From IMG/VR virus record IMGVR_UViG_3300025120_000017, positions 1-64,000 of that record: 64,000 bases of DNA. One strand, 5' to 3'. A program made the translations under genes and the position numbers. This DNA comes from a virus. Under the pieces are notes generated by a model. The model did not search any database. It was not told the DNA's origin and saw only the letters and a list, made by a program, of their open reading frames with translations. Shown here piece after piece: positions 1 through 64,000 of this stretch. Position 1 is the stretch's first letter, and each line of letters opens with the position of its first letter.

Positions 1-19
1 CTTTTATAGGGTAGTTCAT
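1..19 (-). CDS. 5' end of an unknown gene leaving the window
   Basis: An ATG on the minus strand (17-19) follows directly after the TAA of the next gene upstream and opens a frame that runs off the left edge (M-N-Y-P-I-K). The stop/ATG junction is the packing seen elsewhere in this genome, so it is probably a real start, but only six codons are visible and nothing can be said of function. Confidence 0.3.
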
Positions 20-403
20 TTAAGAGTCTTTAAATACTTTACTTAAACTAATATTTCTGTATATCTGAATAGGCGGTATGCTAATCTTTTCCATTCCTAT
101 TGACATTTCTCTTAGCTTATTGATACAACTTGGGTCATTAAGAATTGGTTTTCTTTCAAATGATGGAAATACTCTAAAATCTCTAACCTTTTGGTTTTTT
201 AAAATATGAAGAGTCATTGAGTAAACTTCTTCAATATCTTCTTGGATTGCTCCTGCACAATAATCTAGTTCATATGCCCATGAACCAACAAACCCAACTC
301 TTATTCTATTGCCAAACATGACAGGGTGAATTCCGATTTCAATTTCACCATCACTATGTCTAAAAAACATATGGTCGTTTATGCTATCATCAATTCTTTT
401 CAT
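20..403 (-). CDS. Hypothetical protein, 127 aa
   Basis: I do not recognise this protein. It is soluble-looking with mixed alpha/beta composition, no signal peptide and no membrane segment. It overlaps the upstream gene by 14 bases and abuts the next start, so it belongs to a minus-strand operon with 390-650. The ATG is the only good start and is preceded by A/T-rich sequence without a Shine-Dalgarno box. Confidence 0.6.
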   Translation of the reverse strand: MKRIDDSINDHMFFRHSDGEIEIGIHPVMFGNRIRVGFVGSWAYELDYCAGAIQEDIEEVYSMTLHILKNQKVRDFRVFPSFERKPILNDPSCINKLREMSIGMEKISIPPIQIYRNISLSKVFKDS

Positions 404-650
404 TTTTATTTTGCTTAAGGTACTTATAATACTTATTTAGTTTATTTCCTAAATCTTTTTCTGATTTACTATTTTTAATCATTTTAATTATAACGTCATT
501 GTCTAAAACAATTCGGCTGTTCTTCTTTTTCATTTTCTTTAACAGTTTATTTTTTAGCTTTAGCATTTTAACAGCCATCTTATCGCTTTTAGCATAAGTT
601 ATTCCATAATGAAATGCTGTTTTTAATACCTTTATATTTTTAGATTCCAT
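390..650 (-). CDS. Small basic hypothetical protein, 86 aa
   Basis: A lysine-rich protein (many K, very few aromatic residues) predicted to be helical. The middle carries a run of Lys/Leu/Met that would form a positively charged amphipathic helix, so nucleic-acid binding is possible but unproven. Its 3' end overlaps the next gene by 14 bases. It is divergent from the + strand gene at 713, and the roughly 60 bases between hold the promoter candidate for that gene. Confidence 0.6.
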   Translation of the reverse strand: MESKNIKVLKTAFHYGITYAKSDKMAVKMLKLKNKLLKKMKKKNSRIVLDNDVIIKMIKNSKSEKDLGNKLNKYYKYLKQNKNEKN

Positions 651-682
651 TTAACAATTATATACAATAGTTTTCACAACCT

Positions 683-695
683 GAAATAAATATAT
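683..695 (+). promoter_or_regulatory. Late-promoter-like AAATAAATA
   Basis: AAATAAATA at 684-692 resembles the T4 late -10 box (TATAAATA, from established knowledge) and lies 20 bases before the ATG of a leader-bearing gene, giving a leader of about 14 nt. The same box at similar spacing precedes the tail sheath, tail tube and gp21 genes here. In DNA this A/T-rich a single match is weak. Confidence 0.35.
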
Positions 696-712
696 AAAGA
701 ATATATAAAAAT

Positions 713-1318
713 ATGAAAAGTCTTAATTATTTTCTAAAAGAGTCAAGCGGTGACATATTAAAAACCAAAAGAGATAAGTGGGTTAAGTTTGATCCAAAGA
801 AATTATCTGACACAGAAAAAGAAGAACTTAGTAAAGAATTTATAGATCTTATACAAACTGCATATGCACCTATCGGAGGTCATGTTAAATTTACAACAGC
901 TGATGATGTATTTAGCGATAGCTCAATAGAATTTTGGGAAGTAATTGACTTACATGGAACAAATGATGCCGATGTTATAGTTTTTGGTAAAGAAGGTAAG
1001 TTTGGTATTAAGTATACTGGAGTAGGCCATGATGGTGAAAAGGATAGTAAAAGAACATACCTAAACAGTAAAGCAAAAACACTCTCAATGCCTGGTTACT
1101 ATAATGAAGTATCTGGAAAGATTGCGGAAATTATGCTAGGTAAATATAAAGTACCTGCGGTCACTAGTGAAGAAGCTGTTAAGAAAGTTCTTAAGAAAGA
1201 TATTACATGGCATGGTAAACATCCTGATGGTAAAACACCTGGAGATGGTTGGTACAGCAGAAAGATTGCTGGTGGAAATCATACTAAAATATTATTAGGA
1301 AAACCAAAGGGAGTTTAG
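713..1318 (+). CDS. Putative packaged internal protein with capsid-targeting leader, 201 aa
   Basis: The first 11 residues, MKSLNYFLKES, match the pattern of T4 capsid-targeting sequences (T4 internal proteins begin MKTYQEFIAEA), with an L-K-E site at residues 8-10 where gp21 would cut. The remainder is a charged, Gly/Lys-rich globular protein I do not recognise, with a His/Gly-containing stretch near the end. Inferred role: packed into the prohead, trimmed by gp21 and delivered to the host with the DNA. It is a single-gene + strand unit with a late-like promoter in front; its stop overlaps the convergent esterase gene by 4 bases. Confidence 0.65.
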   Translation: MKSLNYFLKESSGDILKTKRDKWVKFDPKKLSDTEKEELSKEFIDLIQTAYAPIGGHVKFTTADDVFSDSSIEFWEVIDLHGTNDADVIVFGKEGKFGIKYTGVGHDGEKDSKRTYLNSKAKTLSMPGYYNEVSGKIAEIMLGKYKVPAVTSEEAVKKVLKKDITWHGKHPDGKTPGDGWYSRKIAGGNHTKILLGKPKGV

Positions 1319-1791
1319 AGATTCCCTTTTTTTAACTTCATTACATATTTTTCAAAAACGTTGAAAGGTGTTCTGTGTCCAATAGGTTCTCTATGTATTT
1401 TAAACTTATTCATTCCTTTATTAATCGACCTCTCTGTTTGGTCTGGTTTTACAACCTTATCAAAGTTACCAAGAACCAAAGTATTCATAGGATATCTTGA
1501 CCCGGTTTTATCAATTTTAGGTTCTATGCTTCTTCCTTGTAATGCAGGATTGAATAGTAATGTAGGGATTCCCATCTTCTTGCCTAAATTATATGCAAAC
1601 CATCCACCCATTGAGCTTCCTATAATATAGTTAGGCCTAAACTTAATAAGATCATTATATATTTTATTCCATATATCTGGCTCACTATAATCAATAACAG
1701 GATCATACACTCTATTAAAGTTCTTTTTTAAAAAAGTGTTTTTACGTCCAATGCCATCAGACTCCAATCCATGCAAGTAAGCAATGTTCAT
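1315..1791 (-). CDS. YqiA-like alpha/beta hydrolase (esterase), 158 aa
   Basis: The start M-N-I-A-Y-L-H-G is the first strand and oxyanion loop of a small alpha/beta hydrolase. The nucleophile elbow I-I-G-S-S-M-G-G carries the likely catalytic Ser, a G-N-F-D-K segment supplies the Asp and I-G-H-R-T-P the His, so the triad looks complete. Order and short length fit the YqiA/UPF0227 esterases. Substrate is unknown; in a phage it could remove acyl groups from host surface or small molecules. The ATG at 1791 is directly followed by this motif, so the start is secure. Confidence 0.75.
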   Translation of the reverse strand: MNIAYLHGLESDGIGRKNTFLKKNFNRVYDPVIDYSEPDIWNKIYNDLIKFRPNYIIGSSMGGWFAYNLGKKMGIPTLLFNPALQGRSIEPKIDKTGSRYPMNTLVLGNFDKVVKPDQTERSINKGMNKFKIHREPIGHRTPFNVFEKYVMKLKKGNL

Positions 1792-1812
1792 AATTATAAT
1801 TATTTTCTATAT

Positions 1813-1917
1813 TTAATCATTATCATTAACATCAGCATTATCATAATTTGATAAAACATACTTGGTCAGCACTCCTAAAATGGTTGTAGCTATGAATAGT
1901 CCGCCTATCATACCCAT
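1813..1917 (-). CDS. Small single-span membrane protein, 34 aa
   Basis: An ORF of 34 codons fills the gap between its neighbours: M-G-M-I-G-G-L-F-I-A-T-T-I-L-G-V-L then T-K-Y and an acidic, Asn/Asp-rich tail. Residues 3-21 form one membrane span with the acidic tail after it. An in-frame stop lies just upstream of the ATG, so no longer form exists. Small holin-like or superinfection-exclusion proteins look like this, but nothing visible fixes the function. Confidence 0.45.
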   Translation of the reverse strand: MGMIGGLFIATTILGVLTKYVLSNYDNADVNDND

Positions 1918-1929
1918 TCTTTTGCATTC

Positions 1930-2187
1930 TTATTTTTTTACTATCTTGGTGTGGTGTAGAGAGTTTCCTAGATTATACAATTCTTTTATAGAATTATTAC
2001 TATTGCTATCTATTATTATCTTTAACGCATCAATTAGCTCATGCGTTTCAAATATTAAGATATCTTCAATATTTTTATTTAGAATATCTCTAAGAAATTC
2101 TAAATCTTCTATTGAAAGTCTACTTATCTCTAGTAGATTACTTAGCTTAATCGTTATTTTCAGTAGCCTCTTCTTCAGCATCAGCAT
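1930..2187 (-). CDS. Hypothetical helical protein, 85 aa
   Basis: Leu/Ile-rich, predicted all-helical, with the pattern L-S-I-E-D-L-E-F-L-R-D-I-L-N suggesting a short coiled coil. The listed ATG lies 41 bases inside the upstream gene; no later ATG exists, so either the overlap is real or a non-ATG start is used. I do not recognise it. Confidence 0.45.
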   Translation of the reverse strand: MLMLKKRLLKITIKLSNLLEISRLSIEDLEFLRDILNKNIEDILIFETHELIDALKIIIDSNSNNSIKELYNLGNSLHHTKIVKK

Positions 2188-2581
2188 CAGTATTTAGTTC
2201 TACGTCTGTTAATGCGTCTGGTGTCTCTATCCAATCAAGAGGTTTAAGATTAGGATTCTTTCTAAGAATTTCAACAGGGATTCCTGTTTTATCTGATAAT
2301 TCCTTTAATTCTAATTCCTTGTTTTTTTCTGCTAATCTTGCGGCTGATTTAGCCTTACGCTCTTTTGCGTGGCTATACCCACCTGCAACAGCTGCAGTTA
2401 AACCTGGATCAGTTTCTCTTTCTTTATACTTAATTTTCTTTTGGTTTTCTGTCAAGCATTGGTCAACTGCCGTGACGTCTTTAATACCTTTTCTTTCTTT
2501 GTAATTAGCATTTTTAGCTTCTCTCATCATGTTGTCTAATGCAACATCGCCTTTATGCCTTCCTTGATAACCTTTACCCAT
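2147..2581 (-). CDS. Charged hypothetical protein, 144 aa
   Basis: Highly charged: a basic, Lys/Arg-rich N-terminal two thirds and an Asp/Glu-rich tail (T-D-A-D-A-E-E-E-A-T-E). No membrane segment or leader. Composition is like that of nucleic-acid-associated or internal virion proteins, but there is no recognisable domain. The ATG is preceded by a T-rich leader and a 200-base divergent intergenic region shared with the gene at 2783. Confidence 0.6.
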   Translation of the reverse strand: MGKGYQGRHKGDVALDNMMREAKNANYKERKGIKDVTAVDQCLTENQKKIKYKERETDPGLTAAVAGGYSHAKERKAKSAARLAEKNKELELKELSDKTGIPVEILRKNPNLKPLDWIETPDALTDVELNTDADAEEEATENND

Positions 2582-2748
2582 AGTTGTTTAATTTTTTTGT
2601 TTATGTTTTAAATAGTACAAATCAAATATAAAAAAGAAACTTTAATATTAATACATTATATTAATTATTTTTTAATCATTTTTATCATTTATAAATGATC
2701 TATAATTATCACGATTATTTATTTTATTTATATAAAATTTGAATATCC

Positions 2749-2761
2749 TAAATAAATATAT
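2749..2761 (+). promoter_or_regulatory. Late-promoter-like AAATAAATA
   Basis: AAATAAATA at 2750-2758 in the divergent intergenic region, 24 bases before the ATG at 2783. The rest of 2582-2782 is very A/T-rich. It also contains a TATATTTG box on the minus strand (2623-2630) for the divergent gene, but without a clear TTTG partner. Confidence 0.35.
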
Positions 2762-2782
2762 TAGTAAAATTAACTTAAGATA

Positions 2783-3277
2783 ATGAGTAATGAACAAAAG
2801 CCTAAATTAAATATACTATCATCAATTAAATCTAATTGGGCTTCTATGTTAACTATAGCAGCTGCTATATCAGTTGTAATAAACTTTTATTGGAAGGCAG
2901 ATGAATTTATAGTATCCAGAGCTAAAGATGCTATTAAGGCTGAAATCTCTACATATCATAAAGAAGCTAAAAACGAAAGGGATAGTATAATATCAAGCAT
3001 AAGCTCTGATTATTTTAAACCGTTAGAGAAACAAGTTAACCTTAATGAATTTTTTCTAAATCAATCTGTACATGGTCTTAATGCAGAATTTGATCCATAT
3101 CCATATAAAGGTAAACTCTTTTATCGCTCTAATAAAAATAGTAGTGGATATTCAATGTATTGGTATATTTTTGAAAGGAATAATAGATGGGAGATTTATC
3201 AAGTAAACTATAATGCAACTTGTGATTGTTTTGAATACTATGATATTATTGAAAGTAAGAATAAGCGAATTAAATAA
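2783..3277 (+). CDS. Membrane-anchored hypothetical protein, 164 aa
   Basis: One transmembrane segment at about residues 19-36 (A-S-M-L-T-I-A-A-A-I-S-V-V-I-N-F-Y), followed by a charged helical region (residues 45-85) and a C-terminal domain rich in Tyr/Trp with two Cys in C-D-C. The arrangement suggests a short cytoplasmic tail and a domain outside the inner membrane. It leads a + strand group with the two leader-bearing genes that follow (gaps of 20 and 37 bases). I do not recognise the family. Confidence 0.6.
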   Translation: MSNEQKPKLNILSSIKSNWASMLTIAAAISVVINFYWKADEFIVSRAKDAIKAEISTYHKEAKNERDSIISSISSDYFKPLEKQVNLNEFFLNQSVHGLNAEFDPYPYKGKLFYRSNKNSSGYSMYWYIFERNNRWEIYQVNYNATCDCFEYYDIIESKNKRIK

Positions 3278-3297
3278 TAAAAGAATGATTTTAAGCT

Positions 3298-3579
3298 ATG
3301 AAAAACTTAAACGAATTTTTAAACGAAGCAAGTAAGATGGATAGAAAAACATTTAATGCTGCTGTTATAGAAATTATACAACAATTACCAAAAAATATTA
3401 TAAAAACTAAAACACAATTCAATAACTTAAAAAGAGAACTGGAAGATATATATGACAGCGGTGACATTAATACCAGAGAGGATATTGATGATAACATAGA
3501 ATTTATTTTAGGAAACCATATAGTCCGCCAAAAAGTTTTAAATGAATTTTTAAACGAGTCTGAAAACTGGAATAAATAA
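3298..3579 (+). CDS. Putative packaged protein with leader at both ends, 93 aa
   Basis: It starts MKNLNEFLNEA, a very good capsid-targeting sequence with cleavage site L-N-E at residues 8-10. Remarkably the C-terminus repeats it: L-N-E-F-L-N-E-S lies about seven residues from the end, encoded by nearly the same DNA (3538-3559 versus 3307-3328). The region between is a short helical domain of unknown function. Either gp21 trims both ends or the second copy is the remnant of a fused neighbouring gene. Confidence 0.6.
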   Translation: MKNLNEFLNEASKMDRKTFNAAVIEIIQQLPKNIIKTKTQFNNLKRELEDIYDSGDINTREDIDDNIEFILGNHIVRQKVLNEFLNESENWNK

Positions 3580-3616
3580 CTCCTAGAAAAAAATAAAACA
3601 AAAGAAAAGAAATAAT

Positions 3617-4339
3617 ATGAGAGATTTAAATGAATTTATAAACGAGGCTAAAAAAGGAAGAGCCTGGTCTGGAAAGATTAATCAAATAGATGGACTTATG
3701 TCATGGCTATATGATAAAGACATTTTAGGAAAAGGTGAAAAGAATAAGAAAGATTCAATATTTAGACAATATTATAGATATTATAATGATGGTGATTTTC
3801 CGCGTGCTCTTTCTAGTAAAGGAATAGGTAAATATAACCATCCTGATCAGATTGAAAATGCTCTTGAGGAATTGCTTGATGATTTTATTAAAAAGATATT
3901 AACGAAGTATCTTCCTAAGATTAATAGAACAGAGTTTAGATATGACCAAGCATTGTCAGAATTAAAATCTCTTAAAGGAGCAATAGATGATGATAACTGG
4001 CACGGAGTTACTAATTATTGGGGTAAGAGAACTAAAGTTGATAGCCCAGAATTTAATAAATTATTAAGCACTCTTGAAAAGGAATATGTTTCATATAAGA
4101 AATCTGTTGATGATCATATGAAAACCTTAGATCTTTCTAAATATGGAGAGTATTCATTTGAACAGCCTTCATCTAATCACTCAATTAAATCAAATAGAGA
4201 AAAGATGAAAGGAAAGGGTGATTGGCCAAAAAATCTTGAAAAAGGTTATCAGAATCTTGAAGATATTACCAGAGAAATGGGATATAAAGTAAATGATGTT
4301 ATTGTATTTACACAGAGAGCAAAAGAATTATTAGAATAA
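3617..4339 (+). CDS. Putative packaged internal protein, 240 aa
   Basis: The leader MRDLNEFINEA fits the capsid-targeting pattern, with I-N-E at residues 8-10 as gp21 site. The mature part would be about 230 residues, basic and helix-rich, with several W-containing motifs (Y-W-G-K-R-T-K; M-K-G-K-G-D-W-P-K) but no domain I recognise. Probably co-transcribed with 3298-3579. An AATAAATA box at 3571-3578 could give it an extra late start. It ends at a strong hairpin terminator. Confidence 0.6.
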   Translation: MRDLNEFINEAKKGRAWSGKINQIDGLMSWLYDKDILGKGEKNKKDSIFRQYYRYYNDGDFPRALSSKGIGKYNHPDQIENALEELLDDFIKKILTKYLPKINRTEFRYDQALSELKSLKGAIDDDNWHGVTNYWGKRTKVDSPEFNKLLSTLEKEYVSYKKSVDDHMKTLDLSKYGEYSFEQPSSNHSIKSNREKMKGKGDWPKNLEKGYQNLEDITREMGYKVNDVIVFTQRAKELLE

Positions 4340-4380
4340 ACGAAATACGTTTTTAGGACCGTGTATAGTTTCGGCTATTA

Positions 4381-4420
4381 AAACCCTCAGAATTCGCTAC
4401 TCTGAGGGTTTCTTTTATTT
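4381..4420. terminator. Bidirectional intrinsic terminator
   Basis: A perfect 11-bp stem, AAACCCTCAGA (4381-4391) with TCTGAGGGTTT (4401-4411), and a 9-base loop. It is followed by CTTTTATTTT on the + strand and preceded by an A-run that gives a U-tract on the minus strand. It separates convergent genes. Confidence 0.85.
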
Positions 4421-4635
4421 TACTCTACTATTTCAATAATGTTAGCCTTTCCTGTGCTAATAAATTGAGTTAAGAAATCTTCAAAATTAATCATATCTTC
4501 TGGCTGATTCCCATTTTTATCAAATGTACTTGATAGAGACTTATCTTTTTCAATTAGCTCCATACACTCAATTGGGTTTTTAGTTGATGCAGCAGACAAT
4601 TGGCCATCATCATCAATAGTTACAAATACTTTCAT
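4420..4635 (-). CDS. Acidic hypothetical protein, 71 aa
   Basis: A small acidic protein beginning M-K-V-F-V-T-I-D-D-D-G-Q-L, likely a beta-strand start, then mixed helix. No motif, signal or membrane segment. It ends at the shared terminator and is separated from the upstream gene by 67 bases of A/T-rich sequence. Confidence 0.55.
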   Translation of the reverse strand: MKVFVTIDDDGQLSAASTKNPIECMELIEKDKSLSSTFDKNGNQPEDMINFEDFLTQFISTGKANIIEIVE

Positions 4636-4702
4636 AATATAATTTATTTTAGTTATTATTTTAATACAAATATTAAGATAATTGTTTAAGAAATTATAGT
4701 AC

Positions 4703-5233
4703 TTAGCTTATGAAAATTCTTTTAATACTATTTGCTTGATTAGGCATTGATTTGATTAAAGATTTAATTACTTTATTCTTATCTGATTTTGATAGCTTAT
4801 TAAATTCTTTAATCTTTTCATTATTAGATTCTGTTGCTTTTTTATATTGTGATCCACTATCTATATAATCTGTAGTGAAATCATAGCTTAATAGGCTTCT
4901 TAAAACCTTTTCATATGGAGATAAGAGCTTATCAGCAAAGTAATTACTTATTTCATATTTACTTGACTTGCGCTTATTTAGGTAAAATTCCCATTCATAT
5001 CTATATGAACCTACTTTATACATATGAACTACGTCTTTACCTATAACTATCTTAAACTTAATTCCTTTATCAGAAGATTCGTCAGATATGCTATCAATGT
5101 CTTTTTTACCATTAGGTAATGCAGGATTTATACTAATTAATGCATCTTCTAATAAATCTTCAGGAGTTCCAAATTTAGATTTAGAGTTTTTATAATCTTT
5201 ATATGATTGATAAAATTCGTTTAAGTACTTCAT
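4703..5233 (-). CDS. Hypothetical protein with leader-like start, 176 aa
   Basis: It begins M-K-Y-L-N-E-F-Y-Q-S-Y, which keeps the M-K-x-L-N-E-F core of the leaders nearby but lacks the x-x-E cleavage site, so it may be a degenerate or unprocessed leader. The body is a mixed alpha/beta protein with a Lys-rich helical C-terminus; I do not recognise it. It overlaps the stop of the upstream gene by 4 bases (coupled translation). Confidence 0.55.
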   Translation of the reverse strand: MKYLNEFYQSYKDYKNSKSKFGTPEDLLEDALISINPALPNGKKDIDSISDESSDKGIKFKIVIGKDVVHMYKVGSYRYEWEFYLNKRKSSKYEISNYFADKLLSPYEKVLRSLLSYDFTTDYIDSGSQYKKATESNNEKIKEFNKLSKSDKNKVIKSLIKSMPNQANSIKRIFIS

Positions 5234-5616
5234 ACTTTAATGATTTTTTGATTTCGACCTACTCTAAATTCAGCTCCTCTATATAAAGTAATAACAACAA
5301 ATGATAGTTCATTTCCTTTCTTTTCCATTATTCCTACAACTGTTAGTCCATCGCCTTCTCTTTGCAAAATAACCCTATCTTTGTTAATATCTGTAGTGTC
5401 ATTAACTAAATCTCTTATGAGTATTTCAGTTGCCTTGCTTATGATAGAATTAACTTCTTTAAATGTAACAGGTTCATATGAAGAATTTCCTTGCTCATCT
5501 TTTCTATTTAGTCTTTTAATTGCATGTGATGTTGACTCTATATCAATATCAAACTTAATCTTTCTAGATATATGACCTTCAGCTTTTTCATTCATTATTT
5601 GTTTATAACTCTTCAT
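5230..5616 (-). CDS. Putative packaged small protein, possibly toxin-fold, 128 aa
   Basis: The N-terminus MKSYKQIMNEK resembles the leader family (M-N-E at residues 8-10, weaker because P3 is Met). The rest has S-H-A-I-K-R-L-N-R, then alternating strands ending in F-R-V-G-R-N-Q-K. The layout is reminiscent of small RelE/BrnT-type RNase folds, but no catalytic set can be assigned with confidence. Function unknown. It is coupled to the following gene. Confidence 0.5.
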   Translation of the reverse strand: MKSYKQIMNEKAEGHISRKIKFDIDIESTSHAIKRLNRKDEQGNSSYEPVTFKEVNSIISKATEILIRDLVNDTTDINKDRVILQREGDGLTVVGIMEKKGNELSFVVITLYRGAEFRVGRNQKIIKV

Positions 5617-5640
5617 ATTATTATTTATTTAAAGATGCTA

Positions 5641-5898
5641 TTAAAATAATCTGTTAGGCTTAGGATATTTTATTAATACTGATACGGTTTTAATATTTTT
5701 TATTTGCTCATCCATCATTAATCCATTTATAAGCAAGTTTTGAAATGTAGGCAATTCGTTTTTTGGAATATCATCATATGAAGGCGCTAACCCAAATGAA
5801 TATTCTAAAGGATCTTCATTATCTCTAGTGAATGTAACACAGAGAATTTTGTTATGCTTAAGTACTCCTTGAAAATGTTTGGTTACTCTTATGTCCAT
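5641..5898 (-). CDS. Hypothetical protein, 85 aa
   Basis: A small mixed alpha/beta protein with no motif I recognise. It lies two bases downstream of the dCMP deaminase gene and is surely co-transcribed with it. Confidence 0.55.
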   Translation of the reverse strand: MDIRVTKHFQGVLKHNKILCVTFTRDNEDPLEYSFGLAPSYDDIPKNELPTFQNLLINGLMMDEQIKNIKTVSVLIKYPKPNRLF

Positions 5899-5900
5899 AA

Positions 5901-6308
5901 TTATAATTTTCTAATTTTTATGTTTTTTCCTATAGGATGATTCATCAACCAATCTAATGAATCTGGGCAATATACATTTTCATAAATAATTTCATTTACC
6001 TTTGCTTGAATTAATTTCTTTGCACAAGACTTACATGGGCTATGTGTAATGTATACCTTTTTATATGGTTCACTATAATCTAATTTTATTAAAGCATTCT
6101 CTTCGGCATGAATAAATCCGCTACCTCCAGTATCCATACTTTCACGTTCATTAGATCCACCATGTTCATCTCCATTATACCCAACTGAAAGTACTCTTGT
6201 GTTATCTTTATTTATGATTACGCACGCAATCTTATATTTAGCATCAACGCTTCTCTTGGCAATTTCTTTTGTAAAATTCATCCAAGTTTCATCCCAAGTA
6301 GGTCTCAT
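5901..6308 (-). CDS. cd: dCMP deaminase
   Basis: A zinc-dependent deoxycytidylate deaminase, converting dCMP to dUMP for dTTP synthesis. H67-A-E69 and P91-C92-x-x-C95 form the zinc site and catalytic Glu of the cytidine deaminase fold. At 135 residues it is a compact version of the T4 enzyme (193 aa from memory). The start M-R-P-T-W-D-E-T-W-M matches the usual first helix. It overlaps the upstream gene by 4 bases. With the dCTPase and the thymidylate synthase-family enzyme in this window it forms a phage pyrimidine nucleotide set. Confidence 0.9.
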   Translation of the reverse strand: MRPTWDETWMNFTKEIAKRSVDAKYKIACVIINKDNTRVLSVGYNGDEHGGSNERESMDTGGSGFIHAEENALIKLDYSEPYKKVYITHSPCKSCAKKLIQAKVNEIIYENVYCPDSLDWLMNHPIGKNIKIRKL

Positions 6309-6589
6309 AATTTAATATATGTTGCAGTCATTTGTAATTCATTGTAATTATTAGGCAATAACCTATTCTTTAATAAATGTTCTTTAATGCCATCAATAGG
6401 AAAGTTAAGTATAACCGATAGAGTATCAGTGTATGAACATTCTAAAAGAGCTGGATCCGATAAAATATGCTTAATATCTGTACGATGTTCTTTAGTAACC
6501 TGATCTTTATATAACCATGCAATTGGGCCATTTTTAGTATCTGATATGTTCCATCCGCTTTTTGCTAATTTAATAACAGTTTCTTTCAT
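6305..6589 (-). CDS. Hypothetical protein, 94 aa
   Basis: A small soluble protein without recognisable motif. It is coupled to the dCMP deaminase by a 4-base overlap and begins 9 bases after the lysozyme-like gene, so the three are probably one transcript. Confidence 0.55.
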   Translation of the reverse strand: MKETVIKLAKSGWNISDTKNGPIAWLYKDQVTKEHRTDIKHILSDPALLECSYTDTLSVILNFPIDGIKEHLLKNRLLPNNYNELQMTATYIKL

Positions 6590-6598
6590 TTTTATTAG

Positions 6599-7201
6599 TT
6601 AAGAGTGTATGCTTATTTTATAATTTGAAAATAATATTAAATATTCTTCTATGCTAGTTCCGTTGCCATCAGTAGGACATTTCTTTCCATTGCTTTTAAG
6701 CCATTTTCGTACGTTACCTCCGCCTACTAAATGGGCTGCTGCAAGTATTCCACTTTCAGTAACATATACCCCATTTATAACTTTCCCTACATATTTTTTG
6801 ATATATGTTTTAATTCTTTTTCTATTTAATTTAAACAACTCAACAACCAGAGAGTCTTGTACATGTTCAGGAAATGTATTAGGATTAATTCTGAATGAAT
6901 CAATGTTAAGAGTGTAGTTAAGATCAGTTAGAGCAGCCTTTCCCATTTGATATTTGCCAGCATATCCAAACCTGTTTATTACTTTCCAGTTTCTGCTAGA
7001 TTCTCTAAAAGATAATTTATCAAGAAACTCCTTAAAAGTCTTTTGTTTTTTTAACTTAATAAAATCTGTTTTATTTAAAGATATGCTATCTTTATAAAAT
7101 ACACCAGGTTCAATATCAGTTATTATTCTTTTAGGAATTGTTAAGTTTGATAGTATTATTGAAGCCATGAAAATGATGGCGAGCCTATTTAAAGTTGTCA
7201 T
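6599..7201 (-). CDS. Secreted lysozyme/transglycosylase-like endolysin, 200 aa
   Basis: A cell-wall hydrolase for release of progeny. An N-terminal hydrophobic segment (residues 6-22) after a short basic start looks like a signal peptide or signal anchor. The catalytic core has F-R-E-S-S-R-N-W (likely catalytic Glu) and G-Y-A-G-K-Y-Q-M-G, the pattern of lytic transglycosylase-like domains of Bacteroidota proteins, then A-A-A-H-L-V-G-G-G near the end. The signal suggests Sec export without a holin or as a SAR-type enzyme. A second, unrelated wall hydrolase lies at 11559. Confidence 0.7.
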   Translation of the reverse strand: MTTLNRLAIIFMASIILSNLTIPKRIITDIEPGVFYKDSISLNKTDFIKLKKQKTFKEFLDKLSFRESSRNWKVINRFGYAGKYQMGKAALTDLNYTLNIDSFRINPNTFPEHVQDSLVVELFKLNRKRIKTYIKKYVGKVINGVYVTESGILAAAHLVGGGNVRKWLKSNGKKCPTDGNGTSIEEYLILFSNYKISIHS

Positions 7202-7222
7202 GATTAATGTTATTGGTTACTT

Positions 7223-7252
7223 TAAATATAATAAAATTATTTATGATACAAA
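7223..7252 (-). promoter_or_regulatory. Host-type promoter candidate before the lysozyme gene
   Basis: On the minus strand TTTG (7249-7252), 18 bases, then TATATTTA (7223-7230), close to the Bacteroidota TTTG / TAnnTTTG consensus (established knowledge), about 22 bases before the ATG. Spacing is one or two bases short of ideal. Confidence 0.35.
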
Positions 7253-7254
7253 AA

Positions 7255-7554
7255 TTAAAAGAAAGGATTATCTATTAAAGATTCAAAACGTCTATCTGCT
7301 GATGTAATCATGTCATCAAGAGCTGAAAAACTTAAAGGACACTCAAACCACTCTCCTTGTATTTTGTACTCTTTATAGTATCTTTTAAGATATGCTTCTA
7401 TTTTTGAATAGTGCTTTACTTCTCTTTCATAATATAATTTAATAACATCATCATTACCAGTCTGTAAAGCCTTTAATCTCTTTAACGGATTTTTTGAAAA
7501 TCCTATCTTAAACCTATCACGCTCTTCATTATATATTATGTAAATGCTTTTCAT
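7255..7554 (-). CDS. T5orf172/MUG113-type GIY-YIG-like protein, 99 aa
   Basis: M-K-S-I-Y-I-I-Y-N then F-K-I-G-F-S-K-N-P-L-K-R-L-K-A-L-Q-T-G-N is the hallmark of the T5orf172/MUG113 branch of the GIY-YIG fold: a beta strand, then K-I-G and an Arg-containing helix. Members are presumed nucleases found in phages and mobile DNA. This one is a stand-alone domain without a DNA-binding extension. It begins 3 bases after the GcvH gene, so it shares that operon. Confidence 0.65.
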   Translation of the reverse strand: MKSIYIIYNEERDRFKIGFSKNPLKRLKALQTGNDDVIKLYYEREVKHYSKIEAYLKRYYKEYKIQGEWFECPLSFSALDDMITSADRRFESLIDNPFF

Positions 7555-7557
7555 ATA

Positions 7558-7929
7558 TTATGATCCTACCAATTCTTTATATTGAGAAGCTGTAAGTAAA
7601 GAGCCTATTTCGCTTTCATCATCTATACTTATCTTTGCTAACCACCCTGTACCGTAAGGATCATTGTTTACTTGGTCAGGCATATCTTCTAGGCTATCAT
7701 TTATTTCTATAATATTTCCAGTTATAGGAGCATATATATCACTTACTGTTTTAACTGCCTCTATTGATCCCATTACTTCACCAGAAACTGCTGCCTCATT
7801 TTCTATTTCAACATAAACGATATCTCCTAACTGATCTTGAGCAAAATAGGTAATTCCTATAATAGCCACACCATCTTCTATCTGAATCCATTCATGGTCT
7901 TCAGTGTATAATAAATCTTCTTTAATCAT
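7558..7929 (-). CDS. gcvH: Glycine cleavage system H protein
   Basis: A lipoyl carrier that shuttles the aminomethyl group between the P, T and L proteins of glycine cleavage. The entire fold is present at normal length (123 aa, family about 125-130): Y-T-E-D-H-E-W near the start, the G-D-I-V-Y-V strand, and the lipoylation loop G-S-I-E-A-V-K-T-V-S-D with K60 as acceptor, then N-D-P-Y-G-x-G-W. The E-A-V-K-T-V-S-D version is the one typical of Bacteroidota, suggesting capture from a host. No P, T or L protein is nearby, so it would work with host partners or has a new role. It overlaps the small gene upstream by 8 bases. Confidence 0.93.
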   Translation of the reverse strand: MIKEDLLYTEDHEWIQIEDGVAIIGITYFAQDQLGDIVYVEIENEAAVSGEVMGSIEAVKTVSDIYAPITGNIIEINDSLEDMPDQVNNDPYGTGWLAKISIDDESEIGSLLTASQYKELVGS

Positions 7930-8068
7930 TTTCTATATTATTAACAGGTTCTTTAAATTCGTCATATACATAAGTATCATCACAAATTATTACATTACCG
8001 TTTGGTTGTAATATATAGTTTCCATTACATGATGATATGTATCTGCCTTTCCAGTGATTGCTTTCCAT
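7922..8068 (-). CDS. Small hypothetical protein, 48 aa
   Basis: This ORF exactly bridges the gap between the ATP-grasp gene and gcvH: it starts 11 bases after the former and overlaps the latter by 8 bases, which argues for a real, translationally coupled gene. The protein reads M-E-S-N-H-W-K-G-R-Y-I-S-S-C and continues with strand-like alternation and two Cys in all, ending acidic. No known motif. Confidence 0.5.
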   Translation of the reverse strand: MESNHWKGRYISSCNGNYILQPNGNVIICDDTYVYDEFKEPVNNIEND

Positions 8069-8079
8069 TATAATTCTAT

Positions 8080-9069
8080 TTATAAAGGTGATAATGATGA
8101 CTTATATTCTTTAGGATATTCGTTTTTCATATCTTTCCTATGCTTATTTTGTATATCTGTAAGTTCTTTATTAACATCATTTGACATTTTTGCATTATAT
8201 GCCATTTTTAGCCATGCTTCATATAGAACTTTAAAATGTGATGGGCCTATCCCTGGAGCTCCATTAATTTCAGGAACCCATAACTCACCATCATTATCAA
8301 GCATTAGGTCAATATTATAAAAATCTAATTTAACTTTGGTTTCTAATTGCTTTTGAATCTTTTTTATTTTATCCATGTATGGAAATTTATCCATATCTTG
8401 GTCAATATAAATTAAATCTATTTTTTCTTCAGCGTCTTTTTCACCAACTGATTTATCATTTTGTGTATTTGTTATTCTCTCAGCAATTAAAAGAATTTTG
8501 CCATTCATGATAAATGCTCTAAATTCTCTATCAAGATCTTTAGCTTCGCACCAAATATCAAATTCTAAATCAGATTTTTTAGCATCTTCATATGAATCAA
8601 ATTTTTCAATCCCCTGTGCGCTAAATCCTTCAGCAGGTTTAGCAATAATAGGTAATGTAAGATCTTCAATATCATCTAATGAATATACGGTTTTAGGAAT
8701 ACATTCACAAGTATCACCAAGCTCTTTTGAAAATACTTTCTTATCTGCGCTTATTGCATAATCATCTATTTTGTTAAAGATAACAGCATCATCAGATTCA
8801 ATAAAGTCATTAGGAGTAGATGTAAAATTTAAAATAGGATATTCATATGATATTTTATTTTTCCTATTTTCTGGAACATCATCATCAGTATTATAATTGC
8901 TTTCTTTTTTAATAAGAACTAGCCTAATGTATTTTTCATAAAGGCGTTTCATTGCTTTCTTTGTAAAGTCTTCTTCTTTTGAGGTAAGTCCTATGTTACC
9001 TCTCATTATAATTTGCATTGGCATATTATATGAAACTAATTCATTTATGAAATACTTTAAACTTTTCAT
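8080..9069 (-). CDS. ATP-grasp ligase with capsid-targeting-like leader, 329 aa
   Basis: A RimK-like ATP-grasp enzyme, a family that couples ATP hydrolysis to carboxylate-amine ligation. Visible elements: P-I-I-A-K144-P-A-E-G-F-S (phosphate-binding Lys and loop), R-E-F-R-A-F-I-M-N-G central strands, D254 in N-I-D-L-M-L-D, and E267-I-N269-G-A-P-G-I-G, the Mg-binding E-x-N. The first residues, MKSLKYFINEL, match the leader of the packaged-protein candidates (I-N-E at 8-10). The mature enzyme may thus travel inside the capsid. It heads the cluster with the 48-aa protein, GcvH and the GIY-YIG-like protein. Substrate unknown. Confidence 0.75.
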   Translation of the reverse strand: MKSLKYFINELVSYNMPMQIIMRGNIGLTSKEEDFTKKAMKRLYEKYIRLVLIKKESNYNTDDDVPENRKNKISYEYPILNFTSTPNDFIESDDAVIFNKIDDYAISADKKVFSKELGDTCECIPKTVYSLDDIEDLTLPIIAKPAEGFSAQGIEKFDSYEDAKKSDLEFDIWCEAKDLDREFRAFIMNGKILLIAERITNTQNDKSVGEKDAEEKIDLIYIDQDMDKFPYMDKIKKIQKQLETKVKLDFYNIDLMLDNDGELWVPEINGAPGIGPSHFKVLYEAWLKMAYNAKMSNDVNKELTDIQNKHRKDMKNEYPKEYKSSLSPL

Positions 9070-9125
9070 ACATATCTTATTTACTATATTTAATTATTGC
9101 TAATATTTAAAAACGTGATTACACT

Positions 9126-9172
9126 AAAATCCCTGCAGATTTAAAAACATATTTTAAAAATGCAGGGATTTT
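9126..9172. terminator. Intrinsic terminator, 12-bp stem
   Basis: AAAATCCCTGCA (9126-9137) pairs with TGCAGGGATTTT (9161-9172) around a 23-base A/T loop, with A/T runs on both sides. It ends the minus-strand transcript of 9178-9387 and isolates the ATP-grasp/gcvH cluster. Confidence 0.7.
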
Positions 9173-9177
9173 ATATT

Positions 9178-9387
9178 TTAAATAGTTACTTCGCTAGGCC
9201 ATTCAATGAGCTTTAAGTATTTCTTCTTTTTGAAAAAGAAAGCATCTGCCCTACAAAGAGTTCCTAATTCCCTATCATTAGGAACAAGTTTACTTATACT
9301 AAATGGGATTAAAGATCTTAGTGTTTTTCCTAGTTCCCAATCGTTTGGAATCTCTTTTATTGTTTTTTCATAGAGTGTGTAATTCAT
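9178..9387 (-). CDS. Hypothetical protein with internal repeat, 69 aa
   Basis: Two related segments, P-N-D-W-E-L-G-K-T-L-R and P-N-D-R-E-L-G-T-L-C-R, suggest duplication of a short helical unit. The C-terminal half has a run of Phe and Lys. No family recognised. It lies 20 bases downstream of the DNA ligase gene. Confidence 0.55.
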   Translation of the reverse strand: MNYTLYEKTIKEIPNDWELGKTLRSLIPFSISKLVPNDRELGTLCRADAFFFKKKKYLKLIEWPSEVTI

Positions 9388-9407
9388 ATTAAATTATTTA
9401 TTGGTTT

Positions 9408-10799
9408 TTAAGATAATTTCTTTTTCATATTCTCAATTTGTAACATATCATCATAAGAATCTGCAGTTGATTTATCATCTCTTATTTCAATAAACACTGG
9501 GTGAAGTAATGATTTAGACCCTTTACTATTTTCAGATAATCCTGAACATTTTACTTTAATAATCTTACCTAATAAATCTTGTTGGTTAGCAGTTACATAT
9601 TCCATATCATCTTCTGACATTCCAGCTGGACTAGTTTTTACAATTCCATCAGATGATTGAACAGTGACAGATGATATTAGGTTTTCGTTTTTAGATCCAG
9701 GTGTACCTAAATTAAAACCTATAATTTCCATATCAAGATCCATTTCTAATTTCATTTTACATTGCCATTTAGGCTTTCCATCTTTCCATGCACCGTTCAA
9801 TGATTTAAGAATTGTACCTTCCTCTCCTCTGTTTAAACATTCAAGAAAATGTTCAACAGCTTCACTATATGAATTAACTTGTTTAGATTCAACTAACCTA
9901 ATCATTATAGGATTATATGTTGATATTAGTTTATGTAGTGTATTAAGTCTTACTGAGTATACTGTATCTGACTTATTATCCGCATATTCATCAGGTGTTA
10001 TGCAATCCCATACAGTAAACACGATACGGTCTAACGCATCTTGTAAGCTCATTTTATGTTTTTTGCTAAACTTGATAAGTTCTTTATCAATATCTTTACC
10101 TTCAGTTCGCTTTTTCCCGATTGAAATACATGAAGCAATAATACCATTAGATTCATACCTAGTAACATTATCCATAGTAAGTTCACCATTCAAAACAATG
10201 TTATCATTAAATTCTTTTAATTCATTTAAGAATTTTGATCCTTCTAAGTAACTTGGTTCTCCTCCTCTTGATTCTAATCTAATTGTTCCACCGTCAATTA
10301 ATGCATTACAATATCTTCCATCCATCTTAACATCGGATACTGCTCCATTACTTGTACTTAAAATATCTTTAGCGATAGATTCTTTAAATGCAACAGCTCC
10401 CATATATGGAGTCTTTTCAATAAAATTCTTTCCTAATATTTTATTAATATTAGTTGAGCCCATGCCGATCTTTACATCTTTTTCTATAATTCTTTCAATA
10501 ACATATGCATTATCTTCAGAAACTTTAGATAATAAATTACTAAGAAAATTACTTGCATCTTTACCAGTCACGTTTCTCTTATATATTTGATAGAGTTCAG
10601 TTATAGCATTTTTTAAACTTAGTTCACCAGTATTCTCTGAGTATTCAGGAATTTGCTTGATGTAGAATTTTACTCTTTTTGACTCTGCTAAATACAAGAC
10701 AGCTTTTAGAATTTCATTGTCTTTGTAAGTTTTCAGAATATCCATTTTTTTATTCGTGGATGATTCTGAAGCAATCTCGTTTAGGATGTTTTTAATCAT
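9408..10799 (-). CDS. 30: ATP-dependent DNA ligase (T4 gp30-like)
   Basis: Seals nicks in phage DNA during replication and recombination. Motif I is K-M-D-G in S-D-V-K-M-D-G-R-Y (adenylated Lys about residue 158). Motif III/IIIa region V-L-N-G-E-L-T, motif IV E-E-G-T-I-L-K and motif V W-Q-C-K-M-K-L follow in order. Length (463) is close to T4 gp30 (487), and the N-terminus (I-L-N-E-I-A-S) also resembles that of gp30 as I remember it, so it is a native start and not a capsid leader. A host-type promoter lies directly upstream. Confidence 0.93.
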   Translation of the reverse strand: MIKNILNEIASESSTNKKMDILKTYKDNEILKAVLYLAESKRVKFYIKQIPEYSENTGELSLKNAITELYQIYKRNVTGKDASNFLSNLLSKVSEDNAYVIERIIEKDVKIGMGSTNINKILGKNFIEKTPYMGAVAFKESIAKDILSTSNGAVSDVKMDGRYCNALIDGGTIRLESRGGEPSYLEGSKFLNELKEFNDNIVLNGELTMDNVTRYESNGIIASCISIGKKRTEGKDIDKELIKFSKKHKMSLQDALDRIVFTVWDCITPDEYADNKSDTVYSVRLNTLHKLISTYNPIMIRLVESKQVNSYSEAVEHFLECLNRGEEGTILKSLNGAWKDGKPKWQCKMKLEMDLDMEIIGFNLGTPGSKNENLISSVTVQSSDGIVKTSPAGMSEDDMEYVTANQQDLLGKIIKVKCSGLSENSKGSKSLLHPVFIEIRDDKSTADSYDDMLQIENMKKKLS

Positions 10800-10822
10800 A
10801 TTTTATTTGTTTTAGTACAATA

Positions 10823-10854
10823 CAAATATAACTAGAAATAATGAGATTATCAAA
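10823..10854 (-). promoter_or_regulatory. Bacteroidota-type promoter of the ligase gene
   Basis: On the minus strand TTTG (10851-10854), a 20-base spacer and TATATTTG (10823-10830): a full match to the Bacteroidota housekeeping consensus TTTG / TAnnTTTG. Transcription would begin near 10816, giving a leader of about 17 bases. It is the best host-type promoter in the window. Confidence 0.6.
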
Positions 10855-10857
10855 GAT

Positions 10858-11529
10858 TTATCTATCTATTTTCTTTAAATTAAAGTGTCTTTTATATACA
10901 TGTAGATTAACTGCATGATGATAATAATAACCAACATCTAATCCTAATTTATCTGCAACCATTTTTTGGAGCTTAGAGAAAAAATACTGATCATTACAAA
11001 AACCAAATACTAAATCATTACTTCTCATTTGAACACTCATGTTTAATTTTTCAGGAGTTTGTGGTGTACTGTAAAAAGTGATTGCATTTGTACATGGAGT
11101 ATCAAATTCATAATCATCTATTTCTTTACCGTCATATATTGAAATAACAGCTTGTCTTGTGTAAGGATCTTTTCTTAATTTATCAATTACCTTTTGTAAC
11201 TGATTATTTCTTTCCCATTGATAACCATAATTAGAGTTTACTTTTTTCTCTGCATCATCTGGGTTATACATTTTTGACCAAATCTTTGCACGCTTCTCTA
11301 ATTGCTCAACAGATCTATCACCACTTAAGTACCATTCCCATTCATAATCAGCATATTCTTTATTCCATTTTCGCCAAGGAGTATTTATCTGATTATCTTC
11401 AGGGTTTTCTATAATGAAGCCGATATCGAAAATGGCTTTAGTACCTATGTACACTAAGCCATTTTCATTTATTGCATCAAATAATTTTTCAAATGCATCT
11501 TGTGCATTAGTGAATGAATTATACCACAT
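10858..11529 (-). CDS. Thymidylate synthase family enzyme, probably dCMP hydroxymethylase
   Basis: The fold is that of thymidylate synthase: D-T-P-C146-T-N with the catalytic Cys, V-Q-M-R-S-N-D (phosphate-binding Arg and Ser), and H-x-Y-K-R-H at the end. In thymidylate synthase an Asn four residues after the Gly of L-G-x-P-F-N binds dUMP. Here the equivalent stretch is F-G-F-C-N-D180, so that position is Asp, as in T4 dCMP hydroxymethylase gp42 (Asp179). With gp56 also present, 5-hydroxymethyl-dCMP formation is the better reading, though a shift of one residue in the alignment would restore Asn. Length 223 is near gp42 (246). Confidence 0.75.
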   Translation of the reverse strand: MWYNSFTNAQDAFEKLFDAINENGLVYIGTKAIFDIGFIIENPEDNQINTPWRKWNKEYADYEWEWYLSGDRSVEQLEKRAKIWSKMYNPDDAEKKVNSNYGYQWERNNQLQKVIDKLRKDPYTRQAVISIYDGKEIDDYEFDTPCTNAITFYSTPQTPEKLNMSVQMRSNDLVFGFCNDQYFFSKLQKMVADKLGLDVGYYYHHAVNLHVYKRHFNLKKIDR

Positions 11530-11558
11530 AGTCTTTTTATTGTTAAATTAAAAGTTTC

Positions 11559-12188
11559 TTAATATTGTTTTTCAATCTCTTCAAATCCTTCAACAATTGC
11601 TTCTGCAACTCGTCTTCTCATTTCAGGATTATTCATTTTTTCAGCATCTTTTCTATTATCAAAAAACCACATTTCAAGCAACATAGCAGGCATTGCAGTT
11701 TTTCTAAGAACATAATAGTTTGCTTCTTTATCAATGTCACCATCAGACCATGTATCTAATCTAAACTTTTCATCTGGAAAGTTCTTCATTATTGATTCCA
11801 TCACAGCTGTAGCATACTTATCAGACATAGTTTCTCCCTTACTTGTAAATATCTCTATGCCATGTGCTTTTGTGTTGGCTGCATTACCGTGCATAGAAAA
11901 ATAACCACATCTTCTATCGCCTCTATAAAAATCATTAGCTTTTTCTACTCGCTGTCTTAAAGGCTTATCATATTCCGTATCAACAACATCAATATACTTC
12001 ATTCCTTTAACATTCATAATGTCTTTAACCATTTCAATGACTTGTCTATTAAAAACACCTTCATATAAGACGAACCCATCTTCAAATGTATGCATCTTTG
12101 CTGGTGCTGTAGCATATACTAATTTTCCTTTACCATCATTAATCATTCCTCCATGACCTGCATCTAATAACCATGTAATTCTTTTCAT
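11559..12188 (-). CDS. N-acetylmuramoyl-L-alanine amidase (Amidase_3)
   Basis: A zinc amidase that cuts the bond between MurNAc and the stem peptide. L-L-D-A-G-H12-G-G, Y-E43-G-V-F-N, S-M-H100-G-N-A and L-L-E172-M-W-F give the two zinc His, the zinc Glu and the catalytic Glu in the right order. There is no signal peptide or wall-binding domain, so it needs a holin or acts as the main cytoplasmic endolysin. It sits next to topoisomerase gp52, not to lysis genes. Confidence 0.88.
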   Translation of the reverse strand: MKRITWLLDAGHGGMINDGKGKLVYATAPAKMHTFEDGFVLYEGVFNRQVIEMVKDIMNVKGMKYIDVVDTEYDKPLRQRVEKANDFYRGDRRCGYFSMHGNAANTKAHGIEIFTSKGETMSDKYATAVMESIMKNFPDEKFRLDTWSDGDIDKEANYYVLRKTAMPAMLLEMWFFDNRKDAEKMNNPEMRRRVAEAIVEGFEEIEKQY

Positions 12189-12209
12189 GTTACTTATTTA
12201 TTTTTATAT

Positions 12210-13550
12210 CTAATTAACTATTTTAGAAAGATCTTTTTTAAGATCATATAAATCCTGTAAGTATAGATCTTGTTCTGTTTTTGCCTTAAGATTCTTAATA
12301 TTAGATTCAGTTTCTATTAAATCATCTTTAAGCTTTATCAATTCTTCCTTTGTTAATTTCTTAAGAGGTAGCTTTATCAAATATTCATATGATCCATCTA
12401 TTTTTTTAAAGTTAAGTTTTTCAAAATCATTAAGTACATCTTCAATAGGTCTTTTAGCAATTATAAGACTTCCATCCATATACATTTTTATAAACCTTAT
12501 AAGATTCTTCTTAAACTCTAGCTCGTATTTATATTGCTTTAAAAGAACTTCTTTTCTTTTTGAATATATACCAAGCCTATACTTAATAAAGTGATCACAG
12601 AGAGATTGTATAGTACTAAACTTAATTATTTGAAAGTTTTCATCAAGCAGTGTAAGATTTTCTGTTTTGCTCTCCGTTAACTTAAAGGCTTTAAAAATAA
12701 AATCTTTTTGGATTAGGTCAGATAATATCTTTCTTTCCATTTTTATCGTGTACTCAGGAAATTCAGAAGAATTATCTTCATATGATTTTATTAATCCGTT
12801 ATCTTGCAATTTTACCAAGTGTTCTTCAAAATCTTCATATGACTTACTTGGAGGTATTTCAGTTATTTTTAAAGTAGTTGAATTAACTACATCATAAGTA
12901 CCTGAATATTCCCAAGAACCGTTTGTGAGTGTTATTGGTCCATTAAATCCTTTAAGATAAAGAGAAGGTTCTTTCCACTTTCCATTTTTTACAAGACTTG
13001 TTATTGAATTTACTAAATCTAGAGGATTTCTATTAAGAACTTCGCTACCGTGACCTACTGCTATACCTTTTTGTCCATTTAATAAAACTGTAGGAATTAT
13101 AGGATAATATAAAACAGGCTCTATTTTCTGCCCTTCTTCATATTTATATTCAACTATATTAAGATCTCTAAATAGTTTACTAAATACATCATTTACTTTA
13201 ACTCCTATATATCTAGGTGCACCTGCTTCAGGGCTTCTTAATGAACCAAATTGACCATCTCTATCAAAATATGGCAAAGAATTTTTAAAGTCCTGTGACA
13301 TATTTATTATTGAACTATTAAGTGATGCATCGCCGTGAGCATAATTCATATCTGATGCAACTATTCCAGTTAACTGAAATATTTTATAGTATTTTGTTTT
13401 AGCTTTTTGTAATGCTGCAGTTATAATTTTTCTATGAACTGGCTTAAATCCATCAATGACTGATGGTATAGCCCTATCTTCTACAACACCTTTAGCATAT
13501 TCTAAATATTTAGTATCTAAATAATTAGTTACTGTTATTTTATTGTTCAT
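12210..13550 (-). CDS. 52: DNA topoisomerase II medium subunit (gp52)
   Basis: The breakage-reunion subunit of the T4-type type IIA topoisomerase, homologous to the N-terminal part of GyrA. V-I-D-G-F-K-P-V-H-R-K-I near residue 32, Y-A-H-G-D-A-S at 70, and A-P-R113-Y114-I-G-V with the catalytic Tyr that attaches to DNA. It ends in a long coiled coil without a C-terminal wrapping domain, as in T4 (442 aa; here 446). The ATPase and TOPRIM parts are at 15019-17286 on the same strand. Confidence 0.93.
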   Translation of the reverse strand: MNNKITVTNYLDTKYLEYAKGVVEDRAIPSVIDGFKPVHRKIITAALQKAKTKYYKIFQLTGIVASDMNYAHGDASLNSSIINMSQDFKNSLPYFDRDGQFGSLRSPEAGAPRYIGVKVNDVFSKLFRDLNIVEYKYEEGQKIEPVLYYPIIPTVLLNGQKGIAVGHGSEVLNRNPLDLVNSITSLVKNGKWKEPSLYLKGFNGPITLTNGSWEYSGTYDVVNSTTLKITEIPPSKSYEDFEEHLVKLQDNGLIKSYEDNSSEFPEYTIKMERKILSDLIQKDFIFKAFKLTESKTENLTLLDENFQIIKFSTIQSLCDHFIKYRLGIYSKRKEVLLKQYKYELEFKKNLIRFIKMYMDGSLIIAKRPIEDVLNDFEKLNFKKIDGSYEYLIKLPLKKLTKEELIKLKDDLIETESNIKNLKAKTEQDLYLQDLYDLKKDLSKIVN

Positions 13551-13567
13551 GGAGTTTACTTAATAAA

Positions 13568-13598
13568 AAAACGGGACTCAATATCGAATCCCGTTTTA
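13568..13598. terminator. Intrinsic terminator
   Basis: AAAACGGGA (13568-13576) pairs with TCCCGTTTT (13589-13597). It lies after the stop of 13601-13927 on the minus strand, just before the gp52 start, and would act on transcripts entering from upstream. Confidence 0.7.
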
Positions 13599-13600
13599 GT

Positions 13601-13927
13601 TTATTTCAGCTTTTTACGAATATCATTCATTTGCTGATCATATTCATTCATCTTATCATCAGGCCTAATCTTTGTTCTTATAATAGAATTCTGATCATAT
13701 AAATTTCTTTTTGAAATTTTTAAACCTTCAAGCTCAATGATAAGTCTTAAATCATTTTTAGAAACTGTATTACTTATTAAAGAATCTTGTAACTTAACAA
13801 CATTTTCTAATTTAACAATATCTTTCTTTAATGATTTTATTTTACTTTTTGTACCACAGGTATTCATAAATACTATTATCATAAATACTACTGCGGTGAT
13901 AGGAATGTAATGTTTAATCTTTTCCAT
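13601..13927 (-). CDS. Membrane-anchored coiled-coil protein, 108 aa
   Basis: An N-terminal membrane segment (residues 7-24, I-P-I-T-A-V-V-F-M-I-I-V-F-M) ends at a Cys, followed by a long Lys/Leu-rich coiled coil. The shape resembles an inner-membrane spanin or a small lipoprotein, but the lipobox (F-M-N-T-C) is poor. The role is unproven; proximity to a wall amidase makes a lysis role conceivable. Confidence 0.6.
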   Translation of the reverse strand: MEKIKHYIPITAVVFMIIVFMNTCGTKSKIKSLKKDIVKLENVVKLQDSLISNTVSKNDLRLIIELEGLKISKRNLYDQNSIIRTKIRPDDKMNEYDQQMNDIRKKLK

Positions 13928-13941
13928 TTAAAGCAGGTTTT

Positions 13942-14475
13942 TTATATTTGTGGTCCATCAGAAAGTTGTGTAGATGATTGAACTTCAGCAGATTGTTCTC
14001 TTAATTGCTCAGGATCAATCCCTTGTCTCTTAGCTTCCATTTCAAAAGAAGCATCTCTTAAGTTAGTTTCAGCCTCATTAATTTCCTTAACAACTAATGA
14101 TACCTTTTCAAGAACACTCATTTGCAAGTTCATAAATTCCGTACCTTTACTTGCATACTCATTTAGGTAATGAAATAGAGCTCTCACAGATTCTCTTTCA
14201 CAAAGTACTATTTTATCAGCTACTAATGTAGTTGAAATTTCTCTAAGTGCTTTAATTCCATATACTTCAGTTCCTTTCCACTTAGCTCCTTCAAGAACCT
14301 GTATTCCAATAAACTGAATTTCAGCAGTAGATAATTCAATACCATACTTTTCTTTTTCATAAGAATCTAACAATACTTGAAAATCTTTTCCTAATTCATC
14401 TACATCCTTTTCGTAGAAGCTTTTTAAAACTGTCTTTGCCATTTGTCTTGTTGGGTTTTCTGTTACTTTTTCCAT
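13942..14475 (-). CDS. Hypothetical helical protein, 177 aa
   Basis: A largely helical, acidic protein with a Gln/Ser-rich C-terminal tail (E-Q-S-A-E-V-Q-S-S-T-Q). No leader and no membrane segment. It lies between the topoisomerase subunits in one minus-strand run. Function unknown. Confidence 0.6.
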   Translation of the reverse strand: MEKVTENPTRQMAKTVLKSFYEKDVDELGKDFQVLLDSYEKEKYGIELSTAEIQFIGIQVLEGAKWKGTEVYGIKALREISTTLVADKIVLCERESVRALFHYLNEYASKGTEFMNLQMSVLEKVSLVVKEINEAETNLRDASFEMEAKRQGIDPEQLREQSAEVQSSTQLSDGPQI

Positions 14476-14506
14476 AATAATCTATTTATTTTTTAATACA
14501 AGTTTT

Positions 14507-15016
14507 TTATAATTTGTTTAAGTTAGCATTAATTCTTAACATAATTTCATCGAGCTTTTTTATTATATGAATGATAATATCATTAACAGGTAATATAGAG
14601 TCATCATCATTTATATTATTAAAATAATTAGAGCGCATTAATTCTATTACAGCATCTTTAGTATTAGCAAGCAAATTTATGCAATAATTTATTCTATCAT
14701 CATCATTAAGATCATATACTTTATTTATAATATTACCATCATCATCAGTATATTTAGATTTTGGTATATCAATTTCTTGTAAATTAACATTATAAAGCTT
14801 ATGATCATTCTCATGAGTCTTTAATAAAAATGCCCAGTTATTTTGAATGAACTTTAAATCAGCCATAATCAAATTATTAACAAAATCATCATCAGCAAAA
14901 AACTCAAAGTATATTTTATTAAGTATGTCTACTTCAATAAACACTGTTTCACTAATCCTATCTCTAAAATCATCTAAGTCATCTTCTTTTATCGGTAATT
15001 TAATTTCTTTTTCCAT
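14507..15016 (-). CDS. Acidic hypothetical protein, 169 aa
   Basis: Very rich in Asp/Asn/Ile, predicted helical, with D-D-D-G-N and N-D-D-D-S clusters. It starts 2 bases after the gp60-like gene ends, so it is co-transcribed with the topoisomerase. No domain recognised. Confidence 0.6.
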   Translation of the reverse strand: MEKEIKLPIKEDDLDDFRDRISETVFIEVDILNKIYFEFFADDDFVNNLIMADLKFIQNNWAFLLKTHENDHKLYNVNLQEIDIPKSKYTDDDGNIINKVYDLNDDDRINYCINLLANTKDAVIELMRSNYFNNINDDDSILPVNDIIIHIIKKLDEIMLRINANLNKL

Positions 15017-15018
15017 AA

Positions 15019-15498
15019 TTATTTTATTTTTTCTTTTCGCTTATCTCTAAATTCTTTATCTTTATGAAACCAATCTATTAAGGTTTTCTCTGTTATATAA
15101 TCTTCATCAATAATTGTAATATTAGGTTCATGAAGTATTTTTTTATATGACTTATCATCTAATGCCGCAAGACCTTTTTTATATGCAACTTTATATCTTG
15201 ATAATTTTGAAGAATTTTTAGATTCCCATAATTTATATTCATCAATAGAATAGAAATCCAATGTGGTTTTTCCATCCTTTGCTTGAAGTATAGGAGTGTT
15301 GCATATTTCTAATTTATTATGTTGGATTATTTCAGGCCAATACTTATAGAAAAAATTAATAAGCTGTGCGCATATTGAATAACCATCCGTATCAGCATCA
15401 GTACATATAACAACTGTACCGTATCTAAGAATATTATTAACTATAGGGCGCCTTCTCCTAACATTTTCTTTATCTAAATCTAACTTTATTATTTCCAT
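15019..15498 (-). CDS. 60: Topoisomerase II large subunit, C-terminal part (gp60-like)
   Basis: Carries the second half of the TOPRIM domain: L-R-Y-G-T-V-V-I-C-T-D34-A-D36-T-D38-G is the Mg-binding D-x-D-x-D-G, followed by F-F-Y-K-Y-W-P-E, C-N-T-P-I-L and Y-K-K-G-L-A-A-L. All of these match T4 gp60 (160 aa; here 159). The ATG follows immediately on the TAA of the gp39-like gene, in the same frame. The active enzyme needs this protein together with gp39 and gp52. Confidence 0.9.
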   Translation of the reverse strand: MEIIKLDLDKENVRRRRPIVNNILRYGTVVICTDADTDGYSICAQLINFFYKYWPEIIQHNKLEICNTPILQAKDGKTTLDFYSIDEYKLWESKNSSKLSRYKVAYKKGLAALDDKSYKKILHEPNITIIDEDYITEKTLIDWFHKDKEFRDKRKEKIK

Positions 15499-17286
15499 TT
15501 AAAATAATCCCTTTGTTTTACCTTTTTTAATAACTTCTTTAACCTTATCATCTGATAAGCCTTTTTCTTTTAAGTATTTCTCAATTTCCTTTTCCTTTCC
15601 TTTTACTTGAGATGTATCAATCACAGGTTCTTCTGTTATAATTTTGGTTTTAGTCTTAATCACTTCCGTCTTAACCTGTTTAGTTATTAAATCTATTTTA
15701 ACTTCTTTTGGTTTAAGATTAACTAATTTTTTTGCAAGTACCCATTTTCCATTTACTAAAATCTCCTCGTTTTCATCAACTGTTATATAACCATCATTTA
15801 GAAGTATCTTAACTTTCTTACCACTTAATGGGACCATTTCAAACGCATCTTCTCCTAACTTAAGACCTAGTGATTTTACAAGATCTTGTACTTCATTATT
15901 TTGAATAACATCTACATTAGATTTTTCAAGCACATTCATAAATTTACCCTTAAGTGGATAACATCCATGTATTTGTGGATTTCTGAATTTTCTTACTGCT
16001 GACATTGCTGACTTACCTTCCATTATGTAGAGTTTAGCTTCATGACGTCTTTTAGTTTTTGCATCTAATAAATTAATAGGTAGAGCTCCGCCGATTTTTT
16101 TATTCAGCTTACGCATTTCAGCCTTCTCATCAGCTGCCTTTTTCTTATCAACCCAATCCATTATAGATGCAGTGATGTCAGATTTTACTATTTGTTTAAG
16201 AATCTTATCAGGTATAGTAAGGTCACATCCTAAATCTTTAGCAGCTGTACTTAATACTTCTTTAGTTTGGCCTTTAAATCTAGGATTAGTTACAAGACAG
16301 TTAGCAAAAATACCAAAATGATTTCTAACATCACTAGGTTTAATATCATATTTAGTTTTTCTTTTAATGTATGTCCTGGTAAAATCAATAATCTGATTCT
16401 CTATTTGTCTAATGTGAGTACCTCCACCAAAAGTATCAACTGAATTAACAAAAGACTTTTGATAGAAACCTCTATCACTTGCCACAATAGCAATATCAGC
16501 TCTTTTATTCTTGATAAAGAAATGATCTGTAAAATCATCAAGGTAAAACTTAATATATTCTGTAAAGTCTTTAAACTTAAACTTATCACTTTCTTTAGAA
16601 GTACTTGATTTAATTATTATGTTTACGGATAATCCTGGGTTACTTGCAGCCACATCTAAACATCTCTTTCTTAATTGAAGAACATGGTCATCATCAATAG
16701 AAACCATGTTAAATCTTTCTAAATCAGGCACATATGTAATAGAAGTTCCTTTAAGTTTAGATGGTTTAATAATAGGACTTTCTTTTTTAGCCATATTATT
16801 TGAAAACTTTTGAGTATATTGCTTCTTTCCATCTGCTGTATCTATTGTGAAGCTTTTAGAATAAATGTTAACAAGAACTGATCCTAATCCGTTGGTTCCC
16901 ACAGTAGTTCTCTCCTCAGTGTCATCAAAATTTGATCCTGAATACATTTCACTAAAAATCATTTCAGGAATATATCCACCATACTCTTTATGCTTTTCAA
17001 CAGGTATGCCTCCATTATCTTTAATTTGAATAGTTCCTCTAACATCTATATGTACATCTATTTTATTAAGTTTAGGGTTTCTCTTATGTTCATCTGATGA
17101 ATTGCTAATAATTTCATCAAAGAGTTTTAAGAATCCTGGATTATGCTTAACATCTTTTTCAAATACATTACCTTCTTTACATACCCAAGCTGTAATAGGC
17201 TCAGTTATAAGTGATCCTATGTACATATCAGGTCTATGTAAAACATGCTCAACATTAGTAAGCTTTTGATATTTAGGTTTAGACAT
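15499..17286 (-). CDS. 39: Topoisomerase II large subunit, ATPase part (gp39-like)
   Basis: GHKL ATPase and transducer domains of a type IIA topoisomerase. R-P-D-M-Y-I-G at 18-24, the ATP-site D90-N-G-G, and T-V-G-T-N-G-L-G at 128-135. The first TOPRIM motif is M-E423-G-K-S-A, then P-L-K-G-K near 444. At about residue 480 homology to the family ends and a 115-residue extension follows (V-K-I-L-L-N-D-G, then V-N-G-K-W-V-L-A, then a Lys-rich helical tail), making it longer than T4 gp39 (516 aa). The remaining TOPRIM half is the next gene, divided off by one in-frame TAA. Confidence 0.9.
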   Translation of the reverse strand: MSKPKYQKLTNVEHVLHRPDMYIGSLITEPITAWVCKEGNVFEKDVKHNPGFLKLFDEIISNSSDEHKRNPKLNKIDVHIDVRGTIQIKDNGGIPVEKHKEYGGYIPEMIFSEMYSGSNFDDTEERTTVGTNGLGSVLVNIYSKSFTIDTADGKKQYTQKFSNNMAKKESPIIKPSKLKGTSITYVPDLERFNMVSIDDDHVLQLRKRCLDVAASNPGLSVNIIIKSSTSKESDKFKFKDFTEYIKFYLDDFTDHFFIKNKRADIAIVASDRGFYQKSFVNSVDTFGGGTHIRQIENQIIDFTRTYIKRKTKYDIKPSDVRNHFGIFANCLVTNPRFKGQTKEVLSTAAKDLGCDLTIPDKILKQIVKSDITASIMDWVDKKKAADEKAEMRKLNKKIGGALPINLLDAKTKRRHEAKLYIMEGKSAMSAVRKFRNPQIHGCYPLKGKFMNVLEKSNVDVIQNNEVQDLVKSLGLKLGEDAFEMVPLSGKKVKILLNDGYITVDENEEILVNGKWVLAKKLVNLKPKEVKIDLITKQVKTEVIKTKTKIITEEPVIDTSQVKGKEKEIEKYLKEKGLSDDKVKEVIKKGKTKGLF

Positions 17287-17764
17287 ATGTAATAATTGAT
17301 ATTATACTGATTAATATAAGAGTAATCAAGAATGGTTTAACAAGCGCTTTAAAAATATTTCCATATCCTAAATGTTCATATGACGGAGTTAATGTAATTA
17401 AGATACTATAGCTCTCATCTATCCTACCTTCAATTTCAGGAACCATATACTCAGTTACGCCAATAGGTAATTGAACTTGTAATATAGATAAACTTTGAGA
17501 AAATGCTGCTTGTAATGTAGCCTCATTTAAAAATAGCTCTTTACTTGTAAAGTTTATAATGTAATAAACTTGACTAGTCTCTGGGTTTAATCTAACAGGG
17601 TCTTCAACCATATTAGCTGGATAACTAAAATTCTTTAAAAATAGTTTTTGTAAACCTTTCGATTCTGACTCAAAAAATATAGCAAGACCTTTTTTAAGAT
17701 TCTTTTCACTGTTATATGATTTCCAAAAATCATAATTAATCAAATATTTTAGAAATTTCTTCAT
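17279..17764 (-). CDS. Hypothetical protein with C-terminal membrane anchor, 161 aa
   Basis: Residues 140-160 (F-L-I-T-L-I-L-I-S-I-I-S-I-I) form one C-terminal membrane span; the body before it is soluble, so most of the protein would face the cytoplasm. It overlaps the gp39 start by 8 bases and the sigma factor gene by 29 bases. No family recognised. Confidence 0.6.
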   Translation of the reverse strand: MKKFLKYLINYDFWKSYNSEKNLKKGLAIFFESESKGLQKLFLKNFSYPANMVEDPVRLNPETSQVYYIINFTSKELFLNEATLQAAFSQSLSILQVQLPIGVTEYMVPEIEGRIDESYSILITLTPSYEHLGYGNIFKALVKPFLITLILISIISIITYV

Positions 17765-18395
17765 ATTCTTTTGTTAGTATTTGCTTTATTTGTTTTTTGC
17801 CATGAAATATTCTATTTTTAACTATTTGTATTTCAATGTTATACTTATTAGCCAATTCTTTATATTTAAGGCCATTATAATAATGATCATAAACAATTTC
17901 AAAGAACTTTGCTTTTTTAACCAATGACCAAAAGATATTTCTAGTTTCATTATCTATATAAACATCTTCATCACTTAAGGTTACCCTAGAATTAATTGCA
18001 TTTATATATTTTCCATGTTTGCCACTAGCTACATCAACATTAGTAAAACTAATATTATCAGATATTTCAGAATTTTCTTGCATAAAATCGCTTCCATTCC
18101 CAGTCGCTCGTTCTTTTTTTAGATTATGTCTTATAATACTTTGTTTTGTTTTAAGGTATACATTGGTACTTACAGAATAATTAACAATATCTAATTTATC
18201 GATGTTTGCCCAAAATGAAATCATTGCTTCATTATAAGAGTCTTCAACAATTTGATGATCTTTGCCAAAATTAGAATAATAATTTATGACGCCTCCTCTA
18301 AGCCTATCATAAATTTCTTTAAATGCTTTTTCAGATTTAGTGCGTTTGAACTCTGCTCCTAGTGTGTTAATAGGAGTCAGTTTTAGTCTACTCAT
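17736..18395 (-). CDS. Sigma-70-family RNA polymerase sigma factor, 219 aa
   Basis: Directs RNA polymerase to promoters. Residues about 20-95 look like sigma region 2 (F-K-E-I-Y-D-R-L, then E-A-M-I-S-F-W-A-N-I-D, then N-V-Y-L-K-T-K-Q-S-I-I-R). Residues about 165-210 have the region 4 helix-turn-helix (Y-N-G-L-K-Y-K-E-L-A-N-K-Y-N-I-E, then V-K-N-R-I-F-H-G-K). The two-domain ECF-like layout differs from T4 gp55, which has no canonical region 4. It is divergent from the tail sheath gene and has a host-type promoter. A separate gp55-like protein is at 43784. Confidence 0.75.
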   Translation of the reverse strand: MSRLKLTPINTLGAEFKRTKSEKAFKEIYDRLRGGVINYYSNFGKDHQIVEDSYNEAMISFWANIDKLDIVNYSVSTNVYLKTKQSIIRHNLKKERATGNGSDFMQENSEISDNISFTNVDVASGKHGKYINAINSRVTLSDEDVYIDNETRNIFWSLVKKAKFFEIVYDHYYNGLKYKELANKYNIEIQIVKNRIFHGKKQIKQILTKEYEEISKIFD

Positions 18396-18425
18396 AGTGT
18401 TTATTGGATTTAGTAATTGAAGTTT

Positions 18426-18458
18426 TAAATATATAAAAATCTTTTCCGGTAATACAAA
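18426..18458 (-). promoter_or_regulatory. Host-type promoter of the sigma factor gene
   Basis: On the minus strand TTTG (18455-18458), 21 bases, TATATTTA (18426-18433): 7 of 8 in the -7 box of the Bacteroidota consensus with normal spacing, about 30 bases before the ATG. Confidence 0.45.
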
Positions 18459-18502
18459 TTATTTTAGTTTTTTTATTATAATTTTTTTTGGTGTTGCTCT
18501 AG

Positions 18503-18525
18503 AAGAATCAGAGTCTCAGATTCTT
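18503..18525. repeat. Interrupted palindrome in the divergent sigma/sheath region
   Basis: AAGAATC (18503-18509) and GATTCTT (18519-18525) flank GAG-T-CTC, so the 23 bases form a palindrome with mismatches at the two A positions and the central T. It sits in the 257-base region between the divergent sigma and sheath genes and could be an operator or a weak hairpin. The rest of that region is A/T-rich and holds only the two promoters. Confidence 0.4.
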
Positions 18526-18622
18526 TCAGATATTTTACAATATATTAAATACACAATTTTTTATTTTGTTTAAAAAAATATGAAAAAAATAAAAATTCAT
18601 ATAAAAACCACAAACAACCTTA

Positions 18623-18637
18623 CTTAAATAAATATTA
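18623..18637 (+). promoter_or_regulatory. Late-promoter-like box of the tail module
   Basis: AAATAAATA (18626-18634) inside CTTAAATAAATATTA, 19 bases before the sheath ATG. It is the clearest example of the box shared with structural genes. No TTTG/TAnnTTTG pair is present here, as expected for a late gene. Confidence 0.45.
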
Positions 18638-18652
18638 AAAAAATATATAACA

Positions 18653-21600
18653 ATGGCATTACCGAGTTATTTAACTACGATAAAGTCTTCAGGAGTATAC
18701 ACGTTTGAGTTTGACCAAAGTCAAATCATTACAAGTACTGTTAGTACATTAAGAATGATTATAGGATTTTCAAAAGTTGGTCCATTCAATACGCCTGTTT
18801 TCTGCGAAGACACTAAATTCTTTACTGGCATTTATGGTGAAAGAGACAAATCTCTAGAGAGAAAAGGTTCTTACTTTCATTTATCTGCTTTAGAAATGCT
18901 AAGAGAGTCGCCTATCATTGCTCTAAACCTAAGAGCTCTTAATGATACATTAGACAAAACTGAGTTTATCAGTTACTCTGCAAATGCATCTGAAATTAAT
19001 CAAAATATTGGAAGCGCTCCGCTATCTAAATATTATGATACTTCTAAGTTTTGGAAACTTGATACTGACGAAGCTTTAAAAAATATTAATAATACATCAG
19101 GATATACTAAATCCATATTGAACTTTGCTAATGTTGGTACTAATTCTGTATCTGTTCTTGTAACAAATAAAAAGATACTAGGACTTGACATTTCTGCTAA
19201 AGATTGGTATGGTGAAGGAAATGTTCCTGAATTTATGGATGAACAAGATTACATTAATGATTATGCAGTAAATGTACAAATTATTAAAGGAGATTTTTCT
19301 GATTACCAAAAACTATCAGTAGATCCACTATTTGGAGATTACTTTGATACAAATGGTCTTAAGAAAACTTATAAAGATACAAATGGAAATGAATTTGATG
19401 GTTTAGATAAATTTGTTGAATTAAAAGAAGTTGTTGTGTTATCATCAATAGATGGTGTAATTATACCAAACTTCTTAGATAAAAATGGAAATGAATTATA
19501 CATTCAAGATATTGTAAACTTACAAACAGCATTCACTGGTATATATTGTGCAGTAGATGAAAACTTGTTTGATACTGGTTCAGTAATTTCTGGTAAAGAT
19601 GGAGGTATTGATTTAATTGGAGGTACTATTGATGGAAACACTGTTTCTGTTATTGACTACCTTGGATACTTTGGTACAATTGCTGAAAATCTTCAATATG
19701 CGGATACTTCTCCTTTTGCTGCAGCAGTTTCTCAGACGTTTATTACAAACACTGCTGATAACATTGCCGATGGTGCATATTCAGGAGCCGCAAATGCTGT
19801 TGTGTCATTAACTGATAACACTGCATATACATCAAGCACTGATAAGTATGACACTATTACAGTTTACTCACCGACATCAGTAGATGCAGCAAAACCTACA
19901 GCAAATGCATTTGCTACTGATGCTCTATGGTTAGCATGGGCTCAGTCAATTAAAGTAAGCTCTTCATTTATAAATATTTCTAAAACTTTAGCAGGTGGTG
20001 GGGCCGGTGGAGTTTCAACTAAATCAGTTGTGAAGGATGTTGCTAGGCTAGCAGATAAGGTTATTATCCAATTAAGTGCTGCTAATGAAACTGCTACTGA
20101 AGAATTATTCATAGATGGATCCACTCTCACTACAAGTACTGATTATAATGTACCTACATTTTCTGCAGTTAAGTTTGTGGCAAGTAATGGTGCAAGTGAT
20201 TATTTAGCATCATATGATTCTAGTGCTGGAGTTGATTTTAGAAGTGGTACATTATCAAGTGGGGATGAAGTTAAAGTAGGAGCATCATCGTTTGAAGTTT
20301 TTACAGTTGTTTCTGCTCAAGGAGATGGAAATGCAGATGATCTTGATACTCTTTTAGGATCTGAGGTACTTTCACACAAGATTACGTATTATACATTTAA
20401 CGCACAGTCAAGTATTACTACTCCGTTAAGTTTTAAGTCAAAAGCAGGAAACATTAATCAGTCATTCACTGTTGTTAAAGTTAATGACTATGAATTTACT
20501 ATTGATAATTCAAGTGGTTTATTCACTGGTAACATTAAACCAGAGGATTTTATTATGAGAGGATTTGAAAATGGTGCAACATTCACTAACATTGATTCAC
20601 GCACAGGTAATACAAGATATACAAGAATTATTTCAGTAAAAGAATCTACTGCTACTATAACAGTTAAGACAAAGGACCCAATTTACTTTACTAATTCTAA
20701 CACATCTGTTGAGAGATATAAATCAGTTCAAAACTTTGTAACTAATTATCAATTTACTAAGCTTGATGGATTTACATTAAGACCTGACACAATGCCTAAT
20801 GGGCAAGCAACAAGACAAGGTGAAATATTAAGTACATTAGTAAACACTGGGTTATTTAATGCTCTTGCAGATAAAGAAGCAATATCATTTAGATATGTAA
20901 TAGATACATTTGAAGGTACAATAGAACCAGGTACTAAAAACATATTAAGTGACCTTTGTAAAACTAGACAGTTTGCTTTTGCTATTCTTAATAGCCCAAG
21001 TGTTAAACAACTAAGTGAATCTACAAATCCACTGTTTAAATTAAATGCACAGTCAAATTATAGCGCTAGGTATATATCAACTGGAGGAAACCAAGAGTTT
21101 AATCCAAGTAATACATTATCATTGCCTACTATTCAACAAGGTGCAAATTATGCAGGTTACTTCCACCCGAATTTAATTCTTAAAGAAGGTGCATCTGTTA
21201 AAACAGTACCACCTGCTCCATATGTTTCAAATAACTTTATGGAGAAGTATAGAACTGCTCAGCCATATTCAATTGTAGCTGGTCCTAGAAGAGGAATTAT
21301 TGCAGGCCAGAATATAACAGGTGTTGAATATGTTTATGATAGAAATGGACTTAATTCACTTGAGCCATTTGGGTTTAATGTAATCTTGCCTAAACAAGGA
21401 TTAGGATTAGTAATTAATTCAAACCAAACAGCACAACAATCTGTTAAGTCAGCATTATCTAAAATACATGTAAGAGAATTATTAATCTATATTGAGGAAG
21501 AGGTTGAAAATATCTTAAAAGGTTACCAATTTGAATTTAACACAGTTCAAACAAGATTGGAAATTAAAACTCTAGTAGATGGATTCTTATCGCAAATACA

Positions 21601-21796
21601 AAATGACCAAGGGTTATATGCGTATGAAACGGTTATGAATTCTGTTAATAATACTCCTGAGGTTATTGATAATGACTTCGGTATTATTGATCTTGCAGTA
21701 GAACCTGTAAAAGGTCTTGAGAAATTAGTTCAGAGAGTTACGATTCTTAAAACTGGTGGAATTGCTTTAGGACAATTCCAAATTCAAGGAACATAA
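18653..21796 (+). CDS. 18: Contractile tail sheath protein (gp18), enlarged
   Basis: Forms the contractile cylinder round the tail tube. The N-terminal part (residues 1-120: S-S-G-V-Y, then V-G-F-S-K-V-G-P-F-N-T-P-like strands, then E-M-L-R-E-S-P-I) and the last 180 residues (P-Y-S-I-V-A-G-P-R-R-G near 871, then G-Y-Q-F-E-F-N and the final strands) are the conserved sheath core. Between about 345 and 690 lies a Ser/Thr/Ala-rich insertion that makes it 1047 residues against 659 in T4; such inserts usually decorate the outer surface. It is a + strand gene bounded by a late-like promoter and a terminator. Confidence 0.92.
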   Translation: MALPSYLTTIKSSGVYTFEFDQSQIITSTVSTLRMIIGFSKVGPFNTPVFCEDTKFFTGIYGERDKSLERKGSYFHLSALEMLRESPIIALNLRALNDTLDKTEFISYSANASEINQNIGSAPLSKYYDTSKFWKLDTDEALKNINNTSGYTKSILNFANVGTNSVSVLVTNKKILGLDISAKDWYGEGNVPEFMDEQDYINDYAVNVQIIKGDFSDYQKLSVDPLFGDYFDTNGLKKTYKDTNGNEFDGLDKFVELKEVVVLSSIDGVIIPNFLDKNGNELYIQDIVNLQTAFTGIYCAVDENLFDTGSVISGKDGGIDLIGGTIDGNTVSVIDYLGYFGTIAENLQYADTSPFAAAVSQTFITNTADNIADGAYSGAANAVVSLTDNTAYTSSTDKYDTITVYSPTSVDAAKPTANAFATDALWLAWAQSIKVSSSFINISKTLAGGGAGGVSTKSVVKDVARLADKVIIQLSAANETATEELFIDGSTLTTSTDYNVPTFSAVKFVASNGASDYLASYDSSAGVDFRSGTLSSGDEVKVGASSFEVFTVVSAQGDGNADDLDTLLGSEVLSHKITYYTFNAQSSITTPLSFKSKAGNINQSFTVVKVNDYEFTIDNSSGLFTGNIKPEDFIMRGFENGATFTNIDSRTGNTRYTRIISVKESTATITVKTKDPIYFTNSNTSVERYKSVQNFVTNYQFTKLDGFTLRPDTMPNGQATRQGEILSTLVNTGLFNALADKEAISFRYVIDTFEGTIEPGTKNILSDLCKTRQFAFAILNSPSVKQLSESTNPLFKLNAQSNYSARYISTGGNQEFNPSNTLSLPTIQQGANYAGYFHPNLILKEGASVKTVPPAPYVSNNFMEKYRTAQPYSIVAGPRRGIIAGQNITGVEYVYDRNGLNSLEPFGFNVILPKQGLGLVINSNQTAQQSVKSALSKIHVRELLIYIEEEVENILKGYQFEFNTVQTRLEIKTLVDGFLSQIQNDQGLYAYETVMNSVNNTPEVIDNDFGIIDLAVEPVKGLEKLVQRVTILKTGGIALGQFQIQGT

Positions 21797-21804
21797 AAAA
21801 TAGA

Positions 21805-21838
21805 AAATCTGGGAAGATTTAAAAACCTTCCCAGGTTT
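21805..21838 (+). terminator. Terminator after the sheath gene
   Basis: CTGGGAAG (21809-21816) pairs with CTTCCCAG (21827-21834); the stem extends through A-T pairs and a G-T wobble to 12 bp and is followed by TTTCTT. Confidence 0.8.
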
Positions 21839-21852
21839 CTTAATAAATAATT
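21839..21852 (+). promoter_or_regulatory. Late-promoter-like box before the tube gene
   Basis: TAATAAATAA (21841-21850) lies immediately after the sheath terminator and about 20 bases before the tube ATG, so the tube gene can be transcribed on its own. Confidence 0.4.
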
Positions 21853-21870
21853 AAAAATAATTAAACTATT

Positions 21871-22425
21871 ATGGCAGGATTACCGCATTACAGAAATAGT
21901 AAAGCAGCTGTTAATAAATATGAGCCAGTTTATACTAACCTATTTGAAGTTACTATACTTCCACCTCCTGGTGTTTCAGGTGGCTCTATATTATTAGAGC
22001 ATGTTAGAAGTATAAGTGGCTTAAACACCGAAAAAGGTGCTGAGGTTGTAGAGCAAGAATATAAATTTGCTCAAAGATCTTATGCAAATGGACGGCCTAC
22101 ATCAACTACTGTAGATCTAACAGTTAACTTTTCATTAAACCTTAATGATAACAAAGAAATGTACGTTTATAAAACATTAAGAGATTGGAAGAGACTAATT
22201 TATAACCCACTAACTGGAGAAGAAGGTCTAAAAAAAGATTATGCTGATTCTAGAATGATAGTTACTATGTTTGATAGAACTGGAGATATTTTTTGGCAAA
22301 GAACTTTTCATGACTGTTTTATTGTAAATGATATTCCTGAATTAGGACTTGATTATTCAACAGGAGATCCTCTTGAAATGGAAGTTCAAATTAGATCTGA
22401 CTACTGGACAGAAAACATGGTATAA
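21871..22425 (+). CDS. 19: Tail tube protein (gp19)
   Basis: The inner tube of the contractile tail. Position directly after the sheath, length (184 aa; T4 gp19 163) and the opening Y-E-P-V-Y-T-N-L-F-E-V-T-I-L-P-P strand all fit. The T4-type core follows: I-S-G-L, an F-S-L-N-L-N strand, and F-H-D-C-F-I-V-N-D-I-P-E-L near the end. It is flanked by terminators on both sides. Confidence 0.9.
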   Translation: MAGLPHYRNSKAAVNKYEPVYTNLFEVTILPPPGVSGGSILLEHVRSISGLNTEKGAEVVEQEYKFAQRSYANGRPTSTTVDLTVNFSLNLNDNKEMYVYKTLRDWKRLIYNPLTGEEGLKKDYADSRMIVTMFDRTGDIFWQRTFHDCFIVNDIPELGLDYSTGDPLEMEVQIRSDYWTENMV

Positions 22426-22447
22426 GAAACTTTTATAAGAAATTTAC

Positions 22448-22471
22448 GGGCGGGGAAACTCGCCCATTTTT
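22448..22471 (+). terminator. Terminator after the tube gene
   Basis: GGGCG (22448-22452) pairs with CGCCC (22461-22465), followed by ATTTTTA. It is a short but GC-rich stem in an A/T-rich genome. Confidence 0.7.
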
Positions 22472-22512
22472 AGGTTTATTAAATAATACGTTAGATATTA
22501 AAAAGCGCAATT

Positions 22513-23529
22513 ATGAATAATAACAAAGATGCAGAAAAGAATGCATTAGATAAGCTTGACCAAGAGCTTAACAAAAACTCTACAAATTCAATCGAAGATC
22601 AGGTAAACAGTTTAGGTAAAGCCGAAGAGTCTGCCTATAGTGAACCTAAAGGGCTAGGAAAGGTTGAAAGATTTGACCACGCAGCACAAGATGTTAAAGA
22701 AACTGAAAAGAAGTTTGGATGGCATAGATTACATGCTGAAAACTTTCCATCTATCGGAAGATATTATGAGACAGATATTAAAGTTGTAATTAAAGCTGCT
22801 ACTGTAAATGAAATTAAACATTTTTCTATAATAGATGAAAGCGACCCATATAGTGTCGATGATGCTATTACTGATTTATTAAAAATATGTGTAAAAGTTT
22901 CATATGATAATAGACAAGGATCTTGGAAAGATATTAAAGAAGAGGATAAGGTATACATCGTATTAGCAATAAGGGAACTTACATTTGCTGAAGATGAAAA
23001 CCGAATATCATTTGAGGTAAAATGCAGCTCATGTAAAGCACCAAACCAAATGGAAATAAAAAATGAAAATTTCCAACGCAGGGAGTTACCTGAGAGAATA
23101 TCAAAATACTATTCTGAAGAGTCTCGGATATTTATAATTAAATCAAAAACTTTTGGAGAAATACGAATGTCACCGCCTAGCATAGGTTCTATGCGAATAA
23201 TTGCTGAGTATATTAAAAATCTTTCACAAGCAGGCGAAGATATTAAAGAGTATATGCCTTTTCTAAAAGTACTTCCATATTTATCACCTGACTGGAGAGG
23301 ATTATCAATTCCTAAGATTAATAATCTTAAAATGGATTTTTTAAGATGGGATAAAAAACAATTCCTATTATACACTCAGCTATCTGAAAAGCTACAAGTT
23401 GGTGTAAAGGAAAAAATGCTAAAGAAATGTGATTCTTGTGCAGAACCTATTGAGGCAGAAATTCAATTACCTACTGGTATTAAAGGATTATTTGTTGAAG
23501 AAGGTATTTTAGATGATGAATTGGAATAA
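22513..23529 (+). CDS. Baseplate hub/tail assembly protein (gp26-like), two CxxC pairs
   Basis: After a disordered, charged N-terminus (residues 1-65) comes a domain beginning F-P-S-I-G-R-Y-Y then I-K-V-V-I-K-A-A-T-V-N-E-I-K-H-F. This is the pattern of T4-like baseplate hub proteins of the gp26 type as I remember them. C-S-S-C (about 178-181) and C-D-S-C (about 310-313) could bind one zinc ion together. Its place between the tail tube and tape-measure genes is that of tail assembly chaperones in other phages. A TATTAAATAATA box lies about 30 bases upstream. Confidence 0.55.
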   Translation: MNNNKDAEKNALDKLDQELNKNSTNSIEDQVNSLGKAEESAYSEPKGLGKVERFDHAAQDVKETEKKFGWHRLHAENFPSIGRYYETDIKVVIKAATVNEIKHFSIIDESDPYSVDDAITDLLKICVKVSYDNRQGSWKDIKEEDKVYIVLAIRELTFAEDENRISFEVKCSSCKAPNQMEIKNENFQRRELPERISKYYSEESRIFIIKSKTFGEIRMSPPSIGSMRIIAEYIKNLSQAGEDIKEYMPFLKVLPYLSPDWRGLSIPKINNLKMDFLRWDKKQFLLYTQLSEKLQVGVKEKMLKKCDSCAEPIEAEIQLPTGIKGLFVEEGILDDELE

Positions 23530-23535
23530 TAAATT

Positions 23536-23557
23536 AAAGGGGTTAATACCCCTTTTT
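23536..23557 (+). terminator. Terminator after the gp26-like gene
   Basis: AAAGGGGT (23536-23543) pairs perfectly with ACCCCTTT (23548-23555) around a 4-base loop, followed by more T. Confidence 0.8.
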
Positions 23558-23570
23558 ATTTCTCTATATA

Positions 23571-23891
23571 ATGGTTTATAAAGTTAAATTAACAAATAAA
23601 CAGCTATTCAAATCGTTTCAGATAGATATTAGGCAGTATTTTACAATGCGTGCTCGTCTATTATATCATTTTAGGTTACAGCCATCTGAATATGAAAATA
23701 GACCTTTTTATGAATATCAATATTATGTTAAAGATCTTATTGATATTTTAAAAGAAAAGAATGAAAGTGAAGATGGTAATAAATATAACGTAGATGATAC
23801 TTATGATAAGATGAAAAACGATTCATCAAAGTATATGAAAGGCATAGGAGGTGGTAAAATGCCAAAAATGCCAAAAATGCCAAAAATATAA
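23571..23891 (+). CDS. Small tail protein, candidate chaperone (gp51-like position), 106 aa
   Basis: An aromatic-rich N-terminal half (F-K-S-F-Q-I-D-I-R-Q-Y-F, then Y-H-F-R-L-Q-P), a charged middle, and a C-terminus of K-M-P repeated three times, encoded by three 9-base direct repeats (ATGCCAAAA). Lying between the gp26-like and tape-measure genes it may be part of the tape-measure chaperone set. I do not recognise the sequence itself. Confidence 0.6.
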   Translation: MVYKVKLTNKQLFKSFQIDIRQYFTMRARLLYHFRLQPSEYENRPFYEYQYYVKDLIDILKEKNESEDGNKYNVDDTYDKMKNDSSKYMKGIGGGKMPKMPKMPKI

Positions 23892-23900
23892 TAAAACCTA

Positions 23901-26795
23901 ATGGGTGGTAATTTAGTAGTAAACATTCTTGATAAGATATCATCATATGCAGAGGCTAATGTTCAAATCAATGCCCAGATATTAGTTGCTACTAAAAAGA
24001 GTAATGAAATTTTAAGTAAGCAAATACATAATGAGCTTAAAAAACATACAGGTCTTTTAGAAAAATTAATAAAGGCAACTGGCAAATCTGGATCTACATC
24101 ATTTAGTTTATTTGGAGGTGGAGGTAAAATGGTTAAAAAGCTTGCTGCATTTCTTACTGAGATTAGCCCTAAGAAGATTGATGCTATGGGTAAATCAGTC
24201 GGTACTTTAGCTAATTCCATAACTAAGTTCGTTGAATCTATAAATAAGCTAGATGAAAAAAAGCTTACATTAGTTTCAATGTTCTTTACTAAAATGTCAA
24301 AAGGAATAGCGCTATTTGCAATTACTGTTGCACTATCAGCACCATTATTAATAATAGGAACTATAGTCACGCTGCCTCTTATATTACTGTGGGGTGCAGC
24401 TTTTAATTTCTTAGGTAAATACGAAAAACAAATTACATCAGGAGCAAAAACTATTTTTAAAATGGGAGTAGCAGTTGCTGTACTAGCTCTTGCTGTAGCA
24501 GGATTTATATTCATTAATGGAGGTGTTGCTGGGTCAGTAATAAATTCAGCAACAGTAGCTTTTAGTTTATTCATACTGACACTCCCTATGATTTTTATTG
24601 CAAAGAGGTCTAAGAATTTAACTAAAGCTGCTATAGGAATAGCAGTAATGTCATTAGCAATATATTTGTTAGGCTTAGGAATAGAATCTTTCTTTAAGTC
24701 ATTAGGTGCAGCTGCATCAGATCCTATGGCTGCTCTTATTAGTGTAGGAATTGCTGCTCTAGCAATAGCAGTAATTGGCGGTGTTATGTTTGTAATGGGT
24801 AAAATAATGAAACCTATTATTAAAGGAGCCCTTGCAATGATAGTAGCAGGAGTTGCTGTAGTCATAATAGCAAAATCTGTACAGATGTTTATGAAAGCAA
24901 AGGCTACAAAAGAAGACATGGGCTTATTAGGTTTAGTTATTGTTGGCATAGGAGCTGCAATGGCAGTAGCAGGAGCAGGTCCTGTACCTGGGTTTATTTT
25001 AGCAGGAGCCGCAGCGATGATAGTAGCAGGAGTTGCTGTAGTCATAATAGCAAAATCTATACAGATGTATATGAAAGCAAAGGCTACAAAAGAAGACATG
25101 GGCTTATTAGGTGTAACGATAGTTGGATTAGCTGCAGCAATGACACTTATTGGTAATCCATTTACCATAGCATTCACTCTTGCTGGTGCTGGTGCTTTAG
25201 TTGTAATGGGGGCAGGTTTGGTTTTATTTACAAAATCTTTAGAGCAGTATAAAAAAGCAGCATGGACAGATGCAGATTCAACTACTTTAATGTTTGCTAT
25301 GAAAACTATTTTAAAAGGATTTATTAAAATATTTGATGATATTGATAGTGAAGACATTGATAAAGCAATAAAAGGTACTGAACTATTAGGGGATTTAGGT
25401 AACTCAATGTCTCAATTTGCTGAAGGTGTTGCTGCAATGGCAAAGCTACAGGTTCCTACATATGCTGTTAAGAAAGGTAAGCTAGTTTTAGTAGGAACAA
25501 AGCCATTAGATCCTAATTTTGCTCAGCAAGTAGGTGAAAATATTGCTAACATGTTAAATGCAGTTATAGACCCACTTAAAAAGCTAGGAGAAAATGAAGG
25601 AATGTTCTTTGATGGAGCTATAGGTAAAGGAGTAGACTTATTAGGTAGGCTAGGTAATTCTCTAAGTCAGTTTGCTCTAGGTGTTCAAGCGATGGCTAAT
25701 TTACAAGTTCCTACATATGAAGTTAAGAAAGGTAAGCTAGTCCTAAAATCAACAGAGCCAATCTCGCCAACTTTTGCTACAGATTTAGGTACTAACATTG
25801 GCATGATGACAGATGCTCTTATTTTACCAATGAAAAGGTTAGGAGAGCAAGAAGGAATGTTCTTTTCTGGCGCTGTTGGTAAAGGAGTAGACTTATTAGG
25901 TAGGCTAGGTAATTCTCTTGCTAGCTTTGCTTTAGGCGTTCAAGCGATGGCTAATTTACAGGTTCCTGTATATGAAGTTAAGAAAGGTCAGCTAGTCCTA
26001 AAAGACACTAAGCCAATGGATGCAGATTTTACTAAAAATGTTAAGAAAAATATACAAAAATTAGTAAAAGCTCTTACAGGACCTATAGAACTATTAGGAA
26101 CAAAATCAGGAACTTTTTTTAATTCAAATTTTGAAACAGGTCTTAAAATGCTAGGAAAGTTAAGTAAGCCTATATCACAAATTGGTGAAGGAGTTAAGGC
26201 CTTTGCAGCAATGTCAGTAGGAGGGTTTAGTGGAAGAAAGATGGCAAAAGAAATAGGATATTTTGTTAATGGAATCCAAGCAGCATTCAGTAAGAACAGT
26301 GGATATGATGACAGCTCAGAAAGAAATATGAAACAGTTCGGTACATATCTTACTTGGATTTATGCCGCATTTGCTAAAGATGTTAAGGAAAAACCTACAC
26401 AAGCTGTAGGAAATGCTATTAATATAATAAGCAAAGCTGTAAATGAGCTAGATATGAATAAATTAATACAATTGAATAGGTTTATGGATAAATTTACTCT
26501 TATGGCTAAAACTTTAGGAAAGCAGTTTGATAACATTGAGGATACGTTAAAAATGTTAAGGAACATTATTGAAGAGCTGTCATCACTGCAGGAAAATACT
26601 CTTGTGAGTTTTGAAAAATACGGCGGACTTTTACCAGGTGCTAATGATTCAAGTAATCAATCTACAGGTAATGCTTTAAGTAATACTGAAGAAGGTGGTA
26701 AGATAGATGACATAGTAAGTAGTCTTGAAGATCTTCAGGTAATTCTATTAGGTACTCTTGATGTACGTGTAGAAGACAATTTAATTAATGGATAA
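23901..26795 (+). CDS. Tape-measure-like tail protein with membrane segments and repeats, 964 aa
   Basis: Largest gene of the tail module after the sheath and in the tape-measure position (T4 gp29 analogue). Residues 1-125 are a helical N-terminus; residues 135-460 hold about ten hydrophobic segments rich in Ala/Gly/Val, typical of tape measures that insert into the host membrane. Two 60-residue repeats (A-G-V-A-V-V-I-I-A-K-S, then K-A-T-K-E-D-M-G-L-L-G) lie at about residues 309-404, and three 85-residue repeats at 490-744. The repeats make tail length evolvable in steps. The C-terminus is helical. It ends before a strong terminator. Confidence 0.75.
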   Translation: MGGNLVVNILDKISSYAEANVQINAQILVATKKSNEILSKQIHNELKKHTGLLEKLIKATGKSGSTSFSLFGGGGKMVKKLAAFLTEISPKKIDAMGKSVGTLANSITKFVESINKLDEKKLTLVSMFFTKMSKGIALFAITVALSAPLLIIGTIVTLPLILLWGAAFNFLGKYEKQITSGAKTIFKMGVAVAVLALAVAGFIFINGGVAGSVINSATVAFSLFILTLPMIFIAKRSKNLTKAAIGIAVMSLAIYLLGLGIESFFKSLGAAASDPMAALISVGIAALAIAVIGGVMFVMGKIMKPIIKGALAMIVAGVAVVIIAKSVQMFMKAKATKEDMGLLGLVIVGIGAAMAVAGAGPVPGFILAGAAAMIVAGVAVVIIAKSIQMYMKAKATKEDMGLLGVTIVGLAAAMTLIGNPFTIAFTLAGAGALVVMGAGLVLFTKSLEQYKKAAWTDADSTTLMFAMKTILKGFIKIFDDIDSEDIDKAIKGTELLGDLGNSMSQFAEGVAAMAKLQVPTYAVKKGKLVLVGTKPLDPNFAQQVGENIANMLNAVIDPLKKLGENEGMFFDGAIGKGVDLLGRLGNSLSQFALGVQAMANLQVPTYEVKKGKLVLKSTEPISPTFATDLGTNIGMMTDALILPMKRLGEQEGMFFSGAVGKGVDLLGRLGNSLASFALGVQAMANLQVPVYEVKKGQLVLKDTKPMDADFTKNVKKNIQKLVKALTGPIELLGTKSGTFFNSNFETGLKMLGKLSKPISQIGEGVKAFAAMSVGGFSGRKMAKEIGYFVNGIQAAFSKNSGYDDSSERNMKQFGTYLTWIYAAFAKDVKEKPTQAVGNAINIISKAVNELDMNKLIQLNRFMDKFTLMAKTLGKQFDNIEDTLKMLRNIIEELSSLQENTLVSFEKYGGLLPGANDSSNQSTGNALSNTEEGGKIDDIVSSLEDLQVILLGTLDVRVEDNLING
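24824..25112 (+). repeat. Direct repeat, 109 bp at 180-bp spacing, in the tape-measure gene
   Basis: 24824-24932 and 25004-25112 are nearly identical (only a few changes) and offset by exactly 180 bp, keeping frame (60 residues). This points to a recent duplication of one hydrophobic unit. Confidence 0.85.
25368..26132 (+). repeat. Three tandem 255-bp (85-residue) repeats in the tape-measure gene
   Basis: Units begin at 25368, 25623 and 25878. Each has L-L-G-x-L-G-N-S then M-A-x-L-Q-V-P, V-K-K-G-x-L-V-L and G-x-F-F. A degenerate fourth copy follows at 26133. The second and third share long identical DNA stretches, indicating young duplication. Confidence 0.85.
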
Positions 26796-26849
26796 ATAAA
26801 GACATTTAATAAGATTAACGTCTATTTATATAAAAACATATGTAAACAG

Positions 26850-26878
26850 AAAAGAACCGTAACTAGCGGTTCTTTTTT
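26850..26878. terminator. Terminator at the end of the tail module
   Basis: AAAAGAACCG (26850-26859) pairs with CGGTTCTTTT (26867-26876), followed by TT on the + strand. A-runs in front make it usable from the minus strand too. 26880-26967 holds only a 20-codon frame of doubtful value. Confidence 0.8.
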
Positions 26879-26967
26879 ATCTTAATACTATCTATAATGA
26901 TTCACTTCTTCTTTAATTTTATGTGTAAATGGCATATCATGTCTTTTTCTGTTTTATTCAACATATC

Positions 26968-27528
26968 TTAAATAATTTCATCAATAACACCAAGCTCTAA
27001 TGCTTCACTAGATTTTAAATACCAATCTTGTTTTCTTTTATAAACTTTCTTTAGTTTTTTCTTAGTAATATTAGTGTACTTAATTGTTATTTTTTCTAAT
27101 TTCTTTAAAAGATTTTTTGATTGTTTAATACTTTCTTCCATATCTTTAACTGTACCAGAAGCCCGTGAAGACACTTGGTGATATAGAGGAGTAGAGTGTT
27201 CATATGCAAACCTCTTATGACCACATATAAGTAATACAAACCCACAACTCATAGCAGCCCCTGTGCATATTGTATGTATAGGTGTTTTTGATTTTTCTAT
27301 AACTGAAACAAGACCAAGTATTTGATAGACTTGTCCTCCATATGAATCTATGTATATTTTAACAGGAGATGGGCTATATTCTAAGTTATTGATTTTATAA
27401 AGCTTCTTTAGATATTCATCATTATTATTAATATCTAAAATTTTTTGAGTTAACGCTCCTATAGTCTTTTGGTCTACTTGAGAGCTAAACATAATGGATC
27501 TTTCCATTGGAATAGGTAGTGCATTCAT
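26968..27528 (-). CDS. clpP: ClpP-family serine protease
   Basis: An ATP-dependent protease subunit fold. Y-I-D-S-Y-G-G-Q at 59-66 is the substrate/oxyanion loop, G-A-A-M-S94-C-G holds the nucleophile, L-Y-H117-Q-V the His, and D168 before W-Y-L-K-S-S-E-A-L-E-L-G the Asp, so the triad is complete. Length 186 is normal. Without a Clp ATPase here it would use host ClpX/ClpA or act alone, perhaps in host takeover or virion maturation. Its start overlaps the stop of the upstream gene by one base. Confidence 0.88.
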   Translation of the reverse strand: MNALPIPMERSIMFSSQVDQKTIGALTQKILDINNNDEYLKKLYKINNLEYSPSPVKIYIDSYGGQVYQILGLVSVIEKSKTPIHTICTGAAMSCGFVLLICGHKRFAYEHSTPLYHQVSSRASGTVKDMEESIKQSKNLLKKLEKITIKYTNITKKKLKKVYKRKQDWYLKSSEALELGVIDEII

Positions 27529-27947
27529 TATTCTAAGTCTTTAATATTTACAATTTTATCTATGCTTTTTGAAATTATATGTACCTTTACATTATCTTTA
27601 TTAATTCGTTCTTTAACTACTACGATTGTTTCAAGAGTCTTAAGTATAAAAAACTGCCCAGGAGTAACAGCTTCAGATGATTCATCTATAATTGCTTTAC
27701 TATCATGTGATACGATATATTTTAAAATATCATTTTGAGTATCAATAATACTAGCAAGCCCTTTAACCATATTAATTAAAAGCTTTTCATTATTAGATGA
27801 TAGGTTAAACGAGTTCGCTAACGGATATTCATCTGAAGATCTTACACCTGGTTTATGAATAGTTGATTGAATATTTTTTATACTCTTTAAGACATTTTCT
27901 ACGTTTGAAAAGTATCTTGCTCCACTTTTAAATTCACTATTATCCAT
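27528..27947 (-). CDS. Hypothetical protein, 139 aa
   Basis: A mixed alpha/beta protein with a Ser/Asn-rich first third and strands at the end (T-I-V-V-V-K-E-R, V-H-I-I-S-K-S). It is coupled to ClpP by an ATG/stop overlap and could be a partner or substrate of that protease. No domain recognised. Confidence 0.6.
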   Translation of the reverse strand: MDNSEFKSGARYFSNVENVLKSIKNIQSTIHKPGVRSSDEYPLANSFNLSSNNEKLLINMVKGLASIIDTQNDILKYIVSHDSKAIIDESSEAVTPGQFFILKTLETIVVVKERINKDNVKVHIISKSIDKIVNIKDLE

Positions 27948-27952
27948 TAGAA

Positions 27953-28219
27953 TTATTTTAAGGTTAAAATCAGTTCATCATCATTTTGCTTTATATCATC
28001 AACATGATATATAATGCTATTATATAAAACACGAGTGTCTTTACAAACGCCGTTATCCCAAACACTTTGATATTTTTGTATCTGTAGCATAGAACCATCA
28101 GATAAATGTAATGTAATATACTTATTTGATTTGTTTAGAACTTTATAATTATATGTTCTTTCTAGCAGAAATAGCGTTTCTTGTGAGTTTTTCGTTATTT
28201 TCAATACGTTTTCTTTCAT
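27953..28219 (-). CDS. Hypothetical protein, 88 aa
   Basis: Looks like a small beta-rich domain (Y-I-T-L-H-L-S-D-G-S-M-L-Q-I, then E-L-I-L-T-L). The only good ATG lies 71 bases inside the 3' end of the glycosyltransferase gene, an unusually long overlap. A later non-ATG start cannot be excluded. Confidence 0.5.
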   Translation of the reverse strand: MKENVLKITKNSQETLFLLERTYNYKVLNKSNKYITLHLSDGSMLQIQKYQSVWDNGVCKDTRVLYNSIIYHVDDIKQNDDELILTLK

Positions 28220-29348
28220 GATCTGGCATTTCTTTAGAGTATTTATTAAGTATCCATTCTGTTACTTTTAAAGATTCATCTAATAATCCATTAAAGTAAA
28301 GTATTACACTCATATTATCATAAAACCTCCATGTGTATATATCAGTTTCTATAAATAAAGAAGCTGTGTTTTTATTATTATGTAAAATGTCATGAGCAAT
28401 ATCAGCCACCATCTTAGCATTTCTCCACATCTTAGCATTTCTATACAAAGTAGTTAATTCAAATATATGCTCAATCCTACCGTTGGAATTATATTCTTCA
28501 CATTTGCTTAATTCAAATATAACATGCTCATTACTTGAAACATACCAACTTAGCCTGCCTATCATTAACTGTGAATAATAAATCTCTTCATTAAATCCAC
28601 CGCCTGTAGCAACTCTATCTTTATAAAAATTAATAGACTTTTTAAGTAAATCTAAACCACGCTCATTTTTAATATTTTTGCCAAGAGCAATCAACGCAGC
28701 ATCTTTATAACTTTGTGCCAGATAAAATGTCCATCTAGGATCTGCCCAATCATTCTTTTCTTGATATTCTAATAAAATATCTGCATGATCTTCGTATTTT
28801 TTACTAACATCTCCTCTCCATGAATTACCTTCAGCCCTAATAAAAACATCACCATATGAAAATGCTAATGCGTTTTCATTCTTTACATCATTAGTTCTAA
28901 GTATTTCATGTACTGGGCCATACCAATGGTAATCAGACTTAAAATTATATAGCTGAGATCTGTTATATTTTAATGAACCATATACACATTTAAACAATAA
29001 CTGATCTGGCATTTGCTTAATAAGTTCTTGCTTAAATTTATTTTTGTCCCAACTTGAATTTAATCTAAGCTCTTCATCTGCATCTATCCAAAAGCCATAA
29101 TCTCCTAGATCTTTTCCATGTTCAATTGATTTATTTCTACACTCCTCAAAGTTTGTAAATTCAAAATCAATTATCTTTCCAGAAATTCTTGGGTGCTTAT
29201 CAAAAAAAGCATTAATTATATCTTTTGTCTTATCCGTTGATCCTGTGTCAACTATGCAGTATGCATCTATGAGATCTATGCAAGAATTAAGAACACGCTC
29301 CATCACGTGCTCCTCATTCTTTACTATCATTGTTAAAACAACCTTCAT
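28149..29348 (-). CDS. Family 2 glycosyltransferase with TPR-like tail, 399 aa
   Basis: Transfers a sugar from a nucleotide donor. The N-terminus is a GT-A domain: T-M-I-V-K-N-E-E, V-D-T-G-S-T-D-K-T and the metal-binding W-I-D89-A-D91-E-E. The C-terminal 200 residues are helical repeats resembling TPR, an architecture of SunS-like and LPS-core enzymes. The acceptor may be modified phage DNA, a virion protein or the host surface. It is separate from the + strand sugar cassette at 59.6 kb. Confidence 0.85.
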   Translation of the reverse strand: MKVVLTMIVKNEEHVMERVLNSCIDLIDAYCIVDTGSTDKTKDIINAFFDKHPRISGKIIDFEFTNFEECRNKSIEHGKDLGDYGFWIDADEELRLNSSWDKNKFKQELIKQMPDQLLFKCVYGSLKYNRSQLYNFKSDYHWYGPVHEILRTNDVKNENALAFSYGDVFIRAEGNSWRGDVSKKYEDHADILLEYQEKNDWADPRWTFYLAQSYKDAALIALGKNIKNERGLDLLKKSINFYKDRVATGGGFNEEIYYSQLMIGRLSWYVSSNEHVIFELSKCEEYNSNGRIEHIFELTTLYRNAKMWRNAKMVADIAHDILHNNKNTASLFIETDIYTWRFYDNMSVILYFNGLLDESLKVTEWILNKYSKEMPDHERKRIENNEKLTRNAISARKNI

Positions 29349-29591
29349 CTAACCTTCTGTTGCAACATTATCAATATCAGGACCATTTGACTCATCTTCT
29401 TTAGTCGGAGCTAATAGGCTAATTGATTGGCTAATTAATTTTAAATCATTCCAATCAAATATTCCATTTTTTCTACCTAAGTCAGCTGCCTGTATCAATA
29501 CATGAATAGCTTGTCCAACATTAGTAACATCCACATCTTGTGAAGTTTCTGCTTTCGCTTCTGGAGCGTCTTTTACATTTTCTGTGCTCAT
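29349..29591 (-). CDS. Small acidic hypothetical protein, 80 aa
   Basis: An acidic N-terminus and tail flank a short amphipathic helix region (A-I-H-V-L-I-Q-A-A-D-L-G-R). It abuts the glycosyltransferase gene directly (no gap). It looks like a small accessory or internal protein; function unknown. Confidence 0.55.
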   Translation of the reverse strand: MSTENVKDAPEAKAETSQDVDVTNVGQAIHVLIQAADLGRKNGIFDWNDLKLISQSISLLAPTKEDESNGPDIDNVATEG

Positions 29592-29613
29592 TATCTATTT
29601 GTTTAAAAATTAA

Positions 29614-30561
29614 TTATTTACCTAACATTATATTTATTTCTTGGTTATCTAAGTCAGAAACTATCTTACCTGTGAATTTATATGCAGGTAATAATAATAC
29701 TTCTGAAAACTTAAATGATACTGGCATATTAACATCTTCTAAATCTACTGACTTATCAACTTTTAATGTCCCATTCCCGTTTGTTAATTCAGGAATAAAT
29801 TTTGAACTATTTCCTATTTCGTGACTAGTTGCGCCCCAATCTGCTGTATCTAAAGTATTTATTACAACATTTGCCGTGCCATCAACTCCACCTAATGCAG
29901 TATCAGTTGATACAAGAACCCATTTGCTTGTATCAAGATTATAAACAAATATTACATCTAGTGCTTGATTAACATATGAGTAATATTCTTTATTTGCAGG
30001 ATATGGGTTTGCAGTTGCTCCTGTTGCACCAGTTACTCCAGAAAAGTATAAAAAGTTACTGGATAAAACTGCGCTAAATTGATGATCATATAAATCTTTT
30101 ACTTTAGGAGCAGATGCACCTGTAGGACCCAGAGCGACTGTTGTATCTAAATAACTAAATTCGTTACTTAACATATATTCAGTGTATTGAGTAGTTTGAA
30201 AAGTTGCTAAGCTAGGTATTGGAGCTGTTTTACCGCTGCTTGCAGTTGCACCGCTGCTACAACCACAATTACTTCCTACTGAAGATATAGATGAGCATGC
30301 ATCATATATAGTTAAAGAGCCATCATTATCAGAAGACTTGGGCTTGTCTAACCAACGTAATCTAACAAATAAAAATTTCCATTTCCCATCTATCACAATC
30401 TCTTCGTTTTTATTAAGTAAGTATGTTGAGCTACTCCAATTATCTACTGATTGTGTGAAGTCTTTAAGACTTAATGATACATCACTAAATACTAAGTTTC
30501 CATTACTTGTTATTTTTGGCCCATTTTCATTAATATTGATGTTTTTATTATATGCAGTCAT
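29614..30561 (-). CDS. Putative virion surface protein, 315 aa
   Basis: A Ser/Thr/Gly-rich, beta-strand-like protein with low-complexity islands: C-S-S-I-S-S-V-G-S-N-C-G-C-S-S-G, G-P-T-G-A-S, and G-V-T-G-A-T-G-A-T (collagen-like Gly-x-x triplets). Such composition is common in phage fibres, head decorations and neck appendages. No known domain could be assigned. Confidence 0.55.
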   Translation of the reverse strand: MTAYNKNININENGPKITSNGNLVFSDVSLSLKDFTQSVDNWSSSTYLLNKNEEIVIDGKWKFLFVRLRWLDKPKSSDNDGSLTIYDACSSISSVGSNCGCSSGATASSGKTAPIPSLATFQTTQYTEYMLSNEFSYLDTTVALGPTGASAPKVKDLYDHQFSAVLSSNFLYFSGVTGATGATANPYPANKEYYSYVNQALDVIFVYNLDTSKWVLVSTDTALGGVDGTANVVINTLDTADWGATSHEIGNSSKFIPELTNGNGTLKVDKSVDLEDVNMPVSFKFSEVLLLPAYKFTGKIVSDLDNQEINIMLGK

Positions 30562-30571
30562 TAGAACTTTA

Positions 30572-31195
30572 TTATTTTTTAGAACTGTTCGGTGTTCCTT
30601 TTTCTATTTTTTTGTCTGATACGTTTAATACCTTTAAAGTTTTTGTAGGATCTAGGTTACTCCAAAATGGATTAATGCTTTTAACCTTCTTATCTTTAGT
30701 AGATTTTTCTATAGGCTTCTCTTTAGTAGATTTTTCTATAGGCTTCTCTTCAATAGATTCTAATTTACTAGGATTCAAATAATCTAATAAAGATTTCATA
30801 AATCCTAATGCAACTACTGGCAAAATTCCTCCGCTTATTATTGTAAATATTCTTTTTTGAATATCAGGATCTTCATCTATTAAACTAAGTAAATGAATCC
30901 ATTCTGATAAATCTTTAGCATTTATCCAAGCCCAATACATATTACAATGTACTTGAAATATCGTTAGCACTATAAATAAACTCCAAATAAGCGTTTTATT
31001 TCCTCTTGAAATTAATAAACCTCCAAGAGATGCAATTGCACCTAATTCAAAGGCTAAAGCTAAAGACCAGCTTAATCCTATGCCATTTGATAATTTAAAG
31101 AACTCTACGCTATGAATAGTACTTACTGTACTAACTATTAACCATAAGCCAATATATGTACTTATCCAAAATTTTTCCTGAAGTGTTAATTTCAT
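30572..31195 (-). CDS. Polytopic membrane protein, 207 aa
   Basis: Four membrane spans (about residues 9-27, 40-60, 68-88, 115-135) with a Trp-rich loop, and a long basic cytoplasmic tail in which E-K-P-I-E-K-S-T-K is repeated (a 27-bp direct repeat about 30696-30750). It overlaps the upstream gene by 4 bases. A role in superinfection exclusion or membrane attachment of replication is possible but not shown. Confidence 0.6.
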   Translation of the reverse strand: MKLTLQEKFWISTYIGLWLIVSTVSTIHSVEFFKLSNGIGLSWSLALAFELGAIASLGGLLISRGNKTLIWSLFIVLTIFQVHCNMYWAWINAKDLSEWIHLLSLIDEDPDIQKRIFTIISGGILPVVALGFMKSLLDYLNPSKLESIEEKPIEKSTKEKPIEKSTKDKKVKSINPFWSNLDPTKTLKVLNVSDKKIEKGTPNSSKK

Positions 31196-31626
31196 TTCTT
31201 AACTTTCTCATTTATGAGTTTGTCTATCTCCTTTAGATATTTAATTAACTCAGGCTCTTTTAATTTCTTAAGCACTGATAAATCATTAGATCCTAATCTT
31301 AACTTATTTACCATATATAGTAAACAATCTGGGTCTATGCTTTTTGAGTTTTTAGGTGATGTTAGCTTAGCAAAGTTAACTTTGGCAGGTAATGGGTCTT
31401 TCTTAGCAGAGTATATCAATTTAAAATATCCATTCCAAAAATCCGTTGCAATTACTGGGTTGGTTTTTAAATGGCTAAATGATGCAGATAATTCAGGATA
31501 TATCCTAGCAAGATGCCTATTAACCATAAAGATATGCCTACCTTTATCAACAGCAGATACATTATCATAAGCAGGTTTACCAAGTACCTTTAAAATATCA
31601 AAATATGATTTAATTTCAATACTCAT
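31192..31626 (-). CDS. Possible clamp-loader small subunit (gp62-like), 144 aa
   Basis: A helical protein with F-M-V-N-R-H-L-A-R-I-Y-P and later a P-x-x-x-x-F-x-K pattern, similar in layout to the v-N-R-x-L motif of gp62 in marine T4-like phages as I remember it. It lies in one overlapping run with RNase H and gp44, where gp62 would be expected. The similarity is faint; it may be another replication accessory. Confidence 0.45.
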   Translation of the reverse strand: MSIEIKSYFDILKVLGKPAYDNVSAVDKGRHIFMVNRHLARIYPELSASFSHLKTNPVIATDFWNGYFKLIYSAKKDPLPAKVNFAKLTSPKNSKSIDPDCLLYMVNKLRLGSNDLSVLKKLKEPELIKYLKEIDKLINEKVKK

Positions 31627-32927
31627 AATCCTAAATGTTTAAATAAGTTAGCACTTGTTGATTGCTGTTCATAAGTATCTTTTGTGTAGTGCGGATTTTT
31701 TTGCAATAAAGATTTATATGAAAGCATATCTTTTAGGTTAAGATCATTAGTATCATAAGTTTCTTCAATCCAATCAACCATGGTTTCATATATGCTTTGT
31801 GGTAGACAACCATGATGTAATCCCATAAGATCTCTATTAATTTTTATATTATTACATATGCTATCAGTTGTAAAAGTTTTTGTAGGTTTAAAGTTTCTTA
31901 GTATTGAATTAGCAAGAGATACTATAAAATCATTATTAAAAAAATCTAAAAAGTTATATTTATTATAATCTAATTCTTTTTTTATTTTATCAATAGCTCG
32001 TTTTCCTATTCTAACATCTCTCCACTGTCCTTTTCGTTTACCTGACATAAATTTTCTAGGCTCCATGATAACTGATCTAACATTATCACCATCATCTCCT
32101 GTTAATATTTTAGTAAAGATAATATCAAAAGGATCTTCTACTACTAAATTAATATCATTGCTTTGTGTGAACCCGTTAAATTTATTTCTAATTAATGAAT
32201 CGTTTGTTAATAGATATTGTGCAGTGTCATTACACATTACAATTTTCTTTTCAGTTTTCTTATGATGTATAACAAATGATTCACTTACATGATTATGTCC
32301 TATTAACTGTTTAAGATCATTATCTCCACTATATATCATAACAGATTTTGCTTTAGCCATGTAGTGAGCAGATATGGCAAATATAAGATCATCACCTTCA
32401 CATCCATTAATCTTAACAGTTTTAATACCTACAAGCTCTTTAATATCTTTTAAGAATTCATCAAATATCGAATACACTGCAGACCAATTAAATGATTTGT
32501 CTTTTACTCTAGTTCCTTTATAATCTATTGATAATGATGCAATGTCTTGTAAGTGTTTTAATTGTTCAGCTTCAGCATTTTTATATTCTTCAGCAGTTGC
32601 AATTACATTTCCTTCTAAATCTAAAAGGTTTCCACTTTTATCTAAATCTGGCTCATATGATGCATATGATTTGTCTTGAAAGAAATCATTTCTCCAAGAG
32701 TAATCATCTACTGTAATAATAATTTCATTTATTATATTTGCAGACTTTCTAACATCTGAAGATAAATCCATTGTGAGTTTATGTATTAATGAATTTTTAT
32801 CTTTTTCTTGCTTATCTTTATCATCTGTTTTTAAAAACATTGGAGATGTTGTATCAAATGCTCCGCATACTGATAAAGTTTTATGTAAATAGAAGTTTCC
32901 ATCTATTAAGTAAGTTAATTTTTTCAT
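31623..32927 (-). CDS. rnh: Flap endonuclease/RNase H (T4 rnh-like)
   Basis: A 5'-3' exonuclease of the FEN family that removes RNA primers and flaps. L-I-D9-G-N at the start, E-G-D-D-L-I, S-G-D-N-D-L-K-Q-L and L-T-G-D-D-G-D-N carry the metal-binding Asp/Glu in family order. Residues 90-130 form a charged insertion. At 434 residues it is longer than T4 RNase H (305). Overlaps of 4 bases on both sides couple it to gp44 and the gp62-like gene. Confidence 0.85.
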   Translation of the reverse strand: MKKLTYLIDGNFYLHKTLSVCGAFDTTSPMFLKTDDKDKQEKDKNSLIHKLTMDLSSDVRKSANIINEIIITVDDYSWRNDFFQDKSYASYEPDLDKSGNLLDLEGNVIATAEEYKNAEAEQLKHLQDIASLSIDYKGTRVKDKSFNWSAVYSIFDEFLKDIKELVGIKTVKINGCEGDDLIFAISAHYMAKAKSVMIYSGDNDLKQLIGHNHVSESFVIHHKKTEKKIVMCNDTAQYLLTNDSLIRNKFNGFTQSNDINLVVEDPFDIIFTKILTGDDGDNVRSVIMEPRKFMSGKRKGQWRDVRIGKRAIDKIKKELDYNKYNFLDFFNNDFIVSLANSILRNFKPTKTFTTDSICNNIKINRDLMGLHHGCLPQSIYETMVDWIEETYDTNDLNLKDMLSYKSLLQKNPHYTKDTYEQQSTSANLFKHLGL

Positions 32928-33883
32928 GAATTTGTTAATTTATGAATGTTAAATACTAATGCTGCTAATGCGTTCATCTTATCAGCAACAAACTGTGACT
33001 TGTACATCCAATCTGCTTGCAGTGATGTGATAGGACCTAATAGCATTATTTTATCGCTTTGTTCTTTATTAATGTAATCGCCTAAATCCTTTCCTAAAGC
33101 CATAATAACATTATCTTCGTTACCTAGATAGTTTTTATAAATATAACTATAAATTTGAAAATATGTTACCTTTTTGATGAAGAACATTTCAAATAATTCT
33201 TTAAATTCTCCTGTAAATTTATCCAAGTCATCTTCGTTAATAACTGTCTTACCTTCAGAGTTAATACTCTGTAAAAAAGTAATGGTACTTCTAAGATCTG
33301 GAAAGTATTCTTTAACTATTTTAAGTATTGCAGGTGGTGTAATTTGTATTCCTTCGTTTTTAGAAATTTTATGAACTCTTATGATATATTGCTTTATTAA
33401 ATCCCTTTCATCTTCTTTACTAAAATTAAAATCAACACAATCAAATCTAGATTTCATATGATCAGGTATCTTAGTGAAATAATTACAGGTTGCAATAAAT
33501 TTAGTAGTTGAGGAAAATTGTTCCATTGCACCTCTCATTGCTTTAAAATAAGAATCTGATGCACCATCAAACTCATCAAGAATTACTATCTTTTCTTTTC
33601 TATCTACACCTTCAAAGCTTAATGCAATATTTGAACAAAAATCAGTAATCTTATTTCTAACCGTATCTACACCAGTTTCGATAGAGCAATTTATATACAT
33701 AGAGCTTTTACCTTTTGCAATGATACGTGCTAGGCTAGTTTTACCCAACCCTGCTGATCCATGCAGTAGCATATGATTCTGAATTCCATTATTTACCTTA
33801 GTGATAATCCGCTCAGGAAGAATCATATCTTCTATGCTTTGTGGTCTATACTTCTCTACCCAAATGCTATTTTTAATGCTCAT
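32924..33883 (-). CDS. 44: Clamp loader large subunit (gp44)
   Basis: An AAA+ ATPase that loads the sliding clamp. E-K-Y-R-P-Q-S at 10-16, Walker A H-G-S-A-G-L-G-K-T at 41-49, Walker B I-V-I-L-D-E-F-D ending at 106, and the S-R-F arginine finger at 145-147. Length 319 equals T4 gp44. Partners here are the clamp (55528) and possibly the 144-aa protein at 31192. Confidence 0.93.
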   Translation of the reverse strand: MSIKNSIWVEKYRPQSIEDMILPERIITKVNNGIQNHMLLHGSAGLGKTSLARIIAKGKSSMYINCSIETGVDTVRNKITDFCSNIALSFEGVDRKEKIVILDEFDGASDSYFKAMRGAMEQFSSTTKFIATCNYFTKIPDHMKSRFDCVDFNFSKEDERDLIKQYIIRVHKISKNEGIQITPPAILKIVKEYFPDLRSTITFLQSINSEGKTVINEDDLDKFTGEFKELFEMFFIKKVTYFQIYSYIYKNYLGNEDNVIMALGKDLGDYINKEQSDKIMLLGPITSLQADWMYKSQFVADKMNALAALVFNIHKLTNS

Positions 33884-33936
33884 ATAATGTATTTTTATTT
33901 GTTAAATACAATAGATGGTTAATATGTTTTAAAAAA

Positions 33937-34575
33937 ATGAAAGAAATAGCTGAAGTGACTTATATTAAAAATGAATTAAGCCCATCATGGTTTATTGAAA
34001 AACCTATAGATTTTGAATATAAGGTATATCAACTAATGGCGTTTTTAAAGAAATGTGGAAATAATGTAAATAATGGATATTGGTTTCCAGATTTTGAAAT
34101 AATAGAAAAACGATATAAAGACATCGAAAGTTTTAAAGAAAGCTCTGAAATTATTTATGCTAATAAACATGATAAAGAGCTATTTGATTACATCTATGAT
34201 TTACCTAATAACTCTAATGAGTATGCTCAAGTGACTAGGATAGTTGAATTTGGTTATAATGTAATTGGTAATATGTACTATGAGTTAAGAGCTCATATGG
34301 AATATATTATTGCAAATATTAAAATTTTTAATAAAATAAAAAATAAAAGAAAATCTCCTATATATTTTATAGAATCTTGTGATACTGGAATTATAGAAAA
34401 ATATAAAGTAGGAAAATCATCAATTATTAATTTAGGGACGTTTCATTCAAATAATTATAGTTTTTTAAACAATGAAGAAAACTACATACAAATAATTTCA
34501 AATATATCTATAGATGCTGAAAGGTGTTTGATTCCTATTGCTAGGAATCTTATTAAATCGGGAGATTATTTTTAA
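33937..34575 (+). CDS. Hypothetical protein, 212 aa
   Basis: Tyr/Ile/Asn-rich with a helical core (F-G-Y-N-V-I-G-N-M-Y-Y-E-L-R-A-H). It is a lone + strand gene between minus-strand units, divergent from gp44, with a TTTG (33898-33901), N21, TATGTTTT (33923-33930) promoter-like pair so close to the ATG that the mRNA would be nearly leaderless. Its 3' end overlaps the convergent gene by 23 bases. No family recognised. Confidence 0.6.
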   Translation: MKEIAEVTYIKNELSPSWFIEKPIDFEYKVYQLMAFLKKCGNNVNNGYWFPDFEIIEKRYKDIESFKESSEIIYANKHDKELFDYIYDLPNNSNEYAQVTRIVEFGYNVIGNMYYELRAHMEYIIANIKIFNKIKNKRKSPIYFIESCDTGIIEKYKVGKSSIINLGTFHSNNYSFLNNEENYIQIISNISIDAERCLIPIARNLIKSGDYF

Positions 34576-35188
34576 TGCTTTTATATATTCCGCTTATTTT
34601 AGTTTTATCATCAGGGTATATGCTTCTTAAATAGTTTTTATGCCTATTAAGTATTTTATTTAAAATAGCCTTTTCATTATCTTGTTCAAGCTTAAAAAAA
34701 TCTATTATGTTTTTAGAAAACTTTTCACCATATAATGATTTGATATTAGAACTATAATGAAAGCTGCTGTTGCTCTTTAAAAAGTGTAAACTAGTGCATC
34801 TACTGCATATGAAATGCCTAATGTTTCTTGATCCCCATTCTACAAATATTTCAGCTCCACAATTTATACAATTATATTCTGTGCCTGTGCTTATTTTATA
34901 AAAATCATTTTTTGAGACAACTGTCTTTTGATTATATAGTGGAATAAATGAAGGGTATAATGGAAAAAGGCGCTTAGCTTTAGTAGATGATATTTTAGTA
35001 TAAATAGTTTCATTCCATTGAACTAACATATTACAAAACCTATCATCACCATAAAAGGAAGAAAGATATTTATGAGTTGTAAACAAATGTCTTCCATTCT
35101 TAGAAAATTTATTAGTAGATAATCCTTTAAATATTCTATCTACTGCAAACCCTTTCCTATATTTATGCCTTTTAAATTTATGAAGCAC
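34553..35188 (-). CDS. Basic protein with zinc ribbon, 211 aa
   Basis: C-I-N-C (about residues 111-114) and C-S-R-C (about 132-135) form a zinc-ribbon-like pair in the middle of a very basic protein (Lys/Arg/His-rich at both ends). Zinc ribbon plus basic flanks suggests nucleic-acid binding, e.g. a regulator or nuclease accessory, without further evidence. Confidence 0.6.
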   Translation of the reverse strand: MLHKFKRHKYRKGFAVDRIFKGLSTNKFSKNGRHLFTTHKYLSSFYGDDRFCNMLVQWNETIYTKISSTKAKRLFPLYPSFIPLYNQKTVVSKNDFYKISTGTEYNCINCGAEIFVEWGSRNIRHFICSRCTSLHFLKSNSSFHYSSNIKSLYGEKFSKNIIDFFKLEQDNEKAILNKILNRHKNYLRSIYPDDKTKISGIYKSIKNNLPI

Positions 35189-35191
35189 TAA

Positions 35192-36364
35192 TTATGATTT
35201 TAAGAAATGTGATAATGGTTTAATACGAGATTCGCCTAACTTTTTAAGATCCTCTTTTGCTTTCTTTTCATCTTTTTTGAGCTCAGCAATATCTTCCTTA
35301 TTGTCATCAATAAGTTTCTTTTCTTTTTGAATTAATTGTGTAAATTTATCAGTATCTGTTGCTGATTTCTTTTTATCTTCTAATTCTTTAATCTTTTCGT
35401 TAGAAGAATCAATATCCTTTTGTGCTTGTTCAGCTGCATCATTATATCCTTTAATGTCTGCCTCTAATTTACTTCTAGGATCATCATCTTTAGGTTCTTC
35501 TTTAGGTTCTTCTTTAGGTTCTTCATCTTTAGACTCACCATCTTCAGCAGATTTAGTTAAAGGTTCAGTATCTTTAGACTCATCATCTTCAGCAGATTTA
35601 GTTAAAGGTTCAGTATCTTTAGACTCACCATCTTTATCGTCATCTTTAGCAGAATCATCTTCTGCTTTCTTTACTGCGTCTTTTGCATCTTTATTTGTAA
35701 TAGGCTCACCATCATCATCGGTTTTTTGCTTAACCTCTTTTTCAATACTACCAATCTCTGCAGCAATTTCTCCGATTTCTGATTTTATACTAGCAATTTC
35801 AGAATTATATGCTCTTACATTTGCCATAGAAACTTGAAACTTCTTATGTAATTTAAAAAGACTTAGTTGATATTTTAACTTAGCATACTTTTCATATTTT
35901 GAAACTACTGGAGATTCTTTCTTTAGATCATCAAGAGGTTTCTTTACTTTATCATCTATTGATTTAATTGCTGCATCATATGATTTTTTTAATGCAACTC
36001 TTTCTTTATCTTTTATTTCAGATTCTTTATCATTATCACTTATGCTTTTTGACTTTTGTACATAATTTTTTGCTGCTTGGTCATATCCTTTATACTTAGC
36101 TTTAACTAATTTACGGCCTCTTAGAACATTTCTAATGTCTTTAAAAAGACCTTCGTTAATAAACCCGTTAGATTCTAATAAAAGGTCATTAATGCTCATT
36201 TCTATATTAGATTCGCAAAACGTATCAACACCTGCAGGTGCAATAATATACAAATATGCTGCTAGCCACTCTGCTTTAGTATACTTATCATATTCTGGGC
36301 AAGATCTATTCAAGAGAAATGTTTCATTCATTTCTTCATATTGTGATATATTTAAAAGCATCAT
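35192..36364 (-). CDS. Coiled-coil, repeat-rich protein near the capsid genes, 390 aa
   Basis: Residues 1-90 are a small globular region containing L-L-L-E-S-N-G-F-I-N-E-G, with two possible gp21 sites (L-x-E, I-x-E). Then come long coiled coils, an acidic middle with a 15-residue repeat (S-K-D-T-E-P-L-T-K-S-A-E-D) and a second coiled coil. The C-terminus ends L-S-H-F-L-K-S, resembling the leader. Acidic, helical and next to head genes, it could be a prohead core or internal protein. No known family. Confidence 0.55.
   Translation of the reverse strand: MMLLNISQYEEMNETFLLNRSCPEYDKYTKAEWLAAYLYIIAPAGVDTFCESNIEMSINDLLLESNGFINEGLFKDIRNVLRGRKLVKAKYKGYDQAAKNYVQKSKSISDNDKESEIKDKERVALKKSYDAAIKSIDDKVKKPLDDLKKESPVVSKYEKYAKLKYQLSLFKLHKKFQVSMANVRAYNSEIASIKSEIGEIAAEIGSIEKEVKQKTDDDGEPITNKDAKDAVKKAEDDSAKDDDKDGESKDTEPLTKSAEDDESKDTEPLTKSAEDGESKDEEPKEEPKEEPKDDDPRSKLEADIKGYNDAAEQAQKDIDSSNEKIKELEDKKKSATDTDKFTQLIQKEKKLIDDNKEDIAELKKDEKKAKEDLKKLGESRIKPLSHFLKS
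35526..35630 (-). repeat. 45-bp tandem repeat in the coiled-coil gene
   Basis: Copies begin at 35526, 35571 and 35616 (the last partial), exactly 45 bp apart, encoding a 15-residue unit. The neighbouring Glu/Pro codons (about 35490-35525) are a shorter E-E-P-K repeat. Confidence 0.8.
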
Positions 36365-36816
36365 GATTTTCTATTTTGTATTTTTCTATAAACTAATTCA
36401 AATGTAATTGAAAAAATAGTTTTCATTGTTACAAATGATATTACTATATTTAATAAGCTATCAAATAATAAAATTGATTTTGCTAGGAATATTAAACTGA
36501 ATTGAATATTTTGCAGTAGGTGCCAACCATCTGTAAAGCTGACTAATATAGTTGAGCTATATGGAAACCTTTCTATGTACATAGGTTTATGCATTCCTAA
36601 ATAATACCAAGGTTTTTTATAGTTAGGTAATGGCATCTTATTTGAATATGATGTTTTATCTAAATACACTGTTTTATCTATTTTCCATTTCATTTTCCAA
36701 CTACTACTCTTATTCCACCAATTCTTCTTAAATCTGCCTAATGCGCTACTATCTTTTAACGCATTTATAAAACCAATAAGTATTGTGAATATTATTATTA
36801 TGAATATATCTAACAT
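36361..36816 (-). CDS. Membrane protein, 151 aa
   Basis: An N-terminal span (residues 2-19), a Trp/Lys-rich loop (W-W-N-K-S-S-S-W-K-M-K-W-K), then R-F-P-Y-S-S-T-I-L-V and two more hydrophobic segments. I have an impression of similar loops in Bacteroidota proteins but cannot name a family. It overlaps the coiled-coil gene by 4 bases. Confidence 0.55.
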   Translation of the reverse strand: MLDIFIIIIFTILIGFINALKDSSALGRFKKNWWNKSSSWKMKWKIDKTVYLDKTSYSNKMPLPNYKKPWYYLGMHKPMYIERFPYSSTILVSFTDGWHLLQNIQFSLIFLAKSILLFDSLLNIVISFVTMKTIFSITFELVYRKIQNRKS

Positions 36817-36830
36817 TGTAATGTTTTATT

Positions 36831-37538
36831 TTAATCCCACCAGTATTTATTAATTAATTGAACAAATTTACTTCTATAATTCTGAAATAACTCTATATGC
36901 TCTAATCCCTCTATCTTATCTACTATTTCAAATAACCGTTCACCGCCTGATTTACCTTTATGATCAGCTTGTTTAATATCCATAGTAATAAACATTTTAG
37001 AACCTTCTCCTAGCCTAGTTAATAAGGCATACATAGTATGAGGATCGCATGATTGTCCTTCATCTACAAGAACTACTGCAGTTTCCATAGAATCACCTAA
37101 ATTCCTTCCTCTTAAATAAGGCATAGGTAAAAACACTATCTCTTCCTCATCAATAGCTTTATTAATTCTATTTAGTTTAGAAGCACCGTTACTATAATTT
37201 GCTTTAATAGCATCTAAGAATGGTTGCATATAAACTGCGTTTTTATCCTTTTCAGTTCCAGGGATAGCACCAAATTTAGCAAACTGAGATAATTCTACAG
37301 GCGGTCTTGTGCAATATATTTTTTGGATTTCCCCTCTAAATAATAAATCTAAAGCAACATTCATTGATAGTGTAGACTTTGAAGTCCCTGGACTACCATT
37401 TAATATTGAACACGTAGATGTTAGCATTATAGCTTTAGCTTCCTTTTGTTCTTGAGTAAGAGTAATATCAAACTTAATAGGACTCTTTCTTTTCTTTTTT
37501 GGATGAACTTGTGTTATGCTTTTATTTGAGTGTGACAT
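36831..37538 (-). CDS. phoH: PhoH-like ATPase
   Basis: A P-loop ATPase of the PhoH family, widespread in marine and T4-like phages, with presumed RNA/helicase-related role. Walker A N-G-S-P-G-T-S-K-S-T at 47-56, Walker B V-V-L-V-D-E-G-Q, and sensor-like I-T-M-D-I-K-Q plus R-x-x-x-F-V near the end. A Lys-rich N-terminal tail precedes the domain. Length 235 is typical. Confidence 0.88.
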   Translation of the reverse strand: MSHSNKSITQVHPKKKRKSPIKFDITLTQEQKEAKAIMLTSTCSILNGSPGTSKSTLSMNVALDLLFRGEIQKIYCTRPPVELSQFAKFGAIPGTEKDKNAVYMQPFLDAIKANYSNGASKLNRINKAIDEEEIVFLPMPYLRGRNLGDSMETAVVLVDEGQSCDPHTMYALLTRLGEGSKMFITMDIKQADHKGKSGGERLFEIVDKIEGLEHIELFQNYRSKFVQLINKYWWD

Positions 37539-37578
37539 AATTATTGATTTTAATATTTATTAATTATATATGCATAAA

Positions 37579-37607
37579 AAAACGCTAGGAAAAAATCCTA
37601 GCGTTTT
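37579..37607 (-). terminator. Terminator after the major capsid gene
   Basis: AAAACGCTAGGA (37579-37590) pairs perfectly with TCCTAGCGTTTT (37596-37607) around a 5-base loop: a 12-bp stem, the strongest of the head module. Confidence 0.88.
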
Positions 37608-37641
37608 ATAAATTATGATCTAAGGGTTAATCCTTTAAGGA

Positions 37642-39327
37642 TTATGCCCAGTATCCATCAACTAAATCGGAAACTCCGAATGTTAAGTACATTGTTTCTG
37701 GGTGGTGACCTGCTCTAACTAATGCATATCTAGATTTGATAGCAATTTTTGGAGCCATAGTACCTTCAGCAATTGTCTCAACAGTATCAGCCATAATATA
37801 AGGCATGAATACTAAACCAGGAGTTTGACCATCACCTTTTCTACCAATAGCAATTCTTGTATCTCCCCATTCCATGTTAGGATCAACATAGATAGCAAGA
37901 CCAGCAAGATTACCAATTGGGTAAAGTGCGCCAGCAACTTGGTTTATTGTATTAGCGATTGGTGCAGCAATAAATCCAGCACAGTCTTGTAAACCTGAAG
38001 CAGTTTGAGCAGAACATACTGCAAACGTAGCAGGTCCTCTTCTTCCTCTAACAGAAACCATATTTGATGCAGCAAGAATTCTTGACATCAATCTTCTCTG
38101 TCTAGTTGAAAGGTTTTCAGCACCTGTGTTAACTGCATCAACTTGAGTAACTGAAGTACCTGCGCCAAAATACATAAATGATGGAGTTGAAACCTGAGCT
38201 TCTGTACCTACAGTTAATGTTGCAGCAGTAGCACCTAATACTAAGTGAAGTGATACACCAGATGTTGCAGTGATGTTAGCGTGATTAATTTTACCTAGGT
38301 CAAAAATGTTTCCTAAGATATCCTTATTCACGTTTTGAGTTAATTCATTTGCTAAGATTTGGTTTACTTGAGCAACAGCATCAATACCAAACTGCTTTAA
38401 ATCCTGAACTTGCTCTCTTGTTACAGCTGCAGCAGCTTGAACAGTTTTAGCCTCAACAGATTTACTGAATAATGTAATGTTCATTGTATTATCTGGAGTA
38501 GTTTCTCCTTCTAATCTTGACATTGCATCAGTTGAATCATATCGGTTACTTGAGAATCCTTGAATATGATCTTCTACACCTTTTACTAATTCTGCTTTAG
38601 AAATAATCTTTGTTGTAGCACTTGCACCAGTAACAGCAATTGCAGTTCCACCAACAGCAGTGTTAGCAGGAATAGCATCAGCAACTGAGTAATTTACACC
38701 AGCTGAATCAACCAATACTTCTGGCAATTTGAAAATTGCAAATCCATCAATTCTAGACTGACCTAAGAATGTAACAGATAAAGTACCTGTACCTGTTCCA
38801 GCAGGAATAGTATATGCAGTGTTAGCAGCTACACCTGTATAAACATCAAGTTTAGCTTTAATGAAAATTGGAGAATTTTTACCATCTCCAGCAGTTCCTG
38901 CAGGATATAGTGAATTTTGTGGAACATAACCAGCTTTACCACCAGCATAAACAAAATCCATGTAAGAAAGCATTCCAACAGGACCGTTCATTGGGATAAC
39001 AGGTACTAATTCCAATCCAATAGTTTGTGCAGCAACTTGAATTGCTAATGGAAGTAATGAATAAGGAACATCACCTGAACCTGTATCACCAGTACTCCAT
39101 CCATTACCAGGATTTTCAGGTAATGATACAGCACCCATACCATTTACAGATGCTTTATGTGCGAAAAAGTTATTTTCATTTAATGAACTGCTAGCTCTCT
39201 GAGCTTCGTAGTTCTCTTGGATTTGCAATGCTTTAGACATCCATCCAAGTTTGTGTGCAGGTACTTCTCCAACAGTTGATTCTACAACTGGCTTCCAAGT
39301 TTGCATCAATTTTGACTCGTTTAACAT
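37642..39327 (-). CDS. 23: Major capsid protein (gp23)
   Basis: The precursor of the main shell protein. T4-type features: the N-terminal delta region with W-K-P-V-V-E-S, then a gp21 cleavage site S-L-N-E51 (mature protein would start near N52), and downstream P-L-A-I-Q-V, L-V-P-V-I-P-M-N-G-P-V-G-M, E-Q-V-Q-D-L-K, G-R-R-G-P and the C-terminal R-A-G-H-H-P-E. Length 561 (T4 521), with a Ser/Ala/Gly-rich insertion near 180-230. It lies just after the gp21 fusion gene, as in T4, and ends at a strong terminator. Confidence 0.95.
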   Translation of the reverse strand: MLNESKLMQTWKPVVESTVGEVPAHKLGWMSKALQIQENYEAQRASSSLNENNFFAHKASVNGMGAVSLPENPGNGWSTGDTGSGDVPYSLLPLAIQVAAQTIGLELVPVIPMNGPVGMLSYMDFVYAGGKAGYVPQNSLYPAGTAGDGKNSPIFIKAKLDVYTGVAANTAYTIPAGTGTGTLSVTFLGQSRIDGFAIFKLPEVLVDSAGVNYSVADAIPANTAVGGTAIAVTGASATTKIISKAELVKGVEDHIQGFSSNRYDSTDAMSRLEGETTPDNTMNITLFSKSVEAKTVQAAAAVTREQVQDLKQFGIDAVAQVNQILANELTQNVNKDILGNIFDLGKINHANITATSGVSLHLVLGATAATLTVGTEAQVSTPSFMYFGAGTSVTQVDAVNTGAENLSTRQRRLMSRILAASNMVSVRGRRGPATFAVCSAQTASGLQDCAGFIAAPIANTINQVAGALYPIGNLAGLAIYVDPNMEWGDTRIAIGRKGDGQTPGLVFMPYIMADTVETIAEGTMAPKIAIKSRYALVRAGHHPETMYLTFGVSDLVDGYWA

Positions 39328-39344
39328 TTTTTTGTTAATTTTTT

Positions 39345-40979
39345 TTAATGATTTGTTTTGAAGTTTTTATTATAGCCTTCAACAATTCTTAGTCTTCTAG
39401 CTGCTATTGCATTTTCTACTTCCTCAGCAGTTTTTTGCACTGGCATCTTTGAAGATTCTTTAATCATTTCAATTGTAGTGTTAGCAAATGTTGCATTCCA
39501 AAATTCTGTAACAGAACTTTCAGTTAGAAATTCACAAATTGTAGCTCTTTTAACAATTGATGATTTTTTAGATTCAGATAATGCTTCCCATAATTCTGTG
39601 TATTTTCCTGGCATCATTGATTTCCAGAAAGGTTCCTCAGTTTTATTAAACTCATTTTCCTCTTTTACTAATTCTTGTTTCTCTTCAGCTTTTTGCTTCT
39701 TAGCATCATCGATAATAGAATCAATTTTTTTATATAATCCAGTTATATATGTTTCAGATAAAGAAACATCAACTTTCTTTTTACGTTTTATTGGATTTTC
39801 TGTAAGTGCGCCTTCTTCTAATTTTGTTACAACATCAGTTGCTTCATCAGACCACTTCTCAATCCCAGTAACAGTTTCAGTAACATGTTCAGACCAATCT
39901 TCGATTCCTGATACAGTTTCAGTAACATGCTCAGACCAATTTTCGATTCCTGATACTGTAGTAGTTGCTTCATCGGACCAATCTTCGATTGCAGTAACAG
40001 TTTCAGTAACATGTTCAGACCAATCTTCGATTCCTGATACAGTTTCAGTAACATGCTCAGACCAATTTTCGATTCCTGATACAGTTTCAGTAACATGCTC
40101 AGACCAATTTTCGATTCCTGTTAGTTTATCTTCAAGAACTTTAATTCTATCAGATTCTGATTTAATTGTAGTGAACTCTTCAACTACATGATTAGACCAA
40201 TCCTCAATACCTTTAATCTTATCATTAATTAAATTTATAGATTCCTGTAATACATTACTATTGATATTATCAGCAATTTCATCATTTTGCTTAATAATTG
40301 CATTTTGTGCTTTCTGTAATTTATCAAGGTTTTCTTTAAGAGAATCAATAGTTTCTTTAGTGTATTTTGTAAATCCGTTAAGATCATCTTCAGATATAAA
40401 CTTCTGGTTATCTATTACAGGCTTCTTAGATAATTTAGATTCTGCAACTTCATACATAAAAAAGTTTGAAGATTTTGCATTTTCAATACCATAAGATTCG
40501 TTAACTGTATTTAATACTGCATTTTCAAATCCAGGGTCTGCAACTAAATCATATGTAAATAATTTATGAATCTTTACAGACTTATCTTCAGTTACTGTAC
40601 CTGCAGCTCTTGATGATATATGAAGAGGTACTCCTGCATCAACTAATGCCTTTGCATTTTTTCCTGCATCTGTATCAAGTAACTTTATTCTACCGTATAC
40701 TTTATTATCTTTTTCATCAAACCAAATTTTCTCTATAACATGAGAAGAATTTTTTAAGCTTGTTTCAAAAACCTTAGGGTGATCTAATTCACCTACAGCT
40801 TTACCTTGCTCAACTACCTTTTGTAATTGTGTTAAGTGAGGTAAAAAACCATCCTTAGTATAAATTCGACCATTTCTATTTTCTTCACCTAACTCAGTAA
40901 ACATACCCTCAAGTGTATAAGGATCAGATGTTTTCCCAATACTGGTTGATGATTTTTCTACTAATAATAATTCTTTCAT
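39345..40979 (-). CDS. 21: Prohead protease (gp21) fused to scaffold-like region, 544 aa
   Basis: Residues 1-175 are the T4 gp21 serine protease: G-E-L-D-H67-P-K and H-I-S-S-R-A-A-G with the Ser at 122/123 are the catalytic signatures, cutting after L/I-x-E. Residues 190-544 are acidic, helical and coiled-coil, with seven 14-residue repeats (288-385) and several possible self-cleavage sites (e.g. F-L-T-E-S). In T4 the scaffold gp22 is a separate gene between 21 and 23; here no separate gp22 is present, so this gene appears to supply both. A late-like promoter with a run of ATAAATA boxes lies upstream. Confidence 0.85.
   Translation of the reverse strand: MKELLLVEKSSTSIGKTSDPYTLEGMFTELGEENRNGRIYTKDGFLPHLTQLQKVVEQGKAVGELDHPKVFETSLKNSSHVIEKIWFDEKDNKVYGRIKLLDTDAGKNAKALVDAGVPLHISSRAAGTVTEDKSVKIHKLFTYDLVADPGFENAVLNTVNESYGIENAKSSNFFMYEVAESKLSKKPVIDNQKFISEDDLNGFTKYTKETIDSLKENLDKLQKAQNAIIKQNDEIADNINSNVLQESINLINDKIKGIEDWSNHVVEEFTTIKSESDRIKVLEDKLTGIENWSEHVTETVSGIENWSEHVTETVSGIEDWSEHVTETVTAIEDWSDEATTTVSGIENWSEHVTETVSGIEDWSEHVTETVTGIEKWSDEATDVVTKLEEGALTENPIKRKKKVDVSLSETYITGLYKKIDSIIDDAKKQKAEEKQELVKEENEFNKTEEPFWKSMMPGKYTELWEALSESKKSSIVKRATICEFLTESSVTEFWNATFANTTIEMIKESSKMPVQKTAEEVENAIAARRLRIVEGYNKNFKTNH
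39825..40118 (-). repeat. Seven 42-bp tandem repeats in the gp21/scaffold gene
   Basis: Each 42-bp unit encodes G-I-E-[ND]-W-S-x-x-[VA]-T-x-T-V-[ST]. Units 2-4 and 5-7 are related as 126-bp blocks (…ENW…, …EDW…, …W-S-D-E-A…), showing a higher-order duplication. The 14-residue period equals four helical turns. Confidence 0.92.
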
Positions 40980-41006
40980 TTTTATAGAATTTTATTTTAT
41001 TTGTTT

Positions 41007-41026
41007 TATTTATTTATTTATTTAAG
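41007..41026 (-). promoter_or_regulatory. Late-promoter-like tract before gp21
   Basis: On the minus strand TTAAATAAATAAATAAATAA gives three overlapping AAATAAATA boxes, about 30-45 bases before the gp21 ATG. It is consistent with strong late transcription of protease/scaffold and capsid. Confidence 0.45.
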
Positions 41027-41039
41027 TTGTGTTAACTTC

Positions 41040-42686
41040 TTAGAAGCCTAAATCCAAATCTGTATCAGGTTTACTATCTTTTTCGCTATCTTCACCTTCG
41101 TCACCTTCTTTATTATTTGTATTTATTTCTTCATCTTCTTTAGTCTTTAATTGCTCATTAAGGCGGATTTCATCTTCTGTCATTTTTAAATACTTTTTAA
41201 CAAGGTATTCATTAGAGAAGTATCTAACTTCATTACCTTCTTCATCAAAGTCAACTAATGAATCTTTAGCAGATGATATAACATCAATTCTTGCTTTAAA
41301 CATTTCCATTTCTTTAATTTCTTCAAATACATCATATTTAGACCAATCTAAATAAACATCAGCATCAAAGCTTGGGTCATCTTTAAGTTCTATAATATCT
41401 ACTTTAGTTTGTAATATAGTAGGCTTGACTAAAATTTCTTGAAATTGTGCTCGTATTCTACTTAAAAACCGCTCAAAATATATTTCTTCTCTGGTATATC
41501 CTTCAGGTGAAGATTCCCATGTAGGAGATTCATCTTTAATAAATCGGTTTTTAGGTAATTTAGAAACTGATATTAATTTATCTCTAAAGTATTCTAATTG
41601 ACCTGTGTCTGATAAATCAGGACCTTCACCGCCAATGGTTTCAATCTGTGGAGTTCCACTATCACCTTCAGGAACCCAATATTCTTTATTGAACGGTAAC
41701 ATTGGTTTACCATTAACTTCTAATTCACCGCTATCTGTATCAAAATTAATGTTTTCTCTATATGCTTGCATTAAGTTAGATACTGTTTGCTTTGCAATGT
41801 TTTTAGATTTACCTGCTACAGGTATAATAAATTTAGTTTTATATGAAGAATTTACAACAGACCAAATAATTCTTGACTGTTCCATGATTCTTAAAAGATT
41901 AAATGATCTTACAAGCCTTTCAGCATATGAAATTCTACCTTCGCTATTAATTGCAGAATATGATAATAAAATAACCTGGGAATCATTAAGTTCTCTAGCT
42001 TTAATAGGATCATTATCATATTGGATCCAACCTCTTGTACCATCTTTAAACACTTTAGGTGTTAGTGAAATTGGATCAAGTTCTTTAAATCCAATAATAT
42101 TCTTATTAGATCTATCCCAAATAATTTCAAATGATAGGTAACCATCTACTGCATATTTTTTACCATAATGCCATGCAGTATTTTCATTCTTAAAGCCGAA
42201 CATTCTATACATCTTTCTAAAATTAGAAGATAGCGTTTCATTAATTCGTTTTCTTTCTGATTTTTTTATATTAAGATCTTCTTCCCATTTAATATTAGCA
42301 AAGTATTTCTTTGTGTCATACACAATTAGTTCATCTACAAGAATATCTAAAATTTGTTCAATTTCATCTTGTAAACTATATTTTCTTAACTGATCTCTTT
42401 TAGCAGGATATTCCTGGTCAAAAAATGGAATGTTCTTTTTGCTATAAACATCTGCAGCTGCAAAATTATAAAGATCATTTAAGTCAACATTATCTTGGCC
42501 GTATCGAAGAAGTGAATTGTTTTGTTGCCATCCTAATTCATTTTCTAAACTACCAATAGCCTCAGAGTTTAGTATAACAGAATCCTTATAATCAAATCCT
42601 TTCCCTGCAAGATTTCTTAGTGAAGGTGAGTTAAATGTACTCCCTCCAGTTTTTATTGTTTTTAAGCTTTTATATATACTTGCCAT
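41040..42686 (-). CDS. 20: Portal vertex protein (gp20)
   Basis: Forms the dodecameric DNA gate. The T4-type core is clear: R-x-x-Y-x-x-Q-D-E-I-E-Q-I-L-D-I-L-V-D-E, N-x-x-W-H-Y-G-K-K-Y-A-V-D-G-Y, and in the clip/stem region E-Y-W-V-P-E-G-D and P-K-N-R-F. Length 548 (T4 524). The acidic C-terminal tail is variable. Order portal, protease, capsid is as in T4. Confidence 0.93.
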   Translation of the reverse strand: MASIYKSLKTIKTGGSTFNSPSLRNLAGKGFDYKDSVILNSEAIGSLENELGWQQNNSLLRYGQDNVDLNDLYNFAAADVYSKKNIPFFDQEYPAKRDQLRKYSLQDEIEQILDILVDELIVYDTKKYFANIKWEEDLNIKKSERKRINETLSSNFRKMYRMFGFKNENTAWHYGKKYAVDGYLSFEIIWDRSNKNIIGFKELDPISLTPKVFKDGTRGWIQYDNDPIKARELNDSQVILLSYSAINSEGRISYAERLVRSFNLLRIMEQSRIIWSVVNSSYKTKFIIPVAGKSKNIAKQTVSNLMQAYRENINFDTDSGELEVNGKPMLPFNKEYWVPEGDSGTPQIETIGGEGPDLSDTGQLEYFRDKLISVSKLPKNRFIKDESPTWESSPEGYTREEIYFERFLSRIRAQFQEILVKPTILQTKVDIIELKDDPSFDADVYLDWSKYDVFEEIKEMEMFKARIDVISSAKDSLVDFDEEGNEVRYFSNEYLVKKYLKMTEDEIRLNEQLKTKEDEEINTNNKEGDEGEDSEKDSKPDTDLDLGF

Positions 42687-42689
42687 CTT

Positions 42690-43301
42690 CTATAGTTTTG
42701 ACGCTTTGTATTTTTTAATCATTTCATCGTAGTCAATACCTTCAAAATTCTCAATAGATAAGAATGCAACATTAATCCAAGTTTCATAACTACAAACATA
42801 TACCCTACTTTTTCTGCTTGGTATATACTTTCTTATTGCAAATGGAAATCCGTATTTTGTTAAAAGTATTTTTAGTACGTTATATTTATATTTAATTCTT
42901 GCTTGTAATAGTGCATTTCCTGCATTTCTCCCAGTAGACTGTGATTTATAGAATTCTCCATATAGTTGAGTAAGCATGTTTAAGATATACCATTTATATG
43001 GATATGGAATAAAATTAAGATTTAATGCTAAATCATAAACATTGCCATTATCTTCTTTAATCGTTCCTAAACTTATAACAATAGGCTTCTTATCATAATA
43101 ATCTAAAATCTTTTTACCTTTAGGATTATATGTAAATATGTGTATCTTTCCAGGTTCTAAATGTCCTTTTTGTTGAGGAGCACGTGCAACAGATAAATTT
43201 TCAAATTTTTTAGCGCTTGTATACCAGCTATATGAATCTGATTTAGCTTTTCGTAAACCTACACGATTTTGGATTTTTTTAATTTCAGTTAAGAGTGTCA
43301 T
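42690..43301 (-). CDS. Conserved T4-like structural/morphogenesis protein, 203 aa
   Basis: The pattern P-G-K-I-H-I-F-T-Y-N-P-K-G-K then Y-Y-D-K-K-P-I-V-I-S-L, then L-N-L-N-F-I-P-Y-P is like an uncharacterised protein common in T4-like phages of cyanobacteria (Y-D-P-K … L-P-Y-Y-D … P-L), to my memory. It lies between portal and gp4 genes with overlaps, so a head or neck role is likely. Confidence 0.6.
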   Translation of the reverse strand: MTLLTEIKKIQNRVGLRKAKSDSYSWYTSAKKFENLSVARAPQQKGHLEPGKIHIFTYNPKGKKILDYYDKKPIVISLGTIKEDNGNVYDLALNLNFIPYPYKWYILNMLTQLYGEFYKSQSTGRNAGNALLQARIKYKYNVLKILLTKYGFPFAIRKYIPSRKSRVYVCSYETWINVAFLSIENFEGIDYDEMIKKYKASKL

Positions 43302-43768
43302 ACGTTTTTAAACCAAGTCTCATCTGCTATTCTAAACTTCCATCCTTTAGATTCGCAGTATTTTAGTGCAGCTTGAAATTTGCACATATTTTTTGTGTAC
43401 TGTTCTAGATTATATAAATAACTCTTAAGTGATTTTTTTGTTTTTCTCTTTGGTTGAGAAGGTTTTAGAAGATGCTGGCGCGGCTTTACCTCTATTAATA
43501 CACGTTTACCTGTATCTAATACAATTAAAAAGTCTGGATAGTATGTAGCATATCTATTATTGTATGTATCAAAGTACTTAATGCCTACAGGTTCACTAGA
43601 CCAATTAGTTACGTTAGGATTTCTCTCAGCCCATACACAAAATCTATATTCCCATGAGCTTCTATAAATAACAGGACCTTTGCCAAAATATTTTTTAGAT
43701 TCATTTATTGGAAAATACCCTTGTTTGGTTTTGGCGTCTTTTCTAGGTTTTAAATTTTTTATTGACAA
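43298..43768 (-). CDS. 4: Head completion nuclease-like protein (gp4)
   Basis: Required to finish heads before tail joining. G-Y-F-P-I-N-E-S-K-K-Y-F-G-K-G-P-V-I-Y-R, then S-S-W-E-Y-R-F, P-D-F-L-I and I-E-V-K-P give the T4 gp4 signature, including the D…E-x-K nuclease triad of the restriction-endonuclease fold. Length 156 (T4 150). It overlaps the next gene by 4 bases. Confidence 0.88.
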   Translation of the reverse strand: MSIKNLKPRKDAKTKQGYFPINESKKYFGKGPVIYRSSWEYRFCVWAERNPNVTNWSSEPVGIKYFDTYNNRYATYYPDFLIVLDTGKRVLIEVKPRQHLLKPSQPKRKTKKSLKSYLYNLEQYTKNMCKFQAALKYCESKGWKFRIADETWFKNV

Positions 43769-43783
43769 CCCATAAAATTATTT

Positions 43784-44614
43784 TTATGTATTAAATAAGT
43801 CAGTCCCATCATCATTATTAAATCCTGCATCTAGTGAAATAAACTTACCCTTATCTTTTTTAGGTCGAAGTTCTTTAAATCCTTTTGCATATCCATTGAT
43901 ACATATTGATGTAAAGTATGAAAATGGATTAGGGTCTTTTACTACTGCATTAGTTTTATAAACCCAACACTCAGAATATTTAATATCATCTTTAGGCAAT
44001 CCAAGTATTTTATACTTTACTCTAACTCTTGTTTTTAAAGGATCAAAAATACCTGTTTGATTATTTGAAAATGTTTTTAGTAATAGTTCAGAAACTGTTG
44101 GCATTTCAGGTGGTAGCCTATATCCAGGTTTTTTAAATAAGTGTGGGTTAGCTTTAATGAAACCTTCTCGTGCTACTGTCCAATCAATATTTAAGTCTGT
44201 AATCTTTAAATAACTAATTTTTTTATCTTTTCGTATTCCTATTTCAACTCCTGAAACTGTTTCACATTTTAAAATTGACTCTCTGTTGCTAGGGTCTTTA
44301 TAAAATTTCATGTCTCTTGATTCACTTGATAATTCTATTTTTCCACCACTTCCTTTATAGTCAATTAATTCAAAGCCAAAAGATCTTACAGAATAAGGAT
44401 TAAATTTTGTCCATCTTTTAATTAAATCAAAGTATGCTTCAGATAAGCAATGCTGTTTATCATCATCGCAAGAGTAATATAATTTTCTTTGTGTTCTTTG
44501 GGCAAGCTTCATTAACATGTCTAATCCTTTACGTGTTAAGCTTTCTTGTTCTATAGACAAATACAGTTCTTCTAAAAGATCTACATTGTTTACATAATTT
44601 CTTGTTCTTGCCAT
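43784..44614 (-). CDS. 55: Late sigma factor, gp55-like, with large insertion
   Basis: The start M-A-R-T-R-N-Y-V-N-N-V-D-L-L-E-E-L mirrors T4 gp55 (Y-N-Y-V-N-N-K-E-L-L), and N-P-F-S-Y-F-T-S-I-C-I-N-G-Y matches its N-P-H-A-Y-I-T core-binding helix. Between the two halves of region 2 lie about 130 additional residues (roughly 75-215), a beta-rich segment not found in T4 gp55 (185 aa; here 276). I chose the ATG at 44614. A longer frame from 44689 would run through the terminator at 44672-44693 and adds no conserved sequence. Expected role: recognition of late promoters with the clamp as activator. Confidence 0.7.
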   Translation of the reverse strand: MARTRNYVNNVDLLEELYLSIEQESLTRKGLDMLMKLAQRTQRKLYYSCDDDKQHCLSEAYFDLIKRWTKFNPYSVRSFGFELIDYKGSGGKIELSSESRDMKFYKDPSNRESILKCETVSGVEIGIRKDKKISYLKITDLNIDWTVAREGFIKANPHLFKKPGYRLPPEMPTVSELLLKTFSNNQTGIFDPLKTRVRVKYKILGLPKDDIKYSECWVYKTNAVVKDPNPFSYFTSICINGYAKGFKELRPKKDKGKFISLDAGFNNDDGTDLFNT

Positions 44615-44671
44615 TTTTAGAGTATTTGGTATAATTATTAAATCAAATAACTTGGAGAAATGTTTAAAAAA

Positions 44672-44693
44672 ACGGGCAGCAAATGCCACCCGT
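44672..44693 (-). terminator. Terminator-like hairpin
   Basis: ACGGG (44672-44676) with CCCGT (44689-44693), plus inner GGCA/TGCC pairing, followed on the minus strand by an A/T-rich, T-containing stretch. It ends the 44722-45309 transcript and separates it from the gp55-like gene. Confidence 0.65.
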
Positions 44694-44721
44694 CTAATAT
44701 AATTTAAGAATTGTTTTTAAC

Positions 44722-45309
44722 CTATTTTTTATGAGTATATCCTAACTTAGACATTCTCTCATGATCTTCAGGTTTTTCTGCTTTATATGCTTTTCCTGTT
44801 TCAGTATCATACATCATATGGGGTTTAAACTCTTTTTCATTAGTTTCACCTGCAACACAATCATCACAGTCTTCATCATAAGAGCTATGTACATCACATG
44901 ATTCATTAACTACAGATTCAAATATCCATTGAGCAAGTTCCTCACCTTCCATAGATTTCATTACATTAATAATATCCTCAGCTACATAATTAAGCTCATC
45001 CCATATTGCAAATCTACCTAAATCCTCAGTAAAAGTTTCTCCATCAGATACATTAACTGTAAATGTTGTATCAGGTTTACCTTCACTGCCATCTCTACCC
45101 CAATCATGCGCTATCTCTAAAATAAATGAGTTTGCACGTTGTTTGAATTCATATGTAATTGTTCTTGAATACTTATCAACTCTAAATTTAGCTAATTTTA
45201 CTTTATATGGTTTAAGCTGTTTAGCTAATTCCTTGCTAACACCATTCCAAAAACCCTTATCATTATATGATTCTTTTGATTCATTTAAGAACTCTCTATA
45301 TCCTTTCAT
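44722..45309 (-). CDS. Putative packaged internal protein, 195 aa
   Basis: Leader MKGYREFLNES, a good capsid-targeting sequence (Y at position 4 as in T4), with L-N-E at 8-10. The mature part has a beta-rich middle (I-T-Y-E-F-K-Q-R-A, T-F-T-V-N-V-S-D-G), a possible metal-binding cluster C-D-V-H-S-S-Y-D-E-D-C-D-D-C and a basic end. Function unknown. TATAAAATA at 45324-45332 is a late-like box. Confidence 0.65.
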   Translation of the reverse strand: MKGYREFLNESKESYNDKGFWNGVSKELAKQLKPYKVKLAKFRVDKYSRTITYEFKQRANSFILEIAHDWGRDGSEGKPDTTFTVNVSDGETFTEDLGRFAIWDELNYVAEDIINVMKSMEGEELAQWIFESVVNESCDVHSSYDEDCDDCVAGETNEKEFKPHMMYDTETGKAYKAEKPEDHERMSKLGYTHKK

Positions 45310-45323
45310 CTTAGGTTACTTTT

Positions 45324-45332
45324 TATTTTATA
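45324..45332 (-). promoter_or_regulatory. Late-promoter-like TATAAAATA
   Basis: On the minus strand TATAAAATA, one insertion away from the T4 late box, 15 bases before the ATG at 45309. Confidence 0.3.
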
Positions 45333-45903
45333 TGGTTATAGAATTAAGCATTTCTTCTTTTCTAAATACTAAACTTCTTGGATCATCAGAAAGAGCAAAG
45401 GTAGTACTGTACATAGCGCTAAGCTTAGCACCAATATCTTTACCATTTTTATCAGTTACGATATATTCTTTAAATGCATTTGATGCTCTACCAAAGTCTT
45501 TAACAGTATAAACATTAGTGTCTGTGTTAAACTTAGAACCAATCTTTATTTTATTGAAGATTTTAGTTCCAAGCATGCTAATTTTGCTTCCAGATATATC
45601 TGCTTCATTAACATGCTTTGCTTCATCAAGTAATTCTTCTTTATCAGCCAAGAAATCATTCAATGAAATTCTAATTGCATTCAAATCATCTTCTGCTTCA
45701 TCAATTAACCTTTTGTGTTCTGGTACTTTAACATTTCTTGTTTTTGCAAGTACTTCTTCATGACAAGTATCAATTAACCCCCAAATTTCTGAAATTGTAA
45801 TAATATCTTTCTTATCTTTCTTAGAAAAATTCTTAGACTTCTTTATTTGTTTGATAGTTTCTTTGTCGTAATTTTCATTTAAAAAGCTTTTATAACTCTT
45901 CAT
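45328..45903 (-). CDS. Putative packaged internal protein, 191 aa
   Basis: Leader MKSYKSFLNEN with L-N-E at 8-10. The rest is Lys-rich and helical in the first half (S-K-N-F-S-K-K-D-K-K-D) and a small beta domain in the second (V-Y-T-V-K-D-F-G-R-A). Several L-x-E/I-x-E triplets follow. It is between two other virion-protein candidates in a late-type block. Confidence 0.65.
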   Translation of the reverse strand: MKSYKSFLNENYDKETIKQIKKSKNFSKKDKKDIITISEIWGLIDTCHEEVLAKTRNVKVPEHKRLIDEAEDDLNAIRISLNDFLADKEELLDEAKHVNEADISGSKISMLGTKIFNKIKIGSKFNTDTNVYTVKDFGRASNAFKEYIVTDKNGKDIGAKLSAMYSTTFALSDDPRSLVFRKEEMLNSITI

Positions 45904-45922
45904 CTAAAATGTTTTTTATTTT

Positions 45923-47602
45923 TTATTCATAAGGAACAAAACTAAATGTCTTATCCATCTTATCTGAGTCATTATCCTTTTCTTCATATGAAATTACATC
46001 GCCAACCATTGCAATAGTGTCAACATAAAAGTTATAAACATCAAGACCTATTGTTTTACTTAAAACTTTCTTTGGTTTATTACCTAAGTATATTGCACCA
46101 TCTTCACGAAATTGATAATCATCTGTATCTTTTCTTAATTTCTTAAAAACGCTCTTAACTGTATCAGATAATGCTTTTGGTACTGATGCAACAAATTCAT
46201 CAAATGACTTATCTTCATTAACTTTTCCTAAAGCTTTCTTTAATTCAATGTTAAGTAATTCAAGAACATTAGTAATTCCATCAACTTCTTCATTTGTATA
46301 CTTTGCTTTAGCTTCTAACAAAAACTTAACCTTTTCAGATTTAGCAATAGTACATTTAGAATCTAAAGATTTAAAAGATTTAGAACAATCTGACTTTTCT
46401 CCTTCGTTCATTGAATCATAAAAAGATAACGCTTCATCAAGTTCAGTAAAGATTGCATCAGAATCTTTAACCATTTTTGATAAATTGATGTCTTTAACCT
46501 TTTTAGCAAATTCTACTGCCTTTAAGTTTACTTTAATACTTTCAAGAACTGGGATAATATCTAACTTATAACCTTTAGCAAAAGATTCCACAATAGAATC
46601 AAAATTGTCTCCGGTAATTTCTGTCATTTCATTTGTTCTTTCAAAAGAATTTACAGTATTAAGTAATATTTTGTTATTTGCTAATTTAATGAAAGATGTT
46701 TTAAAACTTTCGTTAGCCATTTTTATACTCTTTACACATTCAATAACAGCATACTCATTAGCGTTATCAAACATAAACTCAAGTACTGATTTAACATCTT
46801 TGTCAAAATAATCAACAACTCTTGTTACATTAAGAGCAGTTAATATAGATTCTTTCCCAAAGAATTCATTTTCACCGATAAAGAATTTGTTTTCGCCTTC
46901 ATCAGTTGCTACTATTTTAATATAGCCATTTTTTGTTTCCATTACAAATTCACCAGCATCTGCATTAAACATAGATAATGCTCTAAGTCCATAATTAAAT
47001 TTACCAGAAACTTTACCTTCAAATTTCTTTAGACTTGTTAGTGATGAGTTGGTTTCGTAATTTATTCCATTTAAGTTAAAAACATAACCACTTTCAGTAA
47101 TCATTACTGGTGATACATGTTCTTTTTCAACAATTGCTTTAACAGAGTTGCTTACCGCAAATTCCACCTTTTCATAATTTTCTAAAAATACTCTTAAAGA
47201 TGGTATAAATTTAAAAGCTTTTAATTTATGTAAGTTTTCTTTAATCTTAGATTCCTTCATAGGAACTAATTCATTAAGAGTGTCAATTGCAGACTGATAA
47301 GTTGCTCTATGATTACTTGAATCTAATGAGTTAAGAATCTGTTCTAATTGTACACCTACTTGATTTTCATTGATAAACTTAGAGTAATCATTGATGAATC
47401 CATCAACTTCTGAAATCCAATTGTATGCATTAAGAGTGTTCATAAAAGAACCGAATAATCCAGGATTAACACCTTTCTTAAATTCATATATACCTTTTGA
47501 GCAAATACTATTAGCTTCAGCATGATCTTTAACAGATTCATTAAGAGTTTCTAATTTTTCAATTAAGTTAAATTTTTCTTTGATATTGATTTTCATTTCC
47601 AA
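45923..47602 (-). CDS. Large putative internal/head protein, 559 aa
   Basis: Mostly helical with a beta-rich domain at about 185-260. The N-terminus is not a classical leader but holds K-L-E-T-L-N-E-S at residues 16-23, which would be a gp21 site (L-N-E). Location in the head module and a late-like promoter favour a virion protein. No family recognised; its size makes it the largest unknown of the head region. Confidence 0.6.
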   Translation of the reverse strand: MEMKINIKEKFNLIEKLETLNESVKDHAEANSICSKGIYEFKKGVNPGLFGSFMNTLNAYNWISEVDGFINDYSKFINENQVGVQLEQILNSLDSSNHRATYQSAIDTLNELVPMKESKIKENLHKLKAFKFIPSLRVFLENYEKVEFAVSNSVKAIVEKEHVSPVMITESGYVFNLNGINYETNSSLTSLKKFEGKVSGKFNYGLRALSMFNADAGEFVMETKNGYIKIVATDEGENKFFIGENEFFGKESILTALNVTRVVDYFDKDVKSVLEFMFDNANEYAVIECVKSIKMANESFKTSFIKLANNKILLNTVNSFERTNEMTEITGDNFDSIVESFAKGYKLDIIPVLESIKVNLKAVEFAKKVKDINLSKMVKDSDAIFTELDEALSFYDSMNEGEKSDCSKSFKSLDSKCTIAKSEKVKFLLEAKAKYTNEEVDGITNVLELLNIELKKALGKVNEDKSFDEFVASVPKALSDTVKSVFKKLRKDTDDYQFREDGAIYLGNKPKKVLSKTIGLDVYNFYVDTIAMVGDVISYEEKDNDSDKMDKTFSFVPYE

Positions 47603-47616
47603 ACCATTTATTTTTT

Positions 47617-47629
47617 ATATTTATTCACT
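47617..47629 (-). promoter_or_regulatory. Late-promoter-like box
   Basis: On the minus strand GAATAAATATAAA, 17-27 bases before the ATG at 47602; a leader of about 10 bases would result. It overlaps the end of the gp15-like gene. Confidence 0.35.
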
Positions 47630-48469
47630 TTCTTTGTTAGGATAAAAGTTGCCCTTATTATTTTCTGTTGGCCACACTGATTTAGTGACTGTATATTTAC
47701 CTCCTGAACTATCTGTTTCATTAGCAGGAGTTTCACGAGTTGCAGGCGATGATGCATTAACTGTGTTTACTTTATATACAATCTTGCTCATAGAAGTACC
47801 TGCAAAAAGTTCAGTATCTTTCTTAAATAATGGATAATCAGCATGCACTTCTATATCAAATGTTACTTTTATTTCTTTCTTATCAGTAAAACTAAATTCC
47901 ATAGTTCTTTCCTTTTCAACACTATCAGGAATAAAAAAATGACAAGGTACTTTAATACCTTGTGTATCTACATAATAGTAAACATTCTTATATAAGTTTT
48001 CCATTGTTGATTGAATACATTTAAAAATATCTATAATAGAGTCAACAAATATAGTTATTGACATATCAACTTTAAGTGGCATATTTTGAAATTCTGCATT
48101 ATATTCAAGAACTTCGCCATCTGATGTATTTTTTAAAAAGTTAGCTCGAGTAAATTTATTTGTTAAGTATTCTTCTTGTATTGAAATATTATTTAATGAT
48201 ACATGAGCTCTTGGGTATTTATTATAAACAGATTCAGCTGCTTGACCATTATCAAGGTTATATTCATTTAAAAATATATCACTTAAAAATCTTTCAGATC
48301 CTGCAATCGTAAAGTAAAAAGGTACATCTACTTTAGTTTTTTCACTATTAATAACATTATGCCAATATATCTTATCTTTAAAAGAATGCAAGGTACCTAC
48401 TAGAATTGATCTTATAAGTACATCATCTTTATTTTGAAAAGTATTATATATGTGTGGAAGGTCGCTCAT
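47621..48469 (-). CDS. 15: Tail sheath stabiliser (gp15-like), 282 aa
   Basis: The start Y-N-T-F-Q-N-K-D-D-V-L-I-R-S-I-L-V-G, the V-D-V-P-F-Y-F segment, the Y-P-R-A-H-V-S-L strand, then M-P-L-K-V-D-M-S-I-T-I-F and the closing F-D-I-E-V-H-A-D-Y-P strand follow the order of the T4 gp15/gp3 tail completion family. Length 282 (T4 gp15 272). gp15 caps the finished tail and joins it to the neck. No identical motif is decisive, so the assignment rests on pattern and length. Confidence 0.6.
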   Translation of the reverse strand: MSDLPHIYNTFQNKDDVLIRSILVGTLHSFKDKIYWHNVINSEKTKVDVPFYFTIAGSERFLSDIFLNEYNLDNGQAAESVYNKYPRAHVSLNNISIQEEYLTNKFTRANFLKNTSDGEVLEYNAEFQNMPLKVDMSITIFVDSIIDIFKCIQSTMENLYKNVYYYVDTQGIKVPCHFFIPDSVEKERTMEFSFTDKKEIKVTFDIEVHADYPLFKKDTELFAGTSMSKIVYKVNTVNASSPATRETPANETDSSGGKYTVTKSVWPTENNKGNFYPNKESE

Positions 48470-48481
48470 ATAATATATTTA

Positions 48482-50185
48482 TTATGTTTTTTCTATTGCC
48501 ATTTCACTAAAGCCACTTTTCTTAACAACTTCTATCTTATAATCAAAAATCTCTGATGGTAATTCAGCATGATTTATCACAAATACATTCATATCAAGCT
48601 CATCAACTATTTTTCTAGTTAATGAAAGCAATTCATAAATACCATGACCATCAATATTTCCAAGAAGCTCATCAAGAAATAATAAATTAATTCCAGGAAA
48701 GTTTCTTTTCATTATTTTAATAATTGATATAAGGACAGCAAAATCAGCTTTTTTATGTTCACCTGTGCTTAATGTCTTTACAGAAATAGTAGAACCCATG
48801 CTTGTAATAACTGAATTAAATTTATCATCTATTTCAATTTTATATGGAAAATGCAATTTTCTAGTAAATTCATTAATTGACTTATTTAATCCAGGTAAAA
48901 CAGATTTAAGGATTTGTTTCTTAACACCATCCTCTGCAAATATTTTAGATATTTCAGAATATAGGAATTCTTCCTTACTTAAATTATCTAAGCTATTCAT
49001 AAGATTGTCTATTTTATCAACAGTATTCTTTAATATGCCATCAAATTCTGAGCTGTCGCTTTCAAGACTTTCTTTTGTCATTTTATATTCATGTGCAAGA
49101 GTTGATAAATTACTCTTAATAGTGCTTAGCTTATTACTTAACTGTGATCGCTTGTCTTGAACCTTTTTACTTGCATCAAGAATAGTAGTTCTCATTGCAT
49201 TTTTAGAATCAACTAATTTATCAAAATCTTCTTTCTTTTTAATTAAGCTAGTCCGTGTCTTAAGCAATTCATTCTTAAGATCTTTATGATAATCAGTTGT
49301 TAAATCACTTGTGCAGGTTGGGCATTTACCTAAATCATATAAATCTATTTGCTTATCAACATTTTTAATCTCTGTTTTATATTTTGATATATCAGAATTA
49401 TAAGTAGATATATCTGATCTTAAATCAGAATCTTTTTGTGTTATTAAATCTTGTTTACCTTTAATAGTTACTAATACATCTTCTATTTTTTTTGACGTTT
49501 CCCGCAAATCTTTAATCCTTGGAATTAAACTATCAAGAGCTTCATTAATCTTTTCTTTATTAAGGCTATTCATGGTTTCTAACTTCTGAGTAATATCTGA
49601 TTTGCTCTCGGTAAGAACTGTGATTTTTCCATTAATGTTTTTAAGCTCGGTGTTATAATCAAGTACTTTCCTATTTAGTCTCTCATAAACCTTATTGAAT
49701 ACAATAAAGCTAAATATCTGGTCAATGATTTTTCTCTTATCAGACGGAGACATATTTAAAAACGACTTAAACTTATCTATTGATATAGTTACAATGTTGT
49801 TATATGTGCTTTGTGGTATTTTATAGTATTCTGTTTCAAGTATCTCCTGTACATTCTTTTTACCTGCAGTATCTTCAGGTTCACCATCTATAGTTACATC
49901 AAATATATTAGGCTTCATACCTCTTTTTAATTCAATAATGCTTCCTCCTGCCTCAAATAAGATTCGACCATAGAGATCTTTTTTATTTGTCCGATTAGGA
50001 AGATCGCCCATGTTCTTACCATCAACTTTACCATATAAAAGATATCCAATAACTTCTCTTATTGTGCTTTTACCAACTCCTGAAACACCGTAAAGTAAAT
50101 AGAAGTTAGGATCTCTTAAATCAACTTTTTGCAATCCATTTCCATATGAATTGAAATTTTTAAATTCTAATTCTAATATTCTCAT
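48482..50185 (-). CDS. 46: Recombination endonuclease subunit gp46 (Rad50/SbcC-like)
   Basis: The ATPase of the Mre11-Rad50 type complex for end processing. Walker A G-V-S-G-V-G-K-S at 33-40, a central coiled coil broken by the zinc hook C288-P-T-C291, and a C-terminal signature L-S-T-G-E plus Walker B I-N-L-L-F-L-D-E. Length 567 equals T4 gp46 (560). It overlaps gp47 by 4 bases. Confidence 0.93.
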   Translation of the reverse strand: MRILELEFKNFNSYGNGLQKVDLRDPNFYLLYGVSGVGKSTIREVIGYLLYGKVDGKNMGDLPNRTNKKDLYGRILFEAGGSIIELKRGMKPNIFDVTIDGEPEDTAGKKNVQEILETEYYKIPQSTYNNIVTISIDKFKSFLNMSPSDKRKIIDQIFSFIVFNKVYERLNRKVLDYNTELKNINGKITVLTESKSDITQKLETMNSLNKEKINEALDSLIPRIKDLRETSKKIEDVLVTIKGKQDLITQKDSDLRSDISTYNSDISKYKTEIKNVDKQIDLYDLGKCPTCTSDLTTDYHKDLKNELLKTRTSLIKKKEDFDKLVDSKNAMRTTILDASKKVQDKRSQLSNKLSTIKSNLSTLAHEYKMTKESLESDSSEFDGILKNTVDKIDNLMNSLDNLSKEEFLYSEISKIFAEDGVKKQILKSVLPGLNKSINEFTRKLHFPYKIEIDDKFNSVITSMGSTISVKTLSTGEHKKADFAVLISIIKIMKRNFPGINLLFLDELLGNIDGHGIYELLSLTRKIVDELDMNVFVINHAELPSEIFDYKIEVVKKSGFSEMAIEKT

Positions 50186-51246
50186 GATACTTCTTTAATT
50201 ATTTCATCAATTATCTTTATTGCTTTTTTCCTATCAGTTTCTTCAGGAAGTCTCTTTTTAATTTCTGTTTGGATTAATTCATCATGATCCATATTTTCAC
50301 TTACCTCAGCTACATCATCATCAATAACCTCATCTTCATATTGTTGAAGTTCTAGGTTCCTAGCAAGATCCTTTATCTTTTCAGCAGATTTCCAGAATTT
50401 TGATGCATTCTTTGCGAGAACTGAGTTAGCAACCTGAATGTCTATAAAATTATTAGGTGCAACTTTGGCTATTTTTTCAAATAGCTCTTTATTGAATTCC
50501 GTGAACCTAAATTTAAGATGTTTAGGAGATATAGTATTTTCATAAAAAGTTTCATTACCTGTCTCAAGATCCAAATAATACATTCCTTTTTTATTATCTG
50601 CATCACCTCTTGTGATTTCAAAAGGACTTCCCATGATATTAATATTCTTAACATCTTGTTGCCAATGTATATGTCCAGAAAATACTCTTTTATATCCTGC
50701 AGTTGATGTTGTTGATCCACCTTCTTTCGCATCAATCTTTACATACTTATTATATTGAGTTCCGCTAAATGTACCATGCATAAATGCGTAATCTGGTTTA
50801 TATTGCTTTTGATATTCTTTAAGCGTTTCACCTTCCTCTTTAACTGTTGCTCTCCAAGGCATTAAAAATAACTTATGCTGTCTTACATTAATACATGCAG
50901 GATTTTTCCATATGTTTACATTAGGAATCCATTTAAGAGAATCAAGACTTGTGATTTCTGTGCTATCTTTTTTATAAATATCATGATTTCCTGCAATGAT
51001 ATGAACTTGTCCTAATTTTGCTAGTCTTTCATAAACCTTTATTCCTATATCAAGTGCTTTTAGATTTGTACTTTGTCTATTATCAAATACATCTCCACAA
51101 TGTATGATAAGATCACCTTCTTTCCAATTCTTTTCAATCGTTGGTATAATAAAGTTAAAATGCGCAGATGAAATAATATCCATCCACTCATTACTATTAC
51201 TTCTTGCGCCTATATGCGTGTCCGTAAAAAGCCAAATTCCTGCCAT
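50182..51246 (-). CDS. 47: Recombination endonuclease subunit gp47 (Mre11/SbcD-like)
   Basis: Calcineurin-fold nuclease: F-T-D9-T-H11-I-G, H-C-G-D-V-F-D-N, I-A-G-N-H-D-I, M-H-G-T and F-S-G-H-I-H-W supply the two-metal ligands in order. Length 354 (T4 339). Works with gp46 to make 3' single-stranded ends for UvsX and to degrade host DNA. Confidence 0.93.
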   Translation of the reverse strand: MAGIWLFTDTHIGARSNSNEWMDIISSAHFNFIIPTIEKNWKEGDLIIHCGDVFDNRQSTNLKALDIGIKVYERLAKLGQVHIIAGNHDIYKKDSTEITSLDSLKWIPNVNIWKNPACINVRQHKLFLMPWRATVKEEGETLKEYQKQYKPDYAFMHGTFSGTQYNKYVKIDAKEGGSTTSTAGYKRVFSGHIHWQQDVKNINIMGSPFEITRGDADNKKGMYYLDLETGNETFYENTISPKHLKFRFTEFNKELFEKIAKVAPNNFIDIQVANSVLAKNASKFWKSAEKIKDLARNLELQQYEDEVIDDDVAEVSENMDHDELIQTEIKKRLPEETDRKKAIKIIDEIIKEVS

Positions 51247-51684
51247 TTAAAATAATGCTTTTGATTTATAATGGCCACTATCTGATAATTCAGATAATAG
51301 CATTTCTTTAAATTTTATTGATAATTTTGCGTAAAAATCTTTAGGTTCTATATTAAGATATGACGTTGCAATATCAAATATTTGTACTTGTGTATACTGT
51401 GATTCTAATCTAAGCTTACAGAATCCATAAAATTTATTAGTTTCTTCTATATTTAAAGTAATTCTCTTTTTAATATCAGCAGTAGGTATTTTATCTACAA
51501 TTTTTCTTATTACACTATCATTATTAATATGATTCTCAAGATCTTTAATGCTTTGTAATTTCTCAACATAGTCTTGTTCATAATTAGTATAAACAGGAGA
51601 GTTTGTGTCAATTTCTAATTTAGTATCATGCTTTGTGACATCTGCATCATAATACCGGTTTTCATTATAATATGATTTATCCAC
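51247..51684 (-). CDS. Hypothetical protein, 145 aa
   Basis: A charged, Tyr/Asp-rich N-terminus and a helical rest. It abuts gp47 and lies between helicase and nuclease genes, so a replication/recombination accessory is plausible, but no motif supports a name. Confidence 0.6.
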   Translation of the reverse strand: MDKSYYNENRYYDADVTKHDTKLEIDTNSPVYTNYEQDYVEKLQSIKDLENHINNDSVIRKIVDKIPTADIKKRITLNIEETNKFYGFCKLRLESQYTQVQIFDIATSYLNIEPKDFYAKLSIKFKEMLLSELSDSGHYKSKALF

Positions 51685-51700
51685 GTTTTTTTATTTTTTT

Positions 51701-52993
51701 TTAATTATCTTCTACTAAAACATCAGTTTCTGATAATATCATATAATCATAATCAATGTTTAATAAACATTTAGTGTGTTTACCAGCGCCATCTCTTACT
51801 TTAAGTAATTTAAGCCAGTATTCTTTATTAAGATTCATCTCAGAGTCTTGAATAATTGCCATGATATTATCGGCAGTATGAGCTAAACCAGCAGATTCAG
51901 CAATATTTGCCATAGTAACTTCAGTAGAATCAAAGCCACCTCTATTTGTTTGTGTTGCGCTAATCACAACAACATCATTCTTTTGTGAAAACGCTCTAAG
52001 ATCTTCAGATATATTCTTAATTTTAATATACGTTTGTTCTGTGTTTGGGTTTCTAATATCTCTAAGAATATTAATGTAATCAATAATAACAACATCAAAC
52101 TTAATGCCTGTAGTTTCTTGAATATTTTTAAGATACACATCAATGTCATCAACAGTTCCAGTGGATGTAGGGAATTCAACAACTCTTAATTCACCTGGAT
52201 CCATTAGAGATTGATTTTTGAATGCTTTAATCTTTTTCTCCATGAATTCAGTATTCCTAGATTTTGATTCATAATCATCTATTGAGATTCCTAATACATT
52301 TGCACCAACTCTTTTAAGAATCTTTTGGCCACTCATTTCAAGAGTTACATATATAACATTCTTGCCTTTTTTAATATACTCAGCAGCATCATGTGCCATG
52401 AATAATGATTTCCCTGTGTTAGGCGGTGCAACATAAACATTTAATGTCTTTTTTGTATACCCGCCCATCAGTCTATCAACAAACATATAATTAGTTGTGA
52501 TAGTTGAAAGTGAATCTAATTTATGATCTATTGCATTATAGAAACTTAATCCTAAATCATTATTAAAATTGATTGAATTTCTGCCATTTATAATATCCTT
52601 AACTTGTCTTATTATACCTTCAACATTTTCAGGAGATACTTGTTGTGTGCTAACGAACTCAAGGGTATCTGTTAAACTACTATCTAGGTTTTTCCATAAT
52701 ATCCAAGATTCTGCAGTTCTTTTAACCCAGTCAATATCATATTTCTCTAAAGGATTTTCAAAGATTTTATTATATAACCCACCGTCAATTTGAATATCTT
52801 TAGATTTAACTAACATCCATAACTGTTCCTTAGTTGGAGTTTGTTTAAATTTACTCCAATATGCTTTTACTATTATTGCTAAAGTATCAATTTCTTTAAT
52901 TTCAAAGAATCCTTTATCAACAGAAGAAAGATAATGAGGATTCTCTAAAGCATATAGTAAAAAAACTTTTTCAAATTCACCAGTATTAATCAT
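51701..52993 (-). CDS. 41: Replicative DNA helicase gp41 (DnaB-like)
   Basis: Hexameric 5'-3' helicase of the replisome. Walker A A-P-P-N-T-G-K-S at 189-196, Walker B D-V-V-I-I-D-Y-I, motif H3-like I-S-A-T-Q-T-N-R-G, and the R-D-G-A-G-K arginine-finger loop near the end. Residues 1-150 are the N-terminal collar. Length 430 (T4 gp41 475). No primase gp61 gene is in the window. Confidence 0.92.
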   Translation of the reverse strand: MINTGEFEKVFLLYALENPHYLSSVDKGFFEIKEIDTLAIIVKAYWSKFKQTPTKEQLWMLVKSKDIQIDGGLYNKIFENPLEKYDIDWVKRTAESWILWKNLDSSLTDTLEFVSTQQVSPENVEGIIRQVKDIINGRNSINFNNDLGLSFYNAIDHKLDSLSTITTNYMFVDRLMGGYTKKTLNVYVAPPNTGKSLFMAHDAAEYIKKGKNVIYVTLEMSGQKILKRVGANVLGISIDDYESKSRNTEFMEKKIKAFKNQSLMDPGELRVVEFPTSTGTVDDIDVYLKNIQETTGIKFDVVIIDYINILRDIRNPNTEQTYIKIKNISEDLRAFSQKNDVVVISATQTNRGGFDSTEVTMANIAESAGLAHTADNIMAIIQDSEMNLNKEYWLKLLKVRDGAGKHTKCLLNIDYDYMILSETDVLVEDN

Positions 52994-53032
52994 TTTTTAT
53001 TTTTAAATAGTTATTAAGTATGAAATGTTTAA

Positions 53033-53071
53033 AAGAATCTGAATATTAATCAACTAATTCATCAGATTCTT
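53033..53071 (-). terminator. Possible terminator at the end of uvsX
   Basis: AAGAATCTGA (53033-53042) and TCAGATTCTT (53062-53071) form a 10-bp stem with a 19-base loop; on the minus strand it is followed by TTAAAC. It includes the last codons of uvsX. The arm resembles the palindrome at 18503-18525. Confidence 0.45.
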
Positions 53072-54299
53072 CAATTTCATCTATCAAACTATCAATTTCT
53101 TCTTCAATTTCATCAGATCCAAATGAAAATGCTTCTACGATTACTTCATCAAGCCTATCTTTTACTGGCTCCATTACTCTTGCAGTAAAAAGCTCAGATT
53201 TATCAACAGTTTCACCTAGATGCTCAACCACAAATTTTAATGCGCTTTCTCTAGGTTCAAAATATAGGGTAACAGTTTCTTCGCCTGTTTTAGTTTCTTT
53301 AGTAGAAGTAAATGGTTTACAAATTTTCTTACTTGATTCTGATAGCTTATCAAATTGCTTTTGTGTCCATATTTTTCCTTTGCCAATTCCACAATTATCC
53401 CAGCTTATAAAAGGATGTACTCCAATGTATCTATTAAACCTCTTTCTAAAGTCAATATGGAATTCTATTGCTATAGGTTGTGCAAATCTATTCTTTAGAG
53501 TTTTTGCTTTACATATGATGCCTGTTTGTCGTTTAACATCTTTTTTATCTTCTCTTAATTTAGATTTGCTTAAACAGAGTGTAACTGATGCACTGTACTT
53601 ATTACCTTCTCCACCTCCTACAACCATAGGATCTCCATACCCGCCAATGTTTACACCAACATGATTGGTATAAATCATAGGTACTCCGATTAATCCAAGA
53701 TCTAATGTAATATTTCTAAATAAGGATCTTATTCCTTTTGCTCTTGTAAAATCTGCTTTATGGTTTTCTTCTTTTGCATCTTCAATTTCTTTATTAGATG
53801 CAATCATTCCAATGCTATCTAATATAATTAACATCTTTGGAATAGTTCCCCCACTTATTTTTACTTCTTTAAGGTCCTTAACAACTGTGGTTAAAGTACT
53901 CTTTAGTTTATCAATATCACCTACTGGCATATACATAAACTTACTCTTTCCTTTTAGGCTTGTATCTATTCCAAACTTTTCTAACATTGAATGATCTAAT
54001 GCTGCCTCAGTATCAATGTACATTATAGAATACCCAGATTCTTGAGCATTCTTAATAACATTTAAACATACAAATGTTTTACCTGCACCAGATTCACCTG
54101 CCATTTGATAAATCTTATTATTTGCTATGCCGCCTTTTATTGATCCTGAGACTGCTGCATTTAAAATCCAATTTCCTGTATCAATTTGGTCAGTTATTCT
54201 ACCAATATTTGAATTGCCAAGATCCATTGTACTTAATGGGTTTATTTTATTTAAGCTCCCAAAAATATCATCTATTGATCTTTCTTGTTTTTTTGCCAT
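53046..54299 (-). CDS. uvsX: RecA-like recombinase UvsX
   Basis: Strand-exchange protein. Walker A G-E-S-G-A-G-K-T at 68-75, Y-I-D-T-E-A-A-L after it, Walker B M-L-I-I-L-D-S-I-G, and T-N-H-V with G-G-G-E-G-N-K-Y (L2 region). The acidic C-terminal tail (E-E-I-D-S-L-I-D-E-I-E) is as in RecA. Length 417 (T4 391). Confidence 0.93.
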   Translation of the reverse strand: MAKKQERSIDDIFGSLNKINPLSTMDLGNSNIGRITDQIDTGNWILNAAVSGSIKGGIANNKIYQMAGESGAGKTFVCLNVIKNAQESGYSIMYIDTEAALDHSMLEKFGIDTSLKGKSKFMYMPVGDIDKLKSTLTTVVKDLKEVKISGGTIPKMLIILDSIGMIASNKEIEDAKEENHKADFTRAKGIRSLFRNITLDLGLIGVPMIYTNHVGVNIGGYGDPMVVGGGEGNKYSASVTLCLSKSKLREDKKDVKRQTGIICKAKTLKNRFAQPIAIEFHIDFRKRFNRYIGVHPFISWDNCGIGKGKIWTQKQFDKLSESSKKICKPFTSTKETKTGEETVTLYFEPRESALKFVVEHLGETVDKSELFTARVMEPVKDRLDEVIVEAFSFGSDEIEEEIDSLIDEIEESDELVD

Positions 54300-54310
54300 A
54301 TCTTTTTATT

Positions 54311-55528
54311 TTAAAATAATTTTTTAGCAGTATGAAGACTCGCTGTAAGTGGTTTATATTTCATTGCCTCTATGATGTTATTTACTGGACCCAGTAAAGT
54401 TTTCTCAAATTGAGTATCATAATCCATAGCCAAAGCAAACTCTTTAGGGTGATCTCCTCGCCTATATGAAAATTTATCAAACTTTTCAGATATACTTGCT
54501 GCATAATACCACTTAACCTTATCACCTGATCTTAGGCTATCATACTTATTCTTTAGCTTTGGATTTTTATTAAGTAAATGATTATGTACACCTGCTCCTC
54601 TAACGTGTGCAGGACAGTGAGGACCTATTTCTAGAGATGCTTCATCTTCTAATATAAATTTATTATAATCACCTATAGATGTGTTTTTAGAAATATCATC
54701 TATATCTGATATTAGAAATTGCTTCTTTATGCTAGATAATTCATTAGCCAAATCCTTAATTTCAAAAGAAGCACCTTTCTTAAACATCCACTTTACTACA
54801 TCAGCAAGAATATTTCTACAAAATGCTGGAGTTTGTGCTTGAATCATTTCTAATCCAGTTGCTTTAATTTTTTGGAGAGGTTCATAAATTTTACCATCTG
54901 CCCATGCCATTTCTTGAACATACTTTTTCTTTGCTGTCCAAATCCCATGATATGCTATAGATTCTAATTCAAACATTAAGTAATTATCTGTATTATAATG
55001 CTTTGCATATTTTTCAAATGCATTTGTTAAATAACTACCTAATCTTGCGTCTGTCATAGTAAGAACAAAATCATTTACATGACCTGTCCAATTAACATTA
55101 TCCAATGCTTCTTGAAATGTTGCATAGCAAGAATCTGTGTCCATATAAACAACTACAGGATTTTCACATGGCTTTACATTTTCTGTTATAACATCTGGGC
55201 ATTTTTCTTTAAGTGCATTAAGAAGTTCTTTATCTCTATGAAATGCTTTCCAGAAATATTGATTTAGAACAGTTTCACTATACTTAATTGCATCTTGTCC
55301 TTGTAATGTGATTGCTTCTGCTAATCTAACATCAAAGAATCTAAAATGCTCATTACCTAATGCACCATAAATACTGTTAAGTGCAATTTTTTCGGCCATT
55401 TGCATAGTGTCATACACAAGAGCTTCATTTTCAAGCTGATGAATAGTGTTAACCAATTCTTGTTTACTTAAAGAATTAAAGTCAACACTATCCAGCTCAT
55501 CAGTATGAATTTCTGATATATTAATCAT
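54311..55528 (-). CDS. 43B: DNA polymerase gp43, C-terminal part
   Basis: Second half of a family B polymerase. Motif B K47-I-A-L-N-S-I-Y-G near the start (fingers), motif C Y-M-D130-T-D132-S (catalytic palm), thumb after it, and a C-terminus H-T-A-K-K-L-F suited to clamp binding. The first 35 residues continue the fingers helix (L-S-K-Q-E-L-V-N-T-I). It cannot work without the N-terminal part at 56320. The sum 489+405 = 894 residues equals T4 gp43 (898). ATG overlaps the clamp stop (TAATG). Confidence 0.92.
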   Translation of the reverse strand: MINISEIHTDELDSVDFNSLSKQELVNTIHQLENEALVYDTMQMAEKIALNSIYGALGNEHFRFFDVRLAEAITLQGQDAIKYSETVLNQYFWKAFHRDKELLNALKEKCPDVITENVKPCENPVVVYMDTDSCYATFQEALDNVNWTGHVNDFVLTMTDARLGSYLTNAFEKYAKHYNTDNYLMFELESIAYHGIWTAKKKYVQEMAWADGKIYEPLQKIKATGLEMIQAQTPAFCRNILADVVKWMFKKGASFEIKDLANELSSIKKQFLISDIDDISKNTSIGDYNKFILEDEASLEIGPHCPAHVRGAGVHNHLLNKNPKLKNKYDSLRSGDKVKWYYAASISEKFDKFSYRRGDHPKEFALAMDYDTQFEKTLLGPVNNIIEAMKYKPLTASLHTAKKLF

Positions 55529-56286
55529 TAATCAACTGTATCAGTTAAAGCAACTACATTTATAATCTTTTCATCTACGCTCTTTAAGATTATTTTATCA
55601 TCAAATGTATATGCTGAATAAGTTTCATTTTCAACTAATGCCATTAAAGTCTTATCTACTTTATATTCACCTTCAGTTGAAACTTGATCCATGTTATCAT
55701 TAATGTCAATTTCAAAAGAATTTTCTGATTTAACTTTAATACTTCCATTAATTGAGAATGTAATGTAAGGATTGGTATCAAACTTCTCTAAACTTTTAAT
55801 TTGCTTTAATTCATTAGATGTTATCTGAAATGAATTCCCAGCAGAATCACAATTAGTTAAAGTATCAATAGCTTTCTGAGGAACACTAACAAATTCAATT
55901 AATGCAGGATCACCACCTTTAAGAGTAACTTTTAATTTACCATCAGTTATAACAAATCTAGTTGCAAAATTTTCAGATTCATATTCATTATAATCAATAG
56001 TGATTCTTATGTCATTCCCATTGAGGTATGAAAATGCATCAGCAAGTTTTTTACCACTATAAAAAGTACATTTTACAACACTATTAATAGTATCTTCTTC
56101 AAAGAAATCTGATAATTTGTATCTTAGTGATTTAATCAGTGACTTACTCTCAATATAAGAATCTGAAATTATCTTATCATTGTCAATTGTAAAGTACACT
56201 GTGCTAGCTGAGCTTAATTTAGCAAGCATTCCAATAAATTTTGTAAACTCTGTTACATTTACTCCAGTTAATTCTACTTTTTTCAT
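55528..56286 (-). CDS. 45: Sliding clamp gp45
   Basis: Trimeric clamp for polymerase processivity and, in T4, late transcription. No short motif is diagnostic. The fold is suggested by repeating strand patterns, length 252 (T4 228), the F-x-x-x-I-G-M-L-A-K-L-S-S opening helix and location between two polymerase fragments. In T4 the order is 43-regA-62-44-45; here the clamp lies inside the polymerase locus. Confidence 0.75.
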   Translation of the reverse strand: MKKVELTGVNVTEFTKFIGMLAKLSSASTVYFTIDNDKIISDSYIESKSLIKSLRYKLSDFFEEDTINSVVKCTFYSGKKLADAFSYLNGNDIRITIDYNEYESENFATRFVITDGKLKVTLKGGDPALIEFVSVPQKAIDTLTNCDSAGNSFQITSNELKQIKSLEKFDTNPYITFSINGSIKVKSENSFEIDINDNMDQVSTEGEYKVDKTLMALVENETYSAYTFDDKIILKSVDEKIINVVALTDTVD

Positions 56287-56319
56287 AAATTTTACGTTTT
56301 TAATTTAATACTAATTATG

Positions 56320-57789
56320 TTACATTTGTTTAAGCTTTTGTTTTAATTCATGTGCAAGCTTATCACATTTCTTAAATCTAGTTTGGTCAATTTTACGTTG
56401 TGCATATAAATTATCAAAAATGGTCTTAAGAGTACTCCCATTTGTTGTAAATTTACAACCTGATATAGATATAATTTCTTTATTATTAGATCTATCTATT
56501 TTTTTAGATAATTCTTTATACTTATCAAAAGATTCTTCTTTTCCATACTTATCTGTCATATTAGGTGTATTTTTACCTATAAATGATTCAGGTGATAAAT
56601 TTAACTGACGAGCAATGGATGGATATAGTGAACTAAAGTCAAAGCATGTTGCAGCACCGTGCATTCCAGTAATAGGCGCTTTAACATATGCACCTACATA
56701 TTCTTCTTTTTCATTTCCTCTGCCTGATTTTTTTGGAATTACTTTATATTCTGCTAAATATCCTTTTGACATTAATCCTTCAGTAATGTTTACTGCTGAT
56801 TGACATTTAGCAACTTCGCATGCTGACATATTTGATAATGCTAATAATGCATTAAGAGTTTTACAAGTGTCATGAATTAATAATACATTAATTGTATCTA
56901 CATTATTATAGAGAACATATTTCTTATAATCATTTTCATACATTTCTTGTAATGTCCCGCCATATTTTAATTTACCTACACCTAACACAGCATTAGATAT
57001 AAATTCAAGGCTTAATGATTCTTTAACTCTAATAGTTTTATCATTCTTTTCAAACACTTTCATGTAATCAATGATTACAAAATGATTAGGGTTATTATAT
57101 CTATCTAATGTATTGGTTGGTGATATTTGTTTATAATCTAAACCAAGATTCATCATTCTTCTTTTTAGATAAGGCCAATCAAAGTCTTCAAAATACCATC
57201 CTGTTATAATATGAAACTTTTTACATATTTCTATAAAAAATTGAAGAAGCTCAGTTTCATTATTAACTTTCTTATATTTAAAAACTATAGGTCTATTGTT
57301 ATTTACTGATGTAAAATAGTCATCAATAAATCCTTGCATCTTATTTTGCTGCTCATGATTAAAATCTTCTTTATATCCAACAGTGATGCTTTGAATCTTT
57401 TTATTTTTATCCACATAAGTAAAAGTAATAGTGGTTACTTTTTCTTTTGCTACATTTACATCAGGAAATCCATCAATGACCTCGGTCTCAATATCACAAA
57501 ATAGCATTTTAGGAAATGCTAATTTATATAGAGTATTTTGCAACTCTTTAGGCTGTGTATTAATCCATTCCCATATAGAAAACTTATTTATATTATATTT
57601 ACTAGCCTTTTCATAGTTTTTCTTTACTGGCTTTCCTAAATAAGATTTGAATGTTTTATCTGCTTTTGCTGATTTACATTCATCCCAATACCAAAAATTT
57701 TCTTTAGGTACATCTATAAATTTACGTTCATTATTTTCTATATAAGATATTTTTACTATCTTATGTGTTTGCTCTGTCGCTAGTATCAT
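56320..57789 (-). CDS. 43A: DNA polymerase gp43, N-terminal part (exonuclease and motif A)
   Basis: First half of the split family B polymerase. Exo I F-C-D99-I-E101-T, Exo II G-W-Y-F-E-D-F-D-W near 197-205, Exo III Y294-N-N-V-D298, then palm motif A F-D384-F-S-S-L-Y-P-S. The protein ends in the first fingers helix (Q-R-K-I-D-Q-T-R-F … K-L-K-Q-M), so the cut is between motifs A and B. All exonuclease residues are present, so proofreading should be intact. Confidence 0.93.
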   Translation of the reverse strand: MILATEQTHKIVKISYIENNERKFIDVPKENFWYWDECKSAKADKTFKSYLGKPVKKNYEKASKYNINKFSIWEWINTQPKELQNTLYKLAFPKMLFCDIETEVIDGFPDVNVAKEKVTTITFTYVDKNKKIQSITVGYKEDFNHEQQNKMQGFIDDYFTSVNNNRPIVFKYKKVNNETELLQFFIEICKKFHIITGWYFEDFDWPYLKRRMMNLGLDYKQISPTNTLDRYNNPNHFVIIDYMKVFEKNDKTIRVKESLSLEFISNAVLGVGKLKYGGTLQEMYENDYKKYVLYNNVDTINVLLIHDTCKTLNALLALSNMSACEVAKCQSAVNITEGLMSKGYLAEYKVIPKKSGRGNEKEEYVGAYVKAPITGMHGAATCFDFSSLYPSIARQLNLSPESFIGKNTPNMTDKYGKEESFDKYKELSKKIDRSNNKEIISISGCKFTTNGSTLKTIFDNLYAQRKIDQTRFKKCDKLAHELKQKLKQM

Positions 57790-58006
57790 CTTTAGGGTTG
57801 TCTACAGGTTTAAAGTTTTCATATATTAAATTTACTAAACCAATCTCGTCATCAGTAAATTCAATAATGTTTGGTTTATCACTCTTGAATCCTATGCTAT
57901 CGTCTTTTAAAGATGATTCATGTATTCTTTTTAAGATAGTAATAAAGGTATCTATTTCTTCACCAACTAATTCTAAACCTAGTATAGTTTCTAAATTTAT
58001 TGTCAT
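57761..58006 (-). CDS. Hypothetical protein, 81 aa
   Basis: Acidic and helical (E-I-D-T-F-I-T-I-L-K-R-I, then E-F-T-D-D-E-I-G-L-V-N-L-I). It overlaps the polymerase start by 29 bases and follows gp56 by one base, so it is in the replication operon. No motif recognised. Confidence 0.6.
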   Translation of the reverse strand: MTINLETILGLELVGEEIDTFITILKRIHESSLKDDSIGFKSDKPNIIEFTDDEIGLVNLIYENFKPVDNPKDDTSDRANT

Positions 58007-58007
58007 A

Positions 58008-58487
58008 TTAGTATCCTTGTTTTTGTCTATTTACGTTTTCACTTGCTTTAGCAAAGTACATATTATAGACTTCTTTAGGAGTAATTCCAATAATTATTCC
58101 AAAATTCATAAAGAAATGAAACATATCAACAAACTCCATTTTAAGTTCTTTAATATCGCCTGGTGTTAAATCAGATATTTTTTTACCTCTAATAGAAGAA
58201 TTGCTTTTTTTCCAAGGTTTCCATGCAGCATTACCTACGCCATCTTCTATTCCACCTAAAGCATCCATAAATTCGCCGATTTCATCATTAAGAGCATGTT
58301 TATTCATAAAGCTAAAATCAACAATCTCACCAATAGTGATTTTTGAAAAATCATACCCATATACAGTTTCTTGCATATATTTTTGATGATTCCAGCAATT
58401 TGCTAAAGTATCTTCATTATTGTCTAAATCTACTTTATGCACATCATTAACTTTTAATTCTGATAGCTTATTATCTATATTTGCCAT
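58008..58487 (-). CDS. 56: dCTP/dUTP pyrophosphatase (gp56-like)
   Basis: An all-alpha NTP pyrophosphatase. E69-I-G-E72-F and K-M-E118-F-V-D121-M-F-H-F are the Mg-binding helices, and the ending Y-F-A-K-A-S-E-N-V-N-R-Q-K-Q-G-Y is nearly that of T4 gp56. The W-K-P-W-K segment also matches W-K-K-W-K of gp56. gp56 removes dCTP so that unmodified cytosine is kept out of phage DNA and supplies dCMP for gp42. Length 159 (T4 171). Confidence 0.88.
   Translation of the reverse strand: MANIDNKLSELKVNDVHKVDLDNNEDTLANCWNHQKYMQETVYGYDFSKITIGEIVDFSFMNKHALNDEIGEFMDALGGIEDGVGNAAWKPWKKSNSSIRGKKISDLTPGDIKELKMEFVDMFHFFMNFGIIIGITPKEVYNMYFAKASENVNRQKQGY
58476..58483 (+). promoter_or_regulatory. TATATTTG box before the + strand cassette
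   Basis: TATATTTG matches the Bacteroidota -7 element and lies 40 bases before the first cassette gene, but 20 bases upstream is TTTT rather than TTTG. It is inside the 5' end of gp56. Confidence 0.3.
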
Positions 58488-58522
58488 AATCTTTTATTAT
58501 TAAATATCAAGCAATAGCTAAA

Positions 58523-59029
58523 ATGTTTAAGATGGTTGAAAATTTATTTACAGAAGATGGAAAAACTAATCCATTTGCAATATGTGAACATACCTTTAAG
58601 TGGATTTTAGAGCATATACCTAAAGGATCTACTATTGTTGAATTAGGTAGTGGGACAGGAACTAAAGAACTGTGTAAGCACTATACTGTATATTCTGTTG
58701 AAGATAACCTAAAATGGGTAAATTATGTTAATGAGTCTAATTACATACATGCTCCTTTAATATCATACGGAGATCATATGTGGTTTAATGAATCTATCAT
58801 TAAAGAAAGGTTGCCAAGTGATTATTCATTTTTATTAATAGATGGACCTCATGCACATCGAGTAGGATTTCATAAGCATATTAATCTGTTTAATCAAACC
58901 ATACCTTGGATTTTTGATGACACTCATGCTGATCATAATTTATTAGAGGCTATAAAATGCTCAGAATTATTAAAAAGACCATATAAAACATATCAAGGAG
59001 TAATTAAGAAATTTACTATAATTAAATAA
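58523..59029 (+). CDS. Class I SAM-dependent methyltransferase-like protein, 168 aa
   Basis: S-T-I-V-E-L-G-S-G-T-G-T is motif I of a Rossmann methyltransferase, V-Y-S-V-E-D the second-strand acidic residue and F-L-L-I-D-G-P-H the fourth-strand motif. It is short, with a minimal C-terminal part (F-D-D-T-H-A-D). Likely acceptor: a sugar or small molecule made by the neighbouring enzymes. First gene of a five-gene + strand cassette. Confidence 0.75.
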   Translation: MFKMVENLFTEDGKTNPFAICEHTFKWILEHIPKGSTIVELGSGTGTKELCKHYTVYSVEDNLKWVNYVNESNYIHAPLISYGDHMWFNESIIKERLPSDYSFLLIDGPHAHRVGFHKHINLFNQTIPWIFDDTHADHNLLEAIKCSELLKRPYKTYQGVIKKFTIIK

Positions 59030-59051
59030 AATATACCATATAATAAATATA

Positions 59052-59636
59052 ATGAAAACTAGAACAGACTTATTAGAATTTATAATAAGTGAAAAAAAAC
59101 CAAAAAAATATCTTGAGATTGGAATACAACAGGGATTCAATTTTGATACAATAAAAGTACCTTATAAAGTAGGTGTTGAACCTTTTCCTAGGAGAGTTCA
59201 AGATAATGTACTAACTCTTAAATCAGATGATTTTTTTAAAAGTGATAATCCTGAATATAAGGGGTTTGATTTAATTTTTATAGATGGGCTACATACTGAA
59301 GATCAAACATGGAGAGATTTGCTTAATTCATTAGACCGTTTGAATCATGGAGGTATAATTGTAATGCATGATGCATTGCCTCATAATTTAAAATACACTA
59401 CTATGTCATGGTGTGGAACTTCATATAAAGCAATAATGAAAGCAGCACAGACACCTGGATTAATTGTTAAAACCTGGGAGCAAGATCATGGATGTGCAGT
59501 GATTGTTAAAGAAAGTAAGAATGATTTATATGTATCTACAATCACTACAGACTTTGAAGATCTTTGGAAAGATAATGCAGCTATTGTAGGTAAATCTAAT
59601 ACTGAGGAAATCATTAACTTTATTAAATCTTTATAA
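59052..59636 (+). CDS. Class I SAM-dependent methyltransferase (Methyltransf_24-like), 194 aa
   Basis: K-K-Y-L-E-I-G-I-Q-Q-G as motif I, V-G-V-E-P after strand 2, and D-L-I-F-I-D-G-L-H-T then G-G-I-I-V-M-H-D-A-L-P, the pattern of the Methyltransf_24 family often found in sugar and antibiotic tailoring. The His/Asp in D-G-L-H and M-H-D may bind metal. The ATG follows the previous gene by 22 bases. Confidence 0.78.
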   Translation: MKTRTDLLEFIISEKKPKKYLEIGIQQGFNFDTIKVPYKVGVEPFPRRVQDNVLTLKSDDFFKSDNPEYKGFDLIFIDGLHTEDQTWRDLLNSLDRLNHGGIIVMHDALPHNLKYTTMSWCGTSYKAIMKAAQTPGLIVKTWEQDHGCAVIVKESKNDLYVSTITTDFEDLWKDNAAIVGKSNTEEIINFIKSL

Positions 59637-59638
59637 TA

Positions 59639-60193
59639 ATGGAACTTAGCATATTATTATGTTCACTGCCTAACAGACTTAAACAATTTTCAGTAATAGA
59701 AGAACTTACAAAACAGGCTAAAGGTAAGCCAGTTGAAATTTTATATCTTGGTGATAATTGGCAAATGAGCGTAGGTGAAAAGAGAAATAACTTAATATAT
59801 CTTGCAACTGGTAAATACATATGTTTTGTAGATGATGATGATCGGGTTGAGCCTAATTATGTTAGTGATATTTTAGATGCAATAAATCAACATGGTACAG
59901 ATTGCATTAATTTTCAAGCATCTGTTAGTATAAACGAATCTAATCCTATGATTTGCCATTATTCAAAAGAGTTCACTGAAAATGTAAATTTACCAACAAT
60001 GTATTTAAGACAACCTAATCATTTAATGGTATGGAAAAAGAGTATTGTTGAATTGTTTCCAGAAATTAATGTAGGTGAAGATAATCTCTTTGGTGAAAAT
60101 ATGGCCAAAAAAAATTATAGTGAATATAATATAGATAAAGTCCTATACCACTATGATTTTAATTCAAATACAACTGAAGCACAAAAAAGATAA
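59639..60193 (+). CDS. Short family 2 glycosyltransferase, 184 aa
   Basis: M-E-L-S-I-L-L-C-S-L-P at the start, G-E-K-R-N-N-L and C-F-V-D-D-D-D-R-V form a GT-A fold with D-x-D. It is shorter than normal (GT2 domains are about 220-250 residues), so it may be minimal or act with a partner. It starts 2 bases after the upstream stop. Confidence 0.75.
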   Translation: MELSILLCSLPNRLKQFSVIEELTKQAKGKPVEILYLGDNWQMSVGEKRNNLIYLATGKYICFVDDDDRVEPNYVSDILDAINQHGTDCINFQASVSINESNPMICHYSKEFTENVNLPTMYLRQPNHLMVWKKSIVELFPEINVGEDNLFGENMAKKNYSEYNIDKVLYHYDFNSNTTEAQKR

Positions 60194-60195
60194 TT

Positions 60196-60780
60196 ATGAA
60201 AAACAAGATTTTAATAACCGGTACAGGTAGAAGCGGTACAACTATTCTTGTAAAATTGTTATCATTACTAGGATTAGATACAGGATACCAAAACCTAACA
60301 AGTGATGAAATAGAACAGTATATAAATCAAAATAGCAGAGGAGGTCTTGAAATCTATTTAGATCCAGATAATGAAAATTATCCATTAATATGTAAAGCAC
60401 CTCAATTTTATAATAGAATACCTGAATTATCTAAGAAGTACAAAATTAAGAAAGTATTTGTACCTATGAGAGATTTAGAAATAACAGCAAAATCTAGAGC
60501 AAAGCATGGAGTAAGTCCAGGCGGGTTATGGAATGCAAGTGATGTAAACAGCCAAATGAATCATAATGCTAAAGTAGTTTATCAAATAGCAATAGATTGT
60601 GCATCAAATGACATACCTTTAGATTTTATAGACTTTGATAGATTTACAAGCGATAGCTTATATGCATATAATGTTTATAGTAGATTTTGTGAATTAGCAT
60701 CTGATAATAAACATGACTTTACATCATTCTTAAACATTTATAAAAGTATAATAGATCATAGTAAAATAACAACTAAATGA
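60196..60780 (+). CDS. Sulfotransferase-like P-loop protein, 194 aa
   Basis: L-I-T-G-T-G-R-S-G-T-T-I at residues 6-17 is the 5'-phosphosulfate-binding loop of PAPS-dependent sulfotransferases, and V-P-M-R-D-L-E-I-T-A-K-S-R provides the Arg…Ser of the 3'-phosphate site. It would transfer sulfate to a glycan or other acceptor. A phage kinase with a similar loop is a less likely alternative. It overlaps the next gene by 4 bases. Confidence 0.7.
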   Translation: MKNKILITGTGRSGTTILVKLLSLLGLDTGYQNLTSDEIEQYINQNSRGGLEIYLDPDNENYPLICKAPQFYNRIPELSKKYKIKKVFVPMRDLEITAKSRAKHGVSPGGLWNASDVNSQMNHNAKVVYQIAIDCASNDIPLDFIDFDRFTSDSLYAYNVYSRFCELASDNKHDFTSFLNIYKSIIDHSKITTK

Positions 60781-61511
60781 AAGAAGTAGACATTGTAATT
60801 ATAAGTAATGCAAAAGATGGAGCTCTTTTAAATGAAACTCAGAGATGTATTGAATCTCTTTATGAATCAGAAGATGCATTTATTATACAATTTAATGTAT
60901 TTGTGGTTGAGAGCAATAAAGATGTTAATTATGATACATATTATAATGTAAAAACTATTTACACTGAATTACCTTTTGGTTATCATAGATACTTAAATAT
61001 TGGTAGAAAAGCAGGAAATGCTGAATATGTGGTTCTTTGTAATAATGATTTAACATTTGATAAGAATTGGGCATCAATCGCAATTGATGTAATGAAAAAG
61101 AGAAATATATGGAGTGCAGGATGCTGTAACCCAAATAAAAAAAATCATATATCATATATTGAATCTGGTAAAGAATATGAAGATGGTTGGGCAGTATCAA
61201 ATCATATCACGGGATGGTGTATATTCCAAAAGCGAGAAATATATGAACATATAGGAGATCTTGATGAAGATTTTGAATTTTGGTATTGTGATAATGATTA
61301 TTCAAGAACTTTACAAGAACATTTATTTTATCATACTCTTATAATTGGCTCAAGAGTATTTCATCATAATGGTAATTTAGGAGTTACTGTAAAAACCGAA
61401 GAAGATGAAGATAGAAAAGCCTACCTTACATCAGGTGGTGAAAAAACATATCAAAACAAGTGGGGTGTTGGAGGTTGGATGACTCTTAAGAAATTAACTA
61501 AAAAAGACTAG
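60777..61511 (+). CDS. Family 2 glycosyltransferase, 244 aa
   Basis: V-D-I-V-I-I-S-N-A near the start, L-P-F-G-Y-H-R-Y-L-N-I-G, the metal site V-L-C-N-N-D-L-T-F and F-W-Y-C-D-N-D-Y-S-R (catalytic-base region) define a complete GT-A domain like rhamnosyl/galactosyl transferases. Last gene of the cassette; its stop codon lies in a terminator stem. Confidence 0.82.
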   Translation: MKEVDIVIISNAKDGALLNETQRCIESLYESEDAFIIQFNVFVVESNKDVNYDTYYNVKTIYTELPFGYHRYLNIGRKAGNAEYVVLCNNDLTFDKNWASIAIDVMKKRNIWSAGCCNPNKKNHISYIESGKEYEDGWAVSNHITGWCIFQKREIYEHIGDLDEDFEFWYCDNDYSRTLQEHLFYHTLIIGSRVFHHNGNLGVTVKTEEDEDRKAYLTSGGEKTYQNKWGVGGWMTLKKLTKKD

Positions 61512-61530
61512 AAATAATCCTAGTCTTTTT
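61501..61530. terminator. Bidirectional terminator
   Basis: AAAAAGACTAG (61501-61511) pairs perfectly with CTAGTCTTTTT (61520-61530) around 8 bases, with the U-tract on either strand. It includes the TAG of the glycosyltransferase gene and lies 2 bases from the end of the convergent gene. Confidence 0.85.
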
Positions 61531-61531
61531 A

Positions 61532-62197
61532 TTATTTTTTGTCTACATAATGTGGAAGTCCTTTTTCCTTAGTCTTTGCAAACTTTCTTAACGTTTTTTC
61601 AGGAAGCTCAGAAATTTTAATAATTTCTTCAGCATATTCAGGTTCTAATTCTTCTTTTGTTATATTGCCTCTCTTATATTGAAGTGCAATAGCAAATAAC
61701 CTTCGCTGTGCTTTAGAATCAGCTCTCTCAAGCAAAGAATCTAAATTTTCCATAACTTCTATGCCAGTTTTAGATTCAATAAAATCTTTAACCATTTTAT
61801 AAAACTCTTCTCTATCATCAGAGTTTTTAAGTAGTTTAGCAGCGTCTCTTAATTTACTTTTAAGTATAGTAAACATCATTCCCATTTTTTCTGAAACTTC
61901 ATCTAGTGTATCTGATACACCTTCGGTTAAAAACACAACACTATCATTAGATGAATTATCTAACTTAAGTCTATATTTCTTAACAGCAGAATCAATGACT
62001 TTTTGAATGTCTGGGTATTCAGCGCCAGCTTTAACCAATTCATCTATACTTATTATGAGAGTATCTTTTTTATTACTATCATCTATGTATATTTCAAATC
62101 CTTGGGTAAACTTTCCTAACTTTTTTTCTATAGTTTTTTTAGCATTTTCCAAAGATTCATTAATATTCACGGAATAAAAATTATCAAGATCTTTCAT
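61532..62197 (-). CDS. Hypothetical helical protein with leader-like start, 221 aa
   Basis: Begins M-K-D-L-D-N-F-Y-S-V-N-I-N-E-S: the M-K-x-L-x-x-F core is followed by I-N-E four residues later than usual, a possible gp21 site. The rest is helical (L-G-K-F-T-Q-G-F-E-I-Y, then many E/K helices). It may be a prohead core or internal protein. No family recognised. Confidence 0.55.
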   Translation of the reverse strand: MKDLDNFYSVNINESLENAKKTIEKKLGKFTQGFEIYIDDSNKKDTLIISIDELVKAGAEYPDIQKVIDSAVKKYRLKLDNSSNDSVVFLTEGVSDTLDEVSEKMGMMFTILKSKLRDAAKLLKNSDDREEFYKMVKDFIESKTGIEVMENLDSLLERADSKAQRRLFAIALQYKRGNITKEELEPEYAEEIIKISELPEKTLRKFAKTKEKGLPHYVDKK

Positions 62198-62206
62198 TTA
62201 CTAATA

Positions 62207-62464
62207 TTATTTTTTTACAACCTTTGCAATAACTTCTTTATTACCAGCTACTATTGCTTTATGTTCTGATCTATTAATACTATATGACTTTCCGTCAATT
62301 ATAACATTTTTTTGGTTAAGAGATTCAACTTTTAAATCACCAGAAGATTTAGCAGGTTCAGGAATTACTGTTTTAGATTCTTCTTTAGAACCTTCAGTAG
62401 TTTCAACATTCTTTAACTTCTCAACAGCCTCGTCTAAAGTTTTTTCAGTTTTCTTTTTAGCCAT
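62207..62464 (-). CDS. Small charged hypothetical protein, 85 aa
   Basis: A Lys/Glu-rich, probably disordered N-terminus (residues 1-45), then a short beta unit (V-I-I-D-G-K-S-Y-S-I-N). It lies in a tight group between the two neighbours. Function unknown. Confidence 0.55.
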   Translation of the reverse strand: MAKKKTEKTLDEAVEKLKNVETTEGSKEESKTVIPEPAKSSGDLKVESLNQKNVIIDGKSYSINRSEHKAIVAGNKEVIAKVVKK

Positions 62465-62475
62465 AACGTGTATTT

Positions 62476-63669
62476 TTATTTTTTGTTTTTAAATTTTCGC
62501 CAATCACTAAAACTATAATAGTTTTCATTTATAGTTTCTTTAGCAATCTTTGAATGTATTAGCCTTACATAATTATTTATATACTTTTTCATATTTATAT
62601 CTATAATTGGAGTAATTTTTTTACGCTCTTTTCTAAATGATGAAAATAGTATTTTATAAATATCTGCAAGATTTGGGTTATTATTAATAATATCTTGTAT
62701 TTTTTTATTCTTTATAAATGATGTATTAAGTTTAAACTCAGGCATTAAAGCAAATGTAGGTTTCTTTAAATCAAAGTCTTCTATAAAAATAGAATTATCA
62801 TCTATGAACATTGATATTAATGTACTTAATAAATCTATATATCTTTCATCAGGACTACTTCCTATTGCATTTACCTTTGTCATTGAATCAGTTTCACCAA
62901 GCCATTCAATGAACTTATATATCAATAATCCTATTTCATCTGATGAAGATTTATTAACTTTTTTATGTAATGATAGTTGATGAAATATCGGATCTATAGT
63001 TTTTGCTGTGTAAACTTTATCATTGTTGCTAAACTCAAATATAAAACCTTCAATAGATTTGTCAATGTCTCCATTTAATGTAGTTTTCTTTAATCTAGGA
63101 TTTAAAATTTTAATAATATGTCGTGTAAAACTATTTGTGTTAAAACTAATCATTAAATCAGACTTATCAGTTTTTATAAAATTCAAAATCTTTTCTTTTT
63201 GTAATTCGCTTAACTCTCCATTAAAATACACTTTAGGTGTAGATGTTTTAAGAAGTTTTGACCACTTAAGAAGTGTTTTAGTGTCATTTATAATAGAATT
63301 ATCATCTTTATCTTCTAATCCTATTAGATGTGTTAATATAAGTCCATTCTTAGGAATATTTTCATATATAACATTAGTAGGCTTATTATTATAAAAATAT
63401 TCAAAAAAGAAGAATACTTCATCAGGAATTTTTGATAAATCTAATGAATTTATATGAGCAATAGGCTTTTCATATAGAGATGTTATAGTTCTTTGTATTT
63501 TATTAAGAGGATATCTCTTATCTCTAGCAAAAAATATTAATTCATTGTTGCTTTTCTTAAATCCAAATTTAGTTCCAGTAAGTTTTTCAGATACTTTTAC
63601 ATTTGAATTAAGAAGTTGCTTCAGAAAGTCTTCACCTAGTTCGTTATAGAAATCTTTTATTTCCTTCAT
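62476..63669 (-). CDS. Ligase-like nucleotidyltransferase, 397 aa
   Basis: V-S-E-K29-L-T-G32-T-K-F-G-F resembles nucleotidyltransferase motif I (K-x-x-G), S-I-E-G-F-I-F-E-F motif IV and Y-T-A-K-T-I-D motif V, so it looks like a divergent ATP-dependent DNA/RNA ligase. The Asp of K-x-D-G is replaced by Thr, so activity is not assured. It begins M-K-E-I-K-D-F-Y-N-E-L, close to the packaged-protein leader but with Y before N-E. It would be a second ligase besides gp30. Confidence 0.5.
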   Translation of the reverse strand: MKEIKDFYNELGEDFLKQLLNSNVKVSEKLTGTKFGFKKSNNELIFFARDKRYPLNKIQRTITSLYEKPIAHINSLDLSKIPDEVFFFFEYFYNNKPTNVIYENIPKNGLILTHLIGLEDKDDNSIINDTKTLLKWSKLLKTSTPKVYFNGELSELQKEKILNFIKTDKSDLMISFNTNSFTRHIIKILNPRLKKTTLNGDIDKSIEGFIFEFSNNDKVYTAKTIDPIFHQLSLHKKVNKSSSDEIGLLIYKFIEWLGETDSMTKVNAIGSSPDERYIDLLSTLISMFIDDNSIFIEDFDLKKPTFALMPEFKLNTSFIKNKKIQDIINNNPNLADIYKILFSSFRKERKKITPIIDINMKKYINNYVRLIHSKIAKETINENYYSFSDWRKFKNKK

Positions 63670-63711
63670 TCTTTACGAATTTATAGTTTTAATATTTAAT
63701 TAAACAACAAA

Positions 63712-63729
63712 GACGGTCCGAAGACCGTC
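63712..63729 (-). terminator. Terminator with UUCG tetraloop
   Basis: GACGGTC and GACCGTC (63712-63718, 63723-63729) enclose CGAA on the + strand, i.e. a C-UUCG-G tetraloop hairpin on minus-strand RNA, followed by TTTGTTG. It ends the gene entering from the right. Confidence 0.8.
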
Positions 63730-63760
63730 CTTATAATATTTATTATTAGAATTTAAGATG

Positions 63761-64000
63761 CTAATTAAGAGCTTGGCTTAAATAAAAATCAACATCACCA
63801 CTAACTTTAGCGTAGTCCTTTTTAATATTAGGCTCTTTTAAGATACTTGAAATTATTTTCATATCTACATCGCCTTGTGGATATGACTGATCTAATCTAC
63901 TTGATAAATCATTTAAAACGCTAGCAACATCAGGCTCATCTTTTTCTATATCTTTAATAGTAAACTCAAGTTGTCTTTGAAGATACGGTGAATCTATAGT
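63761..64000 (-). CDS. C-terminal part of an unknown gene entering from the right
   Basis: An open frame runs from the window edge to a TAG at 63761-63763, giving 79 residues ending D-V-D-F-Y-L-S-Q-A-L-N. It is helical and acidic (Q-L-E-F-T-I-K-D-I-E-K-D). The terminator that follows supports it as a real gene. Function cannot be judged. Confidence 0.55.
   Translation of the reverse strand, partial: TIDSPYLQRQLEFTIKDIEKDEPDVASVLNDLSSRLDQSYPQGDVDMKIISSILKEPNIKKDYAKVSGDVDFYLSQALN

Follow-up and report, generated by a model that had tools for sequence, protein, structure and literature searches.

Phage T4 has internal proteins, Ip1-3, each of which blocks type IV restriction enzymes. IpI-IpIII carry non-homologous bodies behind a capsid-targeting sequence (CTS), a leader of the form M-K-x-[YFL]-x-x-F-[IL]-x-E, which a gp21-type protease cuts after [LI]-x-E; the spacing between F7 and the cut is not fixed, as seen in IpI (MKTFKEFTSTTTPVSTITE|A). 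In this leader, positions 4 and 7 direct targeting, and positions 8 and 10 direct processing (PMC9026906). T4 has three internal proteins, and the T4 relatives together have at least 10 (PMC12373910). The other T4 gp21 substrates, Alt, gp22, gp67, gp23 and gp24, obey the same L/I-x-E rule; core proteins are known that are cut more than once, and Alt is processed at either end. The giant phages phiKZ and SPN3US likewise have many internal head proteins that are processed by a prohead protease and delivered. Several SPN3US propeptides exceed 100 residues, well beyond the length of the T4 CTS, and there is no report of a short tag that they share (PMC5694885). Finally, the polyvalent proteins are multi-module and are proposed to be injected with the DNA (Iyer et al. 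2017, PMC5512222), their modules being thought to be set free by a peptidase domain within the protein itself.

The window analyzed here is a stretch of 64,000 nucleotides from a 171,834-bp virus record (IMG/VR IMGVR_UViG_3300025120_000017). The genome shares with T4 IpI-IpIII the leader, with the same functional positions, the non-homologous bodies, a gp21-type protease and a predicted cut after [LI]-x-E, while the record holds 13-23 candidates. Unlike in T4, there are two leader types that scarcely mix, internal sites giving two-module precursors, and exchange between lineages at the tag. We hold with good confidence that the leader acts as a capsid-targeting propeptide like those of the T4 internal proteins, with delivery of the cargo and exchange at the tag site. 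The leader genes and weaker candidates of the window are as follows.

713..1318, plus strand: leader protein, 201 aa, MKSLNYFLKE|S (leader 713-742)
3298..3579, plus strand: leader protein, 93 aa, MKNLNEFLNE|A (leader 3298-3327)
3617..4339, plus strand: leader protein, 240 aa, MRDLNEFINE|A (leader 3617-3646)
4703..5233, minus strand: weak candidate, MKYLNEFYQSY
5230..5616, minus strand: leader protein, 128 aa, MKSYKQIMNE|K (leader 5587-5616)
8080..9069, minus strand: leader protein, 329 aa, MKSLKYFINE|L (leader 9040-9069), with an ATP-grasp ligase domain
44722..45309, minus strand: leader protein, 195 aa, MKGYREFLNE|S (leader 45280-45309)
45328..45903, minus strand: leader protein, 191 aa, MKSYKSFLNE|N (leader 45874-45903)
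61532..62197, minus strand: probable leader protein, 221 aa, MKDLDNFYSVNINE|S (L4, F7)
62476..63669, minus strand: weak candidate, MKEIKDFYNELGE

The original prediction had named six proteins of the window as starting with M-[KR]-x-[LY]-x-x-F-[LI]-x-E, and all six strict leaders are present (713, 3298 and 3617 on the plus strand; 8080-9069, 44722-45309 and 45328-45903 on the minus strand, where the coordinate used in that prediction is the 3′ end of the gene and the leader lies at the high end). It had added four weaker leaders, two of which are supported. Orthologs of the 5230 protein in several relatives have the leader, with the junction E|KAEGH or E|KSEGH; that of relative G010 reads MKNIPTYNQFKLNE|KAEGH, compared to MKSYKQIMNE|KAEGH in the window. 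The 61532 protein has an INE cut site at residue 14, and its DUF3008 module, preceded by an internal SLLE|RADSKAQRR, is found directly behind a leader in relatives, supporting its status as a leader protein. The remaining two did not hold up as well: the 4703 protein has L4 and F7 without a regular cut site, its G008 homolog bearing a true leader (MKNIPTFESFVNE|YQTY), and the 62476 protein matches only at I4 and F7, with LGE at residues 11-13.

In the whole record, the strict leader begins 13 of 213 ORFs, where shuffled N-termini give a mean of 0.016 (at most 1 in 1000 shuffles) and the matches inside proteins extrapolate to 0.04. The leader DNA pattern has 13 matches in the record versus 1 in the reversed control. 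A looser N-anchored signature, M[KR]x[LYIF]xx[FY], is found in 23 of 211 genes versus 0.84 expected, and therefore the proposed total of at least six, perhaps ten, proteins is too low for the genome. The window genome is predicted to encode about 15-20 leader-tagged proteins, whose bodies are, as had been claimed, without relationship to one another.

What lies behind the leader is varied. Structure prediction of the mature parts had been suggested as a check; the AlphaFold model of the 713 protein (pLDDT 88.5, leader modelled as a helix at residues 4-12) finds only acetyltransferases as its best Foldseek matches, and the body is thus predicted to have a GNAT acetyltransferase fold. The 8080 protein matches R2K_3 / Dala_Dala_lig_C (ATP-grasp). 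Among the window genome and its relatives, the cargo domains include ART-PolyVal, GNAT, nucleotidyltransferase and ATP-grasp; ART-PolyVal (PF18760), which the polyvalent proteins share, sits behind the leader in one relative. No homolog of the 3617 body was detected in phage records, and PHROGs assigned no function to most of the leader proteins.

The body behind the leader in one phage often sits inside a longer protein of another, directly after [LIVMF]-x-E. The exact internal boundary is such a site in 10 of 15 module families (background 2.8%, p about 9e-13). Since modules abut these sites, some cargo looks like a cleavable polyprotein, and probably one polypeptide is in some cases cut into two or more cargo proteins. 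The 45328 protein consists of two modules parted by an internal HVNE|AD (V98-E100), the first being 87% identical to the part of G015_23326 that lies after an internal GLNE| and the second 80% identical to a stretch of G010_82488. In the 44722 protein, an internal VVNE|SC (residues 133-136) precedes a C-terminal module common to a G010 cargo protein, and the 3298 protein has a leader-like repeat, VLNEFLNE|S, close to its C-terminus (residues 80-87, about 3535-3558). In the G010_54955 protein, a cut is predicted at FVNE|S. Unlike in the T4 gp21 substrates, each piece flanking an internal site is a cargo module in its own right, which other phages carry by itself. In contrast to the polyvalent proteins, most leader proteins of the window hold one or two modules, and release is predicted to be by the prohead protease at short sites; two-module precursors were seen, and no peptidase domain was found among the cargo proteins scanned.

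Internal cut sites invite another reading, namely that the leader targets the core and gp21 cuts, while many of the tagged proteins are assembly or core parts, like T4 gp22, gp67 and gp68, that are degraded or serve as DNA-condensing filler rather than effectors. In T4, this protease breaks core proteins down into several pieces (PMC9026906), some leader proteins have multiple internal sites, and one leader gene of Chryseobacterium phage MA9V-2 occupies the place of T4 gp67/68, between portal and protease. Some leader proteins could indeed belong to the core and be degraded and lost instead of delivered. As a general account, we find this unlikely: the cargo, unlike conserved core proteins, is hypervariable (67 body clusters, 43 of them singletons, in 14 contigs), it is swapped between lineages and carries enzyme domains, and T4 Ip1-3 are injected anti-restriction proteins (PMC12373910).

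The capsid-targeting reading requires a protease and a cut rule, and the window contains both in a block of capsid genes.

37642..39327, minus strand: gp23-type major capsid protein (MCP), 561 aa (PF07068, 1e-36)
39345..40979, minus strand: gp21-type prohead protease, 544 aa (PF03420, 1.4e-11; phrog_207, 1e-41)
41040..42686, minus strand: gp20-type portal protein (PF07230, 8.8e-59)

The protease has an N-terminal S77 domain, the single match to that domain in the whole record, followed by a long predicted coiled-coil part. The MCP pro-site is SSSLNE|NN (L49-E51, at 39175-39183), and [LI]-x-E (P3 L/I, P1 E) is found in all 54 MCPs of relatives. The MCP family spans about 540 contigs. The original prediction of a gp21 and an S-L-N-E capsid site in the window is thus borne out, as is, at the sequence level, the fit of its cut rule, since the leader ending equals the invariant pro-site of the clade. 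The leader positions conserved across relatives, 4, 7, 8 and 10, are the functionally mapped positions of T4. With both T4 and the window genome left out of its training, a profile run on the 275 ORFs of T4 ranked IpIII and IpII (9.2 each) as the top two; gp61.1 scored 8.3, with 0.04 matches expected at 8 or above, and IpI, cut at residue 19, was missed. Along with the PF03420 protease, the [LI]-x-E rule and the effector-like cargo domains, these results agree with the proposed likeness to T4 internal proteins; the comparison is supported in every sequence-level test that gave a clear answer.

Could the leader address a non-capsid target, for example an intracellular compartment, the membrane or the ribosome, or be a regulatory degron, its likeness to T4 being convergent? 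We regard this as very improbable, given that all four mapped T4 positions match, that the relatives-only profile retrieves T4 internal proteins, and that the clade's capsid pro-site has the same [LI]-x-E as the end of the tag; a mere N-terminal address also leaves module boundaries at [LI]-x-E-type sites within proteins unexplained. What keeps the idea alive is that the clade is without virion data (no virion proteomics was found in the literature for the window phage or its relatives) and that TATAAATA, the T4-type late promoter, is absent upstream of the leader and capsid genes. The promoters of this phage are unknown, and late expression is unproven.

A search of related phages for the leader, also suggested with the original prediction, found up to 15 leader genes in 42 kb (15 of 75 genes), with almost no control matches. 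Chryseobacterium phage MA9V-2, a cultured relative, has four, and the mature N-termini predicted for it include ANSFNTD (MA9V2_205) and AKRNENL (MA9V2_208). DNA searches of phage records, near and distant, gave almost no matches, and protein and IMG/VR searches were therefore used. The distant relative PAU has one DNA-pattern match, in a stretch without a profile match above 4, and its capsid-gene stretch has one marginal profile match (4.0, MKTLTSLLFESYN). No paper describing the leader family in these phages was found in the open-access literature, and the RaK2 proteomics literature reports no common internal-protein leader. Sister lineages use a 13-residue leader, M-K-N-[LI]-x-x-[FY]-x-x-F-[LIV]-N-E. 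The two types segregate by contig: 14 contigs have only the 10-aa type, and in four the 13-aa type occurs 14-21 times and the 10-aa type once at most. Orthologous bodies carry the locally used tag; the type-2 ortholog of the 713 protein in G007, for example, begins MKNLKTYDSWLNE|SSGDLLK.

Near-identical stretches of cargo DNA common to different lineages start either within the leader gene, at base 13-31 (base 55 for a single aberrant leader), or at an internal site; three of the four stretches run to a stop codon or just beyond it. Leader codon agreement is 0.69 within a genome and 0.67 between genomes, versus 0.61 expected from codon usage; codons thus vary nearly as usage predicts, indicating selection on the peptide. 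That the shared N-terminus is instead conserved DNA, a recombination or translation-start element, is hardly credible and was rejected, for although transferred genes have breakpoints within the leader and some leaders of one genome are nearly identical in DNA, codons vary almost freely while residues 4, 7, 8 and 10 are fixed, and the peptide logic is preserved in the 13-aa type although its DNA differs. The comparison of relatives suggests that the leader proteins form an exchangeable cargo that is delivered along with the viral DNA and passes between phages precisely at the tag.

Under the capsid-targeting model, residues 4 and 7 would dock a new protein onto the prohead core, and the gp21-type protease would cleave after [LI]-x-E to release the mature cargo within the head. 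Packed with the DNA, the cargo would enter the next host cell upon infection, there to counter host defences or reprogram the host. Further [LIVMF]-x-E sites would let a single precursor yield two or more cargo proteins. The tag would exist in two lineage-specific forms, and cargo genes would move by recombination within or beside it, whereby an acquired body would come to bear the local form. The leader and its enrichment, the protease and cut rule, the tag types, the module boundaries and the DNA breakpoints are read directly from sequence; targeting, cleavage, packaging, injection and anti-host function are inferred, packaging and delivery by analogy with T4. A difficulty for the model is that proteins of 327-329 aa (8080, 63761 and 108326), or the 500-aa proteins of relatives, would need to get through the portal, probably in an unfolded state.

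The lineage-specific leader types, the internal cut sites and the exchange of cargo at the tag go beyond the original prediction. We lean, if only slightly, towards a general effector delivery system, in which a lineage-recoded tag is joined to any acquired gene by recombination inside the tag, with chained polyproteins that the prohead protease may separate within the capsid, at least 20 injected proteins per virion and a cargo pool reaching across distant phages. Most injected phage proteins have no known function and, as their bodies have nothing in common, are difficult to spot. With a tag that can be read they can be catalogued: the 14 contigs yield 67 body clusters, the majority lacking any known domain, as candidate anti-defence weapons of the first minute. 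The tag may also be of use for loading chosen proteins into such capsids. The tag types, cut sites and breakpoints open two questions to direct testing, namely which feature of the tag the core recognizes and by what route phages gain new injected proteins.

The strict leader, M-[KR]-x-[LY]-x-x-F-[LI]-x-E, is carried by all six proteins for which the original prediction had claimed it, and scanning the whole 171,834-bp virus record, whose bases 1–64,000 form the window, raises the count to 13 of 213 ORFs. The seven genes besides these six are:

63761, minus strand, strict leader gene
65787, minus strand, strict leader gene
75751, minus strand, strict leader gene
104095, minus strand, strict leader gene
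108326, minus strand, strict leader gene
149233, minus strand, strict leader gene
150108, minus strand, strict leader gene

By chance, a mean of 0.016 strict matches is expected when residues 2–31 of each N-terminus are shuffled, or 0.04 in the record when scaled from internal matches. At the DNA level, the degenerate leader pattern matches the whole record 13 times, versus once when reversed. Codon choice within the leader is about as free as expected from codon usage, so the conserved entity is the peptide. A relaxed signature, M[KR]x[LYIF]xx[FY], which leaves only the distance to the cut free, fits 23 of 211 genes (0.84 expected). Three of the four weaker leaders proposed earlier fit it, and one does not.

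The mode of working resembles that of the T4 internal-protein system. In T4 IPIII, leader residues 4 and 7 serve targeting and residues 8 and 10 processing (PMC9026906), gp21 cutting after L/I-x-E. The leaders of this genome are conserved at the corresponding positions 4, 7, 8 and 10. A weight matrix trained on relatives' leaders only, with T4 and the window's genome left out, gives scores of at least 8 to IpIII, IpII and gp61.1 among 275 T4 ORFs (0.04 expected) and to 15 genes of the window's genome (0.00 expected). T4 IpI, with leader MKTFKEFTSTTTPVSTITE/A (slash, cut site), has F4 and F7 but is cut at residue 19, so a variable distance to the cut is possible. The system satisfies each sequence-level T4 criterion tested, except expression timing, on which the sequence evidence points neither way; targeting and cleavage themselves are inferred.

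T4 gene 61.1 (AF158101, 18966–19130) encodes an internal-protein-type start, MKTFKEFIKE/D, ranking third in T4 by profile score behind IpIII and IpII, and gp61.1 may be an unrecognised internal protein. Cyanophage P-SSM2 (NC_006883) has three leader-like starts, MKSFKQFLEE, MKSFSQFLTE and MKSLSQFIIE, at 100269, 158143 and 169737, so the tag may be wider among T4-like phages.

The genome encodes a T4-type head module, identified by Pfam domain matches:

37642–39327, gp23 capsid protein (PF07068)
39345–40979, S77 protease (PF03420)
41040–42686, portal (PF07230)

The capsid pro-site reads [LI]-x-E/[NS] in 54 of 54 distinct relatives. This constancy makes cutting after [LI]-x-E the probable local prohead rule, independently of the leaders. 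By capsid protein, the nearest named phages are mainly those of Bacteroidetes: Prevotella Lak phages, PAU (host Sphingomonas, per its record), and Tenacibaculum, Chryseobacterium and Flavobacterium phages. The S77 protease has 544 aa versus 212 aa in T4 gp21, its long C-terminal part weakly matching coiled-coil families; it is possibly protease and scaffold in a single protein. For the MA9V-2 protease, the annotated length is 1207 aa. Near the capsid genes, with a PhoH-like gene between it and gp23, a K/E-rich protein of 390 aa (35192–36364) has INE/GLFKD at residues 69–71 and is a possible gp22-like scaffold.

Bodies directly behind the leader in one phage are found inside longer proteins of another. 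The body of contig G019's MKALNEFLNE/GFESEGKSL is 98% identical to one following an internal ELKESINE/GFESEGKSL in G025, and that of the window's 45328 (MKSYKSFLNE/NYDKETIKQ) is 87% identical to one behind an internal VNSGLNE/NYDKETIKQ in G015. The internal boundary has [LIVMF]-x-E precisely at P3/P1 in 10 of 15 families (background 2.8%, binomial p ~9e-13) and within 1 residue of there in 12 of 15. Query bodies had been trimmed to begin after the leader, which rules out this site as the cause of the alignment. Read most simply, such sites are where cargo units are cut apart, cleavage being inferred.

In the window's virus, leader and leader-like genes form two clusters (61532–67842 and 149233–156428). 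Several of the clustered genes, including 64770, 152623 and 153516 (all minus strand), have repeated ESxVNE[SAG]-like sites and look like multi-unit precursors.

The proposed search of related genomes finds the same 10-residue leader on IMG/VR contigs, where it marks as many as 15 of the 75 genes in 42 kb. Fourteen contigs yield 128 leader proteins in 67 body clusters, 43 of them singletons; several of these contigs are close strains, so the counts are not independent. Body homologs failing the strict pattern mostly have variant leaders (e.g., MKKITEIINE, MNNLKHFLTE, MSKLRKFINE). Other T4-like genomes tested have 0–4 matches each.

In more distant relatives (capsid ~50% identical) the tag has 13 residues, M-K-N-[LI]-x-x-[FY]-x-x-F-[LIV]-N-E/[SAG]; it retains positions 4 and 7 and moves the cut three residues, about one helical turn. 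Several of these relatives have 12–20 matches per record, and the reversed control none. Mixing is rare at the gene level: 14 contigs have the 10-residue type alone, and G010, G008, G007 and G006 each have 14–21 genes with the 13-residue tag and at most one with the other. Orthologous bodies bear the tag type of the phage genome that encodes them. The 713 body follows MKSLNYFLKE/SSGDILK in the window and MKNLKTYDSWLNE/SSGDLLK in G007; the 5230 body follows MKSYKQIMNE/KAEGH and, in G010, MKNIPTYNQFKLNE/KAEGH.

The two contig sets share just six regions that reach both 120 bp and 85% identity, four of them cargo genes (contig_gene; G000, the window's virus):

G016_31930/G010_40617, 98.6% over 572 bp, base 16/25 to 5 bp beyond the stop
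G029_8686/G010_46574, 93.5% over 448 bp, base 13/22 up to the stop
G000_153516/G010_54955, 95.5% over 288 bp, codon 305/11 up to the G000_153516 stop codon
G024_34329/G010_1916, 89% over 326 bp, base 22/55 to beyond both stops

Homology clearly starts within the leader or at a cut site in the first three; the G010_1916 leader is elongated and aberrant. No further homology was detected in the 1.5 kb flanking each of the four genes on both sides.

Among the cargo, 8080 belongs to the ATP-grasp ligases (PF14243, PF07478) and 150108 carries DUF5824. Structure prediction, which had been suggested for the mature parts, was run on 713 with its leader (pLDDT 88.5, the leader a low-confidence helix); the body matches acetyltransferases (top Foldseek hits, probability 0.99–1.0, TM only 0.4–0.5). 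Relatives' cargo includes ART-PolyVal (3e-20), GNAT (2e-10) and DUF3008 domains and cytidylyltransferase-like enzymes. Leader-tagged examples of the last (PF01467) lie at 10639–11217 and 9679–10257 of relatives L272 and L278, and related domains open large proteins of 621–1006 aa (MAKEDIIKKDI...) in 10-residue-tag contigs. A leader protein of relative L165 (8272–8679) contains the motif AHHMTI, which hints at a 2H phosphoesterase, without a Pfam match; it is a candidate for cyclic-nucleotide cleavage. T4 Ip1–3 each block a GmrSD restriction enzyme (PMC12373910). The cargo enzymes fit host-directed roles; packaging, injection and anti-host action are inferred. What the sequences themselves establish is the leader and its enrichment, the match to T4, the protease with its cut rule, the tag types, where modules begin and end, and the breakpoints. 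The new parts are the scale of the system, its two tag types, its precursor proteins and the exchange of cargo at the tag; a search of open-access literature turned up no description of them.
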